Shown here one piece after another: positions 1 to 64,000 of a stretch of 64,000 nucleotides of DNA; the stretch's first letter is position 1, and every line of letters starts with the position of its first letter. The notes under the pieces are model-generated. The model saw only the letters and a program-made list of their open reading frames with translations, had not been told where the DNA came from and did no database searches. The translations under genes were made by a program, and so were the position numbers. This stretch comes from Aquibium oceanicum (lineage in GTDB: Bacteria; Pseudomonadota; Alphaproteobacteria; Rhizobiales; Rhizobiaceae): the NCBI RefSeq assembly GCF_001889605.1, contig NZ_CP018171.1, positions 868,001 to 932,000 on the forward strand. The letters run 5' to 3'.

Positions 1-334
1 GCACCACATCGAGAAGCGAATCTTCGTCTGCCGGTTTCTCGATCACGCCGAGCGCATGAGGAACCCCTTGCGCCACCAGGGATGGATTGGCGGTAACGAA
101 GACGACCCGTGCACCCAGTTTGCCGAGTTCCTCCCCGATCAAATGCCCCGTCAGTCCATCGGCAAGGTGCAGATCGACGAGCGCGATGTCGGGACGGTTC
201 TGCCTGACTTTCGCACGCACTTCTTCCCGCGTCGATGCAATCCCCGCCGATATGAATCCTGCGTCCTCAAGGGCCGCTTCCATATCGAGGGCGATCAGAT
301 ACTCGTCTTCTACTATAAGCACTTTCTGTGGCAT
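1..334 (-). CDS. Single-domain response regulator (receiver domain), 3' end cut by window edge
   Basis: A CheY-like receiver domain that accepts a phosphoryl group from a histidine kinase. Reading from the ATG at 334, residues 9-11 are the acidic E-D-E cluster, D54 (in ALVDLH) is the phosphoacceptor, T81 and K100 (in IEKP) are the conserved switch residues, so all canonical positions are present. About 111 residues are visible and the rest lies beyond base 1; a free-standing receiver is usually about 120 residues, so no large output domain is expected but cannot be excluded. An EcfG-type promoter box lies 76 bases upstream and a histidine-kinase-like remnant overlaps that promoter. This suggests a regulator of, or controlled by, the general stress response; that role is inference. 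Confidence 0.85.
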   Translation of the reverse strand, partial: MPQKVLIVEDEYLIALDMEAALEDAGFISAGIASTREEVRAKVRQNRPDIALVDLHLADGLTGHLIGEELGKLGARVVFVTANPSLVAQGVPHALGVIEKPADEDSLLDVV

Positions 335-409
335 GTTCTTCGTCACACTGTTGCGGGTCGTAATCCGCTTCGCCTCCATCGCGGCCAACTTCCGCCGCCG
401 TGCGGCGAG

Positions 410-434
410 AACGCGGGTGAAGCAGGAAAGTTCC
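410..434 (-). promoter_or_regulatory. EcfG/RpoE2-type promoter box for the response regulator
   Basis: On the minus strand GGAAC (434-430) is followed after 16 bases by CGTT (413-410), an exact match to the alphaproteobacterial general-stress sigma consensus. It points at the response regulator starting at 334, with a leader of roughly 65-70 bases. Confidence 0.6.
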
Positions 435-545
435 AGCGACTTCTGATCCTGACTGCGGTTTCGGCATAGTCGCTTTGGCAATACCGACCGTGACCAGCGC
501 CTTTGCGATAGCCAGGCCCAGGCCGCGGGGGTCATTCTGCGGGAC
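415..545 (-). pseudogene. Probable histidine kinase C-terminal (HATPase_c) remnant
   Basis: In one minus-strand frame this stretch reads DPRGLGLAIAKALV (G-box motif at 492-524), then a short degenerate stretch and SGSEVAGTFLLHP, which resembles the final strand of a histidine-kinase ATPase domain. The N box, the F box and the rest of a kinase are not seen, and the frame continues as unrelated high-GC translation on both sides. It sits directly upstream of a response regulator in the same direction, which is where a partner kinase would be expected. I read it as the decayed tail of that kinase. The remainder of the 335-779 gap holds the promoter of the response regulator and the operators of the next gene, and nothing else recognisable. 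Confidence 0.35.
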
Positions 546-701
546 GATTGAGCGTTTGCCCCCGGCGGAGTTGTCGTGCGCGCCGGAGGGTTCATCGCTT
601 CCGCGATTGTCGTGAAGCGACCTGGGTTCCGAGCGAGCCGGAAAGGCGTGCCTTGCCACCTTCATATCGTGATGAAGACGCATGTTCCCCATCCGCAGTC
701 G

Positions 702-718
702 TTTTAGTCCGGCTAAAA
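702..718. promoter_or_regulatory. Operator copy 1 (TTTTAG-N5-CTAAAA) upstream of XRE-cupin gene
   Basis: A perfect 6-bp inverted repeat TTTTAG/CTAAAA with a 5-base spacer, 62 bases upstream of the regulator start. The same layout recurs 51 bp downstream (753-769), close to five helical turns, which fits cooperative binding of a dimeric XRE-family regulator. A -35-like TTGACA (726-731) lies between the two copies. Confidence 0.6.
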
Positions 719-752
719 ATCCCGCTTGACAAGCCAATTCGGCTTGGTCAGA

Positions 753-769
753 TTTTACAAATACTAAAA
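753..769. promoter_or_regulatory. Operator copy 2 (TTTTAC-N5-CTAAAA) over the promoter of XRE-cupin gene
   Basis: Second copy of the same palindrome with one mismatch (TTTTAC/CTAAAA, 5-base spacer). It covers the place where a -10 element would lie relative to the TTGACA at 726-731 and ends 10 bases before the TTG start at 780, so occupation should block transcription of the operon. Confidence 0.55.
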
Positions 770-779
770 CGGGTGCAGC

Positions 780-1466
780 TTGGAAAATCACATCGAGTTC
801 GCAGGCGACGACGATACCGCCCCGCAGGTGCCGCTGGGTGATCGGTTGCGCGCCCGCCGTCGGGCTCTCGGCCTCACCCTCAAGGAAGTCGCGGACGGCG
901 CCGGTCTGTCGGTGGGCTTCATTTCCCAGATCGAGAGGGGGATCACGACGCCATCGCTCTCCTCGCTCGCCAACGTGGCTCGTGTCCTGAAGGTTCACCT
1001 GAGCGAATTCCTGTCGCAGCCGAAGGTCACGGCTCCGATGACGCGGCACGACCAGCGGCCGCACTATGCGGTCGGCGGCAACTCGCTCGTCTACGAACGA
1101 CTGTCCACCTCCTTCCCGGGCAACGTGCTGCGCAGCGTCATCATCCACGAGCCGCCGGGATATCGATCCGAGCCGATCGCGCATGACGGCGAGGAGATAT
1201 TCTACGTCCTCGAAGGCGGGATCACCGTCGAAATCGAAGGGGAGATCAACATCCTCGAAGCTGGAGACTCGCTCCATTTCCCGTCGACTCGGATTCACTC
1301 GTCCTGGAACCACACCGGCCTGCCGGCCACGATCCTGCACACGTGCACCATGGACGTCTTCGGTGACGATCAGAATGCGCAGGGCGAGCATCCCGTCCTC
1401 CGCCGGGTCGCTCTCAACGGGAACGAAACTGCCAAACCAAAGAAAACCACAGGGGAATCGTCATGA
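780..1466 (+). CDS. XRE-family transcriptional regulator with C-terminal cupin domain
   Basis: Local regulator of the downstream transport and hydantoinase operon. Residues of about 20-75 form a Cro/C1 helix-turn-helix (LRARRRALGLTLKEVA, then VGFISQIERG); about 110-205 form a cupin sensor domain (PGYRSEP...HDGEEIFYVLEG). This two-domain architecture is typical of regulators that sense a small metabolite such as an amino acid, polyamine or their derivatives. The start is a TTG at 780; no in-frame ATG precedes the helix-turn-helix. It overlaps the next gene by ATGA. Two copies of a 17-bp palindrome in front of it point to autoregulation. Confidence 0.88.
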   Translation: MENHIEFAGDDDTAPQVPLGDRLRARRRALGLTLKEVADGAGLSVGFISQIERGITTPSLSSLANVARVLKVHLSEFLSQPKVTAPMTRHDQRPHYAVGGNSLVYERLSTSFPGNVLRSVIIHEPPGYRSEPIAHDGEEIFYVLEGGITVEIEGEINILEAGDSLHFPSTRIHSSWNHTGLPATILHTCTMDVFGDDQNAQGEHPVLRRVALNGNETAKPKKTTGESS

Positions 1467-3064
1467 ACAAGACTACAAGAATGCTCTCGGCAGCGCTCCT
1501 CGCCGCGACCTTTCTCACACCCGCGATGATCGCGCAGGCTTCGGCCCAGTCCGTCCTGCGTCTCGATGAAGTTGCAGTCGGAGAGCTCGATCCCGGGAAG
1601 GCGACGGACTACGCCGACTCGATCCTGATGTTCAACGTCTACGACACGCTGGTCCTGCCGATACAGGGCGGCCCGGGCTATGCGCCGCATCTGGCCGAAA
1701 GCTGGGAGGCTGAGGGCTCGGATTTCGTCTTCAAACTGCGCGAGGACGTGAAATTCCAGAGCGGCAACCCGCTGACCGCCGAGGACGTCGTCTTCTCCTT
1801 CGACCGCATGAAGGAACTCGGACAGGGGCTGTCATTCGTCTTCGACAAGGTCGAAAGCGCAGAAGCGGTCGACGAACACACCGTCCGTTTCAATCTGACC
1901 GAAGCCTATTCGCCCTTCATCGCCTCGCTCGTGCGGCTGCCGATCATCGACAAGAAGTTGGTGATGGAGAACCTCGGCGAAGGCGAGGGGGAGATGAAGG
2001 ACTGGGGTCAGGCCTATCTTTCCGGCAACAGCGCGGGAACAGGCGCTTACGCGGTCGTTTCGCACAACCCGCAGCAGGAAACGGTCATGGAGAAGAACCC
2101 GGACTATTTCCTGGGCGTTCCTGACGTCGCTCCGGACCAGGTTCGTCTGCGCTATGGCCTCGAGGCCGCGACGGTACGGACGCTCATCGCCCAGGGCGAG
2201 CACGACATCTCCTCGCAGTGGCTGCCGCCGGAGGTGCTGAAGTCGCTCGCCGCGGACGGCGCGCAGATCCTGACCGAGACCGGCGGCGGCGCCTTCTACG
2301 TCAAGATGAACACCCAGAAGCCGCCGCTCGACGACGTCAACTGCCGCATGGCGCTGGCGAAAGCCTACGACTACGCCGCCGGGATCACCATGGTGGCAGT
2401 CACCGACGACGTCGCGCAGGGAAGCCCGTCCACCGGCGCGGTTCCGGTCGGCATGTTCGGCGCCAACCCGGCCGAAGACGTGCTGAAGCGCGATCTCGAA
2501 GCCGCGAAGCAGCGCCTCGCGGACTGCAAGTACAGCCCGGAGGACTTCACGCTCGAACTGTCGTGGATCGGCGAAGTGCCGATCGAGGAGCGCTTCGCAT
2601 TGCTCATGCAGGCGAACTTCGCCGAACTCGGCATCAAGTCCGAGATCCGCAAGGTGCCGTGGGCGCTCTACACGGAGCAGGTCGCCAAGCCCGAGAACAC
2701 GCCCAACATCTCGCAGATATTCGTGAACGCGGTCACCGGGGATCCCGATACGCTGCTCTACCCGATGTACCACTCTTCGGTCGCGGGAACGTGGCAGTCG
2801 CCCGAATATCTGAAGGACGACAAGGTCGACGAACTCCTGGCCAAGGGCCGTACCGTCACCGATCCCGCCGAACGCGAGGCGGCCTATGCCGAACTCAACG
2901 ACCGGCTGATGGAGATCGCGCCGACGATCTACGGCTATGATCGCCAGTCCCTGTTCGCCGCGTCCAATCGCGTGAAAGCCCCGGCGCTCAGCGATCCGGA
3001 GAAGGCGTTCGGGCTCGACGGAATGGGCTTCTCCTTCCGGCTCATGGAAATGACGGGCGAGTAG
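1463..3064 (+). CDS. ABC transporter substrate-binding protein, family 5 (peptide/opine type)
   Basis: Periplasmic solute receptor of a Dpp/Opp-type importer. The first ~29 residues are a Sec signal peptide ending near AQASAQ; the mature part has the usual family features such as YDTLV, AESWE and FKLREDVKFQSG. Its length of 533 residues is normal for SBP_bac_5. It is followed, after a strong hairpin, by two permease and two ATPase genes. The substrate cannot be read from sequence; the hydantoinase genes downstream suggest a cyclic amide, oxoproline-like or modified amino-acid compound. That assignment is inference. Confidence 0.9.
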   Translation: MNKTTRMLSAALLAATFLTPAMIAQASAQSVLRLDEVAVGELDPGKATDYADSILMFNVYDTLVLPIQGGPGYAPHLAESWEAEGSDFVFKLREDVKFQSGNPLTAEDVVFSFDRMKELGQGLSFVFDKVESAEAVDEHTVRFNLTEAYSPFIASLVRLPIIDKKLVMENLGEGEGEMKDWGQAYLSGNSAGTGAYAVVSHNPQQETVMEKNPDYFLGVPDVAPDQVRLRYGLEAATVRTLIAQGEHDISSQWLPPEVLKSLAADGAQILTETGGGAFYVKMNTQKPPLDDVNCRMALAKAYDYAAGITMVAVTDDVAQGSPSTGAVPVGMFGANPAEDVLKRDLEAAKQRLADCKYSPEDFTLELSWIGEVPIEERFALLMQANFAELGIKSEIRKVPWALYTEQVAKPENTPNISQIFVNAVTGDPDTLLYPMYHSSVAGTWQSPEYLKDDKVDELLAKGRTVTDPAEREAAYAELNDRLMEIAPTIYGYDRQSLFAASNRVKAPALSDPEKAFGLDGMGFSFRLMEMTGE

Positions 3065-3079
3065 CGCCCGCAACCCGCG

Positions 3080-3102
3080 GGGCCGGCGACTGGCGCCGGC
3101 CC
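3080..3102 (+). terminator. Intercistronic hairpin between binding protein and permeases
   Basis: Perfect 9-bp stem GGGCCGGCG/CGCCGGCCC with a 5-base loop, 16 bases after the binding-protein stop and without a T-run. It probably attenuates read-through or protects the upstream message, giving more binding protein than permease. Confidence 0.55.
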
Positions 3103-3123
3103 TTCGCAAACGGACATACGATC

Positions 3124-4149
3124 ATGCCGCCTGTCGTCCGCCTCCTCGCGAAGCGGCTAGGGACTTCGCTCATCGTGTTGGCGGGGGTCTCGATGCTGAT
3201 ATTCGCCATTGCCCGGATCATTCCCGGCGATCCCGCCCGCATCGCGCTGGGGCCGAACGCCACGGCCGAGCAACTCGCGATGCTGCGCGAACGGCTGCAT
3301 CTCGACGATTCCATCGTCGTGCAATACGCGTATTTCATCCGTGATCTGTTCCAAGGAGATCTCGGCATCTCCCTCTACACGAACCGTCCGGTGACCGCCG
3401 ACATCGCGCAGTTCCTGCCAGCCACGCTGGAGCTGATCGTCGTGGCCGGACTGATGATGGTGCTGGTCGGCTTGCCGCTCGGGATCATCTCGGCGCGCTA
3501 CCGGGGGTCGTGGGCGGACAATCTCATCCGCCTGGTGACGCTGCTCGGCGTGTCCGCGCCAAGCTTCGTGTGGGCGGTCATCCTCATGCTGCTCTTCGCT
3601 TTCTTCCTGCCGATCTTCCCGATCGCGGGCCGCATCACCGACAGCTACACGATCGATCCGGTCACCGGCTTCCTGTTCATCGATACGCTGCTGGCGGGCA
3701 ATGTTGCCGCTTTCGGCGATGCCGCATGGCACATCATACTGCCGGCCTTCGCGCTGGCGCTCTCTGGGATCGGGCAGGCGGCCCGTCTGACGCGCTCCAA
3801 CATGGTGGAGACCTACGACAAGCCGTACATCGAGATGGCGCAGTCCTACGGATTCCCGGAATCGAAGATCGCGCGCCGCTTCGCCTTCCGCCCATCGCTC
3901 ATCCCGTCGCTCACCATCATCGGTCTGGATTTCGCGGCGATGCTCGGCAACGCGTTCCTTGTCGAGGCGGTGTTCGCGTGGCCGGGGCTCTCCCGCTACG
4001 GCGTCGCCGTCATCCTCAGGAAAGACCTGAACGCCATCGTCGGCACGGTCCTCATCATCTCGGCCATGTTCCTCGTCGTGAACATCGTGGTCGACCTCCT
4101 GATCGCCTTCATCAATCCGCGCATCCGTTTGTCGCAGAGGGCTGCATGA
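3124..4149 (+). CDS. ABC transporter permease, DppB-like
   Basis: Inner-membrane permease of the peptide-type importer, 341 residues with six predicted membrane segments. The N-terminus (RLLAKRLGTSLIVLAGVSML) and the first periplasmic part with PGDPAR and ALGPNA are typical of DppB/OppB. The EAA loop region is seen near residues 240-260 (YGFPESKIARRF). It overlaps the following gene by ATGA, showing translational coupling. Confidence 0.9.
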   Translation: MPPVVRLLAKRLGTSLIVLAGVSMLIFAIARIIPGDPARIALGPNATAEQLAMLRERLHLDDSIVVQYAYFIRDLFQGDLGISLYTNRPVTADIAQFLPATLELIVVAGLMMVLVGLPLGIISARYRGSWADNLIRLVTLLGVSAPSFVWAVILMLLFAFFLPIFPIAGRITDSYTIDPVTGFLFIDTLLAGNVAAFGDAAWHIILPAFALALSGIGQAARLTRSNMVETYDKPYIEMAQSYGFPESKIARRFAFRPSLIPSLTIIGLDFAAMLGNAFLVEAVFAWPGLSRYGVAVILRKDLNAIVGTVLIISAMFLVVNIVVDLLIAFINPRIRLSQRAA

Positions 4150-4979
4150 AGCGGACGCTCTTCATCCTGCTTCGCAATCCGCTGTCGGTGATCGGCCTGA
4201 TCCTGGTCGGAACCGTCGTCCTATCGGCCATCTTCGCCGATTTCATCGCGCCTTTTCCCAGCCACAGCGGAGCCGTCGTCGACTTCGCCAACTTCAACAA
4301 GGCGCCGGAATGGCCCTATATCTTCGGAACCGATCTCGTCGGCCGGGATCTCTTTTCGCGCATCCTCTACGCCTACCGCATCTCGCTGCTTCTCGGCGTG
4401 GTGGTGCTAGCGGTCGCGGTTCCCGTGGGTGTCACCATCGGCCTCGTCGCGGGTTACGTGGGCGGCTGGACCGAATACGTGCTGATGCGGGTGACGGACG
4501 TTTTCCTGTCCATCCCGCCGCTGGTTCTCGCGCTCTCGATGATGGGGTTGCTGGAGCCGACGCTGACCAACGGCATGTTGGCGGTCACGGTGATGTGGTG
4601 GCCCTGGTACACGCGGCTCGTCTACAATCTCACCCGCTCGGAGAAGGAAGAAGGCTACGTGCTCGCGGCGGAGGTGATCGGCGCGTCGAAAGCGCATGTG
4701 ATCTTCCGCGAAATCCTGCCGAACTGCGTGCCGTCGATCGTCACCAAGATGACGCTCGACCTCGGCTTCGTCATCCTCATCGCCTCCTCGCTCTCATTCC
4801 TCGGGCTCGGTGTGCAGCCGCCCACGCCTGACCTGGGTTCCATGGTGGCCGACGGCGCAAAGTACTTGCCCGATTCCTGGTGGCTGACCGTGTTTCCGGG
4901 GCTCGCCATCCTTGTCGCGGTCTTCGGCTTCAACCTGCTCGGCGATGCTCTGCGGGACGTGCTCGGAGCCGAGCAATGA
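4146..4979 (+). CDS. ABC transporter permease, DppC-like
   Basis: Second permease of the importer, 277 residues. It begins with the usual DppC N-terminal hydrophobic segment (NPLSVIGLILVGTVVLSAIF), then the GTDLVGRDLFSRI motif that marks this family, and the coupling EAA loop (AAEVIGASKAHVIFREI, about residues 175-195). The ATG at 4146 overlaps the stop of the upstream permease, and the stop overlaps the next ATG. Confidence 0.9.
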   Translation: MKRTLFILLRNPLSVIGLILVGTVVLSAIFADFIAPFPSHSGAVVDFANFNKAPEWPYIFGTDLVGRDLFSRILYAYRISLLLGVVVLAVAVPVGVTIGLVAGYVGGWTEYVLMRVTDVFLSIPPLVLALSMMGLLEPTLTNGMLAVTVMWWPWYTRLVYNLTRSEKEEGYVLAAEVIGASKAHVIFREILPNCVPSIVTKMTLDLGFVILIASSLSFLGLGVQPPTPDLGSMVADGAKYLPDSWWLTVFPGLAILVAVFGFNLLGDALRDVLGAEQ

Positions 4980-5866
4980 CCGCGCCGACGCTTCTTATCC
5001 GGGACCTGCACCTCGGCTTCCGCGGCTGGGCCGGGCAGGTCGACGTGCTGCACGGAATCTCCCTCCATATCAACAAGGGCGAGCGGGTGGCGCTCGTGGG
5101 CGAGTCCGGTTCGGGCAAGTCGGTCACCGCGCGCATCGTCCTGGGGCTCCTGCAGCAGACACGCAGTGCTAGGGTATCGGGACTGGTCGCGTTCGATGGC
5201 CGCGATCTCGCCGAACTGTCGGAGACGGAACGGCATCGTCTGCGCGGCAACCGCATGTCGATGATCTTTCAGGATCCGATGTCCTCGCTCAATCCGGTCT
5301 TTCGCATCGGCGAGCAGTTCCACGAGGTGCTGAAGCGGGCGGAGCCCGGCATAGGTCCGGTCGCGGCGGGGGACAAGGCCGCCGCCGCGCTGGCGGACGT
5401 CGCCATTCCCGATCCGCAGCGGGCGCTCGATTCCTACGCGTTCCAGCTTTCGGGTGGCATGAACCAGCGCGTCATGATTGCGATGGCGCTGGCCAACGAA
5501 CCTTCGCTGCTGATCGCCGACGAACCGGGCACCGCCCTCGACGTCACCGTCCAGGCGCAGACTTTGCAGCTGATGCGCGCCCTCGTGGAGAAGCATCGCA
5601 CCTCGGTGCTGTTCATCTCGCACAATCTCGGCGTGGTCCGCGAGTTCGCCGACCGGGTCTACGTTATCTACAAGGGCCGGATCGTCGAACACGGGCGCAC
5701 CGCCGATCTGTTCGCCGATCCGCGCCATCCCTATACCCGCGCGCTGCTTTCGGCCGTGCCGCGCATCACCGGAGAGGGCATCCCGGAAATCGAGGACGTT
5801 TCGGAGTACTACTTCCAGCCGCTGGTCGTGCACGACGGGTGTGCCGAGCCGGAGATTGCCGGATGA
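4976..5866 (+). CDS. ABC transporter ATP-binding protein, DppD-like
   Basis: First ATPase of the importer, 296 residues. Walker A is GESGSGKS (about residues 42-49), the signature is LSGGMNQR, Walker B LLIADEPGTALD, and the switch histidine lies in LFISHNLG. It ends with a short C-terminal tail that lacks the cysteine cluster of long OppD-type ATPases. It is coupled to both neighbours by ATGA overlaps. Confidence 0.92.
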   Translation: MTAPTLLIRDLHLGFRGWAGQVDVLHGISLHINKGERVALVGESGSGKSVTARIVLGLLQQTRSARVSGLVAFDGRDLAELSETERHRLRGNRMSMIFQDPMSSLNPVFRIGEQFHEVLKRAEPGIGPVAAGDKAAAALADVAIPDPQRALDSYAFQLSGGMNQRVMIAMALANEPSLLIADEPGTALDVTVQAQTLQLMRALVEKHRTSVLFISHNLGVVREFADRVYVIYKGRIVEHGRTADLFADPRHPYTRALLSAVPRITGEGIPEIEDVSEYYFQPLVVHDGCAEPEIAG

Positions 5867-6675
5867 CGCATTTCCTTTCGCTTCGGTCGGTCTCCAAGAT
5901 TTTCGCCCAGGGCGGTCATGAGGTGCGGGCCGTCGAAGACGTCTCCATCGACGTCGAGGAAGGCGAATGCCTCGCCATCGTCGGCGAGAGCGGCTCGGGC
6001 AAATCGACGATCGCCAACATGATCCTCGGCATCTATCCCCCTTCGATCGGCACGATCTCCTACCGGGGTGAGTTGCTGCCTGCGCGACGCACGCTTGCCC
6101 ATCGTCGCGCGATCCAGCTCGTTCAGCAGAACCCGCTGTCTTCTCTCAATCCGCAACGCTCGGTCGGCGCATCCCTGCGCCTGCCGCTGGACGTCCATGG
6201 CCTCGGAGAACGAGCGCGGCGCCGCGATCGGGTCGGGCAACTGCTCGAAGAGGTGGGGCTGCCGGCGGACTATGCACGGCGCTCGCCGGGATCGCTTTCG
6301 GGCGGTCAGCGCCAGCGCGTGGCGATTGCGAGGGCGCTTGCCTGCGAATCCGAACTCGTGGTGCTCGACGAACCGACGTCGGCGCTCGACGTGCTGGTCC
6401 AGGCCCGGGTGCTGAAGCTGCTGGACGGCCTGCGCCGCAAGCGGGGCCTGACCTACGTCTTCATCACCCACGATCTCTCCGTCGTTCGCAACATCGCCGA
6501 TCGCGTCGCGGTCTTCGAGCGCGGCCGGTTGGTCGAGCTCAACCAGACCGGAAAGATCTTTTCCGATCCGGATCACGACTACACGCGCCGTCTCATCGGC
6601 GCCGTCCCGGTCGTCACCGCCGAAGAGGTTCGGCTGCGCGACCGTCTCATGAAGAAGGAAAATGCAAGTGCCTGA
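5863..6675 (+). CDS. ABC transporter ATP-binding protein, DppF-like
   Basis: Second ATPase of the importer, 270 residues. Walker A GESGSGKS, Q-loop VQQNPLSSLNP, signature LSGGQRQR, Walker B LVVLDEPTSALD and switch histidine FITHDLS are all intact. With the DppD-like partner it forms the heterodimeric motor. The start is the ATG overlapping the previous stop at 5866. Confidence 0.92.
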   Translation: MTHFLSLRSVSKIFAQGGHEVRAVEDVSIDVEEGECLAIVGESGSGKSTIANMILGIYPPSIGTISYRGELLPARRTLAHRRAIQLVQQNPLSSLNPQRSVGASLRLPLDVHGLGERARRRDRVGQLLEEVGLPADYARRSPGSLSGGQRQRVAIARALACESELVVLDEPTSALDVLVQARVLKLLDGLRRKRGLTYVFITHDLSVVRNIADRVAVFERGRLVELNQTGKIFSDPDHDYTRRLIGAVPVVTAEEVRLRDRLMKKENASA

Positions 6676-7165
6676 CTACGCGAAGTTCCTCACGGCGGCG
6701 GGCGCCGCCGGGCCGCAGCCGCAGCCCGTATTCGATGCCCTCTGCGCACTGACGCAGGAACTGGTGGGCGCCAGACTCTTCACCATCATGACCAGCGACC
6801 GCGCGCATCGGGTCAATGCGCGGGTCTATTCGAACATGCCAGACGCTTATCCGGTCTCGGGAACGAAGCCGGCTAACGAGACCGACTGGTCTCGTCAGGT
6901 GATCGGCGAAAGGAAGACTTTCGTCGCCAATGACATCGAGGGAATCAAGGCCGTGTTCGACGACTGGAAACTGATCCGCTCGCTCGGCTGCGAGAGCGTC
7001 ATGAACGTGCCGATCCTGATCGACGGCGAGGTCGCCGGAACCATCAACTGCCTGGACGCGGCGGGCCACTACACGCCCGAACGCGTCGAGGCCGCCGAAG
7101 CGCTCAAGCTGCCCGGCCTCGTCTGCCTTCTGCTGCACGACCGAACGAACCGAAAGGGAGCCTGA
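6662..7165 (+). CDS. GAF-domain protein
   Basis: A 167-residue protein made almost entirely of one GAF fold (about residues 20-160), with the segment VMNVPILIDGEVAGTINCLD characteristic of GAF sensor or free-methionine-sulfoxide-reductase-like domains. No output domain, helix-turn-helix or transmembrane segment is present. It overlaps the upstream ATPase gene by 14 bases and ends 3 bases before hyuA, so it is an integral operon member. It could bind the imported ligand or act as a small enzyme; the function is not known. Confidence 0.75.
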   Translation: MQVPDYAKFLTAAGAAGPQPQPVFDALCALTQELVGARLFTIMTSDRAHRVNARVYSNMPDAYPVSGTKPANETDWSRQVIGERKTFVANDIEGIKAVFDDWKLIRSLGCESVMNVPILIDGEVAGTINCLDAAGHYTPERVEAAEALKLPGLVCLLLHDRTNRKGA

Positions 7166-7168
7166 TCC

Positions 7169-9244
7169 ATGGCCGAGACCACCATCCGCGTCGCGACCGA
7201 CGTCGGCGGCACCTTCACCGACCTCGTCTGCTTCGAGACCGATGCTGCGACCGGGGAAGCGCGCGTCATCACGGCCAAGTCCGACACGACGCCGCCCAAC
7301 TTCGAGGAGGGCGTTCTCAACGTGCTGGCCAAGGGTGGTGTCGATCCGGCATCGATCGACTTTCTGGCGCATGGCACAACCGTCGTCATCAATGCCCTGA
7401 CCGAGCGCAAGGGCGTGAAGGTAGGGCTGATCACGACCGAAGGCTTCCGCGACACGCTGGAGATCGCGCGCGGCAACCGTCCGGACTTCTTCAACCTGCA
7501 CTACGAGAAGCCCAAACCCTTCGTGCCGCGTTACCTGCGGCGTGAGCTCCCCGAACGCACAAGCTACAAGGGCGAGGAACTGAAGCCGCTCGACCTCGCC
7601 GGACTGCCGGCCATCCTTGAGGACTTTAAGGCCGACGGTGTCCAGGCGGTCGCGATCTCCTTCCTGCATTCCTACGCAGACCCCACGCACGAGGAGCGGA
7701 CGATGGCGGAGGTGCAAAAGCTCTGGCCCGAGGTCTCCGTCGTCTCATCGCACCAGATCACGCGCGAATGGCGCGAATACGAGCGAACCAACACCGCCGT
7801 GCTTTCCGCCTACGTCCAGCCGATCGCCGAGCGCTACCTGTCGCGGCTCGCCAACGGGCTGAGAGAGAAGGGGCTGAAAGGCAGCCCCTACATCATGCAG
7901 TCAAACTGCGGCGTGGACTCGCTCGAATCCGTATCGAAGATCCCGATCACGATGGTCGAATCCGGCCCGGCTTCCGGCTTCTGGGGCGCCGCCGAACTCG
8001 GCAAGCTTATCGGCGAGCCGAACGTACTGGCGCTCGATATTGGCGGCACGACCGCGAAGTGCTCGCTGATCGAGGACGGCGAAGTAAAGATCAAGACCGA
8101 CTACTGGATCGAGCGCGACCGCACCTCGGCCGGTTATCCGATCATGGTGCCCGTCGTCGATCTCGTGGAGATCGGCAACGGGGGCGGTTCGATCGCGTGG
8201 GTCGACGATTTCGGCAAGCTGCATGTCGGGCCGCAGTCGGCAGGCGCTATGCCCGGTCCGGCCGCCTATGGACGCGGCGGCAGCGACGCCACCACGACGG
8301 ATGCCAATCTCTGGCTCGGCCGCATCAACCGGGACTATTTCTGTGGCGGCGAGGTGGTTGCCGACATGGCCGCTGCCGAGACCGCGCTTGCTGGCGTGGC
8401 CGAGAAGCTCGGCGTGGACACCGACGAGGCGGCGCGCGGCATCATCCGCATCGCCAACAACAACATGGTCAACGCGCTCAAGCTCGTATCGCTCAACCGC
8501 GGCCACGATCCGCGCGACTTCACGCTGGTCGCCTTCGGTGGCGGCGGCGCCATGCACGGCGTTGCGCTCGGCCAGGAACTCGGGGTGAAGAAGGTGGTGG
8601 TGCCGGCTGGTGCATCCGTCTTCTCGGCCTGGGGCATGATGATGTCGGACCTGCGCCGCGACTACTTCGTCACCCGGCTGGCCGAACTGAAGCCGGGCTC
8701 GGCCGTCGGCATAGAAGCGATCTTCGCGGAGACGGAGGACCGTGCGCGCCAGCAGTTTACGCAGGAAGGCGTCGCGGCCGACAAGGTGAAGATGCTGCGT
8801 TACGGCAAGTTCCGCTACCAGAACCAGGAGCACACGACGGAGGTCCTGATCGCGGACGGCGCGGTGACCGACGAGAGACTGGCGGAGATCGAGGCCTCCT
8901 TCCACGAGACCTACGAACGCGAGTACACCTACCGGCTGGACGCGCCGGTTGAGATGGTCGGCATCCATCTCGTCGCTTCCGCCGAGGTCGGGAAGCTCGC
9001 CATGGCGAAGCGCGAACCCACCGGCACGCCGGCCGAGAGCGCGCTGAAAGGTCATCGCGACGTCGACTACGCGCTCGAAGGCGTGAAGAAGGCCGCGATC
9101 TACGATGGAACGAAGCTGGAATCGGGCATGCGGTTCACGGGCCCCGCCATCGTCGAGGATCCCGGCACCACCGTCGTGATCCACCCCGGCAACCAGGTGG
9201 AGATCGACGGCTACGGCAACATCCACATCACTCTGGCCGGCTGA
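7169..9244 (+). CDS. Hydantoinase/oxoprolinase family protein, subunit A (HyuA-like)
   Basis: ATP-dependent A subunit of the N-methylhydantoinase/5-oxoprolinase/acetone-carboxylase superfamily, 691 residues. The N-terminal domain begins with the phosphate-binding motif DVGGTFTDLV (about residue 10), and a second ATPase-type motif LDIGGTTAKCSLI is near residue 290, followed by the GNGGGSIAWVD loop; this order matches Hydant_A_N plus Hydantoinase_A. The C-terminal part (AIVEDPGTTVVIHPG) is also typical. Paired with the HyuB homolog immediately downstream it should open a cyclic amide, or carboxylate a substrate, at the cost of ATP. The exact substrate is open. Confidence 0.9.
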   Translation: MAETTIRVATDVGGTFTDLVCFETDAATGEARVITAKSDTTPPNFEEGVLNVLAKGGVDPASIDFLAHGTTVVINALTERKGVKVGLITTEGFRDTLEIARGNRPDFFNLHYEKPKPFVPRYLRRELPERTSYKGEELKPLDLAGLPAILEDFKADGVQAVAISFLHSYADPTHEERTMAEVQKLWPEVSVVSSHQITREWREYERTNTAVLSAYVQPIAERYLSRLANGLREKGLKGSPYIMQSNCGVDSLESVSKIPITMVESGPASGFWGAAELGKLIGEPNVLALDIGGTTAKCSLIEDGEVKIKTDYWIERDRTSAGYPIMVPVVDLVEIGNGGGSIAWVDDFGKLHVGPQSAGAMPGPAAYGRGGSDATTTDANLWLGRINRDYFCGGEVVADMAAAETALAGVAEKLGVDTDEAARGIIRIANNNMVNALKLVSLNRGHDPRDFTLVAFGGGGAMHGVALGQELGVKKVVVPAGASVFSAWGMMMSDLRRDYFVTRLAELKPGSAVGIEAIFAETEDRARQQFTQEGVAADKVKMLRYGKFRYQNQEHTTEVLIADGAVTDERLAEIEASFHETYEREYTYRLDAPVEMVGIHLVASAEVGKLAMAKREPTGTPAESALKGHRDVDYALEGVKKAAIYDGTKLESGMRFTGPAIVEDPGTTVVIHPGNQVEIDGYGNIHITLAG

Positions 9245-9255
9245 GGAGGCGGATC

Positions 9256-10920
9256 ATGAACGACAGGTCCAACGATCCCATCACGCTCGAGATCATCCAG
9301 AACTCGCTCCAGGCGACCGCCGACGAGATGTTCGCCGTCATGAAGAAGACGGCGATGAGTTCGATCATCTACGAGGTGCTCGACATGGGCACGGGTATCA
9401 CCGACGCGAAGGGCGCGCTCGCCTCGTCCGGGGCCGGCATACCTGCCTTCATCGGTGTTCTCGACAAGGCGGTTAAGGTGATCACCGCCAAGTTCGACAA
9501 ACCGGGCGACATCCAGCCGGGCGACGTCTTCGCCACCAACGATCCCTACTACGGCGGCGTGACCCATCTGAACGACATCGTCGTGGCTATGCCGGTCTTC
9601 GCCGGCGACACCATCATTGCCTGGACGGCCAACATCGCTCACAATTCCGACGTCGGCGGTATGGCGCCGGGTTCGCTGTCCGGCGATGCGACGGAGATCT
9701 TCCAGGAAGGCCTGCGGCTGCCTGCGATCAAGATCATTTCCAAAGGCGAGCCGATCCGTTCCGTGATGGAGATCATCAAGGTCAATTCGCGCATGCCCGA
9801 CGTGCTCGAAGGCGACGTCTGGGCGGCGATCGCCTCGGTGCGCATCGGTGCCAGGCGCCTGGTCGAAATCGCCGACAAGTACGGCGTCGCCACCTTTCAG
9901 AAAGCCATGGAGTCTTTCATGGATTTCGGAGAGCAGGTTTCCCGCGCCGAACTCGCGAAGCTGCCGAAGGGCACGTTCGAGCTTTCCGAGGAACAGGACG
10001 ACGGGCGCATCTTCAACGTGAAGATCACCATTTCCGACGATGCGTTCGAGGTGGACCTGCTTGATAATCCCGACCAGTCGAACAACCCCGTCAACACCAG
10101 TCGCGACGGCGTGATGGTCGCCGCCCAGATGATCTTCAAGTCGCTGACCGATCCCTATTCTCCGGCAAACGAGGGTTCGTTCCGGCCGATCCGGCTGCTG
10201 ACGCTAGAAGGCTCGGTGTTTCACGCCCGCGAACCGGCGCCGATCGGCTTCTATTACGAGATCGAGCTCAGGGTGTACGACATCATGTGGCGGTGCCTTG
10301 CCGCGCATATGCCCGAGCGACTGGCATCGGGCCATTTCGCCAGTGTCTGCGGCACCTTCATCGGCGGCATCCATCCCGATACCGGCAGGCAGTACACGAT
10401 CATCGAGCCGCAGCTCGGCGGCTGGGGCGCAAGCCGCGGGCGCGACGGAAACTCGGCGATCTTCTGCGGCTTCCACGGCGAGACGTACAACTGTCCGGCC
10501 GAGATCAACGAGGCGCGTAACGGGCTCTATGTCGACCGTATGGAGCTCAACGTGGCGCCCGGCGGCGAGGGCAAGTACCGCGGTGGCCGCGGTATCGTCA
10601 TGGATTACCGCGTCCGTGCCGACAACGGCTTCCTCACCGCCGGATACACGCGTTCGAAGTTCCCCCCCTGGGCGCTGGACGGCGGCATGGAAGGCTCGCC
10701 GAATTACGTGGAGGTAATCCGCAAGGACGGTGAGCGGGAGAAGTTCTCTTTCGTCTCGGGCCTGACGACCCACACCGACGACGTCATCCGTGTGGTGACC
10801 GGCAACGGCGGTGGCATCGGGAACCCGAAGGAGCGTGATCCGAAAGCCGTCGCCGACGACATCCGCAACGGCCTGATCACGCCGGAGCGCGCACGCGAGG
10901 TCTACGGCTACGATCGATGA
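9256..10920 (+). CDS. Hydantoinase/oxoprolinase family protein, subunit B (HyuB-like), copy 1
   Basis: B subunit of the HyuA/HyuB superfamily, 554 residues, 11 bases after hyuA with a GGAGG Shine-Dalgarno. Family marks include EMFAVMKKTAMS near the N-terminus, NDPYYGGVTHLNDI, IAHNSDVGGMAPGS and the C-terminal glycine-rich GNGGGIGNPKERDP. The HDxGG-like metal region is present in the variant HNSDVGG. It has a close paralog at 13124-14722, so the operon has two B subunits and one A subunit. Confidence 0.9.
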   Translation: MNDRSNDPITLEIIQNSLQATADEMFAVMKKTAMSSIIYEVLDMGTGITDAKGALASSGAGIPAFIGVLDKAVKVITAKFDKPGDIQPGDVFATNDPYYGGVTHLNDIVVAMPVFAGDTIIAWTANIAHNSDVGGMAPGSLSGDATEIFQEGLRLPAIKIISKGEPIRSVMEIIKVNSRMPDVLEGDVWAAIASVRIGARRLVEIADKYGVATFQKAMESFMDFGEQVSRAELAKLPKGTFELSEEQDDGRIFNVKITISDDAFEVDLLDNPDQSNNPVNTSRDGVMVAAQMIFKSLTDPYSPANEGSFRPIRLLTLEGSVFHAREPAPIGFYYEIELRVYDIMWRCLAAHMPERLASGHFASVCGTFIGGIHPDTGRQYTIIEPQLGGWGASRGRDGNSAIFCGFHGETYNCPAEINEARNGLYVDRMELNVAPGGEGKYRGGRGIVMDYRVRADNGFLTAGYTRSKFPPWALDGGMEGSPNYVEVIRKDGEREKFSFVSGLTTHTDDVIRVVTGNGGGIGNPKERDPKAVADDIRNGLITPERAREVYGYDR

Positions 10921-10980
10921 GCATCGGAAGGCCTCGCGAAGGGGCCTATCAGGGCAGGATATGTCGAAAGGACTAATGGG

Positions 10981-11817
10981 ATGAGCGAGAACCCGCTGAA
11001 AATTATGTATTTCAGCCCGGTCGCGAGCGACCATGCGCATGACGAGATCTTTGCCGACATGGCGCGCGACAACAAGCTGCCGGGGACGGAGGTTCACGTC
11101 ACTTCCCTGCCGGCGTCCGAGGGAAACTTCTCGCACATCGAATTCCGCTCCTACGAGGCGATGGTGACGCGCGGCATCATCCGCGCGGCAAGACAGGCGG
11201 CGCGGGAAGGCTTCGACGGCTTCGTGATCGGCTGCTTCTATGATACCGCCCTGCACGACGCCCGCGAAGTGTCGGGCGAGATGATCGTGACGGCACCATG
11301 CCAGTCCTCCTGCGAGATCGCCTCGACGCTTGCCAACCGCTTCGGCGTCATTGTGGGGCGGCGCAAATGGGTGCACCAGATGAGTGCGACGGTGCGCGAG
11401 CACGGCCACGAGCATCGACTGTCCGGCTTCTACCACGTCGAACTCGGCGTCACGGAATTCCAGCAGGACCATGCCGAAACAGAACGGCGGCTGATCGAGG
11501 CCGGGCGTAAGGCGGTCGAGGAGGATTTCGCCGAAGCGCTCATCCTCGGCTGCACCATGGAGGTCGGGTTCAACCGCGAACTCGGGCGTCAACTCGGCGT
11601 GCCGGTCATCGATCCCTCCATCGCAGCGCTGAAACGGGCCGAATACGCCGCGATCTTGAAACGCCAGTGCGGTCTGGTCCCGAGCCGGAAATGGTCCTGC
11701 GAGGCGCCGCCCGAGCACGAGATGGCTTCGATCGGCGGCTTCGACCAGGGCGAGGCCTTCGGTTCGCGTGTGGTGGTCGCCGCAAGCGGAGAAAGCACCA
11801 TTCGCAACGCCGCCTGA
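10981..11817 (+). CDS. Asp/Glu/hydantoin racemase family protein
   Basis: A 278-residue member of the cofactor-independent racemase family that uses two cysteines. Candidate catalytic cysteines are in VIGCFYDTAL (about residue 85) and LILGCTMEVG (about residue 190), in the right relative positions for the two halves of the fold. In hydantoin pathways this family racemises 5-substituted hydantoins so that both enantiomers can be hydrolysed. A maleate-isomerase-like or decarboxylase-like activity is the main alternative. Shine-Dalgarno AGGA lies 8 bases before the ATG. Confidence 0.8.
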   Translation: MSENPLKIMYFSPVASDHAHDEIFADMARDNKLPGTEVHVTSLPASEGNFSHIEFRSYEAMVTRGIIRAARQAAREGFDGFVIGCFYDTALHDAREVSGEMIVTAPCQSSCEIASTLANRFGVIVGRRKWVHQMSATVREHGHEHRLSGFYHVELGVTEFQQDHAETERRLIEAGRKAVEEDFAEALILGCTMEVGFNRELGRQLGVPVIDPSIAALKRAEYAAILKRQCGLVPSRKWSCEAPPEHEMASIGGFDQGEAFGSRVVVAASGESTIRNAA

Positions 11818-11971
11818 AAATCACCGTCGCCCGCTCGAGCCATAGTGGCGAATGCGCAGGACGGCGGGGAATTTCCGCCCGCGGACACGCACGATGCGAG
11901 GAAGCAAACGAGCCCCGCGCCGCGCCGTCCGCTGCACCAGACGAACGACACCAGATGAGAACGAGCACATC

Positions 11972-13072
11972 ATGAGCCATCCCGCCACCGAACGCCTTTC
12001 GCGCCTGCGCCAAGCCATGGTCTCCGAGGGGGCCGACCTCGTCGCCCTCGCACCGGGCTCGCACATGGACTGGCTTCTCGGCTTCCATCCGCATCCCGAC
12101 GAGCGCCCCTGCCTCTTGTTGGTCGGCCCGGAACGCGAGGCTTTCCTCATGCCGGTGCTCAACGCCGAAGGGACGCGCGAATCGACCGCCATCGCCTTCC
12201 ACACCTGGAGCGACGATCAGGGGCCTGTCGCCGGGCTCGCCGCCGCGCTCGAGGATGTCGGCGCATTGGCCGCGAAGTCGGTGGTGCTTGACGAAACGAT
12301 GCGCGCCGACTTCGCGCTCCTGCTCCTCGACGCGCTGCCGAACGCCGGCCACGCCTTCACCGAGCGCACGCTCGGGCGCCTGCGTATGCGCAAGGACGAG
12401 GGCGAATACCGCAAGATCAAGATGAATGCCGGGATCGCCGATCGCGCCATGCAGACGGCCTTCGGTTCGATCAGGGCCGGCATGACGGAGAAGGAACTGG
12501 CGCAGGTGATCCGCGACCGCTTCGCGGCCGAAGGCGCCTCGCCCGCTTTCTGGATCGTGGGGGGCGGGCCAAACGGCGCATTCCCCCACCACCAGACCGG
12601 AGAACGGCAATTGCAGGAAGGCGACGCCATCGTGATCGACATCGGCGGGCGCAAGGACGGCTTTCCGAGCGACATTACCCGCATGGCCGTCGTCGGCGAG
12701 CCGCCTGAGGGCTACGGTCAGGTGCATACCATTGTGGAGAAGGCCGTCCAGGCCGCGCTCGCGGCGGCGCGTCCGGGCGTCACGGCGAAGGAGGTCGATG
12801 CAGCGGCGCGAAAGGTGATCGCGGATGCCGGCTATGGCGAGTACTTCGTGCACCGGACCGGCCACGGCCTGGGGATCGACGGCCATGAGCCGCCCTACAT
12901 CACCGCCACCTCCGAAACGGTGCTGGAGGAGGGAATGGTCTTCTCCATCGAGCCCGGCATCTACATCCCCGGCCGCTTCGGAATCCGGCTCGAAGAGATC
13001 GTCATCCTGCGCGCCGACGGCCCCGAGATTTTCTCAGATCTGCCGCGCGACCTGTTCGTCGCCGGGACCTAA
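11972..13072 (+). CDS. M24 family metallopeptidase (Xaa-Pro aminopeptidase-like)
   Basis: A cytoplasmic 366-residue pita-bread-fold enzyme, creatinase_N plus peptidase_M24. All five metal ligands appear: the two Asp in VIDIGGRKDGFPSDITRM, His in HRTGHGLG, and two Glu in SIEPGIYIPG and IRLEEIV. Such enzymes cleave Xaa-Pro bonds or related amide and creatine-type substrates. It lies 154 bases after the racemase gene in the same direction and may hydrolyse the open-chain product of the hydantoinase step; that link is inference. The ATG at 11972 was chosen because the protein starts directly with the family N-terminus. Confidence 0.88.
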   Translation: MSHPATERLSRLRQAMVSEGADLVALAPGSHMDWLLGFHPHPDERPCLLLVGPEREAFLMPVLNAEGTRESTAIAFHTWSDDQGPVAGLAAALEDVGALAAKSVVLDETMRADFALLLLDALPNAGHAFTERTLGRLRMRKDEGEYRKIKMNAGIADRAMQTAFGSIRAGMTEKELAQVIRDRFAAEGASPAFWIVGGGPNGAFPHHQTGERQLQEGDAIVIDIGGRKDGFPSDITRMAVVGEPPEGYGQVHTIVEKAVQAALAAARPGVTAKEVDAAARKVIADAGYGEYFVHRTGHGLGIDGHEPPYITATSETVLEEGMVFSIEPGIYIPGRFGIRLEEIVILRADGPEIFSDLPRDLFVAGT

Positions 13073-13123
13073 CCGCGCATTCGGGAAAATCGGCAACTCG
13101 CCCGACGTCAGAAGGATGAAGCA

Positions 13124-14722
13124 GTGCAGCATCGACATCCAGGGGCGGACCCCATCGACCCGATCACCGTCTCCGTCATCCAGTCGAGCCTGATCGCGGC
13201 GGCCGACGAGATGTTCGCCGTGCTCAACAAGACGGCGATGAGCCCGATCATCTACGAAGTGCTCGACGTTGGCACGGGCATCACCGATGCGCAGGGCGAA
13301 CTGGTTTCGTCGGGAGCGGGCATACCGACTTTCGTCGGCGTGCTCGACAAGGCGGTGAAGCGGATCATCGAACTGCACGGGCCGGAGAACATTCGCGACG
13401 GGGACTGCTTCGTAACCAACGATCCCTATTACGGCGGGGTGACGCATCTCAACGACGTCGTCATCGCGCTGCCGGTGTTCGCACAGGGCGAACTCGTGGC
13501 ATGGACGGCTTCGATCGCGCACTGGAACGATATTGGCGGCAAAACGCCGGGCTCGATGGCGGTCGACGTCACCGAGATCTTCCAGGAAGGTCTGCGGCTG
13601 CCGGCGGTGCGATTGTTCGAGAAAGGAGAGCTGCTGCGCTCCGTGTTCGACATCATCACCGCCAACTCGCGTCTGCCGGACTTTGTCCAGGGCGATCTGT
13701 GGGCGCAGGTTGCCGCCAGCCGCAAGGCCGAGACGCGGATCCGGCAACTCGTCGAGAGCTACGGGGCGGATGCCTATCGCGCCGCTCTGGCCGACCTGTT
13801 CGAAGAGGGCGAGCGCCGCGGGCTTGCTGGACTGGCCGAACTGCCCGAAGGCACCTACGAAATCGACGAAACGCAGGACGACGGCGCGGTCTGGCACGCC
13901 GCGATCACCGTTTCGAAGGAACGCTTCATAGTCGATCTCACCGGCAACCCAAGGCAGCGCGAAGCGCCCTACAACACCAGCCGGGACGGCGCGGTCATCT
14001 CCGCGCAGATGATCTTCAAGGCACTCACCGACCCGACACTTTTTGCCAATTCCGGCTCCTTCCGAGCACTGGAGGTCAGGACAGAACCGGGCACCATTTT
14101 CCATGCGACCGGCAACGCGCCGCACGGCTACTACTTCGAGACGCGCATCAGGCTCTACGACATGCTCTGGCGCTGCATGGCCAAGGCATTGCCCGAGCGA
14201 CTGCCTGCCGGCCATTTCGGCTCGATCTGCGGGACCGTCATTGCAGGGATCCATCCCGACACCGGGCGACGCTTCACCATGGTCGAACCGCAGATGGGCG
14301 GCTGGGGCGCGACCGCCGGCCGAGACGGCCTGGACGCCATGTACTCCGCAAGTCACGGCGAGACCTTCAACTGTCCGGTCGAAATCTGCGAAACGCGCTA
14401 CGGCATCGACGTGGGGTTTAAGCGCCTCCGCGAGAGCGGCGAAGGCGCCGGGCTGCATTCGGGCGGAAAGGGGTTGCAGACGCGCTACCGCCTGCGCGCT
14501 CCGGCGACGCTCTCCGCCGGCTACAGCCGCGCGAAGCAGCCGGTCTGGGGTTCGAACGGCGGCGGCGACGGCGGAGTGAACGGCCTCACCGTCACGCGCC
14601 CCGAGGGCAGCACCGATCGTCTCACCTTCGCCAGCGGAGTGCAGCTGAAACCGGGAGACGAAATCCTCATCGAAACGGCCAACGGCGGTGGCTGGGGAGC
14701 AGACCCTCGCTCGCGCCCGTAG
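13124..14722 (+). CDS. Hydantoinase/oxoprolinase family protein, subunit B (HyuB-like), copy 2
   Basis: Paralog of the HyuB protein at 9256-10920 (532 residues) with the same marks: EMFAVLNKTAMSP, NDPYYGGVTHLNDV, the IAHWNDIGGKTPGS region and a C-terminal ETANGGGWGADP. It starts with GTG, preceded by GAAGGA at 13111-13116. No second HyuA lies beside it, so it must pair with the HyuA at 7169, work with another A subunit elsewhere, or act alone. It is the last gene of the operon and converges on the CoA-transferase gene after 51 bases. Confidence 0.88.
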   Translation: MQHRHPGADPIDPITVSVIQSSLIAAADEMFAVLNKTAMSPIIYEVLDVGTGITDAQGELVSSGAGIPTFVGVLDKAVKRIIELHGPENIRDGDCFVTNDPYYGGVTHLNDVVIALPVFAQGELVAWTASIAHWNDIGGKTPGSMAVDVTEIFQEGLRLPAVRLFEKGELLRSVFDIITANSRLPDFVQGDLWAQVAASRKAETRIRQLVESYGADAYRAALADLFEEGERRGLAGLAELPEGTYEIDETQDDGAVWHAAITVSKERFIVDLTGNPRQREAPYNTSRDGAVISAQMIFKALTDPTLFANSGSFRALEVRTEPGTIFHATGNAPHGYYFETRIRLYDMLWRCMAKALPERLPAGHFGSICGTVIAGIHPDTGRRFTMVEPQMGGWGATAGRDGLDAMYSASHGETFNCPVEICETRYGIDVGFKRLRESGEGAGLHSGGKGLQTRYRLRAPATLSAGYSRAKQPVWGSNGGGDGGVNGLTVTRPEGSTDRLTFASGVQLKPGDEILIETANGGGWGADPRSRP

Positions 14723-14773
14723 AGGAACCGTGGTAGTCGACGATTTTCGTCTACCTGTCTGCCCAGGGCGAGT

Positions 14774-15892
14774 TCACTCTCCCGAACTTCCGAACTCCCG
14801 CCGCAGGCTTTCCGTGTGCGCACCGAGCGCCGGAACGGGACCGCCCTTGATCTCGCGCCGCACGGGGGAGGCGACGCCATCGAAGGATCCGCCGGGCGTT
14901 TCCAGCGTGGTCCGCCGCAGCGCCGCATGGCCCGAAAGGTCCTCCACGGTCGAAACGTTCGACCATGCGAGTTTGTTGGCTTCGAGCTTCGCGATCGCCT
15001 CGGCGCGCGTCATGGCGCCGAATATGCCGGCCATGATCTCGCCAAGCGCCTTGCGGTTTTCGACGCGGCTCGGGTTGTCGCGGTAGAGCGGGTCGTCGAT
15101 CAGGTCCGGCCGTTCCAGCACCCCCGTGCACAGCCGGCGCCACTCGCCGGGGTTCTGCACCACGATGACGATCTCGCCGTCGGCGCATGTCACCGCGCAA
15201 TAGGGATAGATCGCGGCATGCTCCAGCCCGCTCCGGGGCGTCGCCTTGCCGCCGTAGTCGTGGTGGAGCAGCGGCACGCTCATCATATCGGCCATGGTGT
15301 CGAACATGGCGATCTCGATTGCCTTGCCCTTGCCGGTGATCGACCGCTCGACTAGCGCTTCCAGGATAGCCGCATGCGCGTTCATGCCGGTCATGACGTC
15401 GGCGATGGAGACCCCGACCTTCACCGGTGTGCCGGGCGTGCCGGTGACCGAGCACACGCCGCTCTCGGCCTGGATCAGCATGTCGTAGGCGCGCATGTTC
15501 CGGGCGGAGCTGTCCTGCCGGTAGCCGACGATGTCGACTGCGATCAGGCGCGGATGGCGCGAGACGACGTCCGCCGCGCCGAGCCCGAGCCGCTGCGCCG
15601 CACCCGGCGCGAGATTCTGGATGAAGACGTCGGCTCTGGCCACCATCTTCTCGACCAAGGCGCGGTCGGCCTCGTCCTTGATGTCGAGGACCGCGCTCTC
15701 CTTGCCGCGGTTCAGCCAGGCGAAATAGGCGCTGGTGCCGTGCACGGCCTTGTCGTAGTGCCGGGCCGTCTCGCCCTCGGCCTTCTCGATCTTGATGACG
15801 CGCGCTCCGGCGTCGGCGAGCCGCAGCGTGCAGGTAGGCGCCGCGACCGCCTGTTCGATGGCGACGACCAGGAGTCCATCCAGAGGCAGCAT
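14774..15892 (-). CDS. Class III CoA transferase (CaiB/BaiF family)
   Basis: A 372-residue CoA transferase that moves CoA between carboxylic acids. The N-terminal part (ARVIKIEKAEGETARHYD) and WLNRGKESAVLD are characteristic; the catalytic Asp is expected in IEIAMFDTMAD (about residue 170). It is the last gene of a minus-strand trio with an acyl-CoA dehydrogenase 10 bases upstream and an MmgE/PrpD gene before that, so it probably activates a dicarboxylate or branched acid for the dehydrogenase. The acid is not known. Confidence 0.88.
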   Translation of the reverse strand: MLPLDGLLVVAIEQAVAAPTCTLRLADAGARVIKIEKAEGETARHYDKAVHGTSAYFAWLNRGKESAVLDIKDEADRALVEKMVARADVFIQNLAPGAAQRLGLGAADVVSRHPRLIAVDIVGYRQDSSARNMRAYDMLIQAESGVCSVTGTPGTPVKVGVSIADVMTGMNAHAAILEALVERSITGKGKAIEIAMFDTMADMMSVPLLHHDYGGKATPRSGLEHAAIYPYCAVTCADGEIVIVVQNPGEWRRLCTGVLERPDLIDDPLYRDNPSRVENRKALGEIMAGIFGAMTRAEAIAKLEANKLAWSNVSTVEDLSGHAALRRTTLETPGGSFDGVASPVRREIKGGPVPALGAHTESLRREFGSSGE

Positions 15893-15902
15893 CGCGCCGG
15901 CC

Positions 15903-17075
15903 TCAGTAGGAGCGCGGCATTCCGAGCACGTGCTCGGAAAGGTAGCTCAGGATCAGGTTGGTGGAGATCGGCGCCACCTGGTAGAGACGCGTCTCGCGGA
16001 ACTTGCGTTCGATGTCGTATTCCTCCGCGAAACCGAACCCGCCATGGGTCTGCACGCAGGCCTCCGCCGCCGCCCAGGAGGCTTCGGCCGCTAGCATCTT
16101 GGCCATGTTGGCCTGCTCTCCGCAATCCTGCCCGCTCTCGAACAGCTGTGCTGCCTGCTGCACCATCAGTTCCGCCGCGCGCATCTGCGCATAGGCGCGC
16201 GCGATGGGAAACTGCACACCCTGGTTCTGCCCGATCGGACGGCCGAACACCGAACGTTCGCTCGCATAAGCCGAGGCCTTCTCGATGAACCACTTGGCGT
16301 CGCCGATGCATTCGGCCGCGATGAGGATGCGCTCGGCGTTCATGCCGGAGAGAATGTAGCGGAACCCCTTGCCTTCCTCGCCGATCAGGTTCTCGGCCTG
16401 CACGCGCACGTTGTCGAAAAAGACCTCGGTGGTGGAGTGGTTCATCATCGTGCGGATCGGCTTGATCGTCATGCCCGATTTCAACGCCTCGCGCATGTCG
16501 ACGATGAACACCGACATGCCGTCGGTGCGCTTGGCTGCGTCTTCCTTGGCGGTGGTGCGGGCGAGAAGCAGCATCAGGTCGGAATGCTCGGCGCGCGAAG
16601 TCCAGACCTTCTGGCCGTTGACCACATAGGTGTCGCCCTCGCGCCTGGCGAAGGTCTTGATCGAGGTGGTGTCGGTCCCGCTGGTCGGCTCGGTCACCCC
16701 GAAGGCCTGGAGGCGTAGTTCGCCGGATGCGATGCGCGGCAGGTATTCCTGCTTCTGCGCTTCGCTGCCGTGCCGCAGCAGCGCGCCCATGATGTACATC
16801 TGCGCATGGCAGGCCGCGCCGTTCGCCCCGGCGCGCTGGACTTCCTCAAGGATCGCCGCGGCGGCCGAAAGCGGCAGGCCGGAGCCGCCATACTCCTCGG
16901 GGATGAGCACGGAGAGATATCCGGCCTCCGACAGCGCGCTCACGAAGTCGCTCGGGTAGGCGTTTTCGCGGTCGAGCTTGCGCCAGTAGTCGGGCGCGAA
17001 ACTGTCGCACAGCTTGCGTACGCTCTGCCTGATCTGGGCGATCTCGTCGCCCTGCGGAAGATCCTTGATCGTCAT
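15903..17075 (-). CDS. Acyl-CoA dehydrogenase
   Basis: A 390-residue flavoenzyme of the acyl-CoA dehydrogenase family with N, middle and C domains (LIPEEYGGSG; FGVTEPTSGTDTTS; HGGFGFAEEYDIERKFRE). The FAD-binding and acyl-CoA-binding segments are normal. The C-terminal place where most family members have YEGT, with the catalytic Glu, instead reads YQVAPIS, so the base must lie elsewhere or the reaction differs. It sits between a CoA transferase and an MmgE/PrpD gene. Confidence 0.9.
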   Translation of the reverse strand: MTIKDLPQGDEIAQIRQSVRKLCDSFAPDYWRKLDRENAYPSDFVSALSEAGYLSVLIPEEYGGSGLPLSAAAAILEEVQRAGANGAACHAQMYIMGALLRHGSEAQKQEYLPRIASGELRLQAFGVTEPTSGTDTTSIKTFARREGDTYVVNGQKVWTSRAEHSDLMLLLARTTAKEDAAKRTDGMSVFIVDMREALKSGMTIKPIRTMMNHSTTEVFFDNVRVQAENLIGEEGKGFRYILSGMNAERILIAAECIGDAKWFIEKASAYASERSVFGRPIGQNQGVQFPIARAYAQMRAAELMVQQAAQLFESGQDCGEQANMAKMLAAEASWAAAEACVQTHGGFGFAEEYDIERKFRETRLYQVAPISTNLILSYLSEHVLGMPRSY

Positions 17076-17094
17076 GCCTGCCCGTTCGTCCCCG

Positions 17095-18501
17095 TCATCT
17101 TTCCGCGGCCATGCCGGCGCGTGCTTCTTCGCCAGCCGGCATCAACGTGCCGACCGCCTCGTCTTCCCCGATGGCCCAGAGCCGCGGTAGTAGCGCGTCC
17201 AGTTCGGCCGGTGCCGCCGCGCCCGCAAATGCCGCCAGCCCGCGCACCTTGGTCTCGATCTCCTCGCGGCTGAGCGTGTTGCCGGGGTCACCCTTAGGTT
17301 CGTCCACCCGGGCCTCGACATGCCGTCCGTCCACCGTCTTCACCGACACCTTTCCGATCCACCGGGCCGGATAGGCCGTGTCCACTTCTGCGTCCAATTC
17401 CATGGTCACGCAGTCGCGGAAGGCCGCCACGTCCTGGCGAGCATAGGCCTGGTCGAACTCGTTCATGCCGGCGCGCCCGAAGGCGGCGATAAGGCCGAGC
17501 GTCGTTCCCATGGAGAACTTCGCCTGGTGGACGCTCGAAGGCCGCACGACAGGTCCGAGCACGTCGATGGCGCCCTGGTGCACGCGCGCGGTGACGTTGG
17601 CGATGTCGGACATCGCCAACCCGTTCTCCTGTATCGCCTTCAAGAGCGCATCCGCCGCCGGATGGGTATGCCGGCAGGAGGCGTGGAACTTGAATGATGT
17701 CTCGGCCAATGCCCAGCGGCTGCCGAGCCCGTCGGTCAGGCGGGCCGGATCGGCATCGCTCGACATGCCGGCCGCCATGCCTTGGAGACCCTCCAGGATC
17801 TGCTTCGCGCCGGTGAACCCGTCCTTCGCCAGGCATGCGGCGGTCAGCCCGTTGGCGGCGGCCTTTCCGGTGTGGAGCGGCTTGGAATCCGCGCCGTCGC
17901 GCAGGAATTCCCACAGGCCCGCGGCCTGCGTTCCCGCCGAGCCGAAGGCATCGAGCATGGCCTCGGGGGAGAGGCCCAGCAGCCGCCCCGCAGCCGCGGC
18001 AGCGGCGACGGTACCGGCGGTGCCGGTGGTATGGAAGATCTTGTAGTGCGAACGGCCGAGGAACTCGCCGACCCGGATTCCCACTTCGTAGCCGGCGACG
18101 GCCGCCGTGATGAATTCACGCCCCGATGCGCGGTTCGCCTGCGCCAGCGCCAGCGCGGCGGGGAACACCACGGCCGCAGGATGAAATACCGAGCCGTTGT
18201 GGACGTCGTCCTGCTCCGCCACGTGCGAGGAAGCCCCGTTCACGAGCGCGGCGAAGATCGGAGAGGAGGTCGAGCGATCGATCAGGATCTCGCAAGGCCC
18301 GCTGCCGGGTCCCATGGACCGGCCGAAACCCGCCATGATCTCGACAGGGCGCACACCTTTGCCGGCGAGCGCCGAGCCGACCCAGTCGACGAACAGATCG
18401 ACAGCGCGGTCCACGACATCGGCGGGGATGTCTTCATAGCGCAGCGTCGCGGCGAACGTGGCGAGTTCCGCGCCGGGATGTCCGTTCTTCTCGTCGCTCA
18501 T
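17095..18501 (-). CDS. MmgE/PrpD family protein
   Basis: A 468-residue member of the 2-methylcitrate dehydratase / cis-aconitate decarboxylase family. Visible marks are VDLFVDWVGSALAG near the N-terminus, the VNGASSHVAEQDDVH segment (active-site loop) at about residue 90, and FKFHASCRHTHPAADAL at about 315. The ATG at 18501 has a GGAGGAAAAATC leader, a strong Shine-Dalgarno. It heads a trio with acyl-CoA dehydrogenase and CoA transferase. Substrates of most members of this family are unknown; a dehydratase or isomerase on a branched carboxylic acid is likely. Confidence 0.85.
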   Translation of the reverse strand: MSDEKNGHPGAELATFAATLRYEDIPADVVDRAVDLFVDWVGSALAGKGVRPVEIMAGFGRSMGPGSGPCEILIDRSTSSPIFAALVNGASSHVAEQDDVHNGSVFHPAAVVFPAALALAQANRASGREFITAAVAGYEVGIRVGEFLGRSHYKIFHTTGTAGTVAAAAAAGRLLGLSPEAMLDAFGSAGTQAAGLWEFLRDGADSKPLHTGKAAANGLTAACLAKDGFTGAKQILEGLQGMAAGMSSDADPARLTDGLGSRWALAETSFKFHASCRHTHPAADALLKAIQENGLAMSDIANVTARVHQGAIDVLGPVVRPSSVHQAKFSMGTTLGLIAAFGRAGMNEFDQAYARQDVAAFRDCVTMELDAEVDTAYPARWIGKVSVKTVDGRHVEARVDEPKGDPGNTLSREEIETKVRGLAAFAGAAAPAELDALLPRLWAIGEDEAVGTLMPAGEEARAGMAAER

Positions 18502-18717
18502 GATTTTTCCTCCGCTGGATGAATGACGGCATTCGCTCCCGCCGCGAGCCGCCCCGGACGACAGGTATCCAGCACGCGGTGTCGCCGATCGCAATTCGTC
18601 ATTTCGGAAAGATGTTTTCGATGGAGATGAACGGGACGGCAACAGAAGCCGTGGCCTGCCCATGCGAAGGCGATGGGTTCGCATCGCGGCACTTGGCCGG
18701 AGACACCGAGCTGCCGT

Positions 18718-19731
18718 CTATCCGACCGTGGATGCGGCTGCCTGTGCCTGGATTGCAAGGCGGGTGACCGTCAGCGCGTGGCCTTCGGGCATCGCCGTCG
18801 CCGTCCGCTCGCGGACGTCGTCGAGGAATCTACGGAAGTAGGTCAGCGGTTCTCCGCTTGCATCGATGTGGCCCGTTCCCTTGCCGTTCGACAGGAAGAG
18901 ATGGTCGGCGCCTTTGCGGCCGGCGATGTCGATGTATTTCCGAAGCTCGATGTAGCCTTCGGTGCCGAGCAGGAAGAGACGGCCGTCGCCCCAGGCGTCC
19001 AGCCCGTCGGGCGTGAACCAGTCCACCCGAATGAATCCGGAAGCGTCCTTCGAACGCAGCAGTATCTCCCCGTAGTCCTCGAAGTCCGGAACGTCCGGCA
19101 GATTGTGGTTGGCGACCGCGCTGGAGACGATCGTCGCATCTTCGGCGCCGGTGAAGAACAGGAACTGGTCGATCTGGTGCGAGGCGATGTCGACGAGGAT
19201 GCCGCCATGGGCGGCGTGCTCGAAGAACCAGCCGGGCCGGATCGGGCGGTTGAGCCGGTGCGGACCAAGCCCGACCGTCTGTACGACGCGGCCGATCTCG
19301 CCGGCCTCGACCAGCCGGGTCGCCGCTTCGCAGGCCCGCACGATGAAGCGCTCGGAAAAGCATATCGAGAAGATGCGCCCGGTCTCCGCCGCGACCTTGC
19401 CGATCGCCTCGACCTGATCGAGGGTCGTGGCGCCCGGCTTGTCGACCATGACGTCCTTGCCTGCCCGCATCGCCCGGGTGGCAATACCCGGCCGGTCGCG
19501 CGGGATCGCGGCGCTGAGCACGATATTCACTGACGGATCGTCGAACAGCCGCTCGCGCTCGACGGGCGCGAGGTCGGGAAAACGCTCGCGAAAGCCTTCC
19601 AGCACGCGCGGATCGCTGGTCTCGGGGCAGAAGCCGGCGCAGACAGCGCCCTCGGCGAGGAGTTCGCCGACCATGTGGTAGATGTGGCGATGGTCGAGGC
19701 CGATCGCGGCGAAACGGAGCGGTTCGGTCAT
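18718..19731 (-). CDS. Gfo/Idh/MocA family oxidoreductase, first
   Basis: A 337-residue NAD(P)-dependent dehydrogenase of the glucose-fructose oxidoreductase/inositol dehydrogenase family. The N-terminal Rossmann domain is followed by the DKPGATTLDQ motif (the family's EKP-type catalytic lysine, about residue 97), and a C-terminal sugar-binding domain with HGGILVDIASHQIDQ. The N-terminal glycine motif is replaced by GLDHRHIYHM, seen in some subgroups. It overlaps the second oxidoreductase gene by 4 bases and belongs to the TRAP-importer operon. Confidence 0.88.
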   Translation of the reverse strand: MTEPLRFAAIGLDHRHIYHMVGELLAEGAVCAGFCPETSDPRVLEGFRERFPDLAPVERERLFDDPSVNIVLSAAIPRDRPGIATRAMRAGKDVMVDKPGATTLDQVEAIGKVAAETGRIFSICFSERFIVRACEAATRLVEAGEIGRVVQTVGLGPHRLNRPIRPGWFFEHAAHGGILVDIASHQIDQFLFFTGAEDATIVSSAVANHNLPDVPDFEDYGEILLRSKDASGFIRVDWFTPDGLDAWGDGRLFLLGTEGYIELRKYIDIAGRKGADHLFLSNGKGTGHIDASGEPLTYFRRFLDDVRERTATAMPEGHALTVTRLAIQAQAAASTVG

Positions 19732-20753
19732 CGTTCCACCCTGACTGGTCCACTGCTCGAGCCGGCCTTGATCAGTGCGTCTATCAGCCGGTGGACCTTG
19801 AGCGCTTCCTCGCCGGTAACCTTAGGCTCGCGGCCTGTGCGGATAGCCTCGACGAAATCCGCCATGACCGAGCGATGGTAGTCGTGCGGGAAGGCCATCG
19901 GGTCGGCGCCGGTGCCGCCGGCACTCTCGTCCGGCGCGATCTCGACGCGCCTGCCGTCCTGGAACTGCACGACCAGCGACGTGCCCGCCAGCGCTGCCGT
20001 GCCCTTCTCGCAGGCGATCTCGATGCGTTCAGGAAAGCCCGGATAGGCCGCCGTCGTGGCGTCGATTGTGCCGAGGGCGCCGTTCTCGAACTTCGCCGCC
20101 GCGCAGACCATGTCCTCGGTCTCCATGCGATGCACGGGCGTCGTCGTTGCATAGCCGACCACTTCGTCGATCGGACCGGCGAGGCTCAGCATCAGGTCCA
20201 GCGTGTGGATCCCCTGCGAGATCAGCACCCCGCCTCCGTCGCGGGCGAAAGAGCCGCGGCCCGGCTCGTCGTAGTAGCCCTGTGGCCGCCACAGGCGGAT
20301 CACGGTGGAACAGCCGACGATGCGGCCGAGATCGCCCGCGGCGAGGATTTCCGCGAGCTTGCGTCCGGCCGGGCGGAAGCGGTGCTGCAGGACGACGCCG
20401 AGCGTCACGCCGGCGGCGCGGCAGCCGTCGACGAGTTCGACTGCGCGCGCGGTGGTGATGTCGAGCGGCTTTTCCATCAGCACGTGCTTGCCCGCTGCGG
20501 CGCATTGCAGCGCGATGTCACGATGGGTGTTGGCCGGCGTGAAGACGGCGACCGCATCGACCGTGTCGTCCGCGAGAATGGTGTCGAGGCTGTCGCATAG
20601 CGGGAAGGAAAACCGCTCGCCGAAGGCTTCCCGACGCTCGGCGCTCGGGCTGAAGGCGTGTGCGACCTCGACCTCGTCTGCAAGGTCCACGAGACCCTTG
20701 GCGTGCGGCGTCACGGCCATGCCTAGGCCAACGATGGCGATGCGTGTCTTCAT
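19728..20753 (-). CDS. Gfo/Idh/MocA family oxidoreductase, second
   Basis: A 341-residue NAD(P)-dependent oxidoreductase with a classic start RIAIVGLGMAVTPHAKGL (Rossmann fold), MEKPLDITTARA with the catalytic Lys (about residue 95), and GGGVLISQGIHTLDLML in the C-terminal domain. The ATG at 20753 gives the Rossmann strand at residue 3. It is translationally coupled to the first oxidoreductase downstream and lies 22 bases after the TRAP permease. The pair probably interconverts a sugar, inositol or sugar acid brought in by the TRAP system. Confidence 0.9.
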   Translation of the reverse strand: MKTRIAIVGLGMAVTPHAKGLVDLADEVEVAHAFSPSAERREAFGERFSFPLCDSLDTILADDTVDAVAVFTPANTHRDIALQCAAAGKHVLMEKPLDITTARAVELVDGCRAAGVTLGVVLQHRFRPAGRKLAEILAAGDLGRIVGCSTVIRLWRPQGYYDEPGRGSFARDGGGVLISQGIHTLDLMLSLAGPIDEVVGYATTTPVHRMETEDMVCAAAKFENGALGTIDATTAAYPGFPERIEIACEKGTAALAGTSLVVQFQDGRRVEIAPDESAGGTGADPMAFPHDYHRSVMADFVEAIRTGREPKVTGEEALKVHRLIDALIKAGSSSGPVRVER

Positions 20754-20775
20754 TCCCGCTCCAGGCTTCGTTTCG

Positions 20776-22632
20776 TCAGGGGCCGAACCAGTGGAGCGGC
20801 CCGAGGGTGAGGAAGGGTACATACGTGATGAGCAGGAGCACCACCAGCAGCGCGCCCAGGAAGGGCAGCACCGCGCGGAAGACCGCGCCGATGTCGGCCT
20901 GCCCGACGCGCGAGGTGATGAAGACCAGCATGCCGAGCGGCGGGGTGAGGGCGCCGATGACGAGGTTGAGCACCAGCACGATGCCGAACTGGATCGGATC
21001 GAAGCCCGCCGCCACCACCATCGGCACCAGGATCGGCACGAGGATGACCAGCGCCGCGATCATCTCCATGAAAAGCCCGATGACCAGCAGGAAGAGATTG
21101 ATCAGCAGGAGAAGCACGTAGGGGCTCGACGTCAGTTCGCCGAGCGCTGCGGCGATCTTCTGCGGCGCCTGCTCGAAGGTCAGGATCCAGGCAAACGGCG
21201 CCGCCGCCGCGATGATGATCGCCACGGCCACGGTGTCGGAGGTCGCCTCGCGCAACGCCGCGACGAAGTTCGTCGCCGTCAGCCGCCGGTAGATCAGCGC
21301 GCCGGTGAAGATCGCGAACAGGAAGGCCATCGCGCCAGCTTCAGTCGCCGTGAAGACACCGAAGCGGACGCCCCCGACGATGACGAGCGGCAGGACCAGC
21401 GCGGGAATCGCGGCCCAGAGTGCACCGAGCCGCTGGCGCCCCGTCGATCGCGGAATGTCGGCGCCATAACCCCTGCGCCGCGACACGATGTAGACCACAA
21501 GCGCCAGCGCCGATGCGGCCATCAGGCCCGGCACGATGGTGGCGACGAAGAGCGCGCCAACCGAGACGGAGGCGAGGGCGGCATAAATGATCAGCCCCAG
21601 GCTCGGCGGGATCAGGTTGGCGAGCGTGGAGGCGGCACTCGTCAAGGCGCAGGAGAAGGCGCGCGCATAGCCGCGTTTCTCCATCTCCGGCACGAGCAGT
21701 TTGGCGATTGCCGACGCATCGGCCGAGGAGGAGCCGGAAACGCCCGCCAGCAGCGTATTGGTGACGACGTTGGCCTGTCCGAGACCGCCGCGCAAATGTC
21801 CCACCAGATGCGTGGCGAGGTCGACGAGCTTGGTCGTGATGCCGCCGGCATTCATGATCGCTGCCGCCATGATGAAGAAGGGGATGGCGAGCAGCGTGAA
21901 GGAGTTGAGCGCGGAGGCGAGGTTCTGCGAGACGATCAGAAGCATCGTATCGCCGAGCGGGGAAAAGGCCGCGAAGGCGCCGAAGCAGAGCGCGAAGGCG
22001 ACGGGCACCTCCAGCAGGATCAGCATGAGGCCGACGACCATCAGCACCCCGGCGCTGCCGCTCTCGCCGTAGACGTATGGCGCCCCATAGCGCACCGCGA
22101 CGTAGAGCACGCCGCCCGCGAGCAGCGTGGCGATGCCCTGCGCGAGCGGGATGTCCGGCCGGCGCAGGAGATAGACGAGATTGAGGACCCCGCCGACGGG
22201 AACGGCAAGGAAGAGATAGCGGATCGGCCATTGCATGGCCGGCGACACAGCCATCGTTCGGGTCATGTAGTCGTAGCCATGGATCACCAGCATCACCGAT
22301 GCCGCGGCGACCACGCTGGCGGTGAAGAAGGTGTGCCACGCCCGGACCCGCGGCGGCATGAACCGCGACAACAGGTCGATCGCGATGTGGCCGTTGCGGC
22401 CGATCAGCACCGCGGTGCCGAGGAAGACCCCCCAGGAGAAGGCCCATAGCGAAACCTCCTCCGGCCAGGCCAGCGCCGCCTGCAGGACGTAGCGGCAGAA
22501 GACCTGTAGGCTGGCGATGCAGGCGGCCGCGAGCATCAGAAGCACGGTCGCGGCTTCCAGCCCCGCGTCGAAGAGGCCGAAGAAGCGCTGCGCCGCGCCC
22601 GAAGGCGCGGCGGTCCGTTCATGCAGGGACAC
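20776..22632 (-). CDS. TRAP transporter fused small and large permease (DctQ-DctM)
   Basis: One polypeptide of 618 residues joins the four-helix DctQ part (residues about 20-190, with LQVFCRYVLQ and WPEEVSLWAFSW) to the twelve-helix DctM part (about 195-618, with VSGSSSADASAIAKLLVPEM). The large subunit mediates sodium-coupled import of an organic or sugar acid handed over by DctP. The GTG start at 22632 is 27 bases after the DctP stop; no better start is seen. Fused forms are known but less common than separate genes. Confidence 0.92.
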   Translation of the reverse strand: MSLHERTAAPSGAAQRFFGLFDAGLEAATVLLMLAAACIASLQVFCRYVLQAALAWPEEVSLWAFSWGVFLGTAVLIGRNGHIAIDLLSRFMPPRVRAWHTFFTASVVAAASVMLVIHGYDYMTRTMAVSPAMQWPIRYLFLAVPVGGVLNLVYLLRRPDIPLAQGIATLLAGGVLYVAVRYGAPYVYGESGSAGVLMVVGLMLILLEVPVAFALCFGAFAAFSPLGDTMLLIVSQNLASALNSFTLLAIPFFIMAAAIMNAGGITTKLVDLATHLVGHLRGGLGQANVVTNTLLAGVSGSSSADASAIAKLLVPEMEKRGYARAFSCALTSAASTLANLIPPSLGLIIYAALASVSVGALFVATIVPGLMAASALALVVYIVSRRRGYGADIPRSTGRQRLGALWAAIPALVLPLVIVGGVRFGVFTATEAGAMAFLFAIFTGALIYRRLTATNFVAALREATSDTVAVAIIIAAAAPFAWILTFEQAPQKIAAALGELTSSPYVLLLLINLFLLVIGLFMEMIAALVILVPILVPMVVAAGFDPIQFGIVLVLNLVIGALTPPLGMLVFITSRVGQADIGAVFRAVLPFLGALLVVLLLITYVPFLTLGPLHWFGP

Positions 22633-22659
22633 CAGGGTTCTCGCTGTTTGCCGTACCCG

Positions 22660-23694
22660 TCAGCCGAGAGCGCGGATCTTGTCGATCATCTGCTGGGTTT
22701 CGGGGCTCTTGGAGCCGAAATCCGCGAAAAGCGGCTCGGTGAGTTCGGCCCATTTCGCGCGTTGTTCGTCCGACAGCCTGTGCACTTCCACGCCCAGCGA
22801 CTTCAGTTCCTCCAGCGCCTTCTCCGTGTTGGCGCGATTGACCTTGCGCTGTTCGGCAAAATGCTCCTTGGCGGACGTGCGGACCAGTTCCTGCAGGTCG
22901 GCCGGCATGGAATCCAGCCATGCCGCGTTGACGCGGACGGCCTTCGGGAGGAACCAGTGGTAGGTCAGGGTCAGGTTCTTGGCCTGCTCGTACCACTTGA
23001 AGCCGATGATCGAATAGAGGTCGGAATCGAGTGCATCGATGATGCCCGTCGAAAGCGCCGAATACTGCTCGGTGTAGGGCAGGGGCGTCGGATTGGCGCC
23101 GAGCAGCTTCCAGAAATCGACCCAGATTCGCAGTTCCGGCACGCGGATCTTCATTCCCTTAAGCGAGTCGAGGTCCGTGACCGGCGTCTTGGACAGGACG
23201 TGGCGGAAGCCCGTCTCGCCATAAGCGACAAACTCGACGCCGGTCTTCTCGCGCGCGATGCGTGAAGCTTCCTCACCGAGCGGCCCCTGCAGCACCGCGT
23301 CGACATGGGCTTCGTCCTTGTAGATGAAGCCGGGCGCGCCGCCAAAAGCTGCGATCTCCGGCGCGATCGCCTCCTCCGAGTCGGGACCCGCCGTCGTGAC
23401 CTGGATTGTTCCGATGCGGCTTCCCTCGAGAAGGTCTCCGAGCTTGCCGAGCTGGCCGGCCGGGAAGTGCTGGGCCTCGATGCGCCCGTCGCTCTTTTCG
23501 TTGAGCGTCTTGGTCCATGCCTCGAAAGCATTTGTCAGCGGCGAACCGACCGCCTCGGTGTGGGCGATCTTGGCGACGTATTTCTCCTGGGCGCGCGCGC
23601 TGGCAAAGACTGCCGGCATTGCCAATGCGGCGGCGCCGGCCTTCACGAGCGTGCGGCGGTTGATGTGAAAATCCAATCCCTTGTTCCGGTTCAT
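22660..23694 (-). CDS. TRAP transporter substrate-binding protein (DctP family)
   Basis: Periplasmic receptor of the TRAP system, 344 residues. It carries a twin-arginine-like leader (INRRTLVKAGAAALAMPAVF, cleavage near ARAQ), then KIAHTEAVGSP and KIRVPELRIWVDFWKLLGA, the latter with the conserved Arg that binds the substrate carboxylate. Shine-Dalgarno GGAGGAAC precedes the ATG at 23694. It is first in the operon and divergent from a GntR regulator, with the operator lying between them. Confidence 0.92.
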   Translation of the reverse strand: MNRNKGLDFHINRRTLVKAGAAALAMPAVFASARAQEKYVAKIAHTEAVGSPLTNAFEAWTKTLNEKSDGRIEAQHFPAGQLGKLGDLLEGSRIGTIQVTTAGPDSEEAIAPEIAAFGGAPGFIYKDEAHVDAVLQGPLGEEASRIAREKTGVEFVAYGETGFRHVLSKTPVTDLDSLKGMKIRVPELRIWVDFWKLLGANPTPLPYTEQYSALSTGIIDALDSDLYSIIGFKWYEQAKNLTLTYHWFLPKAVRVNAAWLDSMPADLQELVRTSAKEHFAEQRKVNRANTEKALEELKSLGVEVHRLSDEQRAKWAELTEPLFADFGSKSPETQQMIDKIRALG

Positions 23695-23728
23695 GCCTGT
23701 TCCTCCCACCGTAAGGCCATCCCGTTGC

Positions 23729-23750
23729 GGTATGGCACCATACCGGTATG
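23729..23750. promoter_or_regulatory. GntR/FadR-type operator between dctP and its regulator
   Basis: Two overlapping palindromes share a half site: GGTATG-GCAC-CATACC (23729-23744) and the perfect 12-mer CATACCGGTATG (23739-23750). The layout gives three alternating half sites of the GTAT/ATAC type, as bound by FadR-subfamily GntR dimers. The site lies in the 94-base gap between divergent genes and could control both directions. Confidence 0.6.
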
Positions 23751-23788
23751 ATACAAGCTCGCACTTCGAAGACAAGGCTCGGATTGGT

Positions 23789-24514
23789 ATGAATGTGAGG
23801 CTGCGGCAGACGGATCCCATCGCGCCTCAACTCGTGGCTGCTTTGAGGCAGAGCATCGCCGACATGCGGTTGCGTCCCGGCGAAGCCCTGTCGGAGAAGG
23901 ACATCGCGCTGCGCTACGGGGTCAGTCGGCAGCCGGTGCGGGAAGCCTTCATCAAGCTCTCGGAAGCCGGGCTGGTGGAGATCCGCCCGAGCCGTGGCAC
24001 CTTCGTGATGAAGATTTCCGTTCGCGCGGTCGCCAACGCCCGCTTCGTGCGCGAGGCGATAGAAGCCGACATCACCCGCGATGCGGGCCGGCTCGCGAAG
24101 CCGCACCACGTCGAGACCTTGCGGCGCTGCCTCGGCGAACAGGAGGCGGCCGCAGCCGCGGACGACTACTGGCGCTTCAACCAGTGTGACGAGGCCTTCC
24201 ACCGCGCGATCGCCGAAATCGTGGAGTGCGACTACGCGTGGCGCGTCGTGGAGAGCGCGCGCATCCAGACGGACCGCGTGCGCTATCTCAGCCTCCCCGC
24301 GGCCTCGCCGATGCCGCTGCTGATCAGCCAGCACAGCGAGATCGTCGAACGGCTGGAGGCGCGCGACGCCGAAGGCGCCGAGGCCGCGATGCGGCGCCAC
24401 CTGCGCGAAATCCTGCTCGCCCTGCCGCGCATCGCGGAGGCCAATCCCGAGCTGTTTTCCGACACCGAACTGCCCGAACACAGCCGCGGCCTGGTTTCGC
24501 GGGACGAAGGTTGA
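23789..24514 (+). CDS. GntR-family transcriptional regulator, FadR/FCD subgroup
   Basis: A 241-residue regulator: winged helix-turn-helix at about residues 10-75 (LRPGEALSEKDIALRYGVSRQPVREAF) and an FCD all-helical ligand domain with metal-binding His and Asp candidates in RFNQCDEAFHRAIAE and LISQHSEIVERL. The ATG at 23789 is used because the helix-turn-helix starts just after it and upstream residues overlap the operator. It probably represses the divergent TRAP operon until the imported acid is present. It is coupled to the next gene by an overlapping stop and start. Confidence 0.9.
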   Translation: MNVRLRQTDPIAPQLVAALRQSIADMRLRPGEALSEKDIALRYGVSRQPVREAFIKLSEAGLVEIRPSRGTFVMKISVRAVANARFVREAIEADITRDAGRLAKPHHVETLRRCLGEQEAAAAADDYWRFNQCDEAFHRAIAEIVECDYAWRVVESARIQTDRVRYLSLPAASPMPLLISQHSEIVERLEARDAEGAEAAMRRHLREILLALPRIAEANPELFSDTELPEHSRGLVSRDEG

Positions 24515-25446
24515 TGGCGGACAGGGAGGGCGTGGTGACTTCATACTCGCTCGATGCCGAGACGATCGACCTGCCGAAGGGCGCGTGGGCACGCACCCAT
24601 CGGCGACGCCTCTTCGCGGGCGGAAAGCCGGTGCTGGCGCTGACGCAGGGCCAGCATCGCGCCTACGTCTTTCCGCTCTATACCCCGGCGGGCTTCGCCG
24701 TCACCTCCGAGCGCCCGGCCGATCACCCGCACCACGCCTCGATGTGGATCGGTGCCGACCATGTTCACGCGCAGATGCCCGCTGCCGGCGGCACGGTGGA
24801 GGAATACACCTATAATTTCTACGTCGACGAGGTCTTCCAGGGGCGGGCTCCGGGCCAGATCCGGGAGACGGAGGTCTCCGGCACGCGCCTGGAGGACGGC
24901 CGCTTCGAGATCGTCCAGGAACTGGAGTGGCGCGGGCCGGTGGAGTGGGGTGCAGACGCGGGCCGGCTGGTGGCACGCGAGCGGCGCTCCTATGCGGTTG
25001 AACCGGGCACGGTACGGCACCGGATCGACGTCACCTCCACGCTCCTTGCCGGCGAGGCCCCGCTGAGGCTCGGTCCGACGCGACACGCCTACTTCAACGT
25101 CCGCGTCGCCGACGGCATGATCGCGGCCAACGGCGGTCTCGTGCGCGACGACCGGGGGCGACAGGGAGGTGAGGCATTGTGCGGAGAGGGCGCGCGATGG
25201 GTCGATTTCACCGGGCCCGTCGGCGGCGGCCACAATGCAGGCGTCACCGTGATCCCGCATCCGCTGGCCGGGCGTCGACCGTTCTGGTTCGTCGCCGACT
25301 GGGGCGTGGTGACGGTCGGCCCCTTCCGCGCCGTACCGCTGGAACTGGATGCGCAGCATGCATTTTCCTCGCGCTATACGGTACTCGTGCATGACGGCGA
25401 GCCGGACCTGGACGAGATCGAGAGCATTCTGGAGGAGACGGACTGA
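24514..25446 (+). CDS. DUF6807 (PmoA-like) family protein
   Basis: A 310-residue protein of the family annotated PmoA-like or DUF6807. It carries SERPADHPHHASMW near residue 75 and GPTRHAYFNVRVADG near 190, both typical. The catalytic role of this family is not established; members occur in sugar and cyclitol catabolic clusters, often with Gfo/Idh/MocA proteins, and the fold is related to galactose mutarotase. That context is repeated here: two Gfo/Idh/MocA genes and a TRAP importer lie across the divergent promoter. The ATG overlaps the regulator stop. Confidence 0.8.
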   Translation: MADREGVVTSYSLDAETIDLPKGAWARTHRRRLFAGGKPVLALTQGQHRAYVFPLYTPAGFAVTSERPADHPHHASMWIGADHVHAQMPAAGGTVEEYTYNFYVDEVFQGRAPGQIRETEVSGTRLEDGRFEIVQELEWRGPVEWGADAGRLVARERRSYAVEPGTVRHRIDVTSTLLAGEAPLRLGPTRHAYFNVRVADGMIAANGGLVRDDRGRQGGEALCGEGARWVDFTGPVGGGHNAGVTVIPHPLAGRRPFWFVADWGVVTVGPFRAVPLELDAQHAFSSRYTVLVHDGEPDLDEIESILEETD

Positions 25447-25447
25447 C

Positions 25448-26224
25448 ATGCACATCGCGCGCATCGAAAAAGACGGACGGCGCGGCTACGGCGTGCTCGA
25501 GCAGGACGTGGTCCATCAACTCGACGGCGATCCGTTCGCGGCGATCGTGCGCACCGGCCGGAGCGACCCGCTGTCCGACGTGCGCCTGCTCGCGCCCGTC
25601 GCGGCCCCGCGCGTCTTCGGCGTCGGCTTGAACTACGTCGCCCACATCGCCGAATCGGGAGCGAAGACGCCGACCACACCCTTGCTGTTCATGAAGCCGT
25701 CGACATCCGTCATCGGCCCCGGGGAGCCGATCGTCTATCCCACGGAAGCGAAGCTCGTGCATTTCGAGGCCGAACTCGCGGTGGTTATCGGACGCGGCGG
25801 ACGCCGGATCGCAGAAGCCGACGCACTCGACCACGTGCTCGGCTATACGCTCGCCAACGATGTCAGCGAGCGGGTGATCCAGAAGACCGAGATGGACCAG
25901 GGTGCGCTGCTGGTCGGAAAGGGTTTCGACGGCTTCTGCCCGCTCGGCCCGGTCATCGCCACCGGCCTCGACCCTGCCGCCATCCGGCTCGGCGCACGCG
26001 TCAATGGCGAGCAGCGGCAGGAGAGTTCGACGGCCGACCTCCTGTTCTCGGTGCGCGATCTCGTGGCTTATCTCAGCAGCGCGATCACGCTTTTGCCCGG
26101 CGACGTTATCATCACCGGCACGCCCTCGGGCGTCGGCCCGATCGTGCCGGGCGATGTGGTGGAAATCTTCGCCGACGGAATCGGCGTCCTGACGAATCCG
26201 GTCGTCGCAGAGCCGACGAACTAG
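25448..26224 (+). CDS. Fumarylacetoacetate hydrolase family protein
   Basis: A 258-residue enzyme of the FAH superfamily. Metal-binding acids lie in HFEAELAVVIG (E-x-E) and in LANDVSER, and GKGFDGFCPLGP and TGTPSGVGPI are typical of 2-keto-3-deoxy-sugar-acid and acylpyruvate-type members. It follows DUF6807 by 1 base. It could be the last enzyme of a sugar-acid route (hydrolase, dehydratase or decarboxylase on a 2-keto acid). The reaction cannot be set from sequence alone. Confidence 0.88.
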   Translation: MHIARIEKDGRRGYGVLEQDVVHQLDGDPFAAIVRTGRSDPLSDVRLLAPVAAPRVFGVGLNYVAHIAESGAKTPTTPLLFMKPSTSVIGPGEPIVYPTEAKLVHFEAELAVVIGRGGRRIAEADALDHVLGYTLANDVSERVIQKTEMDQGALLVGKGFDGFCPLGPVIATGLDPAAIRLGARVNGEQRQESSTADLLFSVRDLVAYLSSAITLLPGDVIITGTPSGVGPIVPGDVVEIFADGIGVLTNPVVAEPTN

Positions 26225-26473
26225 CCGCACATGGCAGCCTGGCGGTGGTGATCGCGCACGCGGCGGAACTCTTCGGCGGGGGGCGCGTGCTCTTCGCATC
26301 CGCCGCATTCGCGCGATCGAAGCGGTGTACATCCGCGAAGCCATTACCATTCTTCAGGGCCTGGAAGGCGAGGCGCCGAAGGGCGGGACTTTCTGGGCCG
26401 TGGTTGAGCTGTTCGGAGTCTCGACTAGCGAAAGCAGGGTTGGCGAGCGCTCCGTCCCGCAGGTTCTGTCCCA
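26225..26473. other. Convergent intergenic gap, no recognised gene
   Basis: A 249-base gap between two convergent genes. Short open frames exist on both strands, but none has a recognisable family, start signal or partner. No strong terminator hairpin was found. Confidence 0.5.
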
Positions 26474-28822
26474 TCAGACGGTGCGCGACCTGATCCGGGC
26501 GGCGGCCATGGCGTGCCAGGCGATGTAGGCGAGTGCGATGCCCGTCGCGGGCAGCCAGATCGCGGGGTCGCGCATCATCACCGCTGCCGCGAGCATGAGG
26601 CGAAAAGCCGTCTCGGATCCGCCTAGGCGCCGAACGTCGAACCGGGCGAGCGCGCCGGCAAGGAGATAGAGGCACAACGATAGCCGCGCGATCACCAGCG
26701 CCAGCGTCGCCCAGTCGATCCCAGGGCCGTAGCCGGGAAGGAACTCGATGGCGCTGGGCGTCGCCATGGCGGGATCGAGCTTGGCCGCATCGATCAGCAG
26801 CAGCTCCGGATAGAAGGCGAAGACGAAGGGCAGCACGAACATCACAATCCCGGCCCGCACGGCGGCGAAGCCGGTCGCCATCGGGTCGGCCTTGGTGATG
26901 GAGGCCGCCGCGAAGGCGGCGACCGCCACCGGAGGCGTGATCGCCGAGGCGACCGCGAAGAAGAAGATGAACATGTGCGCCGTAAAAGGCGCGATGCCGA
27001 GGCCGATCACCAGCGGTCCCATCAGGAGCGCGACATTGACGTAGGCCGGCACCGTCGGCATGCCCATGCCGAGCAGGATCGCCATGAGCATGGTGACGAA
27101 CAGCGCGGCGAAGAGAAAGACGCCACCCGACTGCAATTCGGGTGCGAAGAGCCGCAGCATCGACAGGACGTCCCGGGCGATGAAGCCCGAGAGTCCGGTG
27201 AAGTTGAGGCAGAAGTCGATGACGGAGACCGAGAGGAACATCAGGTAGAGCGTCGCGATCAGCACGCCCGCGTCCGCCAGCGCGTCGACCAGTTGCGCGG
27301 GGCGGCGCCGGAATTCTGGATCGAGCAGGAAGAGCACGGCCAGCAGCGCCACCGCCCACCAGCCCGCGGATCCGGCATCGCCGGCGGAGTTCTGGACGAG
27401 TTGGAAGAGCCACGGCAGGTTCTCGGTCCGGCACAACCCGTCCTCGACGATGCGCTCGATGCCGATGAGCCCGGCGATCGGGCCGCAGCCCACGGCTTCC
27501 TTGGGGGTCAGGAGCAGCACCATGATGAGAAGGATCGGCGCCAGGATCATGAGGAGGTTCAGCCGGTCCTGTCCGGTCAGGACCATGTCAGACGTCTTTT
27601 CGCCTACCGCCTGAATGCCCTGCTTGCGGGCCTGGAAGACGACGGTGAGGAAAAGGCATCCGAAATAGGCGAGCGCCGGCAGCGAGGCGGCGATGATGAC
27701 TTCTCGATAGGGCGTGACGGTCATGGCGGCCAGCACGAAGGCGGCCACGCCCATCACCGGCGGCATGATCTGGCCGCCCGAGGAAGCCGCCGCTTCGATG
27801 CCGCCTGCGAAGTTCTTCTTGAAGCCTCGCCTGAGCATCATCGGTATCGTGAGAACGCCCGTCGACAGCACGTTCACGACCGGCCCGCCGGAAATGGTGC
27901 CGAACAGCGCGGAGGAGACGATGGCCGCGTGGGCCGGCCCGCCACGCAGGCGCCGCGTCCACAGGAAGGCGAGCTTGATAAGCGAGCGCCCGCCGCCCGA
28001 GATGCCGAACAGCGAGCCGAGCACGATGTACGGAAAGACCGTGGACAGGAGGATACCCATGAAGCGGCCGAGGATGCCCTGCGCGTTGTTGACGAGGATG
28101 TCCTCGACGTTGGGCCGCCCGTCCATCAGCATCCGCGGCTCGCCGCCGAGCTTGGTGATGAGGTACTTGTTCATGTCTTCGGCGCCGAAGACGTACCAGG
28201 CCAGCACCGTAGCCAGCGTATAGGCCGCAATGAGGATCGCGACCGATACCAGCGCGAGCCCCCAAACCCGGATGTTGTAGCCCAGGAACACCGCAATCCC
28301 GGCGCCGACGACGACGAAGATCCAGCCGCCGAGGGTGTTGATGCAGGCGGGGTCGTCAACGGAAGTGGGAGCGGGAAGCCCGTAGAGTTCCGCGAACTCG
28401 CGCTCCTCGGCCAGTGCGCGGGAAATCAGCTCCGCTCGCTCGCCGGTGACGCGGTCGATCAGGCAGACGGAGTCGATCTCGACGAGATATGCCAGCGCCA
28501 CGACGGCCGCCATAACCACGAGCGCGACGTCCATGAACAGGCCGAACCAGCGCCAGAAGGGGCCGCGCTCCATTTCGGAGAACTGCGCCCAGAAGGAATG
28601 GTTGAGCGCCACGATCGCCATCATCAGGACGAAGGCGACGGGATAGAGCCATTGGTACGGGAACTTGCGGATCGGGAAATCGGGGTCCCCGACGAGCCCC
28701 TGCACGAAGGCATCGAGACCCGGGATGGACGGGATCGTGTTCAGGAGGCCTATAGCCACCAGCACGAGCCCGAGCAGGCGCGCGGCGCGTTTCAGCGGCG
28801 GGACGGTTGCGGTCGGTTCCAT
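26474..28822 (-). CDS. TRAP transporter fused permease, TAXI type (4TM/12TM)
   Basis: A 782-residue inner-membrane protein that combines small and large TRAP permeases, the form that works with TAXI binding proteins. Typical DctM-like segments are GGPVVNVLSTGVLTIPMML, AAASSGGQIMPPVMG and GMGMPTVPAYVNVALLMGP. The C-terminal ~120 residues resemble the DUF3394 extension seen in these fused forms. It is the last gene of a minus-strand group with a TAXI binding protein 68 bases upstream, separated by a hairpin. Confidence 0.92.
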   Translation of the reverse strand: MEPTATVPPLKRAARLLGLVLVAIGLLNTIPSIPGLDAFVQGLVGDPDFPIRKFPYQWLYPVAFVLMMAIVALNHSFWAQFSEMERGPFWRWFGLFMDVALVVMAAVVALAYLVEIDSVCLIDRVTGERAELISRALAEEREFAELYGLPAPTSVDDPACINTLGGWIFVVVGAGIAVFLGYNIRVWGLALVSVAILIAAYTLATVLAWYVFGAEDMNKYLITKLGGEPRMLMDGRPNVEDILVNNAQGILGRFMGILLSTVFPYIVLGSLFGISGGGRSLIKLAFLWTRRLRGGPAHAAIVSSALFGTISGGPVVNVLSTGVLTIPMMLRRGFKKNFAGGIEAAASSGGQIMPPVMGVAAFVLAAMTVTPYREVIIAASLPALAYFGCLFLTVVFQARKQGIQAVGEKTSDMVLTGQDRLNLLMILAPILLIMVLLLTPKEAVGCGPIAGLIGIERIVEDGLCRTENLPWLFQLVQNSAGDAGSAGWWAVALLAVLFLLDPEFRRRPAQLVDALADAGVLIATLYLMFLSVSVIDFCLNFTGLSGFIARDVLSMLRLFAPELQSGGVFLFAALFVTMLMAILLGMGMPTVPAYVNVALLMGPLVIGLGIAPFTAHMFIFFFAVASAITPPVAVAAFAAASITKADPMATGFAAVRAGIVMFVLPFVFAFYPELLLIDAAKLDPAMATPSAIEFLPGYGPGIDWATLALVIARLSLCLYLLAGALARFDVRRLGGSETAFRLMLAAAVMMRDPAIWLPATGIALAYIAWHAMAAARIRSRTV

Positions 28823-28849
28823 TCGGCTCCAGCCCGGAGTGACGCGGAA

Positions 28850-28879
28850 GGGCGGGCAGGCCTACGAGCCTTCCCGCCC
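28850..28879 (-). terminator. Hairpin between TAXI binding protein and TRAP permease
   Basis: An 11-bp stem with one mismatch (GGGCGGG-c-AGGC / GCCT-t-CCCGCCC) and a 6-base loop, without a T-run. Like the hairpin at 3080-3102 it lies just after a binding-protein gene and probably lowers permease expression relative to the receptor. Confidence 0.45.
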
Positions 28880-28890
28880 GATCGTTCAGA

Positions 28891-29955
28891 TCATTCGGCG
28901 CAGTCCGGGATCTTGTAGCCCGCCTCCTCCCAGGCCGCGACGGCGCCGGGATGGTACTTCAGCGTGAGCGCGCCGCAGAAGCCGGTCGTCTCCTCGTCCA
29001 CCACGTCGAAATTGACGTTGGCGGCATAGGGCGCGCGCTTCTTGAGTTCCGGGATGGAGGCGATGTAGGCGGCCGTGATCTTCTTGACGAGATCGTCTGG
29101 CATGTCCGCCCGTACCAAAGTCGCGAAGGGCACGCCGGGCGAACGGAAGTAGCCGTCCTCCGAAATCAGCGTGACGCCCTGGTCGGGGCCGTATCCCATA
29201 TCCTCGCCCTTGATCACGACCGGCGAATTGCCGGGTGCGCGCAGGAACTTCTTCATGCCTTCGCTCTCCCAGATCTCCTTGGGGAAGGAGATGAGGTTGA
29301 CGTTGCCAGCGGCGAGCGCCGTCACGACGCGGTCCGACGGGAAGGTCACGGGCACCATGAAGGCTTCCGCCGAACCGTCCACCAGGACGGTGGGCAACTG
29401 GCCCCAGTTGGTCTGCAGTCCCTTGTAGTCCTCGCCGTCCTTGAAGCCGCCGGTGCCGAGCTGCAGCGTCTGGCGTCCGAGCGTCAGCGCCGCCCCGCTC
29501 GGCGGGCCGTTCCAGACGGTGCGGCCCTTGATGTCCTCGTAACTGCGGATCCCTGAAGCGACGGGCGCGAACAGCCCGTAGGCGCCTGCATTGTACGGCC
29601 ACATGGCGCGGACCTTCTCGGCCAGTGCCTTTCCGTTCTCGCCCTGGCTGCTGAAGGGGCCGCGCCCGTTCTCCAGCAGGAAGTGCAGCACGGTTGGCGC
29701 GGTGGCCACATCCGTTTTGCCCTCGGCCACGTTGACGATCGAATTGGTGGCGGTCTGGCCTTCCGAGACCTGGATGTTGGCGATCCCCTCGCGTGCCAGC
29801 ACGTCGGCCAGATGGACCATGTTCACGTGCGGCGAGTTTCCGGGGCTGGACGTTTCGCCGGTGAGATTGACCTGCGCCAGCGCCGCGGGCCCTGCCATGC
29901 AGAGCGCCGCCGCGCAGCCGAGGATTGCGATCTTTCGAGTGAGCCTTGACGACAT
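28891..29955 (-). CDS. TAXI-family TRAP transporter solute-binding protein
   Basis: A 354-residue secreted receptor. Signal peptide of about 25 residues (ILGCAAALCMAGPAALAQ); the mature part shows SPGNSPHVNMVHLADVLAREG, VNVAEGKTDVATAPT and GFKDGEDYKG, as in TAXI proteins. GGAGGAAAACAAGAA precedes the ATG at 29955. TAXI proteins are known mainly for glutamate and other carboxylates, but most substrates are unknown; here a sulfatase-like hydrolase gene is next upstream. Confidence 0.9.
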   Translation of the reverse strand: MSSRLTRKIAILGCAAALCMAGPAALAQVNLTGETSSPGNSPHVNMVHLADVLAREGIANIQVSEGQTATNSIVNVAEGKTDVATAPTVLHFLLENGRGPFSSQGENGKALAEKVRAMWPYNAGAYGLFAPVASGIRSYEDIKGRTVWNGPPSGAALTLGRQTLQLGTGGFKDGEDYKGLQTNWGQLPTVLVDGSAEAFMVPVTFPSDRVVTALAAGNVNLISFPKEIWESEGMKKFLRAPGNSPVVIKGEDMGYGPDQGVTLISEDGYFRSPGVPFATLVRADMPDDLVKKITAAYIASIPELKKRAPYAANVNFDVVDEETTGFCGALTLKYHPGAVAAWEEAGYKIPDCAE

Positions 29956-30013
29956 TTCTTGTTTTCCTCCCTGTTGATGAACATTCCGGAGCGTTACCCG
30001 CCCCGGCACCTCC

Positions 30014-31693
30014 TCATTCCGCGGCCTTGCTCCCGCGCATGTCGCGCGCCTTGCGTCCGACGTATTTCGCCACGATCTCCGGCTCGGCCTCCTCCTCGCC
30101 GACCACGCCGATCAGGACACCCGTACGGCCCGACTTCCCGCGGGCGTTCCGCAAGGCCTCGTTCGAAATCGTGGTGCGCGCGGCCGGGCGCCGCGCCCAG
30201 GCAAACAACCTGTCGTAGAGCGCCGCGCGAATGTTTTCCTGCGCCGGCGAGGCGCCCAGGTCCTCCAGTTCGTCGGGATCGGCGTCGAGATCGAAGAGCA
30301 TGGGCCGGAAGCCACCCTCGAAGTGGATCATCTTCCAGCGGCCGTCGAAGACCATGAACATGCGCGCGTCGGCCGGATGCAGGCCGAGCTTGCCGGCGAG
30401 CGGGCTGGCCGAATAGTCGTATTCGCAGAACACCGCGCCGCGCTCACGTGCCGCGCCGCCGCGCAGTAGAGGCAGCAGCGACTTTCCCTCCAGGACGTGG
30501 TCGAGCCGCGAAGGATCGCTTCCCGCCGCCTCCACGAAGGTCGGCAGGAGATCGAGGCATTCCACCAGCGCGTCGCAAACCGTGCCGCGCGTGGCGTCGG
30601 CCTTTTCCGAAGGATCGTAGACGATCAGCGGCACCTTGATGCTGGCGTCGTGGAAGAAGGTCTTCTCGCCCATCCAGTGGTCGCCCATGAAGTCGCCATG
30701 GTCTGAGGTGACAACGATCATCGTGTCGTCCATCCGGCCCGTCTCCTCGAGCCAGCCCAGAAGCACGCCCATCTGGTCGTCGCATTGCTTGATCAGGCCC
30801 ATATAGGCGCGCAGCACCTTGTCGCGGACGTCGTCGCGCGACAGCGCGCGGCCGACCGGCGCGTTCTGGAATCCCCGGAACACCGGATGGTCCGTGTCCC
30901 GCTCCGCCTGGGAACGGACCGGCGGCAGGAAATCCTGCCGTCCGAACATCGAGGCATAGGGTTCCGGCACGATATAGGGCCAGTGCGGCTTGATGTAGCT
31001 CAGGTGGCACAGCCACCTCTTGTCGCCCTGGCCTTCGATGAACTCCATCCCGCGCCGGGTGAGATAGGGCGTCTCGCTGTCCTCCTCGCGGATGTTGGCG
31101 GGTAGGTCGGAATTCTTCAGGAACCAGCCCGAGAGAACGTTACCCGTGTCGTCGACCGCGGAGTTGGCATAGTCGTGCCAGGGATTGTCGCCTTCGTAGC
31201 CCTTGCCGCGCAGGTATTCGTTGTACTTCAGCGCGCCGCCCGGATCGTAGAGGCCGTCCGGTCCCTCCGGCCGCATGCCGTCGTCGCGCTCGAAGACGTC
31301 GAAGCCGCATTCGCTCACCCGGGCGCCGATCACGCTGTCGGGTTCGAGGCCGAGCCGCCGCATTCCTTCGGCATCCGCCGCCATGTGCGTCTTGCCGACG
31401 AGCCAGCAGCCCATGCCGGCATCGCGCAGATGATCGCCCATCGTGCGCTCGCCAACCTTCAGCGGCACGTTGTTCCACGACGCGCCGTGGCTGTGCACGT
31501 AGCGCCCCGTGTAGGTCGACATGCGCGAAGGACCGCACAGTGGCGATTGCACGTAAGCCCGCGTGAAGCGCACGCCCTTTGCGGCCAGCCGGTCGATGTT
31601 CGGCGTCTTCAGGTGCGGATGGCCGTAGCAGCTGAGGTAATCCCACCGCAGCTGGTCGAACATGATGAAAAGGATGTTCTTCGGCTCGGCCAT
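30014..31693 (-). CDS. Sulfatase / phosphonate monoester hydrolase-like enzyme
   Basis: Alkaline-phosphatase-superfamily hydrolase of 559 residues. Metal-binding Asp at residue 13 (FDQLRWD), the formylglycine motif C53-G-P-S-R (SPLCGPSRMSTYTGRY), a substrate Lys in LVGKTHM, and the second metal pair in VTSDHGDFMGDH are all intact. No signal peptide is visible, so it is cytoplasmic, as the rhizobial phosphonate monoester hydrolases are. It should cleave a sulfate, phosphate or phosphonate ester. The adjoining TAXI importer may bring in the substrate; that is inference. Maturation needs a formylglycine-generating enzyme, which is not in the window. Confidence 0.88.
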   Translation of the reverse strand: MAEPKNILFIMFDQLRWDYLSCYGHPHLKTPNIDRLAAKGVRFTRAYVQSPLCGPSRMSTYTGRYVHSHGASWNNVPLKVGERTMGDHLRDAGMGCWLVGKTHMAADAEGMRRLGLEPDSVIGARVSECGFDVFERDDGMRPEGPDGLYDPGGALKYNEYLRGKGYEGDNPWHDYANSAVDDTGNVLSGWFLKNSDLPANIREEDSETPYLTRRGMEFIEGQGDKRWLCHLSYIKPHWPYIVPEPYASMFGRQDFLPPVRSQAERDTDHPVFRGFQNAPVGRALSRDDVRDKVLRAYMGLIKQCDDQMGVLLGWLEETGRMDDTMIVVTSDHGDFMGDHWMGEKTFFHDASIKVPLIVYDPSEKADATRGTVCDALVECLDLLPTFVEAAGSDPSRLDHVLEGKSLLPLLRGGAARERGAVFCEYDYSASPLAGKLGLHPADARMFMVFDGRWKMIHFEGGFRPMLFDLDADPDELEDLGASPAQENIRAALYDRLFAWARRPAARTTISNEALRNARGKSGRTGVLIGVVGEEEAEPEIVAKYVGRKARDMRGSKAAE

Positions 31694-31821
31694 GCCCGCG
31701 ATGTCTACTCCCTTGCAGCGTCGCCGCGTAACGCGCGGTCTGTCTTTCGCGTTGGAGTGTAGCCGCGCACGGGCGATCGGGGAAATAAGAACTTCCGGCC
31801 CGATATGACGAAACGGATATA

Positions 31822-32766
31822 TCAGATGTAGGCTTGCGCCGCCTCGCGCACGTGCTCGACTAGCAGCTGCGCCTCCGGCGAGAGCTTGCGGTCCGTCGCG
31901 TGGGTGATGCCGACCGAGCCCATCAGTTCTTCTCCGGTGAGGCTCAGCCGAACGACGCGGCCGTCGGCGATCTCCTGCCGAACCGCGCCGAGCGGTACGC
32001 AGGCGATGGCGCGGTTTCCGGCAAGGAAGCTGCGCGTGAACTCGAAGGAGACCGTCTCGATCTTGTTGGGAAAGGCGCCGAGGCCCCGGGCGGTGGTGAA
32101 CTTGTCCAGTTCGCGGCGGATGATCGTGTCGGGCATCGGCACCACGACGAGTTCGGCCCGGATGTCGTCGAGCGTCACAGTGTTCGGATAGGCCGCGAAG
32201 GGATGATCGCGCCCCACGACGAAGATCAGCGGCTCGAAATAGAGGTGCTCGAACCGCACGCCCGGCATGTAATCGAGCGCCAGCAGGCGGCCGAGCAGGA
32301 AGTCGATCTCCGACCGGTGCAGCCGCGCCACGAGTTCGGGCACACCGGCCCAGTAGAGCCGCAGATCGGCCTGCGGCGCAGCGGCCTTGAACCTGCTTGC
32401 GGCTGCCACTGCGAGCGTGCGTGCGACGTTCGGCAGCATGCCCACCGATACCACGGGCACGGGCGAAAGACCCGCCGCGCTGCGCGTGCCCGCCTCCAGT
32501 TGCGACATCGCGGCATCGACGTGCCGCCGGAGCGATTCGCCCGCTTCCGTGAGCGAAAGGCCTCGGCCGGTGCGAAGAAAGAGCGGCTGTCCGATGATGG
32601 CTTCGAGTTCGGCGAGCGCGCGCGAGAGCGCCGGCTGCGAGCTGTTCATGTGCTCCGCGGCCGCGCTGACGGAGCTGTGCCTGGCAAGGGCCTGAAAGCA
32701 GCGCAAGTGCCGCATGCGCAGTCGCACGAAAGCCTCCGTCATGACCGGCAGTGCTCCGACATCCAT
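31822..32766 (-). CDS. LysR-family transcriptional regulator (GbpR/PcaQ-like)
   Basis: A 314-residue LysR regulator: helix-turn-helix at about residues 18-75 (FQALARHSSVSAAAEHMNSSQPALSRALAELE) and a type-2 periplasmic-binding effector domain. It lies upstream of the sulfatase gene in the same direction (128-base gap) rather than divergent from its target. It may control the sulfatase-TAXI group, the iron/polyamine-type ABC genes before it, or both. The ATG at 32766 has AAGGAG only 3 bases away, so the ATG 24 bases further in could also be used. Confidence 0.88.
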   Translation of the reverse strand: MDVGALPVMTEAFVRLRMRHLRCFQALARHSSVSAAAEHMNSSQPALSRALAELEAIIGQPLFLRTGRGLSLTEAGESLRRHVDAAMSQLEAGTRSAAGLSPVPVVSVGMLPNVARTLAVAAASRFKAAAPQADLRLYWAGVPELVARLHRSEIDFLLGRLLALDYMPGVRFEHLYFEPLIFVVGRDHPFAAYPNTVTLDDIRAELVVVPMPDTIIRRELDKFTTARGLGAFPNKIETVSFEFTRSFLAGNRAIACVPLGAVRQEIADGRVVRLSLTGEELMGSVGITHATDRKLSPEAQLLVEHVREAAQAYI

Positions 32767-32902
32767 CGTCTCCTTGGGGGCAGCCGCCCACGCCGCAGAA
32801 GCCCACAGCCTTTTACGCCCCTATCCTTGGCGAGGCTGGCGCGCCGCGCAAGCCGGAATGGCTGACGATCGAAGGTCCGCCAGACCCGCTGCTCTGGCCG
32901 CC

Positions 32903-34654
32903 TCAGTCCGGGCAGAGCTGCCGCCACGGCAGCGCGTTCTGCGGGAAGAGACGGCTCGACGTCTCCAGCGCGAGCATCAGCGCCGCAACCACACTCGTGG
33001 CAACAATTGCGAGGGCGGCGGATTCGGCGCCGAGGCCGGCATCCTCGAGATTAAGGAGCGCCACGCCGAGCGTTTCGGTTCCGGCCGACCACAAGAGCGC
33101 CGAGATGGTGAGTTCGTTGAAGGCGAGCAGGAACACCATCAGTCCCCCGGCGACGACCGAGGGGAGGACGAGCGGCAGGATGATCGTCCGCATCCGCCTG
33201 ACGATGCCAGCGCCGTCGATCAGCGCGGCTTCCTCCACGTCCCGTTCGAGCGTCGAGACCGCGGCCAGCACCGGCTTGAGGGCGATCGCCAGGAATGATG
33301 CGAGATAGGCGAAGAGGATGATCCAGGCCGTGCCGTAGATCGTCACCCCCAGCACAGGAAGCGGGTTGAGAAACAGCAGGATGCAGGCGATCGCGACGAC
33401 CACGCCCGGCAGGGCGTAGGGCATCTCCACGACCGGCAGGAGGATCATGCGCGCCCAGGACAGGCGCCGGTCGACGCAATAGGCGAGGAGGAAGGAGAGC
33501 AGCGCCAGAATGGCGGCCGCCGATCCGGAATAGGTGAGCGAGTTCGCGAAGGCGCGACGGATCAGCGCCTGCTCCCACATGGTCCCGGTGTATTGCGAGA
33601 AGGTCAGGGTCTTCCAATTCAGCGTCACGCCGTAGGCGGGAACCAGCGACTTCGCGACCAGCGAGACGAGCGGCAGGACGATCGTCACGGAAAAGAAGAG
33701 CCAGAGCAGGATCTCGGCGGGAAGCGTGGCACGGCGGCTGGTCACGAACGGCTCCATCCCGCGTTCCAGGTCGGTCCGCACGTTGCGGCGCGACATCAGC
33801 CAGGCGGAGGCAACCACCGCGACGCCGGCGATCAGCGCGATGAGCAGCGAGACCAGCGCGGCATCGTGGATCGCGCCACGGCCGAAACTCGCGAGTTGCC
33901 GGTAGACCATCGTCGGGAGAGTCGTGACGCCCACCGGGAGACCGAGCAGCGCGGGAATGCCGAAATTGCCGACGCCTGCCACGAAGGCGAGCAGGATCGC
34001 CGCAAGGATGTGGAGCCGGATGACGGGCAGGATCACGTCGAGGACGACGCCCGCCGGTCTGGCGCCGTCGAGCATGGCGGCTTCCACCAGCATCTTCGGC
34101 ACGCGTGCCAGCCCCGAGCCGATCGTGATGGCGACCAGGGGCGCGTGGTGAAGCCCCATGACCAGGATGATTCCTGCAAACCCCAGCATGGGATTGGCCG
34201 TACCCGGCGGCGGCGCCAGGCCGACGGCATTGAGGATCGGCGAGGATGGGCCGGCGAGCGTCTTGAAAGCGAGCGCGGATACCTGCGGCGCCACCATCAG
34301 CGACAGGACAAACAGGAACGCGAGCGCCCGGCGAGTCGCGAGCGTCATCGTGGCCAGGGCGAGCGCGACCGCACCGCCCACGACAAGCGCGAGCGCTGTC
34401 GAACCGGCGGCGATCACGAGCGTGTTCTGCGTGGCGCGGAGGACAGCGGCGCTGGTCAGCAGCGCCACCGCTTCGGCCGTCCCGGTCTGAAGGACGCGTG
34501 ACGCCGCCGCCACGAGTTGCACCATCGGGATCAGGCAGAGAATACCCACGCAGGCGATGACGACAACTGAAATCGCCCCGCCTTCACGATCGGACCACGC
34601 ATCCGCCTTCTGCCACTGGAAGGGGAGGGCGGATGCGCCGGATTGCGACGTCAC
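32903..34654 (-). CDS. ABC transporter permease, fused two-domain FbpB/SfuB type
   Basis: A 583-residue permease in which two six-helix halves are fused, as in ferric iron (SfuB/FbpB) and related phosphonate or thiamine systems. EAA-type loops occur in each half (MLVEAAMLDGARPAGV and DVEEAALIDGAGIVRR). A GTG at 34654 is taken as start, because further upstream the frame runs into the binding-protein gene and offers no ATG; the Shine-Dalgarno is weak. The binding-protein gene ends 28 bases before it. No ATP-binding subunit is encoded next to it. Confidence 0.85.
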   Translation of the reverse strand: MTSQSGASALPFQWQKADAWSDREGGAISVVVIACVGILCLIPMVQLVAAASRVLQTGTAEAVALLTSAAVLRATQNTLVIAAGSTALALVVGGAVALALATMTLATRRALAFLFVLSLMVAPQVSALAFKTLAGPSSPILNAVGLAPPPGTANPMLGFAGIILVMGLHHAPLVAITIGSGLARVPKMLVEAAMLDGARPAGVVLDVILPVIRLHILAAILLAFVAGVGNFGIPALLGLPVGVTTLPTMVYRQLASFGRGAIHDAALVSLLIALIAGVAVVASAWLMSRRNVRTDLERGMEPFVTSRRATLPAEILLWLFFSVTIVLPLVSLVAKSLVPAYGVTLNWKTLTFSQYTGTMWEQALIRRAFANSLTYSGSAAAILALLSFLLAYCVDRRLSWARMILLPVVEMPYALPGVVVAIACILLFLNPLPVLGVTIYGTAWIILFAYLASFLAIALKPVLAAVSTLERDVEEAALIDGAGIVRRMRTIILPLVLPSVVAGGLMVFLLAFNELTISALLWSAGTETLGVALLNLEDAGLGAESAALAIVATSVVAALMLALETSSRLFPQNALPWRQLCPD

Positions 34655-34682
34655 GGAAGCCTGCGTCGTGACATCGGGAGGA

Positions 34683-35669
34683 TCAGTTCTGCCCGAAGAT
34701 ATCGGCGAACTTTTCCTTGTCCGCTTCCGCGGTGGAAAGCGCTTCGGCCGGATCGAGCGGCATGATCCTGATCTGCGAGAGCGGCGGGAAGCCTTCCGGC
34801 GGGGTGACGTCCGGATGCGCCGGCATGTAGCCTTGTGATGCAGCCATCTCCTGTCCATCGGTCGAGATCAGGAAATCGACGAAGGCCTTGGCGGCTTCAG
34901 GGTTCTTCGTGTTGGCGAGGATCGCGACGGGTTCGGAAATCGCCGAGACGCCTTCCTCCGGGAAGACGAACTCGACCGGTGCGCCCTTGGCCTTCTCGCG
35001 GATCGGCAGGAACTCGACGACCATGCCGTAGAGCTTCTCTCCGCCGGCGACCGCCTGCAGGACGCCGCCATTGCCGCCGGACGCCTGCGCGCCGTTCTCC
35101 GCCAGCTTTTCGTAGTAGCCCCATCCCTGCTCGAGGTTTCCGACCATCGCCTGGGTGTGGATCAGCGCGGCACCCGACGTCAGGGGCGACGGCATCGCCA
35201 CCTGTCCCTTAGCTTTCTCCTTCAGAAGGTCGGTCCAGGAAGCCGGCTTCATCGGCGCGCTGCTGTTGTAGACGATGCCAGTGGTGATCAGCTTGGTGGG
35301 GAACCACATCCGCTCCGGATCCTGGATCGCCGGATCATAGGCCGACACGTCGGCTTCAGGATAGGCCATCAGCCTGCCGTCCCTCGCCATCCCTTCCATG
35401 GTGACGCTGTCGGCGATCAGGAGAACATCGGCGGGAGAAGCGCCGGCCTCCAGTTCCGCCTGCAGTTTGGCCATAATCTTGGTCGTGCCATCGCGCACGA
35501 AGGTGACGTCGACGTCGGGGTACTTCGCCATGAAGGCGTCGATGGTCTTCTGTGCGTCGTCGTTGGGCTGGCTGGTGTAGAGGGTCAGCGTCCCGTCGAC
35601 GGCGGCCGCGCCGGAGACGGCGCCAAGCAGTGCCGCGCCCGCCACGAAGGCTCGTAGGAATTCACGCAT
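34683..35669 (-). CDS. ABC transporter substrate-binding protein, ferric iron / polyamine type
   Basis: A 328-residue periplasmic receptor with a Sec leader (FVAGAALLGAVSGAAA) and a mature start LTLYTSQPNDDAQKTIDAF as in FbpA/AfuA-like and 2-aminoethylphosphonate receptors. The ATG at 35669 is preferred over one 12 bases upstream, since GGAG lies 6 bases before it. Conserved iron-ligand tyrosines of FbpA are not obvious, so substrate is open. The partner is the fused permease downstream. Confidence 0.88.
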   Translation of the reverse strand: MREFLRAFVAGAALLGAVSGAAAVDGTLTLYTSQPNDDAQKTIDAFMAKYPDVDVTFVRDGTTKIMAKLQAELEAGASPADVLLIADSVTMEGMARDGRLMAYPEADVSAYDPAIQDPERMWFPTKLITTGIVYNSSAPMKPASWTDLLKEKAKGQVAMPSPLTSGAALIHTQAMVGNLEQGWGYYEKLAENGAQASGGNGGVLQAVAGGEKLYGMVVEFLPIREKAKGAPVEFVFPEEGVSAISEPVAILANTKNPEAAKAFVDFLISTDGQEMAASQGYMPAHPDVTPPEGFPPLSQIRIMPLDPAEALSTAEADKEKFADIFGQN

Positions 35670-35764
35670 CTCGTGCTCCATGAGATTGAGGAAACCTGGG
35701 TCGGCGTAGGGATGCTGTGTTACCGCTCTATGACAAACAAGACGGCGGATGGTTCCGTCGCTCG

Positions 35765-36460
35765 CTACCGCGGCAGTTCGGTGATGCCGCCATGCGCCGC
35801 CGACCACGGTACGGGCGCGTTGAGGAAACTCTCCACCTCGCGCAGCGTGCCGTCGTCGAAGCGGCCTTCCGTCTTGCAGACCTCGAGGATGTCCCACCAA
35901 GTCGCGAGATAATGCAGCCGCATGCCGGCATCGAGCAGCCGCTGCGGCGCATCGGGGAAGATGTCGTAGTAGAATACCGCGAATGTGTCGGTGACCTCCG
36001 CGCCCGCCTTGCGGATCGCCTCGGCGAATTTGATCTTGCTGCCGCCGTCGGTGGTCAGGTCCTCGACCAGCAGCACCCGCGCGCCCTCGGCAAGCGCCCC
36101 TTCGATCTGCGCGTCCCGGCCGAAACCCTTCGGCTTCTTGCGCACGTAGAGCATCGGCAGGCCCATCTTGTCAGACAGCCAGGCGGCGAAGGGAATGCCG
36201 GCGGTCTCGCCGCCGGCCACCGCGTCGAATTGCTCGAATCCAACGGAGCGGAAGACGACGGAGGCGGCGAAGTCCATGATCGCCGAACGGATGCGCGGAT
36301 AGGAGATCAGCTTGCGGCAGTCGATGTAGACCGGGCTTGCCAGCCCGGAGGTGAAGGTGAAGGGTTTTTCCGCGTTGAAGTGGACCGCGTCGATCTCCAG
36401 CAGCATCTTCGCCACCGTCTGCGAGATCACCGCGCGGTCCGGGAAGGTGTTGGAAAACAT
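35765..36460 (-). CDS. pyrE: Orotate phosphoribosyltransferase
   Basis: Converts orotate and PRPP to orotidine 5'-phosphate in pyrimidine synthesis. The 231-residue protein shows [19 protein letters not shown] at the N-terminus and the PRPP-binding loop [13 protein letters not shown] (about residue 125), as in rhizobial PyrE. The ATG at 36460 gives the usual MFSN start and is preceded by GAGG; the frame stays open to a TTG 24 bases upstream. It lies 53 bases after pyrC. Confidence 0.95.
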
Positions 36461-36513
36461 CCGCGTCGCCCTCGTTATTGCCAAGGGCTTCTCGCTAGCA
36501 ACAAAGCGCGGAG

Positions 36514-37563
36514 CTAGGAAGCCTGTCGCACCACATTCCAGTGGATCGGGAACATCGGATCGAACAGCGTGACGGGGCCGTCGGCCGTATCGATCTTCGA
36601 CGGAAAGACCACAGGCTCGTCCTCGCGGCGCAAAGTGATGCGCTCCTCGTTCGCTGGAAGACCGTAGAATTGCGGTCCGTTCAGCGAGGTGAAGGCCTCC
36701 AGCCGGTCGAGTGCGCCCTCATCTTCGAAAACGTGGGCAAGGCAGGAAATCGTGTTGGTGGCGGAAAAGATGCCGGCGCAGCCGCAGGCGCATTCCTTGA
36801 GCGGATCGAGATGCGGTGCCGAATCCGTGCCGAGGAAGAAGCGCGGATCCCCCGAAGTCGCCGCCTTGCGCAGCGCGAGGCGGTGTTCCTCGCGCTTGGC
36901 CACCGGCAGGCAATAGTAGTGTGGGCGGATGCCGCCCGCCAGGATGGCATTGCGGTTGATGATGAGGTGATGCGTGGTGATCGTCGCGCCGAGATTGGCG
37001 GACTGGCCGGAGACGTAGTCGACCCCGTCCCTCGTCGTGAGATGCTCCATGACGATACGCAACTCCGGCAGACGCCGCCGCAACGGATCGAGCACGCGGT
37101 CGATGAAGACAGCTTCACGGTCGAATATGTCGATCGCCGGATCGGTCACCTCGCCATGCAGACATAGCGGCATGCCGATGGCCGCCATGCGCTCGAACAC
37201 TGGCATGGCGTTTTCAAAGTCGCGCACCCCGCTCTGGGAGTTGGTAGTGGCACCCGCGGGATAGAGCTTCGCGGCGGTGACGACGCCGTCCCGGAAAGCG
37301 GATTCGAGATCGTCCGGGTCCGTCGTCTCCGTGACGTAGAGCGTCATCAGCGGCTCGAAGGCGTGATCGCGCGGAAGCGCCGCCATGATGCGGTCGCGGT
37401 AGGCCAGCGCGTCGGCCTTGGTGACCACCGGCGGGACGAGGTTCGGCATGATGATCGCGCGGCCGAAATCTCGCGAGGTATGCGGCAGCACCGCCTGCAG
37501 CACGGCTCCGTCGCGCAAGTGGACATGCCAGTCGTCCGGGCGTCGGATGGTCAGCGTCTTCAC
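36514..37563 (-). CDS. pyrC: Dihydroorotase
   Basis: Zinc enzyme that cyclises carbamoyl-aspartate to dihydroorotate. The 349-residue form (E. coli-like class) begins with [16 protein letters not shown], whose two histidines bind metal; the bridging lysine is in [13 protein letters not shown] (about residue 98) and the last metal Asp is in [10 protein letters not shown]. The start is GTG at 37563, with GGGAG 5 bases before it. It follows a nucleoside-type ABC importer and precedes pyrE. Confidence 0.95.
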
Positions 37564-37686
37564 GTCGTCTCCCTCGTAGGGAATGTCTTTCAGCAATCGT
37601 CGTCGTTTCGCACGAAGAGCACGGGGAGGGAAGACCGGCTGCGGAATGCGGGCAGGTGGCCTGTCCGCGAACAGTTATGTAGCCCG

Positions 37687-38628
37687 CTATCGTTCCCCTT
37701 TCAGGTAGGGGGTCATCAGCGCCTTCGGATAGGTCGCGCGGCGCGAGACCGCGATCAGCGCGGCAATCGACAGCAGGTACGGGAGCATCAGGAAAAACTG
37801 GTAGGGGATGACGCCCCCCATCACCTGCTGCAAGCGGATCTGGTAGGCGTCGAACGCACCGAAGAGGATGGCCCCAAGCAGCGCCTTCCCCGGCTTCCAG
37901 GATCCGAAGACGACGAGCGCGATGCAGATCCAGCCGCGCCCGTTGATCATTTCGAAGAAGAAGGAGTTGAACGCGCTCATGGTCAGGAAGGCCCCGCCGA
38001 CGGCCATCATCGCCGATCCGAGCATCACCGCGGCGATGCGCAATGCCGTGACGGAGATGCCCTGCGCTTCGACAGCCGCCGGGTTCTCGCCCACCGCGCG
38101 GATGGCCATGCCGGCCGGCGTCCGGTAGAGGAGCCATGCCACCGCGGCTACGGTAGCATAGGCGAGGTAGGTCAGAGGCGTCTGGTTGAAGAGGGCAGGT
38201 CCGATCACCGGGATCTGCGACAGGCCTGGAATGGCCAGCGCCTGGAACGGCTCGATTTTCGGCGGCGAACTGACCTCCGGAAGAGCGACGCGGTAGACGA
38301 AGTAGGTCAGGCTCGTCGCGAGCAGGGTGATGCCGATGCCGGTCACGTGCTGCGAGAGCCCCAGCGGGACGGTGAGCACGCCGTGCAGCAGGCCGAAGGC
38401 CATGCCGCTCCAGGCAGCGACCACCACCCCGAACCACAGGTCCCCGCCCCAGTAGACGGTGAGCCATCCAGCGAAGGCGCCCGCCGTCATGATTCCCTCG
38501 ATGCCGAGGTTGAGCACGCCCGCGCGTTCGCAGATCAATTCGCCCATGGTCGCGAAAATGAGCGGCGATGCGATGCGGATCGCTGCCACCCAGAAGCTTG
38601 CCGTCAAGAGAATCTCGAAGGCTTCCAC
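37687..38628 (-). CDS. Nucleoside-type ABC transporter permease (NupQ/BmpD-like), second
   Basis: A 313-residue permease of the branched-chain/ribose superfamily with TMGELICERAGVLNLGIEGIM near the N-terminus, which marks the simple-sugar/nucleoside (BMP) branch, and the motif GENPAAVEAQGI. It is 3 bases after its partner permease. With the ATPase and BMP receptor it should import purine or pyrimidine nucleosides or bases. Confidence 0.9.
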   Translation of the reverse strand: MEAFEILLTASFWVAAIRIASPLIFATMGELICERAGVLNLGIEGIMTAGAFAGWLTVYWGGDLWFGVVVAAWSGMAFGLLHGVLTVPLGLSQHVTGIGITLLATSLTYFVYRVALPEVSSPPKIEPFQALAIPGLSQIPVIGPALFNQTPLTYLAYATVAAVAWLLYRTPAGMAIRAVGENPAAVEAQGISVTALRIAAVMLGSAMMAVGGAFLTMSAFNSFFFEMINGRGWICIALVVFGSWKPGKALLGAILFGAFDAYQIRLQQVMGGVIPYQFFLMLPYLLSIAALIAVSRRATYPKALMTPYLKGER

Positions 38629-38631
38629 GGC

Positions 38632-39681
38632 TCACCTCCACCGGATGCGGTAGCGGGTCAGCATGATCGCCACCACCATCGTCAGGAGCGCGGTCGCGAC
38701 CATCACCTCCGCGATGTAGCTCGGCACGCCGGCCAAACGGCTCATGGAATCGGCGCCGACGAATATGCCCGCCACGAAGATTGCCGAGGCCACCACGCCG
38801 AGCGGGTTCAGCACCGCGAGCATGGCAACGACGATGCCCGTGTAGCCGTAGCCCGGCGAAAGATCGAGCGTGAGGTTACCCTTCAGGCCGGCCACTTCGG
38901 AGAAGCCAGCGAGCGCGGCGAGCCCGCCCGAAAGAAGCGCCGTCTTCACCAGGACGAGGTTGACGGAGATACCCGAGAATCGCGCCGCTTCGGGGTTGTG
39001 TCCGACGGCGCGCATCTCGTAGCCGAGCACGGTCTTCTTCATGATGACCCACACGATCGCGGCGCTCGCCAGAGCGATGGCAAATCCGAAATGCAGGCGC
39101 TTGCCCTGAATCAGCCGCGGCAGTTGCGCATCCGCGACCACGCGCTTCGACTGCGGCCAGCCGAGGCCCATCGGGTCCTTCAGCGGCCCCTCGAGCAGGT
39201 AGGAGACGAAGAGGAGGATGACGAAGTTCAACATCAGCGTCGTCACCACCTCGTCGACCCCGAACCGCGTCTTGAGCACGGCGGGCCCGAGAAGCAGCAG
39301 CGCTCCGGCCAGCATGGCGCAGACCATGATGAGCGGGATCAGCGCGAGCGAGGGCAGGGCGACCGCGCCTGTTCCGAGCACGACCGTGACGACGGCGCCG
39401 ATATAGAGCTGCGCCTCCGCGCCGATGTTCCAGAGCTTGGCGCGAAAGGCGACCGCGACGGCAAGGCCGGTGAAGATCAGCGGCGTCGCGCGCGTCAGCG
39501 TCTCGACGATGGCGAATTGCGAGCCGGCCGCACCCTTCAGCACCAGCCAGAACACGTTGAAGGGTGAGGCGCCCGCGACGAGGACGAGAAGGGAGGCGAA
39601 GACCAGTGTCGCACCGATTGCGCCTGCCGGATAGAGAAACAGGCCGGCCGAAGTGGTGGCGGGCTTCGGTTCAAGCCGCAT
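38632..39681 (-). CDS. Nucleoside-type ABC transporter permease (NupP/YufP-like), first
   Basis: A 349-residue permease with the markers LTRATPLIFTGLAVAVAFRAKLWNIGAEAQ (the family signature) and GHNPEAARFSGI. The ATG at 39681 starts inside the end of the ATPase gene (11-base overlap); another ATG at 39708 would add nine residues, and the choice is not certain. It forms a heterodimer with the permease at 37687-38628. Confidence 0.9.
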   Translation of the reverse strand: MRLEPKPATTSAGLFLYPAGAIGATLVFASLLVLVAGASPFNVFWLVLKGAAGSQFAIVETLTRATPLIFTGLAVAVAFRAKLWNIGAEAQLYIGAVVTVVLGTGAVALPSLALIPLIMVCAMLAGALLLLGPAVLKTRFGVDEVVTTLMLNFVILLFVSYLLEGPLKDPMGLGWPQSKRVVADAQLPRLIQGKRLHFGFAIALASAAIVWVIMKKTVLGYEMRAVGHNPEAARFSGISVNLVLVKTALLSGGLAALAGFSEVAGLKGNLTLDLSPGYGYTGIVVAMLAVLNPLGVVASAIFVAGIFVGADSMSRLAGVPSYIAEVMVATALLTMVVAIMLTRYRIRWR

Positions 39682-41227
39682 GGGCCGCCGGCTCCCCGAA
39701 CTCGCCATGGCCGGCCATCAGCTCGCCGATCGCGCGCACCGAAAGTTCGCCGCGAGCCGAGGGCCGCGACAGCCGTCCCTTCGACATGACGACGATGCGG
39801 TCCGAAAGCGCAAGAAGCTCGTCCAAGTCTTCCGAGATCAGCAGGATCGCGGCGCCGCGTCCTCTCGCCTCGAGCAGCTTCGAATGGACGTAGGCGACGG
39901 CGCCGATGTCGAGTCCGCGGGTCGGCTGGCTGGCGAGGATGATTCTTGGATCGCCGTCGAACGCCCGCCCAAGGATGAGCTTCTGCATGTTGCCGCCCGA
40001 AAGCAGCCGCACGCGCGCATCCGGCGAGGGACATTTGACGTCATAGTCCTTTATGATTGCCTGCGCGAAATCCTGGGCGGCGCTCCAGTCGATGAAGCCC
40101 ATGCGGCTGAAGCGGCGGGACCGGTATCGCTCGGAGATGACGTTTTCGGTGACGCTCATGTCGCCGATCATGCCGGTCGCATGCCGGTCCTCCGGAATGC
40201 GGCCTATTCCTCGCGCCAGCGCGGCGCCGGGGGACCATCGCCCGGCCGGCTCCCCGCCGAAGCGGATCGAACCCCGCTCCGGCTGTAGCGTGCCCGCAAG
40301 AAGCGCCGCGAGCGCCGCCTGCCCGTTGCCCGACACGCCGGCGATGCCGGTGATCTCGCCTTCCCGCAGGGCAAGCGACAGGCCGTCGAGGGGCGCACCG
40401 CCCGAGCGGCCGCGCGTCGCCACGTTCGCAAGTTCGATGACCGGCGCGCCCGGCGAATGGGGCACGACCGCCGGCATGGTGACTTCCTCGCCGACCATCA
40501 TCGCCGCCAGTTCGGCGCGGTCCGTCTGTGCGGTCCGCCGCTCCCCGGCCAGCGCGCCCGAGCGGAGCACCAGCACGCGGTCGCTGACGGCCATGACCTC
40601 CTGCAGCTTGTGCGAGATGAAGATGATGGAGAGACCGTTGGCGACGAGCTTCTTCAGCGTCGCGAACAGCGCCTCGGTCTCCAGCGGAGTGAGAACCGCT
40701 GTCGGTTCGTCGAGGATGAGAATGCGGGCCTGGCGGTAGAGGGCCTTCAGAATCTCGACGCGCTGGCGCTCGCCGACGGAGAGATCGGAGACGATCGCCT
40801 CGGGATCGACGTCGAGGCCGAACTCGCGCGACATGTCGCGGACCCGCCTGACGGCGCCGCGGCGGTCGAACCGCGGGCCCCAGAGGCTCTGGGTCCCGAG
40901 CGCGATGTTCTCCACCACCGGCATCTGGTCCGCCAGGGTGAAGTGCTGGTGGACCATGCCGATGCCGGCAACCAGGGCAGCGCGCGGATCGCCGGGCGGC
41001 AGCTTCCTGCCGAAGATCTCGATCTCCCCTTCGTCCGCCACGTAGTGGCCGAAGAGGATGTTCATCAGCGTCGTCTTGCCCGCCCCGTTCTCGCCGAGGA
41101 GCGCGATGACCTCGCCGCGCTTCAGGTCGAAGGAGACGGCGTCGTTGGCGGTCAGCGGGCCAAACCTTTTGGTGATCCCCGAGAGGCGGAGGACCGTCTC
41201 CGCCTCTCCGCCAGCCGGCTCAGTCAT
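39671..41227 (-). CDS. Nucleoside-type ABC transporter ATP-binding protein (two ATPase domains)
   Basis: A 518-residue double-domain ATPase. The first half has Walker A GENGAGKT (about residue 44), signature LSVGERQR and Walker B ILILDEPTAVL; the second half has a degenerate Walker A (GVSGNGQA), the signature LSGGNMQK and SQPTRGLD in place of the usual DEPT motif, as is normal for this sugar/nucleoside branch. The ATG overlaps the receptor stop (ATGA). Confidence 0.93.
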   Translation of the reverse strand: MTEPAGGEAETVLRLSGITKRFGPLTANDAVSFDLKRGEVIALLGENGAGKTTLMNILFGHYVADEGEIEIFGRKLPPGDPRAALVAGIGMVHQHFTLADQMPVVENIALGTQSLWGPRFDRRGAVRRVRDMSREFGLDVDPEAIVSDLSVGERQRVEILKALYRQARILILDEPTAVLTPLETEALFATLKKLVANGLSIIFISHKLQEVMAVSDRVLVLRSGALAGERRTAQTDRAELAAMMVGEEVTMPAVVPHSPGAPVIELANVATRGRSGGAPLDGLSLALREGEITGIAGVSGNGQAALAALLAGTLQPERGSIRFGGEPAGRWSPGAALARGIGRIPEDRHATGMIGDMSVTENVISERYRSRRFSRMGFIDWSAAQDFAQAIIKDYDVKCPSPDARVRLLSGGNMQKLILGRAFDGDPRIILASQPTRGLDIGAVAYVHSKLLEARGRGAAILLISEDLDELLALSDRIVVMSKGRLSRPSARGELSVRAIGELMAGHGEFGEPAAHAA

Positions 41228-42264
41228 CAGTTGGATTTCGGTTCGCTGTCGTCGATTTCGACCGTGTACTCGCCGGCCTTGATGGCGGCCTCGCGCTCTT
41301 CGACCAGCTTCATCGCATCCGGAGGCACCTTGCCCTCGAAGGTTCCCAGCGGCGCGAGCGAGGAGCCGCCTTCCTTCATGAAGGAGTAGACCCCGTAGTC
41401 TTCTGCCTTGAAGGTACCAGCCTTGACCTTCTCGATCGCGGCATCGAGCGTCGGCTCGAAGTGCCACAGGGCCGAGGCCACGACGGTGTCGGGATAGTCG
41501 GCCTGGGTGTCGATGACGTTGCCGATCGCCAGGATGTCGCGCTCCTTGGCCGCATCGGAAACGCCGAAGCGCTCGGCGTAGAGCACGTCGGCTCCGGCGT
41601 CGATCTGCGCGAACGCGGTCTCCTTGGCCTTCGGCGGATCGAACCAGGAGCCGATGAAGGCGACCTGGAACTTCGCGTCGGGCGCCATTTCGCGCACGCC
41701 GGCCATGAAGGCGTTCATCAGCCGGTTGACCTCGGGGATCGGGAAACCGCCGACCATGCCGATGTTCTTGGTCTCGCTCATCGCTCCCGCGATGATGCCG
41801 GTCAGGTAGGACGCATCCTGGATGTAGTTGTCGAAGACGGAGAAGTTCGGCGTGTCGTCCTGCGGCTTGAAGCTCGAGCCCATCAGGTATGCCGTCTCGG
41901 GATAGTCGCGCGCCACCTGCCGCGCCGCGTCCTCGACGCCGAAGACCTCGCCGATGATCAGGTCGTGGCCGGCCTCCGAATACTCGCGCATCACGCGCTC
42001 GTAATCGCTGTTGGAGACGTTCTCGGAGAAGACGTATTCGATGTCGCCGCGTTCGGCAGCAGCGTTTGCCGCCTTGTGGATGCGGCTGACCCATTGTTGC
42101 TCGACGGGCACGGTGTAGATCGCAGCGACCTTCAGCTTGCCCTGAGCTTGCGCGGGTCCGTAAAGGCCGGTCGTTGCGAGAAGCGCCGCGCCCAGCATCG
42201 AGGACTGGATCACACGGCGGCGTGAGATGGCGGAAAGGGCAGTTCCGAAAGGCGTGTCAGACAT
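41227..42264 (-). CDS. BMP-family ABC transporter substrate-binding protein
   Basis: A 345-residue receptor of the basic membrane protein (PnrA/BmpA) family, which binds nucleosides. It has a twin-arginine-like leader (SRRRVIQSSMLGAALLATTG) and typical motifs KVAAIYTVPVEQQWV, GMVGGFPIPEVNRL and GADVLYAERFGV. AGGAG is 8 bases before the ATG at 42264. It heads the operon nucleoside importer-pyrC-pyrE, and a RutR-like operator lies in its leader. Confidence 0.92.
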   Translation of the reverse strand: MSDTPFGTALSAISRRRVIQSSMLGAALLATTGLYGPAQAQGKLKVAAIYTVPVEQQWVSRIHKAANAAAERGDIEYVFSENVSNSDYERVMREYSEAGHDLIIGEVFGVEDAARQVARDYPETAYLMGSSFKPQDDTPNFSVFDNYIQDASYLTGIIAGAMSETKNIGMVGGFPIPEVNRLMNAFMAGVREMAPDAKFQVAFIGSWFDPPKAKETAFAQIDAGADVLYAERFGVSDAAKERDILAIGNVIDTQADYPDTVVASALWHFEPTLDAAIEKVKAGTFKAEDYGVYSFMKEGGSSLAPLGTFEGKVPPDAMKLVEEREAAIKAGEYTVEIDDSEPKSN

Positions 42265-42279
42265 CGTTCGCGCTCCTGT

Positions 42280-42295
42280 TTGACCAAACGGTAAA
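42280..42295 (-). promoter_or_regulatory. RutR-like operator in the leader of the nucleoside importer
   Basis: The plus strand reads TTGACCA-aa-CGGTAAA. The first half matches the RutR consensus TTGACCAnnTGGTCAA perfectly and the second at 5 of 7 positions. RutR is the TetR-type sensor of uracil/thymine that controls pyrimidine catabolism and transport. The site lies 16 bases upstream of the receptor start, next to its Shine-Dalgarno. Confidence 0.5.
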
Positions 42296-42337
42296 GACAG
42301 ATTCGGCGACTGACAAGAGCATGTTCCGTAGCGGAAT

Positions 42338-42781
42338 TCAGAAGCGGGAAAACACCACCCCGGCGCCGACGAGAACGACGGCGACGATGCGCTGCCAGGC
42401 GATCTCGCGCACCGGGATTCCAAACAGCCCGAACTGGTCGACCATGAGTGAGGCGAGGAGCTGTCCCAGGATCAGCGCGGCGATCATCGTAAGGACGCCG
42501 AGACGGGGCACGCTCCACAAAGCCGACCAGACGTAGAAGGCCCCGAGCGCGCCGCCGGTGATCATCCAGGGCTGGACGGAACGGAACATCGCGGCATTCG
42601 GCAGCGATCCCCGCGCGAACACGACCAGGGCCAGGACGACCAGTCCGCCGACGAATGAAACTATGGTCGCGAGGATGGTGTCGTTCAGCGCCCGCCCGAG
42701 GGCGGAGTTGATGGGCGATTGCACCGCGAGTGCCACCCCGCCGGCGAATGCCACCGCAAGGGCAGTCCAGAACGGCCCCAT
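42338..42781 (-). CDS. DMT-superfamily transporter, YdcZ/DUF606 type
   Basis: A 147-residue membrane protein with five hydrophobic segments; the start GGVALAVQSPINSALGRAL and LIAA...QLLASLMVDQFGLFG pattern are typical of DUF606 small transporters. Such proteins work as dimers; their substrate is unknown. It is monocistronic or read together with the nucleoside importer 73 bases downstream. Confidence 0.85.
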   Translation of the reverse strand: MGPFWTALAVAFAGGVALAVQSPINSALGRALNDTILATIVSFVGGLVVLALVVFARGSLPNAAMFRSVQPWMITGGALGAFYVWSALWSVPRLGVLTMIAALILGQLLASLMVDQFGLFGIPVREIAWQRIVAVVLVGAGVVFSRF

Positions 42782-42896
42782 CCTATCGAAACTCCGCGTT
42801 TGATGCGTTCATGACCCTGGCCCGCTCGACATACTTCACCCTCGCCGAATACACGGCCGACCGTTCGCCGCGCAATCCCGCTGCTTCGCATTCGGT

Positions 42897-43952
42897 TCAT
42901 ACGCCGCGAGAGCTGTCGATTTCCTCGTCGAGGACGCCCTCGACGTAGAGGGCGCGCACCAAGGCATAGGCGGCGACCGTCAGGGGGCCGGCGAGCAACA
43001 CACCGACGACACCGAACAGTGCTCCCATGGCCACCACGGACAACATGAACAGTGCCGGCGGGACGGAAACGACCTCGCGCTGTACGAGCGGCGTGATCAG
43101 GTTCGATTCGATCTGCTGGACGGCAAGGTAGAGCAGCATTGTCCAGAAAAGCGTATCGACACCCTGCGCGGAGGCAACGAGAAGGCCGGGGATCGCGCCG
43201 GCGACGGGACCCGCCAGCGGCACGAACTCGGTCAGGAAGGCGATGAGGGCGAGGGCCAGCGGCGCCGGCAGGCCGAGCCACCATGCCCCGAGTCCCACCA
43301 GAGCCCCGACGATCGACATCGACAGGAGTTGGGCCAGGAGCCAGAGCTTCAATCCGTGCCCCGTGCGCTTGAGCGCGATACGTGCGCGACGATGCTGCGC
43401 CGGAGGTACCAGAAGCACAACACCCTCGCTGTAGAGCGAAGGCTTGTTGGCGAGAAAGACGCCGGCGACCACGATCAGCACCACCCCGGTGAGAACGGAC
43501 GCGACAGTGCCGGCCATGGAAAGGACGTCCCGCCAGATGCGTCCGAAGATGGTGTTCTGGATTTCGTTCAGTTCGCCGAGCGAATCGGGCAGGGAAATGC
43601 CGTACCGGTCTTCCAGCATCCGGATCGCTTCCGGCACCCTTTGCAAGAGATCGGACGACTGCGTCCGTATCTGCGGCCAGGCGAACCATCCCAGGCCTCC
43701 GAGCAGCAGGAGGATGACCACCACCGCGATGGAGACCGCCATGCGATGGCTGACCGGAAGGAGGCGGCGAACGAGTTCTCCCGCTGCGACCAGAAGTGCT
43801 GCCACGACGATAGCCGCGAAACCGATGACCAACGTATGCCGGAGCTGCCAGAAGAGAAATGCGAGCGAAGCGACGAGAACGGCGATGACGCATTTGCGCG
43901 CGAAGTCGCCCATCTGTTGCTCATGGCCGATGCCGCCAGATTCATCCCGCAT
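42897..43952 (-). CDS. AI-2E family transporter
   Basis: A 351-residue membrane protein of the AI-2E/PerM superfamily with about eight hydrophobic segments; FLTEFVPLAGPVAGAIPGLLVA and the following long loop plus VQQIESNLITPLVQREVVSVPP are the family hallmark. Members export the quorum signal AI-2 or act as Na+/H+ antiporters. GAGGA lies 6 bases before the ATG at 43952. It is the first gene of the stress-protein island, but no EcfG box was found before it. Confidence 0.9.
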   Translation of the reverse strand: MRDESGGIGHEQQMGDFARKCVIAVLVASLAFLFWQLRHTLVIGFAAIVVAALLVAAGELVRRLLPVSHRMAVSIAVVVILLLLGGLGWFAWPQIRTQSSDLLQRVPEAIRMLEDRYGISLPDSLGELNEIQNTIFGRIWRDVLSMAGTVASVLTGVVLIVVAGVFLANKPSLYSEGVVLLVPPAQHRRARIALKRTGHGLKLWLLAQLLSMSIVGALVGLGAWWLGLPAPLALALIAFLTEFVPLAGPVAGAIPGLLVASAQGVDTLFWTMLLYLAVQQIESNLITPLVQREVVSVPPALFMLSVVAMGALFGVVGVLLAGPLTVAAYALVRALYVEGVLDEEIDSSRGV

Positions 43953-43981
43953 ATGAAATCCTCACTGCGTCCAGATGAGAA

Positions 43982-44013
43982 GGAGGCCTCCGGCGCGATG
44001 CCTGGAGACCTCC
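43982..44013 (-). terminator. Probable terminator of the EF-hand/PRC gene
   Basis: GGAGGTCTCC and GGAGGCCTCC on the minus strand form a 10-bp stem with one G-U pair and a 12-base loop, 50 bases after the stop at 44063, followed by TTCTC. It separates the gene from the AI-2E gene. Confidence 0.5.
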
Positions 44014-44062
44014 CCATGCCAACTATCGGAGGGTGGATCCGCAAACGCCCTCCGGCCGGCAA

Positions 44063-45319
44063 TCACTGCACGCCGAAGCGGTCGTAATCGAGGGGCTCGT
44101 TGTCGACCACGTCTGCCCGGTCATAGGGCATGTCGTAGTACGGACGACCTGCGGACCAGCCACGGCTATAGTAGGGGTAGGCGTAGGGTCCGCTGATGCC
44201 GTAGCCGGCATCGGGGCTCACGACCACCGCCTGCAACTGGCCGTCGCGGATGATGAGGTCGTTGACGTAGCCGTAGTTCGAGTAGCCGTTGGCCTCTCCA
44301 CCCTTCACGCGGGCATAGTCGCCCATCAGGTCGGTCGCGCGGAAGATGCCGGGCGAGGTCTCGAGATCGTCATCGACGACTTCCACGCCCATGGCGTCCT
44401 GCGGCGTCAGATATCCCGTCTTCCAGGTGCTGTAGTCCTCGACGTTCTCTTCCGTCACCGGAATGATGATCTTGTCTTCGCCGCTGTAGTTGACCTGGTC
44501 CCATGGGACGTTGACGTGGGTGTCGAACATGTCCCAGAAGCCACCGACCTCGGCGACCAGCGACAGCACTCGGCCGTCATTTGAGAACACCACGTTCTCG
44601 ACGCTGCCGATTTCCTCGCCGGTCGGACCGTAAACTTCCATGTCGTCCATCATCTCGTCGACGCTCATGCCGCCGAGATAAAGATCCTCCGAGCGCCAGT
44701 CCGACATGGAGATCACCTCCTGCGGCGTGATGGTCTCACCGACGGCGGCGGTCTCTTCGGCGCCGACCCCGGCCTGCGCCATGTCGCCCATCATGTAGGT
44801 GTCGGAATAGGCGCCATACTCGTCCTGATTGACCATGGCGTTCTTGTCGGTGTCGTAGACGCCGTAGAGCGCGGTATGGAAATTCTGCCAGTCGACGCCT
44901 TCGTCACCGACGTTCCAGTCGTCGAGCGCGGCGGACTGCTGAAGACCCGCCGTGAATTCGTCTTCGTCGAGATAGGCATCGCCGTTCCGGTCCAGGTCGG
45001 AATATGCCACCTGATCGTCATCGCCGAACCAGCCGAGCCAGCCGCTGTCGAATTCGCTCTCCGACAGCCTGTCGTCACGGTCGCGATCCCAAGAGGCATA
45101 TACCCCGCGGTCGAGTTCGTCGCTGGTCAGGCGCTGGTCCTGATTGGTGTCCCAGGAGCGGAACGCGCCCTGGCTCACCTGTTCGAACTCCTTGTTCGAC
45201 AGTTCCAGATTGCCGTCCTGGTCGATGTCGCTGAATGTCCATTCCGCGGCGGCGAATGCGGGTCCCGCGCCTAGCGTCATCAGCAGTGCAAGTGCCGTAG
45301 AAGTGTTGGCGATTCTCAT
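44063..45319 (-). CDS. Secreted EF-hand and PRC-barrel domain protein
   Basis: A 418-residue exported protein. A Sec signal peptide (ALALLMTLGAGPAFAA) is followed by five EF-hand-like calcium loops between residues 30 and 175 (for example DIDQDGNLELSNKEF, DTNQDQRLTSDEL, DLDRNGDAYLDEDEF), then two PRC-barrel-like segments (about 225-290 and 325-385, with GEEIGSVENVVFSNDG and YVNDLIIRDGQLQAVVV), and a Tyr/Pro-rich C-terminus. It may sense or buffer calcium in the periplasm. An EcfG-type box precedes it and is shared, mirror-fashion, with the divergent PAP2 gene. Confidence 0.85.
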   Translation of the reverse strand: MRIANTSTALALLMTLGAGPAFAAAEWTFSDIDQDGNLELSNKEFEQVSQGAFRSWDTNQDQRLTSDELDRGVYASWDRDRDDRLSESEFDSGWLGWFGDDDQVAYSDLDRNGDAYLDEDEFTAGLQQSAALDDWNVGDEGVDWQNFHTALYGVYDTDKNAMVNQDEYGAYSDTYMMGDMAQAGVGAEETAAVGETITPQEVISMSDWRSEDLYLGGMSVDEMMDDMEVYGPTGEEIGSVENVVFSNDGRVLSLVAEVGGFWDMFDTHVNVPWDQVNYSGEDKIIIPVTEENVEDYSTWKTGYLTPQDAMGVEVVDDDLETSPGIFRATDLMGDYARVKGGEANGYSNYGYVNDLIIRDGQLQAVVVSPDAGYGISGPYAYPYYSRGWSAGRPYYDMPYDRADVVDNEPLDYDRFGVQ

Positions 45320-45354
45320 GTCGCTCTCCCTTCGTTTCTGATTGTTACATTAGC

Positions 45355-45380
45355 GGAACCCAACACCCCCATCGCATGTT
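45355..45380 (+). promoter_or_regulatory. EcfG-type promoter box for the PAP2 gene
   Basis: GGAAC (45355-45359), 17 bases, then TGTT (45377-45380), reading toward the PAP2 gene at 45416. The GTTCC that ends this box is the complement of the -35 of the opposite promoter. Confidence 0.5.
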
Positions 45381-45382
45381 CC
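45357..45382 (-). promoter_or_regulatory. EcfG-type promoter box for the EF-hand/PRC gene, overlapping the opposite box
   Basis: On the minus strand GGAAC (45382-45378), 17 bases, then GGTT (45360-45357). It superimposes almost base for base on the plus-strand box, forming a GGAAC...GTTCC palindrome. Confidence 0.5.
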
Positions 45383-45415
45383 GAGAAAATGTCGGATCGG
45401 AAGGATTAAGTCGGG

Positions 45416-46159
45416 ATGAGAAAAATCCCCTTCGCAGGGCGTCTGAAAAGTGTGGAATGGGAGGTTATCCTGGCCTTGCTGGTGCCCGCCGCCGCTGCGT
45501 GGGGCCTGATCGAACTCGCTGGCGAGGTGCTGGAAGGCAGCACCGCCGCCATGGACGAGCGGATCCTGCTGGCGTTCCGAAGCGCGTCGGACCTCGGCGA
45601 TCCGCTCGGACCTGCCTGGCTGGAAGAGATGATGCGCGACTTCACGGCGCTGGGAGGCATCGGCGTACTGACGCTCGTCACCTTCGCGGCCGCCGGCTAT
45701 CTCATGACGACCGGAAAGAAGCATGCCGCGCTTGCCGTGCTCGTCGCAGTCGGCGGCGGGATCCTCATCAGCACTCTGGTCAAGGAATTCGTCGACAGAC
45801 CGCGTCCCGACCTCGTACCGCACGGCTCCTACGTGACGTCGGCGAGTTTCCCGAGTGGCCATTCCATGATGGCGGCGACCGTCTATCTGACCTTGGCCGC
45901 GATGCTTGTGCGGGTGCAGCCTTTGTGGCGCACGCGTCTGCTCATCCTTTGCTCGGCGGTGTTCGTCGTCCTGCTGGTTGGCGTCAGCCGCGTTTATCTC
46001 GGCGTGCACTGGCCGACAGACGTACTCGCGGGATGGAGCGTCGGAGCAGGATGGGCGATCGGTTGCTGGCTAGTCACGCTCTGGCTGCAGCGCCGCGGAG
46101 CGGTCGAACCGGAGGCGAACATGCCGCAAAACTCGGTGCCACCGCCCGCCGGGCAATAG
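45416..46159 (+). CDS. PAP2-family membrane phosphatase
   Basis: A 247-residue integral membrane phosphatase with all three PAP2 motifs: K-x6-RP (KEFVDRPRP), PSGH (SFPSGHSMMAA) and SRxxxxxHxxxD (SRVYLGVHWPTD). It has about five or six membrane segments. Such enzymes dephosphorylate phosphatidate, phosphatidylglycerophosphate, undecaprenyl pyrophosphate or lipid A intermediates on the periplasmic side. It is divergent from the EF-hand gene and shares its stress-type promoter region. Confidence 0.92.
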   Translation: MRKIPFAGRLKSVEWEVILALLVPAAAAWGLIELAGEVLEGSTAAMDERILLAFRSASDLGDPLGPAWLEEMMRDFTALGGIGVLTLVTFAAAGYLMTTGKKHAALAVLVAVGGGILISTLVKEFVDRPRPDLVPHGSYVTSASFPSGHSMMAATVYLTLAAMLVRVQPLWRTRLLILCSAVFVVLLVGVSRVYLGVHWPTDVLAGWSVGAGWAIGCWLVTLWLQRRGAVEPEANMPQNSVPPPAGQ

Positions 46160-46178
46160 GGACGAGGCTCCGTAGAAC

Positions 46179-46529
46179 CTACTCGTCCGCGGGGAGCGGT
46201 TCGACCGGCTCGGCGGGTACGCGGCTCGGCGGTGGCGTCGCGCCGACTGCCTCGCCTTCGGGCACGCCTTCGATCGCCACACCTTCGTTCTTGTCGACCG
46301 GGGAATAACCGGGAATCTCTCCACCGGTGGTGGCCTGCGGCGTGAGATCGCGCTGGACCGTGGTCTGGTCCGCCGGCTGGACGCCGTCGATCAGATGATC
46401 CTCGGATCTCTCCGGTAGCAAGGTGTCGCCCACGGCCTCGGTATCGTCCTCGCCGCAAGCCGTCAGCGGAAGGGCCAGAGCCAGCGCCAAGGCACAGATT
46501 CGGATTGGTGTGCGCAGCGTCGTCATCAT
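46179..46529 (-). CDS. Small putative lipoprotein
   Basis: A 116-residue protein with a lipoprotein signal peptide (ICALALALALPLTAC, lipobox LTAC, lipidated Cys at about residue 22), then an acidic Pro- and Glu-rich tail without recognisable domain. GGAGG is 5 bases before the ATG at 46529. It lies 29 bases after the 46559-46954 gene and is probably co-transcribed with it. Function unknown. Confidence 0.7.
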   Translation of the reverse strand: MMTTLRTPIRICALALALALPLTACGEDDTEAVGDTLLPERSEDHLIDGVQPADQTTVQRDLTPQATTGGEIPGYSPVDKNEGVAIEGVPEGEAVGATPPPSRVPAEPVEPLPADE

Positions 46530-46558
46530 TCCTGCCTCCGTTGAATGTCCGCCGCCTC

Positions 46559-46954
46559 TCAAGGTGACGGGATGTTCGTGTAGACGGTCACGATCCCGTC
46601 TGCGGAGTAGGTGGCGGCGGTCACGTCGGAGATCGGAACGTTCCTGTCGCGAAGCGCTGCCTCGAACATCTCGTTCGCTTCCATTGCGGTGCGGACTTCC
46701 GCAAAGCCGTCCTCGGTGTTCATCAGGATATCCTGCAATACCTGGAGTTCGCGTCCGCTGAACTCGGCCAAGCTAACGACCTCCATCGTCCTGAAGGGCT
46801 GCGAGCCGCGAATCTCCTCGGCGCTGAGACTGTTCTCGCGCAGGTCGGTGATGATGTCGCGCGCGACCGGGACAGGCTGCGCCAGCAACGTGCCTGCGCC
46901 CAACCCGCTCGCGATCGCGCCAGCTAGAACGACTGCCGTGATGGTTCTTTTCAT
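46559..46954 (-). CDS. Small exported protein of unknown function
   Basis: A 131-residue protein with a signal peptide (TAVVLAGAIASGLGAGTLLAQ) and no family I recognise. The mature part has short amphipathic helices and an MEVVSLAEFSGRELQVLQ segment. It is first in a two-gene unit with the small lipoprotein and carries an EcfG-type box 79 bases upstream. The start at 46954 is set by the signal peptide. Confidence 0.7.
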   Translation of the reverse strand: MKRTITAVVLAGAIASGLGAGTLLAQPVPVARDIITDLRENSLSAEEIRGSQPFRTMEVVSLAEFSGRELQVLQDILMNTEDGFAEVRTAMEANEMFEAALRDRNVPISDVTAATYSADGIVTVYTNIPSP

Positions 46955-47032
46955 TTCCGATATCGCGGCCTTGGCAGCAGTCCTCTGTACCGCGGCCGCG
47001 CCTCTGTTTCGGTGATCGTTTCCTGTCCCGAT

Positions 47033-47057
47033 AACCTCGTCTCGGATGCATTGTTCC
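47033..47057 (-). promoter_or_regulatory. EcfG-type promoter box for the two-gene exported-protein unit
   Basis: Minus strand GGAAC (47057-47053), 16 bases, then GGTT (47036-47033), upstream of the gene starting at 46954. Confidence 0.5.
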
Positions 47058-47187
47058 GGTCGGAGGGACCTGTGGGGATACCTCTTCAGGGAGGATGCTC
47101 GGCTTTCCACCGACCACGAGTGCGGCGAATCCCGCCTGCTACAGGCGCATCGTCCACGCGAAGTCCATTATGGATTAGCCGGAGCGC

Positions 47188-47742
47188 CTACTCCCGCCCC
47201 GTCTTCACCTCCACGTCCTCGAAGGTCGCCTGGACAGGCTCGGCGAAGCGTTTGCCGTTCGTCTTGTCGTGCCGCGGGAAATCGGGTGCGGGGAATTCGA
47301 TGCGCAGCGTATAGCGCCCGTCTCCCGGCAGCGCCCAGTTGCGCCCGTAGTGGTAGAGGCCCGGATGCCACAGGAAAGGCATGTGTTCGGCGCCGACGAC
47401 GGTGCCGTCCTCCGTCATGACGGTAAGCGTCACGTCGAGGCCCGGGATGAACCGCTTGTCCGTCGCGTCGAGCACGGCGACCTCGAAATGGCAGTTCTCG
47501 CCGTCCGCCGGCTCGGTCCACACCAGCTTGCCGTGCTTCATCATGTACATGCCCTCCGCCTCCTCCTGGGCAAAGGCCACGATCATGTCGCCGCACTGTT
47601 GCGTCGCGCCGTTGTCGGCGACCTCGTTGGCCATGTACTGGAGCGACCGGAAGTAGGCGCTACCCTCTTCCTGCGCGAGCTTCAGCTGGTTGCGGTCGGC
47701 CTCGTCGGAGGGTTTCGCAGGCGGATTGTGTTCCTCGGCCAT
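47188..47742 (-). CDS. Iron-transport (Tp34/P19-like) family protein without signal peptide
   Basis: A 184-residue protein whose C-terminal part (EHMPFLWHPGLYHYGRNWALPGDGRYTLRI) resembles the Fe2+-binding periplasmic proteins of the Tp34/P19 family; His and Met residues there may bind metal. Unlike typical members it begins with a hydrophilic MAEEHNPPAKPSDE and has no leader, so a cytoplasmic location is likely. AGGAG is 6 bases before the ATG at 47742. An EcfG-type box is upstream. The family call is tentative. Confidence 0.6.
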   Translation of the reverse strand: MAEEHNPPAKPSDEADRNQLKLAQEEGSAYFRSLQYMANEVADNGATQQCGDMIVAFAQEEAEGMYMMKHGKLVWTEPADGENCHFEVAVLDATDKRFIPGLDVTLTVMTEDGTVVGAEHMPFLWHPGLYHYGRNWALPGDGRYTLRIEFPAPDFPRHDKTNGKRFAEPVQATFEDVEVKTGRE

Positions 47743-47773
47743 GATCGTCTCCTGTCTTCGTTCCTTGCGGTTG

Positions 47774-47798
47774 AACAGCGGAGTACCGGGCATGTTCC
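47774..47798 (-). promoter_or_regulatory. EcfG-type promoter box for the iron-transport-like gene
   Basis: Minus strand GGAAC (47798-47794), 16 bases, then TGTT (47777-47774), 32 bases upstream of the start at 47742. Confidence 0.5.
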
Positions 47799-47919
47799 CG
47801 CCCGGCGGGATCTGACGCGGATATGCCGATGGAAATTCTCACCGTGGCGAAAAGGCCAGCGCGGTGAACCTTGGTGCTTTCGCGAGCCAGTGCCCTGCCG
47901 CGGATCGTCGGACCGGGTT

Positions 47920-49176
<1,257 letters not shown>

Positions 49177-49352
49177 GCGGGCACTTGCGTTCGAGGTCCG
49201 GCCATCATCGACGGACTTCCCGCATGCTGCAATGGCGAACCTCTATGCCGCAGGCGCCGCAAGTTCCCGCCTGCGATTCCGGCGACCGTATCGCCTGCGG
49301 AGCGATCGAGAAGATGAACTGAGGGTCGGGCGAAACGTCGGTGCCGAGCCGG

Positions 49353-49547
49353 TCAGGCGGGCGGTACCGGCATCGCCGTCTCCGGCCACGACATCGCTAT
49401 CCAGCCGAAATAGATGAGAATGAGCCAGAAGGCCACGATCAGCAGGATCAGGCTCATCGGCGAGTAGCCCCAGCGGCGACTGTAGGGATAGACCGGTACG
49501 GTCGCGGCGAAGAGCACGATCAGGATGAGGAGTACGAGAAGTCCCAC
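49353..49547 (-). CDS. DUF3309 small membrane protein
   Basis: A 64-residue protein with two hydrophobic segments separated by YPYSRRWGYSPM, the signature of DUF3309. Function unknown; such genes are common near stress and osmotic genes in alphaproteobacteria. It lies 27 bases after the PRC-barrel gene and is probably read from the same EcfG-type promoter. Confidence 0.85.
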   Translation of the reverse strand: MGLLVLLILIVLFAATVPVYPYSRRWGYSPMSLILLIVAFWLILIYFGWIAMSWPETAMPVPPA

Positions 49548-49574
49548 GGCTATCTCCCTGGAGCGCTTGTTCGC

Positions 49575-50342
49575 TCAGATCCAGTATGCGGGATAGCCGT
49601 AGTAGTCATGGTACCGCTCCTCGTAGGCCCGGTCGACCGTCTGCGCCGGGTCGTACTCCGGCGCGCTCTTGATGCCATCCTTCGTGAGACTGGTGCTCAC
49701 GGTGCCGTCGTTCCAGTTCACCCTCCGGAACGACTTCGGGGAGACCAGCGTCTTCTTGCCCGGCCACCAGTTCTTTGTGTCGACGATCAGGTACCGCAAA
49801 GCCCAGCTATCGGCATCCAGCAGGAAATCCTCGACGTGGCCGATGTCGCCGTCCGAGGCGTGGATGTAGTAGCCGGTGACCTCGGACACGGAACGGAGAT
49901 TGGGATCACCCCGCGGCGCTGCCCCAGCTATCGCGTCATCGGAGCCTTCGAGGCTTCCGACGGCGCTCTCCGGAGGCACCGGGTTGGGCATGCCCGCCGC
50001 CGTGGCGTAGGGATAGCCGAGCCAGTAGGGTTCCCACCCGTAATAGCCGAAGACGTCGCTTTCCTGGAGCCGGGAAACGGGTGCGTCCGTATCGATCGAA
50101 GGGCTTTCTTCCACCATCTGGCGGGTGACGTTTACTCTCAGCTCGCGGGTTGCCGCCAGGGGCTCGCCGCAGGCTTCGGGAGGCAACAGAACCTTGCGGC
50201 CGCTGAGCCAGGTACCGGTGTCGACGACCAACCAACGGATCGTCCAGTCGTGATCGTCGAACAGGAGGTCGTCCACGGTGCCGATCTCGCCGTCCGTCGC
50301 CGCGATCATGTAGCCCATGAGGCTCGATGCGTTCCAAAGCAC
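49575..50342 (-). CDS. Protein with two PRC-barrel domains
   Basis: A 255-residue soluble protein. PRC-barrel 1 covers about residues 5-80 (SSLMGYMIAATDGEIGTVDDLLFDDHDWTI region, WLVVDTGTWLSGRKVL) and PRC-barrel 2 about 145-215 (DGDIGHVEDFLLDADSWALR, LIVDTKNWWPGKKTLVSP). The start is a GTG at 50342, which gives the usual MLWNASS beginning and has AAGGA 8 bases upstream. An EcfG-type box precedes it. PRC-barrels mediate protein-protein contacts; the role of these duplicated forms in stress is unknown. Confidence 0.85.
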   Translation of the reverse strand: MLWNASSLMGYMIAATDGEIGTVDDLLFDDHDWTIRWLVVDTGTWLSGRKVLLPPEACGEPLAATRELRVNVTRQMVEESPSIDTDAPVSRLQESDVFGYYGWEPYWLGYPYATAAGMPNPVPPESAVGSLEGSDDAIAGAAPRGDPNLRSVSEVTGYYIHASDGDIGHVEDFLLDADSWALRYLIVDTKNWWPGKKTLVSPKSFRRVNWNDGTVSTSLTKDGIKSAPEYDPAQTVDRAYEERYHDYYGYPAYWI

Positions 50343-50375
50343 TGGAAAAATCCTTCTTTGCTGGACTTCTCCCAC

Positions 50376-50400
50376 AACCGCCGCGCCCCCGATGTGTTCC
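50376..50400 (-). promoter_or_regulatory. EcfG-type promoter box for PRC-barrel and DUF3309 genes
   Basis: Minus strand GGAAC (50400-50396), 16 bases, then GGTT (50379-50376), 34 bases before the GTG start at 50342. Confidence 0.5.
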
Positions 50401-50607
50401 GCTCGACGGGTTGAAGAGGATGCCGTCCGCGGTTCGGATCGCCGGCATCGCCGAATTGGCGCTGTTTACGGCCGCGTTTCAAATCGTATGATCGACGAAG
50501 CCACCGGCTCGTGCCGTCGCAATAGAATGCAGGAGCCGATCGGCGTCCTTCGAGCGGCCAACCAGAAAAGAGCAGAGGGTTCCGGCTCTGCGCAACACAG
50601 GTGCAAG

Positions 50608-51150
50608 ATGAGCAATCAAGGACAGGAGGGCGGCGATCTGGACCCCCGGCCCGGGAGCACGCGGCAACTGGTGGTCCGGGTCTACCCGAGGATCGCACTC
50701 GCCTACTTTGTCGCGGCGACCTCGTGCCTGATGCTGATCGCCTTCCTGCTGATGATTTTCGCCTTCGTGGAAGTAGGCAACAGCATCTTCACCGGCGATC
50801 ACGTCGAGGCGGCGCTCAGCGCCATCAGCCTCCTGGTCATAGGGTTTGCGGTCGTGGAGACGGCGAAGTTCATCGCCGAGGAGGAGATTATGCGCAAGCG
50901 CGAACTCCGCTCCTCGACGGAATCCCGCCGCTCCATCACAAAGTTCATCACCATCATCGTCATCGCCGCCAGTCTCGAGGCGCTGGTTATGGTGTTCAAG
51001 GCGACCCGCGACGGAATCGAATACGCAGTTTATCCGGCGTTCCTGTTCATCGCGTCCATGCTGGCGCTCGTAGCCCTCGGCACATATCAGTGGCTGTCGA
51101 GCCGCATCGACAGCAGCAGCGATGAGCGGATGGACCACGGGGATTTGTGA
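50608..51150 (+). CDS. Four-helix membrane protein of unknown function
   Basis: A 180-residue protein with four predicted membrane segments (about residues 30-55, 67-88, 112-130 and 143-165) and basic cytoplasmic loops (EEEIMRKRELRSSTESRRS). I do not recognise a family. The ATG at 50608 is chosen because it lies just before the first helix; the frame is open further upstream. It is divergent from the PRC-barrel gene and has no clear promoter box. Confidence 0.7.
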   Translation: MSNQGQEGGDLDPRPGSTRQLVVRVYPRIALAYFVAATSCLMLIAFLLMIFAFVEVGNSIFTGDHVEAALSAISLLVIGFAVVETAKFIAEEEIMRKRELRSSTESRRSITKFITIIVIAASLEALVMVFKATRDGIEYAVYPAFLFIASMLALVALGTYQWLSSRIDSSSDERMDHGDL

Positions 51151-51215
51151 GAGGAAGCGGCCCCCGCGGCATTGCTTTCGCTCGCGTTCCGGATGCCGGG
51201 GTTCGCAGAAAAATC

Positions 51216-51926
51216 TCAGGTGCGCGAGTGGATGGCGAATGGCTCGGATCCAAGAGAGACCCGTCCGTCGGATGTCCGCACGACGAACTGTATCTCGTCC
51301 TCGGTTTCCGGGACCTCCGGCACCTCGACCTCCACGTTGAGCCGGCCGGCCGTATCAGCGGTCGCCCGCGTCAGCATGACGAATTCGTCCTGGATGATAG
51401 CCCCAACCAACACCTCCGCGCCGCCCGGAAGACCGGTCGCGGTGACTTCCACCTGGTCGCCGGGTACACCGGCCGTGCTCCCCACGAGAATTCCGGCGCC
51501 ACGATCGGGCGGCGCGCTGACGCCCGGCAAGCCCAGTCGCTCGCCGAATTCCAGGATATCGCGATTGAGATCCGGCTGGTCTGAGAGATAGTCGCTGACC
51601 GAGCGACCTGCCTCGGTTGCCGCGCCTTCGATCTGGCGGCCGGCATCGCGCACCGCGTCGCGTGCGCGGTCGGCCCAGCTGCGTTCCTCCTGTTGCGGCA
51701 GGAGCAGCACGAGGCCACCTTGCAGTTCGTCGCGGGACACGTCCGGATTGGCGGCAAGAATGGCTTCCACCGGCACGTTGCATCTTTCGGCGAACGCCCC
51801 GATCGATTCATCGGCGCGCAGTGCCTCGGCGTCCCCGCAACGCGACTGTGCACTGGCAACCCCGGACAGGAGCGGCGCCATCAGAAGGGCAGCTCCGAGC
51901 GCTTTCAAGTTGTTCGCCTTATTCAT
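51216..51926 (-). CDS. Exported LysM-domain protein
   Basis: A 236-residue protein with a signal peptide (LKALGAALLMAPLLSGVASAQ) and a LysM domain at about residues 38-78 (ESIGAFAERCNVPVEAILAANPDV), which binds peptidoglycan. A linker with a coiled-coil-like stretch (WADRARDAVRDAGRQIEGAA) leads to a C-terminal beta domain (GVPGDQVEVTATGLPGGAEVLV) resembling an Ig-like fold. GGGAG is 6 bases before the ATG at 51926. An EcfG-type box is 30 bases upstream. Confidence 0.8.
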   Translation of the reverse strand: MNKANNLKALGAALLMAPLLSGVASAQSRCGDAEALRADESIGAFAERCNVPVEAILAANPDVSRDELQGGLVLLLPQQEERSWADRARDAVRDAGRQIEGAATEAGRSVSDYLSDQPDLNRDILEFGERLGLPGVSAPPDRGAGILVGSTAGVPGDQVEVTATGLPGGAEVLVGAIIQDEFVMLTRATADTAGRLNVEVEVPEVPETEDEIQFVVRTSDGRVSLGSEPFAIHSRT

Positions 51927-51955
51927 CTGTTTCTCCCACGATCTCGTTCTTCTCG

Positions 51956-51980
51956 AACCGCCTGGGAGAGACAAAGTTCC
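51956..51980 (-). promoter_or_regulatory. EcfG-type promoter box for the LysM gene
   Basis: Minus strand GGAAC (51980-51976), 16 bases, then GGTT (51959-51956), directly in front of the LysM gene. Confidence 0.55.
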
Positions 51981-52034
51981 TGAGAGGCTCCCACGCTAGC
52001 AGCGCGATCGGCTCACGAGCGACAGATGCGCCAG

Positions 52035-52060
52035 GGAACACGAACTTGCCGCTCGCCGTT
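52035..52060 (+). promoter_or_regulatory. EcfG-type promoter box for proline-rich mini-protein 1
   Basis: GGAAC (52035-52039), 17 bases, then CGTT (52057-52060), with the -10 matching the consensus exactly, 28 bases before the ATG at 52088. Confidence 0.55.
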
Positions 52061-52087
52061 GTCCGTGCAGTCACGGAGAATGCGCAT

Positions 52088-52252
52088 ATGGCCATCGCAC
52101 CGACACCGAATCCCCAGGACCAGCCGCCACCGGGGCCCATACCACCCACGCCCCCGCCGCGCCCGGTGCGCGAACCGCAGCCGGACAGGCTTCCGGACGA
52201 AGATCCCGGACCGAATCCGGATGAAGACGACAACCCGCCCATGCACGCCTGA
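52088..52252 (+). CDS. Proline-rich mini-protein 1
   Basis: A 54-residue, very hydrophilic protein: about one third proline, with a central PPPGPIPPTPPP run and an acidic end. No domain is known to me. Support for expression comes from an EcfG-type box upstream and GGAG 9 bases before the ATG. The second mini-protein at 57251-57424 has the same PPPGPxPP core, so these are two members of one unnamed family. Confidence 0.55.
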   Translation: MAIAPTPNPQDQPPPGPIPPTPPPRPVREPQPDRLPDEDPGPNPDEDDNPPMHA

Positions 52253-52354
52253 GGCGAGGCGAGGTCGGGCGCGCTCGCGGGACACGCTCGGCACTGCGTT
52301 GAGATCCAAAGTGGAATATCCCGAAGGAGCTTAGTTCCGCGCGGAGTGCTCCCC

Positions 52355-52380
52355 GGAACCATCAAAGCAAATCCGCCGTT
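52355..52380 (+). promoter_or_regulatory. EcfG-type promoter box for the 52443 gene and the EEP gene
   Basis: GGAAC (52355-52359), 17 bases, then CGTT (52377-52380), a full consensus match, 63 bases before the start at 52443. Confidence 0.55.
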
Positions 52381-52442
52381 GTCGTGCGAAATGGCACAGC
52401 CGGCTGACAGGCTGGGAGCTGGGCCTCATGTGGAGCTCTATA

Positions 52443-52775
52443 ATGGACAGGTTTCAAAAGACGCTGGCGGTAAGCATCCTTCTGAGTTTTGCATCGCTGA
52501 CCCCGGCCGCCTCGCAGGACAACGGCCTATCCGGCACCGCGGAAGGTGATCCGTGCGTTGCGGAGCCGGAGGAACTGGGCGGCGGGAACGACGCGAAGGT
52601 CTCGAACGACACCCTGTCGCTTACCGAGCAGCTCGACCGTTGCGGCGGGGTGATCGAACCGCCGGCGGTCGGTGACCGGGAACTAGTCGAGCCGGCTCCC
52701 GAAACAGGCGCCACCCCGATCATTCCGCCCAGTGCCTTGCCGGAGCAGCAGCCTGCGGAAGGGGACGCCGGGTGA
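52443..52775 (+). CDS. Small exported protein of unknown function
   Basis: A 110-residue protein with a signal peptide (TLAVSILLSFASLTPAASQ) and an acidic, Pro-rich mature part with two cysteines (DPCVAEPEE and LDRCGGVIEPP), which could form a disulfide. The ATG at 52443 has GGAG 7 bases upstream; an ATG 15 bases earlier is possible. It ends 15 bases before the endonuclease/phosphatase gene and probably shares its transcript. Confidence 0.65.
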   Translation: MDRFQKTLAVSILLSFASLTPAASQDNGLSGTAEGDPCVAEPEELGGGNDAKVSNDTLSLTEQLDRCGGVIEPPAVGDRELVEPAPETGATPIIPPSALPEQQPAEGDAG

Positions 52776-52790
52776 GCGCTCCCGCCTGAC

Positions 52791-53588
52791 ATGCCACGAC
52801 TTCGCGTCCTGACCTACAATGTACGGCGATGCCTGGGCGTCGATGGCGTCATGTCTCCGGCTCGCATCGCTGCGGTGATCGCGGAGGCGGAACCCGACAT
52901 CATCGCTTTGCAGGAACTTGACGTGCGCCGCATCCGCAGCGGCGGCGTCGACCAGGGGGAGGAAGTCGCCCGCGAGCTGGGGTTCTCGTTCGTCCACTTC
53001 CACCCGGCGCTGCGCGTGCTGGAGGAGGAGTACGGGGATGCGATCCTCACGTCGCGTCCCTCCCGCATTGTCAAGGCTGGGGCCCTGCCGGGGCTCCCGA
53101 GCCGGCCGCGGCTGGAGCCACGCGGCGCCTTGTGGGCGGCGGTTCAGATCGACGGTGCCGAGGTCAACGTCATCAACACCCACCTGGGACTGCGGCGGCT
53201 GGAGCGGTGGCTGCAGGCGCAGATGCTGATGAGCGACGAGTGGCTGGGCAGCGAGGCCTGCCGGTCGCCAGTCGTGCTGACGGGAGATTTCAACTCCTTC
53301 CCGCGCGGTCGCGTCTATGGGCTCCTGTCGGGCAGGTTGCGGGACGCGCACCTGATCGGATCGACGATGGGGCGACCGAGCGCCACTTTCCCCTCGCAAT
53401 GGCCGGTGTTCAGGATCGACCACATGTTCGTCAGCGACGACGTGGAGGTGGTTTCCGCCCGCACCCATCGCAGTGAAACGAGTGCGCTCGCGTCCGACCA
53501 TCTGCCGCTCGTGGCCGACCTGAGACTGCCCGAGACCGACCGGGAGGCTTCCGCCAGCCGCGGTCTTCCCGAGAGGCTGCAAGCCTGA
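52791..53588 (+). CDS. Endonuclease/exonuclease/phosphatase family protein (YbhP-like)
   Basis: A 265-residue EEP-fold metal-dependent phosphoesterase with TYNVRRCLG at the N-terminus, the catalytic ALQELD Glu at about residue 43, GDFNSFPRG (Asp/Asn, about 165) and the final SDHLPLVADL Asp-His. Together with the UPF0104 gene next to it and the PLD-type synthase facing it, it reproduces the gene set ybhP-ybhO(clsB)-ybhN of E. coli, so a phospholipid-related substrate is plausible. Confidence 0.88.
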   Translation: MPRLRVLTYNVRRCLGVDGVMSPARIAAVIAEAEPDIIALQELDVRRIRSGGVDQGEEVARELGFSFVHFHPALRVLEEEYGDAILTSRPSRIVKAGALPGLPSRPRLEPRGALWAAVQIDGAEVNVINTHLGLRRLERWLQAQMLMSDEWLGSEACRSPVVLTGDFNSFPRGRVYGLLSGRLRDAHLIGSTMGRPSATFPSQWPVFRIDHMFVSDDVEVVSARTHRSETSALASDHLPLVADLRLPETDREASASRGLPERLQA

Positions 53589-53667
53589 GATCCATCTGCG
53601 GTCGACGCGCGCGCTCCACAGCTTCGCGGAAGTTCCTTGGGATCGCTCCGGGGGTTCGGGCGTTTGA

Positions 53668-54711
53668 TTGCTTTGCAACGGAATTGGTCATTTGACTGAC
53701 ATCTCCAAGGACATCAGCTATCCCGACGCTTTCGACAGCAACCACCGGGAGAGAAGCTGGAGCGAACGGCTCCGCAACCTCCGGCCTCCTCTTGGCCTGA
53801 GTTGGTCGGCATGGCTAGGATTGGTTGCCGTTCTTCTCGCCGGCTTCCTGCTCTACCGCACATTGAGCGGCTACAGCCTCGGGCAACTCGCCGATTCGAT
53901 CTCGACCATCCCGATCTGGCGGCTCGGAGCGGCGCTGGGTTTCGCCGCCGCGAGTTACGCGTGCCTGACCGTCTTCGACTACCTGGCGCTCCGCTACGTC
54001 AAGCATCCGCTGCCATATCCGAAGGCGGCCCTCACTTCCTTTTCGGCGCTCTCGCTCGGCCACAGCATCGGTTTTTCCGGCTTGAGCAGCGGAGCGATCC
54101 GCTACCGCTTCTATTCCAGATGGGGCCTCTCGATCGGCGAAGTCGCGAAACTCGTTCTGTTTTGCGGCACCACGGTGGCTCTGGGGATGATCGCGCTCGG
54201 CGGTATCGCGCTACTCCTGGAGAGCGAGGCCGCGACGGAACTCACAGGTTTCGGCCGCGCGAGCGTCGTAGCGCTTGGCGCTGCCTGCCTGGCTTCTCTG
54301 GCGATCTATCTTGCGCTCGCTGCCTGGGTACGTAAGCCGCTCAAGTTCCGGAAGTGGGAAATCGAGATGCCGTCCTTGCGCCTCGCGCTGGCGCAGGTGG
54401 GCATCGGCGCGGCGAATTTCGCCTGCGTCGCGGCATGCCTCCACCAGACCATCAGCGCGTTCGCCGAGGTTCCTTACGTCACCGTTGCGGCGGCCTTCAT
54501 CATTGCCAACACAGCGGCCTTGCTCGCGCACGTCCCCGGCGGGCTCGGGGTAATCGAGGCCGTGGTGGTCCATCTGATTTCGCAGGACGGGGTCATCGCG
54601 GCAGTGCTGGTTTTCCGTTTCGTCTATTTCCTCGTGCCGCTGGCCGTGGGAGCTGTGACGTTCGGTATTGCCGAACTGGTGCTCAGGCGGAAGGCCGCCT
54701 CAGCGTCCTAG
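53668..54711 (+). CDS. UPF0104 / lysylphosphatidylglycerol-synthase-like flippase domain protein (YbhN-like)
   Basis: A 347-residue membrane protein with about eight hydrophobic segments. SLGHSIGFSGLSSGAIRYRFYSRWG and AHVPGGLGVIEAVVVHL are hallmarks of the UPF0104/LPG-synthase transmembrane domain. The soluble synthase domain of MprF is missing, so it would move or protect a lipid rather than aminoacylate it. The start is uncertain: TTG at 53668 is annotated, a TTG at 53692 has a slightly better leader. Its 3' end overlaps the convergent PLD-type gene by 12 bases. Confidence 0.85.
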   Translation: MLCNGIGHLTDISKDISYPDAFDSNHRERSWSERLRNLRPPLGLSWSAWLGLVAVLLAGFLLYRTLSGYSLGQLADSISTIPIWRLGAALGFAAASYACLTVFDYLALRYVKHPLPYPKAALTSFSALSLGHSIGFSGLSSGAIRYRFYSRWGLSIGEVAKLVLFCGTTVALGMIALGGIALLLESEAATELTGFGRASVVALGAACLASLAIYLALAAWVRKPLKFRKWEIEMPSLRLALAQVGIGAANFACVAACLHQTISAFAEVPYVTVAAAFIIANTAALLAHVPGGLGVIEAVVVHLISQDGVIAAVLVFRFVYFLVPLAVGAVTFGIAELVLRRKAASAS

Positions 54712-56253
54712 CTTCCGCTTGCGCCAGAACCGGTCCCACAAACGCAGAACGCGGAACGGACGGGCCGGGTCGAGAAGCTTTGTGCCCCAGACCGGATGGT
54801 CGGGACCGTGGTCCGACATTGCCTCGAAGGGCATGAGGCGGCGTTCGCCACCGTTCAGTCGCTCCAGCGCCGCGATGACGGAGCCTTCCTCCTCGACCGC
54901 CCGGTTGAAGGCCTGCGGCTCGGCGCCGACGTGCTCGGCGAGCAGGCGATCCCGGATGGAGGTGATCGCGCGCCGGCTCTCCTCGTCCGTGCCTTCCAGG
55001 GCGAGGTCGCATTCCGTGTCGAGGCCGATAGACCGATTGTTGAGGTTGGACGACCCGATACGAAGGAATTCCTCGTCGATGATCACGACCTTCGAATGCA
55101 CGAAGATCTGCGACGTCTCGTCTCCCTTGTTGATGCAGGGGTAGAGGATGCGCATGCGGCCGTACCTATCGGCTTTGCGCAGGCGCCGGATCAGTCGGTC
55201 GCGGTTGGTCCCCATGACCCAGCGCTCGATGATGCCGTTGCACTCGTGCGCCATGACGACCACGATCTCGGGTCCGACCGGGGTTTGCAGATGGCGTTCC
55301 AGTATGTCTCCGAGGACAGACGAGGTCATGTACTGCGCTTCGATGTAGATGGACTTCTTCGCGCTTCGCAACGCGTCCATCGTCAGGTCCATCGCTTCCC
55401 GAACGGGGAGGTTGTCTAGGAACTCCGGCATCGTCCGCGCGATCGCGATATCGATTCCGGTGAAGTCGGCGGGCAGGGCGGGAGGCCACGCATCGCCAGA
55501 CTGGTGGCTGCAAACGGGCGGACAGTCCCGTCCGATCGCGGTGCGCCAGCGCTCCTTGGCAAGCTCCGAGAGCGCGACCGCGGCATCGCCATCCACGACC
55601 ATCTGCACGTCGTGCACCGGTTGGTAGGTCTCGCCGTTCGGGCTCGTCCGCAACGGATCGCCCATTGCATGAGAGCAGCTGTCCCACCGGCCGACCGTCA
55701 GGTCCATTCCGCCGCAATAGGCGAGCTCGTCGTCGATGGTGACGATCTTCTGGTGATGGGCGGCGTAAATAGGGTGGTAGGTGTCGAGCTTCACGCGGAT
55801 GCGCGGATGCTCCTGCCACGGCGCGCCGAACAGCATCTCGGATGTGGAACCCGGCGCATGGACGACCGACTCGCTCCACATGAGGATCCTCACCTCGAGC
55901 CCCTCGTGTTCCTCCACCAGTTTGCGCAGCAGGTCTCCGAGCGGCGGCGATTCCTGTGGTTCAACATCGGGCCGCAGCCGGATCCGTCCATCGAAGTCCC
56001 AGCCAAGGATGACGATCGATTGCCGGGCGAGCCGAAGCGAGGCTTCGAGCGCCGCGAAATAGTCGGCGCCATCGACGATCACCGAGGCCCGCCGGGCGCG
56101 GGCAACCTTCCAACAATTCTTTCCGTCGCGGATCACCGGTTGGCGTGTTCCGGACGGCACGAGACCCTCCTCATGCCGGTACGGCTCCAGATGGGTGATG
56201 CGGTCGATCGGTTGGTCTTCGGTACGAAACACTGCTTCGAATGCAGCCGACAT
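54700..56253 (-). CDS. Phospholipase D / cardiolipin synthase family protein (ClsB-like)
   Basis: A 517-residue cytoplasmic PLD-superfamily enzyme with both HKD motifs: HQKIVTIDDELAYCGGMD (about residue 170) and HSKVVIIDEEFLRIGSSNLNNRS (about residue 390). It has no N-terminal membrane helices, like ClsB and unlike ClsA. The ATG at 56253 is preferred over a GTG at 56295 because an EcfG-type box (56281-56305) covers that GTG. It is likely to make cardiolipin or phosphatidylglycerol, or to cleave phosphodiesters, under stress. Confidence 0.88.
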   Translation of the reverse strand: MSAAFEAVFRTEDQPIDRITHLEPYRHEEGLVPSGTRQPVIRDGKNCWKVARARRASVIVDGADYFAALEASLRLARQSIVILGWDFDGRIRLRPDVEPQESPPLGDLLRKLVEEHEGLEVRILMWSESVVHAPGSTSEMLFGAPWQEHPRIRVKLDTYHPIYAAHHQKIVTIDDELAYCGGMDLTVGRWDSCSHAMGDPLRTSPNGETYQPVHDVQMVVDGDAAVALSELAKERWRTAIGRDCPPVCSHQSGDAWPPALPADFTGIDIAIARTMPEFLDNLPVREAMDLTMDALRSAKKSIYIEAQYMTSSVLGDILERHLQTPVGPEIVVVMAHECNGIIERWVMGTNRDRLIRRLRKADRYGRMRILYPCINKGDETSQIFVHSKVVIIDEEFLRIGSSNLNNRSIGLDTECDLALEGTDEESRRAITSIRDRLLAEHVGAEPQAFNRAVEEEGSVIAALERLNGGERRLMPFEAMSDHGPDHPVWGTKLLDPARPFRVLRLWDRFWRKRKLGR

Positions 56254-56555
56254 AGGCGGAACTCCACGGGACGGATGGAAAACTCCTTTCTCCACAAGCG
56301 GTTCCCTTCGCGGGGAATGCGCTGCTGCGCCACCTTGCTCGAGCGCGGATGCGGCCCCGGCGCCGGTTCGGGGAACAGGTCACGCTTCGTGGAGTCATTT
56401 CGCGGCTGTTCTGCGAATCGTCCGAGGTGACGGTGCCAGGACGAAGCGCGAAAGGAATATTCCCATGCCCTGAACGCATTGGTGATCTTCTCCGCTGCTG
56501 GCGGCAAGCTGCTACATCGCCGTTGGCGCGGCGGGTCTTCGTCCCGGTGAGGCGA
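56254..56555. other. Intergenic gap with stress promoter at one end, otherwise empty
   Basis: The left end holds the Shine-Dalgarno and EcfG-type box of the PLD-type gene. The remaining 250 bases up to the sodC stop contain no open frame with family resemblance and no clear hairpin. Confidence 0.5.
56281..56305 (-). promoter_or_regulatory. EcfG-type promoter box for the PLD/cardiolipin synthase gene
   Basis: Minus strand GGAAC (56305-56301), 16 bases, then AGTT (56284-56281). The first base of the -10 is atypical. It places the transcription start just upstream of the ATG at 56253. Confidence 0.45.
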
Positions 56556-57080
56556 TTACTGCCTGATTACGCCACAGGCGATGCGGTCGCCCGCATCTCC
56601 CGACGGCTGGCTCGTGTAGTCATCGGCGCCGGAATCCACGACCACGGCCGAGCCGTCCTCATCCATCAGCGGATTGTCGCCGCCATCGAGCGACAGCCGG
56701 TCGGTGAAGAACTCCAGCTTCACGACGCCGTTCTCCGCCGCGTGCACGTTGGGGAAATCGCCGGGATGCGGTCCGCCGTCGCTCTCCACGCCGTGGGAAT
56801 GGTCGCCCGCATAGTGGCCACCGGCGGATTCGAAGCCGCCATCGACCGTGCACTCGCCGGTCTCATGCACGTGAAAACCGTGCGGACCCGGCGGCAGGTC
56901 GGTCAGTTCCACGATCACCTGCAGCATGCCGGACCGGGTCGTGTTGAAGGTAACGGTCCCGACCTCGACTTCGTCCCGGTTGATCATGTTGGCGGATGCC
57001 GAGATAGACTGGGCCGGAGCCTGCCCGCTGAACGCGAGGGTGATCGTGGCGGCGAGTGCGGTGGCGGCTGGAATTCTCAT
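56556..57080 (-). CDS. sodC: Copper/zinc superoxide dismutase
   Basis: Periplasmic enzyme that dismutates superoxide. The 174-residue protein has a signal peptide (ALAATITLAFSGQAPAQ), Cu ligands in HGFHVHETGEC, the bridging and Zn ligands in GGHYAGDHSH and PHPGDFPNVHA, and the closing cysteine in AGDRIACGVI that pairs with the ETGEC cysteine. All metal ligands are in place. No EcfG-type box was found upstream, so it may have another promoter. Confidence 0.95.
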   Translation of the reverse strand: MRIPAATALAATITLAFSGQAPAQSISASANMINRDEVEVGTVTFNTTRSGMLQVIVELTDLPPGPHGFHVHETGECTVDGGFESAGGHYAGDHSHGVESDGGPHPGDFPNVHAAENGVVKLEFFTDRLSLDGGDNPLMDEDGSAVVVDSGADDYTSQPSGDAGDRIACGVIRQ

Positions 57081-57184
57081 TGTGACGTCTCCTCAAGAAG
57101 GTCTTCGCCAGACAACAACTCGGGCATGTGGATGGTTGCCTTACCATGCGGGAAATGGGCGATGGGCGGCGCCGGGTGCGGATC

Positions 57185-57209
57185 GGAACCTTGAGCCATC
57201 CCTTCGGTT
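57185..57209 (+). promoter_or_regulatory. EcfG-type promoter box for mini-protein 2 and the DUF982 genes
   Basis: GGAAC (57185-57189), 16 bases, then GGTT (57206-57209), 42 bases before the ATG at 57251; the three following genes are closely spaced and probably one transcript. Confidence 0.5.
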
Positions 57210-57250
57210 ACCTATCGACACACTTGAATTCGGCAAGAGGAATGCTCGCG

Positions 57251-57424
57251 ATGGCCAACCTGCGAATTTTCGACCGACAATTCGCCGTTCACGAAGCGAA
57301 CCGTGGAACGGAACCCATCCCCATGCCCGGTCCCACGCCTCCGCCCGGTCCGTTGCCGCCGGACCCCGTCCCGCAGCCTGATCCCTCGCCCGTTCCGACC
57401 CGCGGCGCGGGATTGCTGGCATAG
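57251..57424 (+). CDS. Proline-rich mini-protein 2
   Basis: A 57-residue protein: a short polar N-terminus (MANLRIFDRQFAVHEANRG) and a tail of about fifteen prolines with a PPPGPLPPDP core like that of mini-protein 1. GAGGAA precedes the ATG. It is the first gene of a three-gene unit with two DUF982 genes and an EcfG-type box in front. Function unknown. Confidence 0.6.
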   Translation: MANLRIFDRQFAVHEANRGTEPIPMPGPTPPPGPLPPDPVPQPDPSPVPTRGAGLLA

Positions 57425-57437
57425 GAGAAGACTGGAG

Positions 57438-57707
57438 ATGCGTGACGGCCCGTTCGAAACGCCCGTGACCGTAGAACTTCCGCGCTCCAAGGTGCGGCGG
57501 ATTGCGAGCGCGCGCGAGGCCGTGGAGTGTCTCCTCTATCAATGGCCGTGTTCCAACGGGCGCGGTCATCGCCATGCGCAGATGGCCTGCGTTTCCGCTC
57601 TCCAGGGGAGCAAGTCTCCCCGCTACGCACAACGGGCCTTCCAGGAAGCGGCCCGCGAAGCCCGGATCCTGCGGGGGCAGGCCGGCGAGAAGAAGGAGTT
57701 TGTGTGA
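57438..57707 (+). CDS. DUF982 protein, copy 1
   Basis: An 89-residue protein of the DUF982 family, nearly confined to Hyphomicrobiales. It has FETPVTVELPRSKVRRIASAREAVECLL at the N-terminus and FQEAAREARIL at the end, both typical. Function unknown. GGAG lies just before the ATG at 57438. The stop overlaps the start of the second copy (TGATG). Confidence 0.85.
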   Translation: MRDGPFETPVTVELPRSKVRRIASAREAVECLLYQWPCSNGRGHRHAQMACVSALQGSKSPRYAQRAFQEAAREARILRGQAGEKKEFV

Positions 57708-57943
57708 TGGCAAAGGAATTCGAGCAGGCCGTTGTGATCGATGGCCCCGTCGGGCAGGTCGAGGTCGCCACCGCCCGGCAGGCATACGACGTCCTCTCCG
57801 ATCCAGCCTGGCCGGATCGAGGCCCCGCGCACGAAGAAGCAGTTGAGACGGCCCTGAAGGTCCTGGACGGCCATCGCTCGACCGTCGATGCATATGACAC
57901 GTTCCTCCGGGCGGCGAAGGAAGCGGGAAATCTCGTAGAGTAA
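57707..57943 (+). CDS. DUF982 protein, copy 2
   Basis: A 78-residue paralog of copy 1, recognisable by VVIDGPVGQVEVATARQAYDVL, the RGPAHEEAVETALKVLDG helix and the FLRAAKEAG tail. The two differ enough that the duplication is not recent. It is translationally coupled to copy 1 and ends before a strong bidirectional terminator. Confidence 0.8.
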   Translation: MAKEFEQAVVIDGPVGQVEVATARQAYDVLSDPAWPDRGPAHEEAVETALKVLDGHRSTVDAYDTFLRAAKEAGNLVE

Positions 57944-57989
57944 TATCGTTCCCCGCAAGACTGCCGGATCGATGACCTGGCAATCAGGA

Positions 57990-58023
57990 AAATGGCCTCC
58001 CGCGGATAAGCAGGAGGCCATTT
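57990..58023. terminator. Bidirectional terminator between DUF982 and DUF892 genes
   Basis: Perfect 11-bp stem AAATGGCCTCC/GGAGGCCATTT with a 12-base loop between convergent genes. The outer A and T tracts act as U-tracts in either direction. Confidence 0.75.
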
Positions 58024-58047
58024 ACTCTCGACGCAGCCGTAGACCGG

Positions 58048-58548
58048 TCAGGCGGCCTTCTTCGCCTTGGGGTTGGCGATTTTGCCGGCAAGCTTGGTCA
58101 GGTCCGTGTCGGTTTTCGATTCCTGCTGCAGCGTCTCGTCGAGCAGCTTGGCCGCATCGGTCATGCCGAGTGTTTCGGCCCAGCGCTTCAGGGTGCCGTA
58201 GCGGGTGATCTCGTAGTGCTCCACGGCCTGTGCGGAGGAGACTAGACCGGCATCGAGAGCGTCGGTGCCCTTGTATTCGTCCATGATCTCCTCGCCCTCG
58301 GAGATGATGCCCTCGATCGCGTCGCAGGTCTTGCCCTGGGCGCGCTTGCCGATGATCTCGAACACCTGCTGCAGGCGTTCGATCTGACCTTCCGTCTCGT
58401 CCTTGTGCTTCTGGAAAGCCTGCTTCAACTCGTCGGAAGAGGCGGCACGCGCCATCTTCGGGAGCGCCTTCAGGATCTTGCGTTCGGCGTAGTAGATGTC
58501 CTTGAGCGTGTCGTGGAAGAGGTCTTCGAGCGTCTTTTCTTTTGCCAT
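58048..58548 (-). CDS. DUF892 ferritin-like protein (YciE/YciF family)
   Basis: A 166-residue four-helix protein of the YciF family with LEDLFHDTLKDIYYAERKILKALPKMA at the N-terminus, an iron-type Glu/His set in DELKQAFQKHKDETEGQIERL and AQAVEHYEITRYGTL, and a Lys/Ala tail. YciF-type proteins are induced by salt and general stress. AGGAA precedes the ATG at 58548, and an EcfG-type box is 54 bases upstream. Confidence 0.92.
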   Translation of the reverse strand: MAKEKTLEDLFHDTLKDIYYAERKILKALPKMARAASSDELKQAFQKHKDETEGQIERLQQVFEIIGKRAQGKTCDAIEGIISEGEEIMDEYKGTDALDAGLVSSAQAVEHYEITRYGTLKRWAETLGMTDAAKLLDETLQQESKTDTDLTKLAGKIANPKAKKAA

Positions 58549-58601
58549 CTTCTGGGTTCCTCTGGAATTTGAGCATCTGCGCATATGCACAGCCCGCCTT
58601 A

Positions 58602-58626
58602 AACATGGACCCCGAAGAATCGTTCC
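58602..58626 (-). promoter_or_regulatory. EcfG-type promoter box for the DUF892 gene
   Basis: Minus strand GGAAC (58626-58622), 16 bases, then TGTT (58605-58602), between the end of the BA14K-like gene and DUF892. Confidence 0.55.
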
Positions 58627-58633
58627 ACCCGCT

Positions 58634-58999
58634 TCAGCGGGTACACGACCGTCGTTCGCCTTCGTATGGCTGGAAGGTACAATCGGACGCCCTGAACGAG
58701 CGATAGGCATCCGAACAGGCGGCGATGTCGCAGAGCGGGGCCGCGTCCGGTTCCGTCGAGCCGACAAGGATATCGCTTGCCGGAGACTGCATGTCCTCGG
58801 AATCCTGCGCTTGCGCTCTGCCCTGTGAATCCACGTTCGCTTGCCGCTCTAAAAAGACCGTCCGGGCAACTTTCGTTTCGGAGGTCCCGGCCTGCAGTGC
58901 CAGTGCGCCGAGTGAAAGAATCACCACTGCGATGAAACCGAAGACGCTTCCGCCGTCGGTACGAGGGGTTTCGACGTGGATACGCTTCTTCCTGGACAT
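58634..58999 (-). CDS. BA14K-like membrane-anchored protein
   Basis: A 121-residue protein with one membrane segment at about residues 23-40 (GFIAVVILSLGALALQAG) and a C-terminal motif CSDAYRSFRASDCTFQPYEG ending RRSC, which resembles the BA14K repeat (C-RYRSYD...YLGYDG-R-HPC) of Brucella and related rhizobia. BA14K proteins are lectin-like immunoreactive surface proteins. Two overlapping EcfG-type boxes lie so close to the ATG at 58999 that the message is almost leaderless. Confidence 0.6.
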   Translation of the reverse strand: MSRKKRIHVETPRTDGGSVFGFIAVVILSLGALALQAGTSETKVARTVFLERQANVDSQGRAQAQDSEDMQSPASDILVGSTEPDAAPLCDIAACSDAYRSFRASDCTFQPYEGERRSCTR

Positions 59000-59007
59000 A
59001 GCCGGCA

Positions 59008-59043
59008 AACGGGAGAGAACTGTCGATGTTCCGCGCCCGTTCC
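59008..59043 (-). promoter_or_regulatory. Two overlapping EcfG-type boxes before the BA14K-like gene
   Basis: Minus strand GGAAC (59032-59028)-N16-CGTT (59011-59008) is a full consensus match. A second GGAAC (59043-59039)-N17-AGTT (59021-59018) is staggered by 10-11 bases. The first would start transcription within a few bases of the ATG. Confidence 0.5.
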
Positions 59044-59172
59044 CGGCATTCCAGCCGGAAGCGCTTCAGGCCCGCACGAGGCCGTATCCTTTCTTCAATG
59101 GGGATAACAAAGGTAAAAGACAGCGCCAGCCCAAGGCGCCAATCTGTTCCCGTCACTATTGCCTGGTGACAT

Positions 59173-59218
59173 AGAGCCGGCGGTGTCCGCTTTCGCCCCG
59201 CGCATGACCGCCGGCTCT
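59173..59218 (+). terminator. Long perfect hairpin in a gene-free gap
   Basis: A 12-bp perfect stem AGAGCCGGCGGT/ACCGCCGGCTCT with a 22-base loop, followed by TTCCTCTTCCC on the plus strand. It lies in the 398-base gap (59000-59397) between divergent genes, where no annotated transcript should end. It may terminate a small RNA started near 59050-59120 or be a regulatory hairpin. Nothing else is recognised in the gap. Confidence 0.45.
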
Positions 59219-59397
59219 TCCTCTTCCCTCACACTGGTTCGCTTCGACGATTGATCCCCGGTCTTCGGCCGCAACCATCCTTCGTCCGCACATTTGCGTC
59301 GTGTGCGAACTGCGGATTGCATCCGAAATTTTTCGGAACATCGCCAGCGGGCCGGGATTGGGCGGGTCCAGGGAAAAAGAAAACCAGGGAGAAAAAC

Positions 59398-60204
59398 TTG
59401 AAACGCTCACTCACAACGCTCTCCGCCGTGCTGCTTACCTCCATCGCGGTGCCCGCGCTGGCTCAGAACGCCGAGGTCACGACGGATCTGAACATGCGCG
59501 CCGGTCCCGGTACCCGGTATCCGGTGATCACGACCATTCCGGACGGCCGCGGCGTCAACATCTACGGCTGCGAGAGCGGCTTGAACTGGTGCGACGTCTC
59601 CTGGCGCGGCAATCGTGGCTGGGTCTACTCGGACTACCTCGAATACAGCTATGGCAACCGCACCCGGCCGGTTCCCGACTGGGGCGCGCGGATCGACCTG
59701 CCCGTCATCTCCTTCGCCTTCGGCGACTATGCCAGCCGCCACTATCGCGGCATGCCGTGGTACGACGACCGCCACCGCTGGGACCGCGATCGCCGCGGCT
59801 GGCGGGATGATGACGACCGTCGCGGATGGCGTCGCCACGACGACCGTCGTGGATGGCGTGACGACGATGATCGCCGGGGTTGGCGCGGTGACGACGACCG
59901 CCGCGGCTGGCGAGACGATGACGACCGCCGTGGCTGGCGAGACGATGACGACCGCCGCGGCTGGCGTGTAGACGACGATCGCCGCGGATGGCGTGCAGAC
60001 GACGATCGCCGCGGATGGCGCGGTGACAACGATCGCCGCGGTCGCTGGCGCGATAACGACAACCGTGGTGGCCGGGGCGGTGACGGTCGGCGCGCCGATT
60101 GGCGCAACGACGATCGCGGCGGAGCGTTCGGTGGTGACGGTGACGATGCATCGCTTTGGGATCGTGTGACGCCCGGGGCAGCGGGGAACGAGAGCACCGA
60201 ATAG
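59398..60204 (+). CDS. Exported SH3-domain protein with RGWRxDDDR repeats
   Basis: A 268-residue protein: signal peptide (LTTLSAVLLTSIAVPALAQ), a bacterial SH3 domain at about residues 26-82 (LNMRAGPGTRYPVITTIPDG, GWVYSDYLEY), a short linker, then a highly charged tail from residue 133 with nine 9-residue repeats of RGWRxDDDR. The start is TTG at 59398 with AGGGAG 7 bases upstream. It is likely to reside in the periplasm or at the cell wall; the Arg/Asp tail may bind polyanions, metal or water. It ends before a good terminator. Confidence 0.8.
   Translation: MKRSLTTLSAVLLTSIAVPALAQNAEVTTDLNMRAGPGTRYPVITTIPDGRGVNIYGCESGLNWCDVSWRGNRGWVYSDYLEYSYGNRTRPVPDWGARIDLPVISFAFGDYASRHYRGMPWYDDRHRWDRDRRGWRDDDDRRGWRRHDDRRGWRDDDDRRGWRGDDDRRGWRDDDDRRGWRDDDDRRGWRVDDDRRGWRADDDRRGWRGDNDRRGRWRDNDNRGGRGGDGRRADWRNDDRGGAFGGDGDDASLWDRVTPGAAGNESTE
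59794..60036 (+). repeat. 27-bp tandem repeat (9 units) coding RGWRxDDDR
   Basis: Nine in-frame 27-bp units, residues 133-213 of the SH3 protein, vary mainly at the fifth residue (D, R, D, G, D, D, V, A, G); a degenerate tenth unit follows. Units are similar but not identical at DNA level, which suggests expansion by slippage followed by drift. Confidence 0.85.
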
Positions 60205-60236
60205 CGATCTCCTGACCAAGAGATCGAAGGACGAAG

Positions 60237-60271
60237 GATGCGCCGGCCCCAGGGTCGGCGCATCGATTTTT
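60237..60271 (+). terminator. Rho-independent terminator of the SH3 gene
   Basis: Stem GATGCGCCG/CGGCGCATC around a 10-base loop, followed by GATTTTTAG. A smaller inverted repeat CGATCTC/GAGATCG lies directly after the stop codon (60205-60226). Confidence 0.8.
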
Positions 60272-60311
60272 AGCAGGTGTACTTCAATCGGGGTCGCGCC
60301 CGCGGGCCAAG

Positions 60312-61409
60312 CTATGGCCGCAGCACGAAGCCTCGACCGATCTCGTCGTTCTCTTCGATCGTGAAGGTGGACGTGCCGCTGTAAAAGGCCCGTCCTGCGA
60401 CCTCTATCCGCGCTGCGTCGAAGCGGCCGGCCTTCTCTGGACGAAGCACACGTGCGCGGAACACCGATCCGGTCATGCTGCGAAAAAGACATTGCTCTTC
60501 GATCGCGACTTCGCCCCGTGCGCGTTGCGTTGCCATCCGCGCCGATACCCCGCTGCCGGTCGGGCTTCGATCGACCTCTCGTTCGGCAAAAACGCAGACA
60601 TTGGTGCTCGGCGCGTCCTTTCCCGTCCCGCCGTCGGTGAGAATAGTGCCGTAGAGGAACGCGAGGTCCGGATCATCCGGATGGTCCAGGTCAATGGCGG
60701 CCTGCACGGCCTTCGCGATCCGGTCTGAGATCTCGACGATATCGCGCAGGGGGCTGGACGAGAGATCCAGTCCGACGGACCCGGCGGGCAGGATCGCATA
60801 GAAGGCGCCGCCATAGCCGATGTCGAAACGAACATTGCCGATGCCCGGCACTTGCGTTTCGGCGTCCAGGGCGAAGGCGAAGGAAGGCACGCTCTCGAAA
60901 GTGACCGAGCCTGACCGAAAGCCGGCCGGCGTCCGCGCGACTTCCACCATGGCCCGAACGAGCCCGCACGGGCACTGGATGTCGACGGCCGTCAGCGGAA
61001 CCGTCGGGGCGACGATACCCGTGTCCACAGCGTAACGGCCGAGCGCGATGACCGCATGGCCGCACATGGTCGAATAGCCCTCATTGTGCATGAAAAGCAC
61101 CGCGAGATCGGCGTCCGGATGGTCCGGCTCGACCGGAATGACGCCGTACATGTCGTGATGGCCGCGCGGTTCGAAGATCAGCATTTTGCGCAGATGGTCG
61201 AGCCGCTCGCGGGCGTAGCGGCGCTTGTCGAGAATGGTATCGCCGAGGACCGGGGGATAGCCTCCCGTCACGATGCGCACCGGTTCGCCACCGGTGTGCA
61301 TTTCGACCGTGGTGATCTTCCCCTCCGGCAGTCCGGAGTCGCGGGCGGAATCTCGCCGTTCGGGCTGCACTGCTTCCGCGCTCCAGTTGCGTTGACGGGA
61401 GAGCATCAT
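60312..61409 (-). CDS. trans-3-hydroxy-L-proline dehydratase (proline racemase family)
   Basis: A 365-residue member of the proline racemase family. The first active-site residue is Cys116 in STMCGHAVIALG; the second position, Cys in proline racemase and 4-hydroxyproline epimerase, is Thr284 in DRSPTGSGVSA. The Cys/Thr pair is diagnostic of trans-3-hydroxy-L-proline dehydratase, which makes Delta1-pyrroline-2-carboxylate. The ATG at 61409 has AGGGGGG 8 bases upstream. It is last in an operon with a CoA transferase, a hydrolase and an oligopeptide-type importer. Confidence 0.88.
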   Translation of the reverse strand: MMLSRQRNWSAEAVQPERRDSARDSGLPEGKITTVEMHTGGEPVRIVTGGYPPVLGDTILDKRRYARERLDHLRKMLIFEPRGHHDMYGVIPVEPDHPDADLAVLFMHNEGYSTMCGHAVIALGRYAVDTGIVAPTVPLTAVDIQCPCGLVRAMVEVARTPAGFRSGSVTFESVPSFAFALDAETQVPGIGNVRFDIGYGGAFYAILPAGSVGLDLSSSPLRDIVEISDRIAKAVQAAIDLDHPDDPDLAFLYGTILTDGGTGKDAPSTNVCVFAEREVDRSPTGSGVSARMATQRARGEVAIEEQCLFRSMTGSVFRARVLRPEKAGRFDAARIEVAGRAFYSGTSTFTIEENDEIGRGFVLRP

Positions 61410-61501
61410 TGCCGACGCCCCCCTCGCGCGCAATCCCGAGGGAAAGATGCGGGTGGATAGGCGAATTTCGCCGCCGGAGGCGAAACTTTGGATGTGCGGC
61501 G

Positions 61502-62704
61502 TCAGATCGCCGCTGCAGCGGAAAGCCGGCTAATCTCCACCTCGGTCATACCGAGCGCTTCGAGGACCGACCGCGTATCCCCGCCGAGCTCGGGCGGCGC
61601 GGTGGTCGGCGCGATCACCTCGCCGTTGACCTTGAAGCCGAGAGTGGGCACGTGGAAATCGTGCGGCTCGCGGTCCCAGTGCATCGTATGGGCGAAAGCG
61701 CGGGTCGCGGCCTGCGGCTCGGCGAGCGTCTCGTCCAGCGAGCGCACCTTGGCTGCCGGAACGCCGGCCTCGTCGAGCACGCGCTCCCACTCCAGCGCCG
61801 GCCGCGTCAGGAAGATTCGGACGAACTCCGCCCGCAGTTCGGCGGCGTTCTCGGCACGGCGGGCCGGCTCCCTCCAGCGCGCATCCTCGAGAATGTCGGG
61901 CCGCCCCAGGCCGGCGCAGAGCGCCCTGAACTGCTTGTCGTTGTTGGCCGCCACCATCAGCAGCCCGTCCTGCGTCTCGAAGGCTCCCGAGGAAGGGCTT
62001 TGACTCCACGCCTCGTTGCCGGACGGGCGAGGCGTCCAGCCGCCCGTGAGATGGCTGGTTATCAGCGAGGCCATCAGCAGCATGGAGGTGTCGAGCATCG
62101 CGACATCCAGGTGGACCGCCTTGCCGGTGCGCCCGGTCTCGTGCAGCGCCGATACGATCGCGAAGGCCGCGTTCAGCCCCGTCGCGTAGTCGATATAGGG
62201 GGCACCCACCTTCTGCGGCCCGGTCTCGACCGTTCCGGTGGTCTTCATGATGCCGCACATGCCCTGGACGACGTGGTCGTAGGCGGGGCGGCGGCTCATC
62301 TCGCCGTCCTGCCCGAAGGCCGAAATCGAGCAGTAGACGATTTTCGGATTGATCTCCCGCACCACGTCGAACGGCAAACCGAGACGCGCGATGGTTCCCG
62401 GCCGGAAGTTCTCGATGAAGACGTCGGCGGTCTCGATGAGGCGCTTCATCACGGCGAGCCCCTCCGACGACTTGAGGTTCAGCGAGACCGACTTCTTGTT
62501 GGCGTTCTGCGTGAGATAGGCGAGCCCCATTCGCTCGGCGTTGAGGCCGGGCACGTGGCCCTTGTCGCGCGCCCAGTCGCCAGTACCCGGCTCCTCGATC
62601 TTCAGCACTTCCGCGCCCATCAGGCCGAGCTGGTAGGCGGCGTAGGGGCCTGCGAGGACCTGCGTGACATCGATGATGCGAATGCCGGCGAGAGGCTGGA
62701 ACAT
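61502..62704 (-). CDS. Class III CoA transferase (CaiB/BaiF family)
   Basis: A 400-residue CoA transferase with GIRIIDVTQVLAGPYAAYQLGLMGAEVLKIE at the N-terminus, FIENFRPGTIARLGL, and the catalytic Asp in VHLDVAMLDTSML (about residue 185). GAGG is 9 bases before the ATG at 62704. It is a different branch from the CoA transferase at 14774-15892 (little shared sequence beyond motifs). It lies between the alpha/beta hydrolase and hydroxyproline dehydratase genes; the acid it activates is unknown. Confidence 0.9.
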   Translation of the reverse strand: MFQPLAGIRIIDVTQVLAGPYAAYQLGLMGAEVLKIEEPGTGDWARDKGHVPGLNAERMGLAYLTQNANKKSVSLNLKSSEGLAVMKRLIETADVFIENFRPGTIARLGLPFDVVREINPKIVYCSISAFGQDGEMSRRPAYDHVVQGMCGIMKTTGTVETGPQKVGAPYIDYATGLNAAFAIVSALHETGRTGKAVHLDVAMLDTSMLLMASLITSHLTGGWTPRPSGNEAWSQSPSSGAFETQDGLLMVAANNDKQFRALCAGLGRPDILEDARWREPARRAENAAELRAEFVRIFLTRPALEWERVLDEAGVPAAKVRSLDETLAEPQAATRAFAHTMHWDREPHDFHVPTLGFKVNGEVIAPTTAPPELGGDTRSVLEALGMTEVEISRLSAAAAI

Positions 62705-62738
62705 CAGATGGTACCTCGGTGTGAAACGGGCATGGCGT

Positions 62739-63695
62739 TCATTTGCGCTTGAAAAGGAGCCGGCATTCGCCCACCCGGGCGTCGATCGACCCGAGCCAGC
62801 CGCGCGCGGCCTGGCTGTTCCGGAGTTGAGCATCGAGGAAGGCGAGCGTGATCTGCTCCACCGCTTCGCGCTGTGCCGGTACCTGCCGATGCCGCTCCGC
62901 GAAACCGCCGAGATAGTGGTCGCCGCCCTCGAGGACCGCGAGATACTTTTCGCCGGCTGGCGCAAGCTCGTAGGGCTCGCACTTCCAGTGCCAGTCGCCT
63001 CCCTTGGCGCCCTGGTCGAGGGTGCCGGTGACGTTCAGCATCGGCCCCCGGAGCCCGTCCCAAGATCCGTCGCGCAGACCCTGCTGGTCTCGTCCCTGGG
63101 CGCTGAGCAGGACCGCCGCCTCGAAACGGGGATCGGCGAAGCGGCGGGCCGGCTCGTCCGGCAGGTCGATCTCCGCGCCCGCGAGCAGCTGCGCGGTGTA
63201 GGCGCCGAAGGAGTGCCCCGCGATCGCGCCGCGCATCGGACTTTCCGCCGCGCCGCAGGTTGCTTCGACGATCTGCGGCAGCCGGTCCATCACCGCGCCG
63301 ACGACAGCCAGGCGTCCGGTCCACCGTTCGGGGCTGTGCAGGATCGCGTGCATGCGGGCCCTCGCATGCGGCACCGTCATCCATTCCGAAAGATCGCTCT
63401 CGGGATCGAGACCGAGCTCCGGCTCGTTTCGCGCAACGATGCGGATGTCGTCGGCGAAGGTCGGATGGATCACCAGATAGCCGTGCGCGGCCCAATATCC
63501 GGAAAGGGCGGCATAGGCGCCGCCGTTCGAGCCGAGCCCATGGCAGAACACCACGAAACCCTTCGGAGCGAGGTCTCGCGGCCAGCGGCAGACGAGCGGC
63601 GCTTCACCAACGTGTATGCCGGGCTCCGCCAGGACATCGTGCGCCTCCCGGAACGCGCCGGGGCCAAGATCGGATCGATAGAGCGCAGCCGTCAT
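62739..63695 (-). CDS. Alpha/beta hydrolase family protein
   Basis: A 318-residue cytoplasmic hydrolase. Oxyanion-hole segment FVVFCHGLGSNGGAYA (about residue 50), nucleophile elbow GHSFGAYTA (Ser near 155), and a late His in EGGDHYLGGF (about 270). It resembles dienelactone- or platelet-activating-factor-acetylhydrolase-like enzymes. The ATG overlaps the stop of the ABC ATPase gene (ATGA), so it is part of the import operon and probably acts on the imported compound (ester, amide or lactone). Confidence 0.85.
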   Translation of the reverse strand: MTAALYRSDLGPGAFREAHDVLAEPGIHVGEAPLVCRWPRDLAPKGFVVFCHGLGSNGGAYAALSGYWAAHGYLVIHPTFADDIRIVARNEPELGLDPESDLSEWMTVPHARARMHAILHSPERWTGRLAVVGAVMDRLPQIVEATCGAAESPMRGAIAGHSFGAYTAQLLAGAEIDLPDEPARRFADPRFEAAVLLSAQGRDQQGLRDGSWDGLRGPMLNVTGTLDQGAKGGDWHWKCEPYELAPAGEKYLAVLEGGDHYLGGFAERHRQVPAQREAVEQITLAFLDAQLRNSQAARGWLGSIDARVGECRLLFKRK

Positions 63696-64000
63696 TGAGC
63701 CGCTCCGTCCAACGCGGGGCTCGCCTTGGAGGATGTCGTCTCGTCCAGCAGGAAGCATGCCGCGGTTCCGCCCCCGTCCACCGGGTAGGACGGAGGCATC
63801 TCGGCATGGCAGCGCGGCATCGCGTGAGGACAGCGGTTCTTGTAGGGGCATGCGGTCGCGGACACCCGCGGTGTCTCATGGGCGGGAGCGGCCTTGCGGG
63901 CGGCGCGACGCTGGCGCTGCGCCTCCGGGTCGAGCAGCGGCACCGCGTCCAGCAACGCCCTCGTGTAGGGATGCGCCGGGGAATGGTAGACGCGGTCCGA
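63692..64000 (-). CDS. Oligopeptide-type ABC transporter ATP-binding protein, C-terminal part
   Basis: Only the last ~102 residues are in the window. They show HPYTRALLDAVPLLDPEA and the Cys-rich oligo_HPY tail CPYKNRCPHAMPRC, both specific to DppD/OppD/DppF-type ATPases. The rest of the importer lies beyond base 64000. The stop overlaps the start of the alpha/beta hydrolase gene. Confidence 0.85.
   Translation of the reverse strand, partial: SDRVYHSPAHPYTRALLDAVPLLDPEAQRQRRAARKAAPAHETPRVSATACPYKNRCPHAMPRCHAEMPPSYPVDGGGTAACFLLDETTSSKASPALDGAAQ

What the first reader, a model, noticed from the sequence alone, without database searches (positions are those of the whole stretch)
45355..59043. 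General-stress (EcfG/RpoE2) regulon packed in one 14-kb island
GGAAC followed after 16-17 bases by nGTT occurs within about 80 bases of the start of twelve transcription units between 45.3 and 59.1 kb, in the right orientation each time (boxes at 45355+, 45357-, 47033-, 47774-, 50376-, 51956-, 52035+, 52355+, 56281-, 57185+, 58602-, 59008-), and once more before the response regulator at 410-434. The base before GTT is C in four, G in five, T in three, A in one. Chance would give far less than one match over this many short leaders. The genes fit the theme: ferritin-like, PRC-barrel, EF-hand, LysM, lipid and DUF982 proteins. AI-2E, NhaP, the 50608 gene, UPF0104, sodC and SH3 genes lack the box. 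Several hypothetical genes (46559, 52443, 52088, 57251) gain a role from it.
Basis: partly seen in the sequence, partly recalled or inferred. Interest (0 to 1): 0.75.

Follow-up and report, generated by a model that had tools for sequence, protein, structure and literature searches.

The report
Clustered EcfG stress-response promoters
Most genes in a 14-kb stretch of this bacterium's chromosome appear to carry, or to follow, the switch for the cell's all-purpose stress response, and one of those switches may be built to read out in both directions.

Summary
In detail: all 12 listed boxes, and 410-434, are where stated. They lie 27-78 nt before likely starts, one gene apart (8 or 18 nt). They far exceed chance: 13 matches in 13.7 kb against 8 in 320 kb sampled elsewhere, at the EcfG spacings only. 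The genome has phyR-nepR-ecfG plus three ecfG paralogues, and boxes are kept before some orthologues while spacers change. So this is a cluster of EcfG general-stress genes, a known kind. Corrections: it is not the only cluster (others at 448-480 and 530-566 kb), and several genes called box-less probably share upstream boxes; sodC has a variant box (not above chance alone). The new part is the 45355 box, which is symmetric: the -10 of one strand is the -35 of the other. It is present in 4 of 4 genomes found with this divergent pair, the window's included, all one genus. Against a two-way promoter: no significant excess of symmetric sites order-wide, and in two of the four genomes the PAP2 start would lie only 8 nt from the box. 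No expression was measured.

The parts
45355..45382 (.). Symmetric EcfG-type box GGAAC-N18-GTTCC between two divergent genes; forward box 45355-45380 faces PAP2, reverse box 45357-45382 faces the EF-hand/PRC gene
   Evidence: present in 4 of 4 PAP2 loci with this neighbour, the window's included; both arms invariant in a 4-way alignment
44063..45319 (-). EF-hand + PRC-barrel protein, start 37 nt from box
   Evidence: Pfam PRC 4.8e-15, EF-hand; box distance
42897..43952 (-). AI-2E family transporter, next gene after EF-hand/PRC on the same strand; no own box; next to a relative of that gene also in L064, and next to a PRC-half match in L195 and L199
   Evidence: Pfam, best leader match 3 mismatches, neighbours
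45416..46159 (+). PAP2 phosphatase, start 35 nt from box
   Evidence: Pfam 5.2e-26
47033..47057 (-). EcfG-type box of hypothetical 46559-46954
   Evidence: kept in L064, the only relative found
46559..46954 (-). hypothetical protein (131 aa)
   Evidence: no Pfam match for the longer frame 46559-47110; orthologue with box in L064
46179..46529 (-). small gene directly after 46559; relatives in L081, L189 and L197 have their own box, that in L064 does not
47774..47798 (-). EcfG-type box of the Fe2+-transport-like gene
47188..47742 (-). Iron_transport (PF10634) family protein
   Evidence: Pfam 1.4e-07 for the longer frame 47188-47793
47920..49176 (-).
   Evidence: best leader match has 3 mismatches
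50376..50400 (-). EcfG-type box of PRC-barrel gene
49575..50342 (-). double PRC-barrel protein (GTG start proposed)
   Evidence: Pfam 4.2e-12
49353..49547 (-). DUF3309 protein after the PRC gene; relatives in L195 and L199 have boxes 118 and 123 nt upstream
   Evidence: Pfam 6e-12
50608..51150 (+). the 50608 gene, no box
51956..51980 (-). EcfG-type box of LysM-like gene
52035..52060 (+). EcfG-type box of proline-rich small ORF
52088..52252 (+). 54-aa proline-rich protein
   Evidence: weak matches in six loci with the low-complexity filter off, one of them boxed; could be composition alone
52355..52380 (+). EcfG-type box of 52443-EEP-UPF0104 unit
   Evidence: box near the start in 3 of 4 relatives (L064, L097, L089; not L065), 0 of 2 (L195, L199)
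52443..52775 (+). hypothetical protein, first gene of the unit
52791..53588 (+). endonuclease/exonuclease/phosphatase (EEP) family protein
   Evidence: Pfam 1.4e-19
53668..54711 (+). UPF0104 / MprF-flippase-like membrane protein, last gene of the unit
   Evidence: PF03706 7.7e-11; MprF model 5.7e-55 but below NCBIfam cut-off
56281..56305 (-). EcfG-type box of PLD gene
   Evidence: box near the start of 12 of 24 alphaproteobacterial relatives
54700..56253 (-). phospholipase D / cardiolipin-synthase-like protein
   Evidence: PLDc_2 2.1e-15; cardiolipin synthase models hit below cut-off
57114..57139 (-). possible variant box GCAAC-N17-TGTT 33 nt before sodC
   Evidence: GCAAC named as one of the two most frequent EcfG -35 boxes in Sphingopyxis (passages of PMC7083833); not above chance by itself
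   Evidence: translation; its 82%-identical relative in L097 has no perfect box
57185..57209 (+). EcfG-type box of Pro-rich / DUF982 / DUF982 unit
57251..57424 (+). 57-aa proline-rich protein
   Evidence: next to DUF982 also in L065 (boxed) and L097 (no box)
57438..57707 (+). first DUF982 protein
   Evidence: Pfam 2.8e-18
57701..57943 (+). second DUF982 protein
   Evidence: Pfam 9.5e-11
58602..58626 (-). EcfG-type box of DUF892 gene
   Evidence: box at 3 of 3 relatives found (L081, L195, L199)
58048..58548 (-). DUF892 (ferritin-like) protein
   Evidence: Pfam 2e-62 for the longer frame 58048-58767
59018..59043 (-). EcfG-type box of BA14K gene (overlaps the alternative box 59008-59032)
58634..58999 (-). 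BA14K-like protein
   Evidence: Pfam 4.4e-09 for the frame 58634-59008
410..434 (-). EcfG-type box of a response regulator gene (2-334 or 2-379, runs off the window)

Best explanation
The 44-59 kb stretch is one of several clusters of general-stress-response genes in an alphaproteobacterium near Aquibium/Mesorhizobium. Under stress, phosphorylated PhyR binds the anti-sigma factor NepR and frees EcfG-type sigma factors. EcfG-RNA polymerase then starts transcription at about 11 GGAAC-N16/17-nGTT sites here. Through short operons these probably serve 18 genes (19 with sodC), of envelope, phospholipid, iron/oxidant and unknown functions. Shown here: boxes, spacing preference, placement, the sigma/anti-sigma/PhyR genes, and boxes before part of the orthologues. 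Inferred: EcfG dependence, operon membership, stress induction. The box between PAP2 and the EF-hand/PRC gene is symmetric and may drive both genes.
For: Exact boxes, 13 in 13.7 kb, placed before starts in the right direction. Only k=17 and 18 (GGAAC to GTT) are enriched: in the island; in the window plus two clusters (34 and 13, other spacings 1-8); and in 31 alphaproteobacterial loci (74 and 24, other spacings 6-14), but not in 49 other loci (16-33 at every spacing). NepR E=1.4e-14 beside EcfG and PhyR; three more EcfG paralogues. A perfect box ends 61 nt before the phyR ATG. Relatives with a box: EF-hand/PRC including its N-terminal part in L064, L188, L189, L197; PAP2 in L064, L189, L197; DUF892 in 3 of 3; PLD in 12 of 24. 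The cluster at 530-566 kb holds trehalose-phosphate synthase and phosphatase, Ku and LigD.
Against: No transcript data. Half of the PLD relatives (12 of 24) and 22 of 30 PAP2 loci, the window's own among the 30, have no exact box, so membership varies by lineage or the exact pattern is too strict. No relative of the Fe-transport or LysM-like genes turned up in the fetched loci, so their boxes stand on position alone. Relatives of the PRC gene 49575 in L195 and L199 have no box within 250 nt of the full-length start, and 52443 has none there either. The sodC relative in L097 has no perfect box. Which EcfG protein acts here is unknown.
Confidence: 0.93

Rival explanations
1. The boxes are sites of another ECF sigma factor with a GGAAC-like -35 element, not of EcfG.
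For: Passages of PMC6180224 report that 27 of 40 RpoE6 targets in Sinorhizobium overlap the RpoE2 regulon. Four weak sigma-like matches outside the EcfG and PhyR set exist in this genome.
Against: GTT as -10 at 16-17 bases plus one is the published EcfG consensus (passages of PMC4814048 and PMC7083833), and phyR of this genome carries the same perfect box.
Confidence: 0.05
2. The symmetric 45355 box is only a one-way EcfG promoter whose -10 happens to be followed by CC; the other gene uses a different promoter.
For: Symmetric sites are not significantly more frequent than at a shifted spacing: 902 against 839 in the 117 of 297 genomes that I counted, P=0.10. In L189 and L197 no PAP2 start lies at 35 nt; the in-frame ATG nearest upstream of the match is only 8 nt after the box, so PAP2 would need a leaderless message or another start there. 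At ecfG (L031 9908) a symmetric box has a gene on one side only. All four genomes are of one genus, so they are one evolutionary event.
Against: All ten arm bases, CC included, are invariant in 4 genomes against 3 of 18 spacer columns. The 4 PAP2 loci with the divergent EF-hand/PRC neighbour have the symmetric form, and the 4 boxed PAP2 loci without it have a one-way box.
Confidence: 0.4
3. The symmetric sites are dyad operators of a dimeric repressor or activator.
For: GGAAC-N17/18-GTTCC is an inverted repeat.
Against: GGAAC and GTT at the same spacing occur without dyad symmetry in front of the other boxed island genes, which a dimer operator would not explain.
Confidence: 0.05

Closest known systems
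EcfG (ECF15)/NepR/PhyR general stress response of Alphaproteobacteria
   Same: Same promoter consensus and spacing, same regulator locus with divergent phyR, several EcfG paralogues, a box before phyR.
   Different: Many target genes lie in dense clusters; no ecfG gene lies inside the window cluster. The passages I read do not describe such clusters or symmetric boxes.
RpoE2 regulon of Sinorhizobium and EcfG regulons of Methylobacterium and Sphingopyxis
   Same: Same consensus; Ku, LigD and trehalose genes, expected in such regulons (expectation recalled), lie in the cluster at 530-566 kb.
   Different: The window cluster is rich in envelope, phospholipid-type and small unknown proteins.
ybhP-clsB-ybhN operon of enterobacteria (named in passages of PMC9241728)
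   Same: An EEP-family gene, a PLD-type cardiolipin synthase-like gene and a UPF0104-like membrane gene side by side (domain kinds of ybhP and ybhN recalled).
   Different: Here PLD is on the opposite strand and the ClsB model score is far below cut-off (30 against 281 bits): likeness by domain content, not tested homology.
Bidirectional bacterial promoters (known for the housekeeping sigma factor; recalled)
   Same: One element with two opposite starts.
   Different: Here -35 and -10 of an ECF sigma factor would exchange roles on the two strands.

Membership tests
EcfG general stress regulon | GGAAC-N16/17-nGTT promoter close upstream of the gene | tested here: met
   not met with the perfect consensus for NhaP, 50608, SH3 and sodC
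EcfG general stress regulon | Genome encodes EcfG, NepR and PhyR | tested here: met
EcfG general stress regulon | Promoter kept upstream of orthologues in other Alphaproteobacteria | tested here: met
   met in part of the relatives for EF-hand/PRC, PAP2, 46559, 52443, PLD and DUF892; not met for PRC49575 in L195 and L199; no relative found for the Fe-transport and LysM-like genes
EcfG general stress regulon | Expression lost without ecfG or phyR and raised by stress | not testable with these tools
   no transcript data for this organism
Bidirectional promoter (symmetric box) | Both arms conserved as -35 and -10 of each strand | tested here: met
   4 of 4 loci with the gene pair, one genus; ten arm bases invariant
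Bidirectional promoter (symmetric box) | A start at promoter distance on both sides | tested here: inconclusive
   35 and 37 nt in the window, much the same in L064; in L189 and L197 the EF-hand/PRC side fits but the nearest upstream in-frame PAP2 ATG is 8 nt from the box
Bidirectional promoter (symmetric box) | Symmetric boxes more frequent than chance | tested here: inconclusive
   15 symmetric and 115 one-way at EcfG spacing, 8 and 189 at 14 other spacings, P=0.0096, in a set with about one locus set per genus; with the neighbouring spacings 16 and 19 in the control, 12 and 218, P=0.026; no significant excess order-wide
Bidirectional promoter (symmetric box) | Two divergent transcription starts from one element | not testable with these tools
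   needs start-site mapping
Mobile genomic island | Integrase, flanking repeats or odd composition | not tested
   G+C of the whole window (0.652) is within that of sampled stretches (0.636-0.673); nothing else examined

The most novel reading that the evidence does not exclude
EcfG promoters are half palindromic by nature: AAC of the -35 is the reverse complement of GTT of the -10, so CC after the -10 makes a second, opposite EcfG promoter from the same 27-28 bp. Stress-gene clusters of Alphaproteobacteria use this to lock divergent gene pairs such as PAP2 and EF-hand/PRC to one shared sigma-factor element, gained or lost by two bases.
Probability: 0.45. Interest if true: 0.6.

Novelty: new member of a known kind. 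Interest (0 to 1): 0.45.

Why it matters
It gives promoter-level reasons to place about ten uncharacterised genes (46559, 46179, 52088, 52443, 57251, two DUF982, DUF3309, DUF892, BA14K) in the general stress response, and links the PLD gene of an EEP/UPF0104/PLD module to that response in about half of the alphaproteobacterial relatives looked at. If the symmetric box is a two-way promoter, it is a simple design in which one sigma factor reads the same few bases in opposite directions.

Tried and rejected
Chance clustering: rejected. A single island: rejected, because dense clusters also lie at 448-480 kb (18 matches in 32 kb) and 530-566 kb (13 in 36 kb). The backwards-pattern control of the genome search was not used for symmetric sites, because its counts follow a different composition; a shifted spacing was used instead. 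Symmetric sites as a frequent feature across the order: not supported (902 against 839 in the first 117 of 297 listed genomes; I did not count the other 180; P=0.10). The symmetric box at L031 8276 and those at L189 16314 and L197 16072 as one orthologous promoter: rejected after alignment; the shared small gene lies on opposite sides. mis-assigned the strand of some PAP2 loci and were replaced. My first statement that both starts lie 35-38 nt from the box in all four genomes was wrong for PAP2 in L189 and L197: those distances were extrapolated from the alignment, and one search shows no start there. A paper search for clustered EcfG regulons returned 1,722 papers, and none of the 15 listed held 'ecfg', so it says little. 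My simple gene caller missed small genes; starts were taken instead.

The split into 31 alphaproteobacterial and 49 other loci is mine, from record titles; L067 ('Proteobacteria bacterium') was put with the alphas and L118 with the others. For the PLD count, the own paralogue (L033) and one locus cut off before the start (L064) were left out.
Full report
Where it is. The window is bases 868001-932000 of the 5.16-Mb main contig of a 5.32-Mb genome with two contigs. The genus search covered five genomes, the window's own included. One of them, G177, has a contig of 405034 bases, the same length as the record titled Aquibium sp. ELW1220, so the genus is probably Aquibium, near Mesorhizobium; this is an inference from the contig length.

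The observation. Pattern GGAAC-N16/17-NGTT matches 16 times in the window, against a mean of 1.99 and a maximum of 7 in 100 shuffles. All 12 boxes of the finding and the one at 410-434 are there. Two other matches, at 2096 and 19713, are unlikely to be promoters: the first has no listed start downstream and lies inside the 1463-3064 gene on the other strand, and the second overlaps the 5' end of a called gene. From box end to likely start, the island distances are 35, 37, 78, 31, 33 (to a GTG), 29, 27, 62, 27, 41, 53 and 8 or 18 nt. Sliding the spacing, the island has 8 matches with 17 bases and 5 with 18 bases between GGAAC and GTT, and 0 or 1 at each of 20 other spacings. So the spacing, not composition, stands out.

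There are 246 matches in the genome. Sixteen sampled 20-kb stretches hold 8 in 320 kb, close to the chance level. The island has 13 in 13.7 kb. But 448-480 kb has 18 in 32 kb and 530-566 kb has 13 in 36 kb. The regulon therefore lies in several clusters. By position, the first contains an ecfG paralogue (457342-457887) with a box 23-38 nt upstream; the second contains another (554366-554842) with no same-strand match close upstream. The second cluster carries trehalose-phosphate synthase and phosphatase, a Ku protein and LigD, and its translations include more glycan/trehalose-type enzymes and a second Ku-like protein (names by eye). None of the nine sigma-like matches found in the genome lies in the window.

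The regulators. At 4.857 Mb lie NepR (Pfam E=1.4e-14), an EcfG-type sigma factor, and divergent PhyR with both sigma-like domains and a receiver domain. A perfect box ends 61 nt before the phyR ATG. Reading the sequence, the nepR side has GGAAC-N16-CATT; CATT is one of the -10 boxes studied in Sphingopyxis (passages of PMC7083833).

Operons and corrections. 46179, DUF3309, EEP, UPF0104 and two DUF982 genes follow boxed genes on the same strand, so they likely share those promoters (inference from spacing); the first DUF982 gene, 57438-57707, was not in the finding. In L189, L197 and L081 the 46179 relative has its own box, as does DUF3309 in L195 and L199. sodC has GCAAC-N17-TGTT 33 nt upstream; passages of PMC7083833 name GGAAC and GCAAC as the two most frequent -35 boxes of such promoters. 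But GCAAC matches are not enriched at that spacing in the window, and the sodC relative in L097 has no perfect box, so sodC stays uncertain. NhaP, the 50608 gene and SH3 remain without a convincing box.

Conservation. Around relatives of the EEP gene, 31 alphaproteobacterial loci (563 kb) have 98 matches, against 17 for the reversed pattern; 49 other loci (811 kb) have 40 against 34. The spacing scan gives 74 and 24 at the EcfG spacings in the former (6-14 at others) and no peak in the latter. These loci include several Methylobacterium, so they are not independent. In L064 (an uncultured Mesorhizobium record) boxes are kept before EF-hand/PRC, PAP2, 46559 and 52443 with changed spacers. DUF892 is boxed in 3 of 3 relatives, PLD in 12 of 24, UPF0104 in 2 of 21. 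Five of twelve fetched family loci with an EF-hand/PRC match had no box at all (L190, L192, L193, L194, L196); their matches cover mainly the PRC half.

The two-way box. 45355-45382 reads GGAAC-N18-GTTCC. Each strand has its own -35 and -10, and the -10 of one lies on the -35 of the other. Of 394 family genomes 178 had a PAP2 match; I examined the 30 best loci, the window's own included. Four have a symmetric box, and those are exactly the 4, all of one genus, whose divergent neighbour is EF-hand/PRC; 4 others have a one-way box; 22 have none; 14 other spacings gave 1 match in all. In the 4-way alignment all ten bases of GGAAC and GTTCC are invariant, against 3 of 18 spacer columns, and the spacer length varies by one; the window and L064 are close relatives, so the force comes from L189 and L197. 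A point against: in those two the start of EF-hand/PRC lies 35-38 nt from the box, but no PAP2 start lies at the distance seen in the window. The nearest upstream in-frame ATG is 8 nt after the box in both, so PAP2 would need a leaderless message or another start.

Frequency of symmetric boxes. Following GTT, CC occurs in 32 of 98 matches at EcfG spacing and 4 of 108 at other spacings in the alphaproteobacterial loci (a symmetric site counts twice). In seven family loci it is 16 of 57 against 8 of 63; in the own phyR locus 2 of 9 against 4 of 8, which does not help. With about one locus set per genus there are 15 symmetric and 115 one-way at EcfG spacing, 8 and 189 at 14 other spacings, P=0.0096. 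That control left out the neighbouring spacings 16 and 19; with them it is 12 and 218, P=0.026. Over the first 117 of 297 listed genomes of the order there are 902 symmetric sites against 839 at a shifted spacing, P=0.10. True two-way boxes are therefore few per genome at best. In one search symmetric sites had called genes on both sides in 3 of 4 own cases and 7 of 16 in relatives; one-way boxes had both in 12 of 39 and 22 of 66; the gene caller is imperfect.

Literature. Seen as passages only: PMC8103513, PMC6180224, PMC4814048, PMC7083833, PMC9241728. PMC6599016 was searched for six divergent/bidirectional-type terms and had none. A search for EcfG with bidirectional promoter found 0 papers. 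Related searches listed 3, 9, 19, 25 of 26, 8 and 15 of 1,722 papers; I saw titles and abstract starts, and none of these describes a symmetric ECF promoter or clustered EcfG regulon. The library is open-access only, so this is weak evidence of novelty.

Verdict. Confirmed, and the EcfG reading is well supported; the regulon is of a known kind. The packing and the symmetric box are the parts worth a test.

Noticed in passing
window 57438-57707: A first DUF982 gene directly before the known one, probably sharing the 57185 box through an operon.
   Followed up: yes
window 52791-56253: EEP, UPF0104 and PLD genes side by side resemble the enterobacterial ybhP-clsB-ybhN operon by domain content; the PLD gene is EcfG-boxed in 12 of 24 alphaproteobacterial relatives.
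   Followed up: partly
G000:C1:4969028-4969525: A fourth EcfG-like sigma factor whose match contains one in-frame TAG; it may be broken or mis-bounded.
   Followed up: no
L200 6267-6293 (G000 near 4.853 Mb): Another symmetric EcfG-spaced box near the phyR locus, between an AI-2E family paralogue and a small gene.
   Followed up: partly
L031 8276-8303, L189 16314-16341, L197 16072-16099: A small gene (MxSYxKSxAAE...) sits at a symmetric box in three genomes, but on opposite sides of it and with different partners.
   Followed up: partly
L189 9371-9469 and L197 9849-9947: PAP2 of two relatives has its nearest upstream in-frame ATG only 8 nt after the box, as the 59008 box has before BA14K in the window; this could mean leaderless stress messages.
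   Followed up: partly
window 59350-60204: SH3-domain protein with a repetitive RRGWRDDD-like tail.
   Followed up: no
Methylobacterium loci L073, L075, L077, L078, L079, L083, L088: Symmetric EcfG-spaced box upstream of the PLD gene in several species; in some a large gene is called on the other side.
   Followed up: partly
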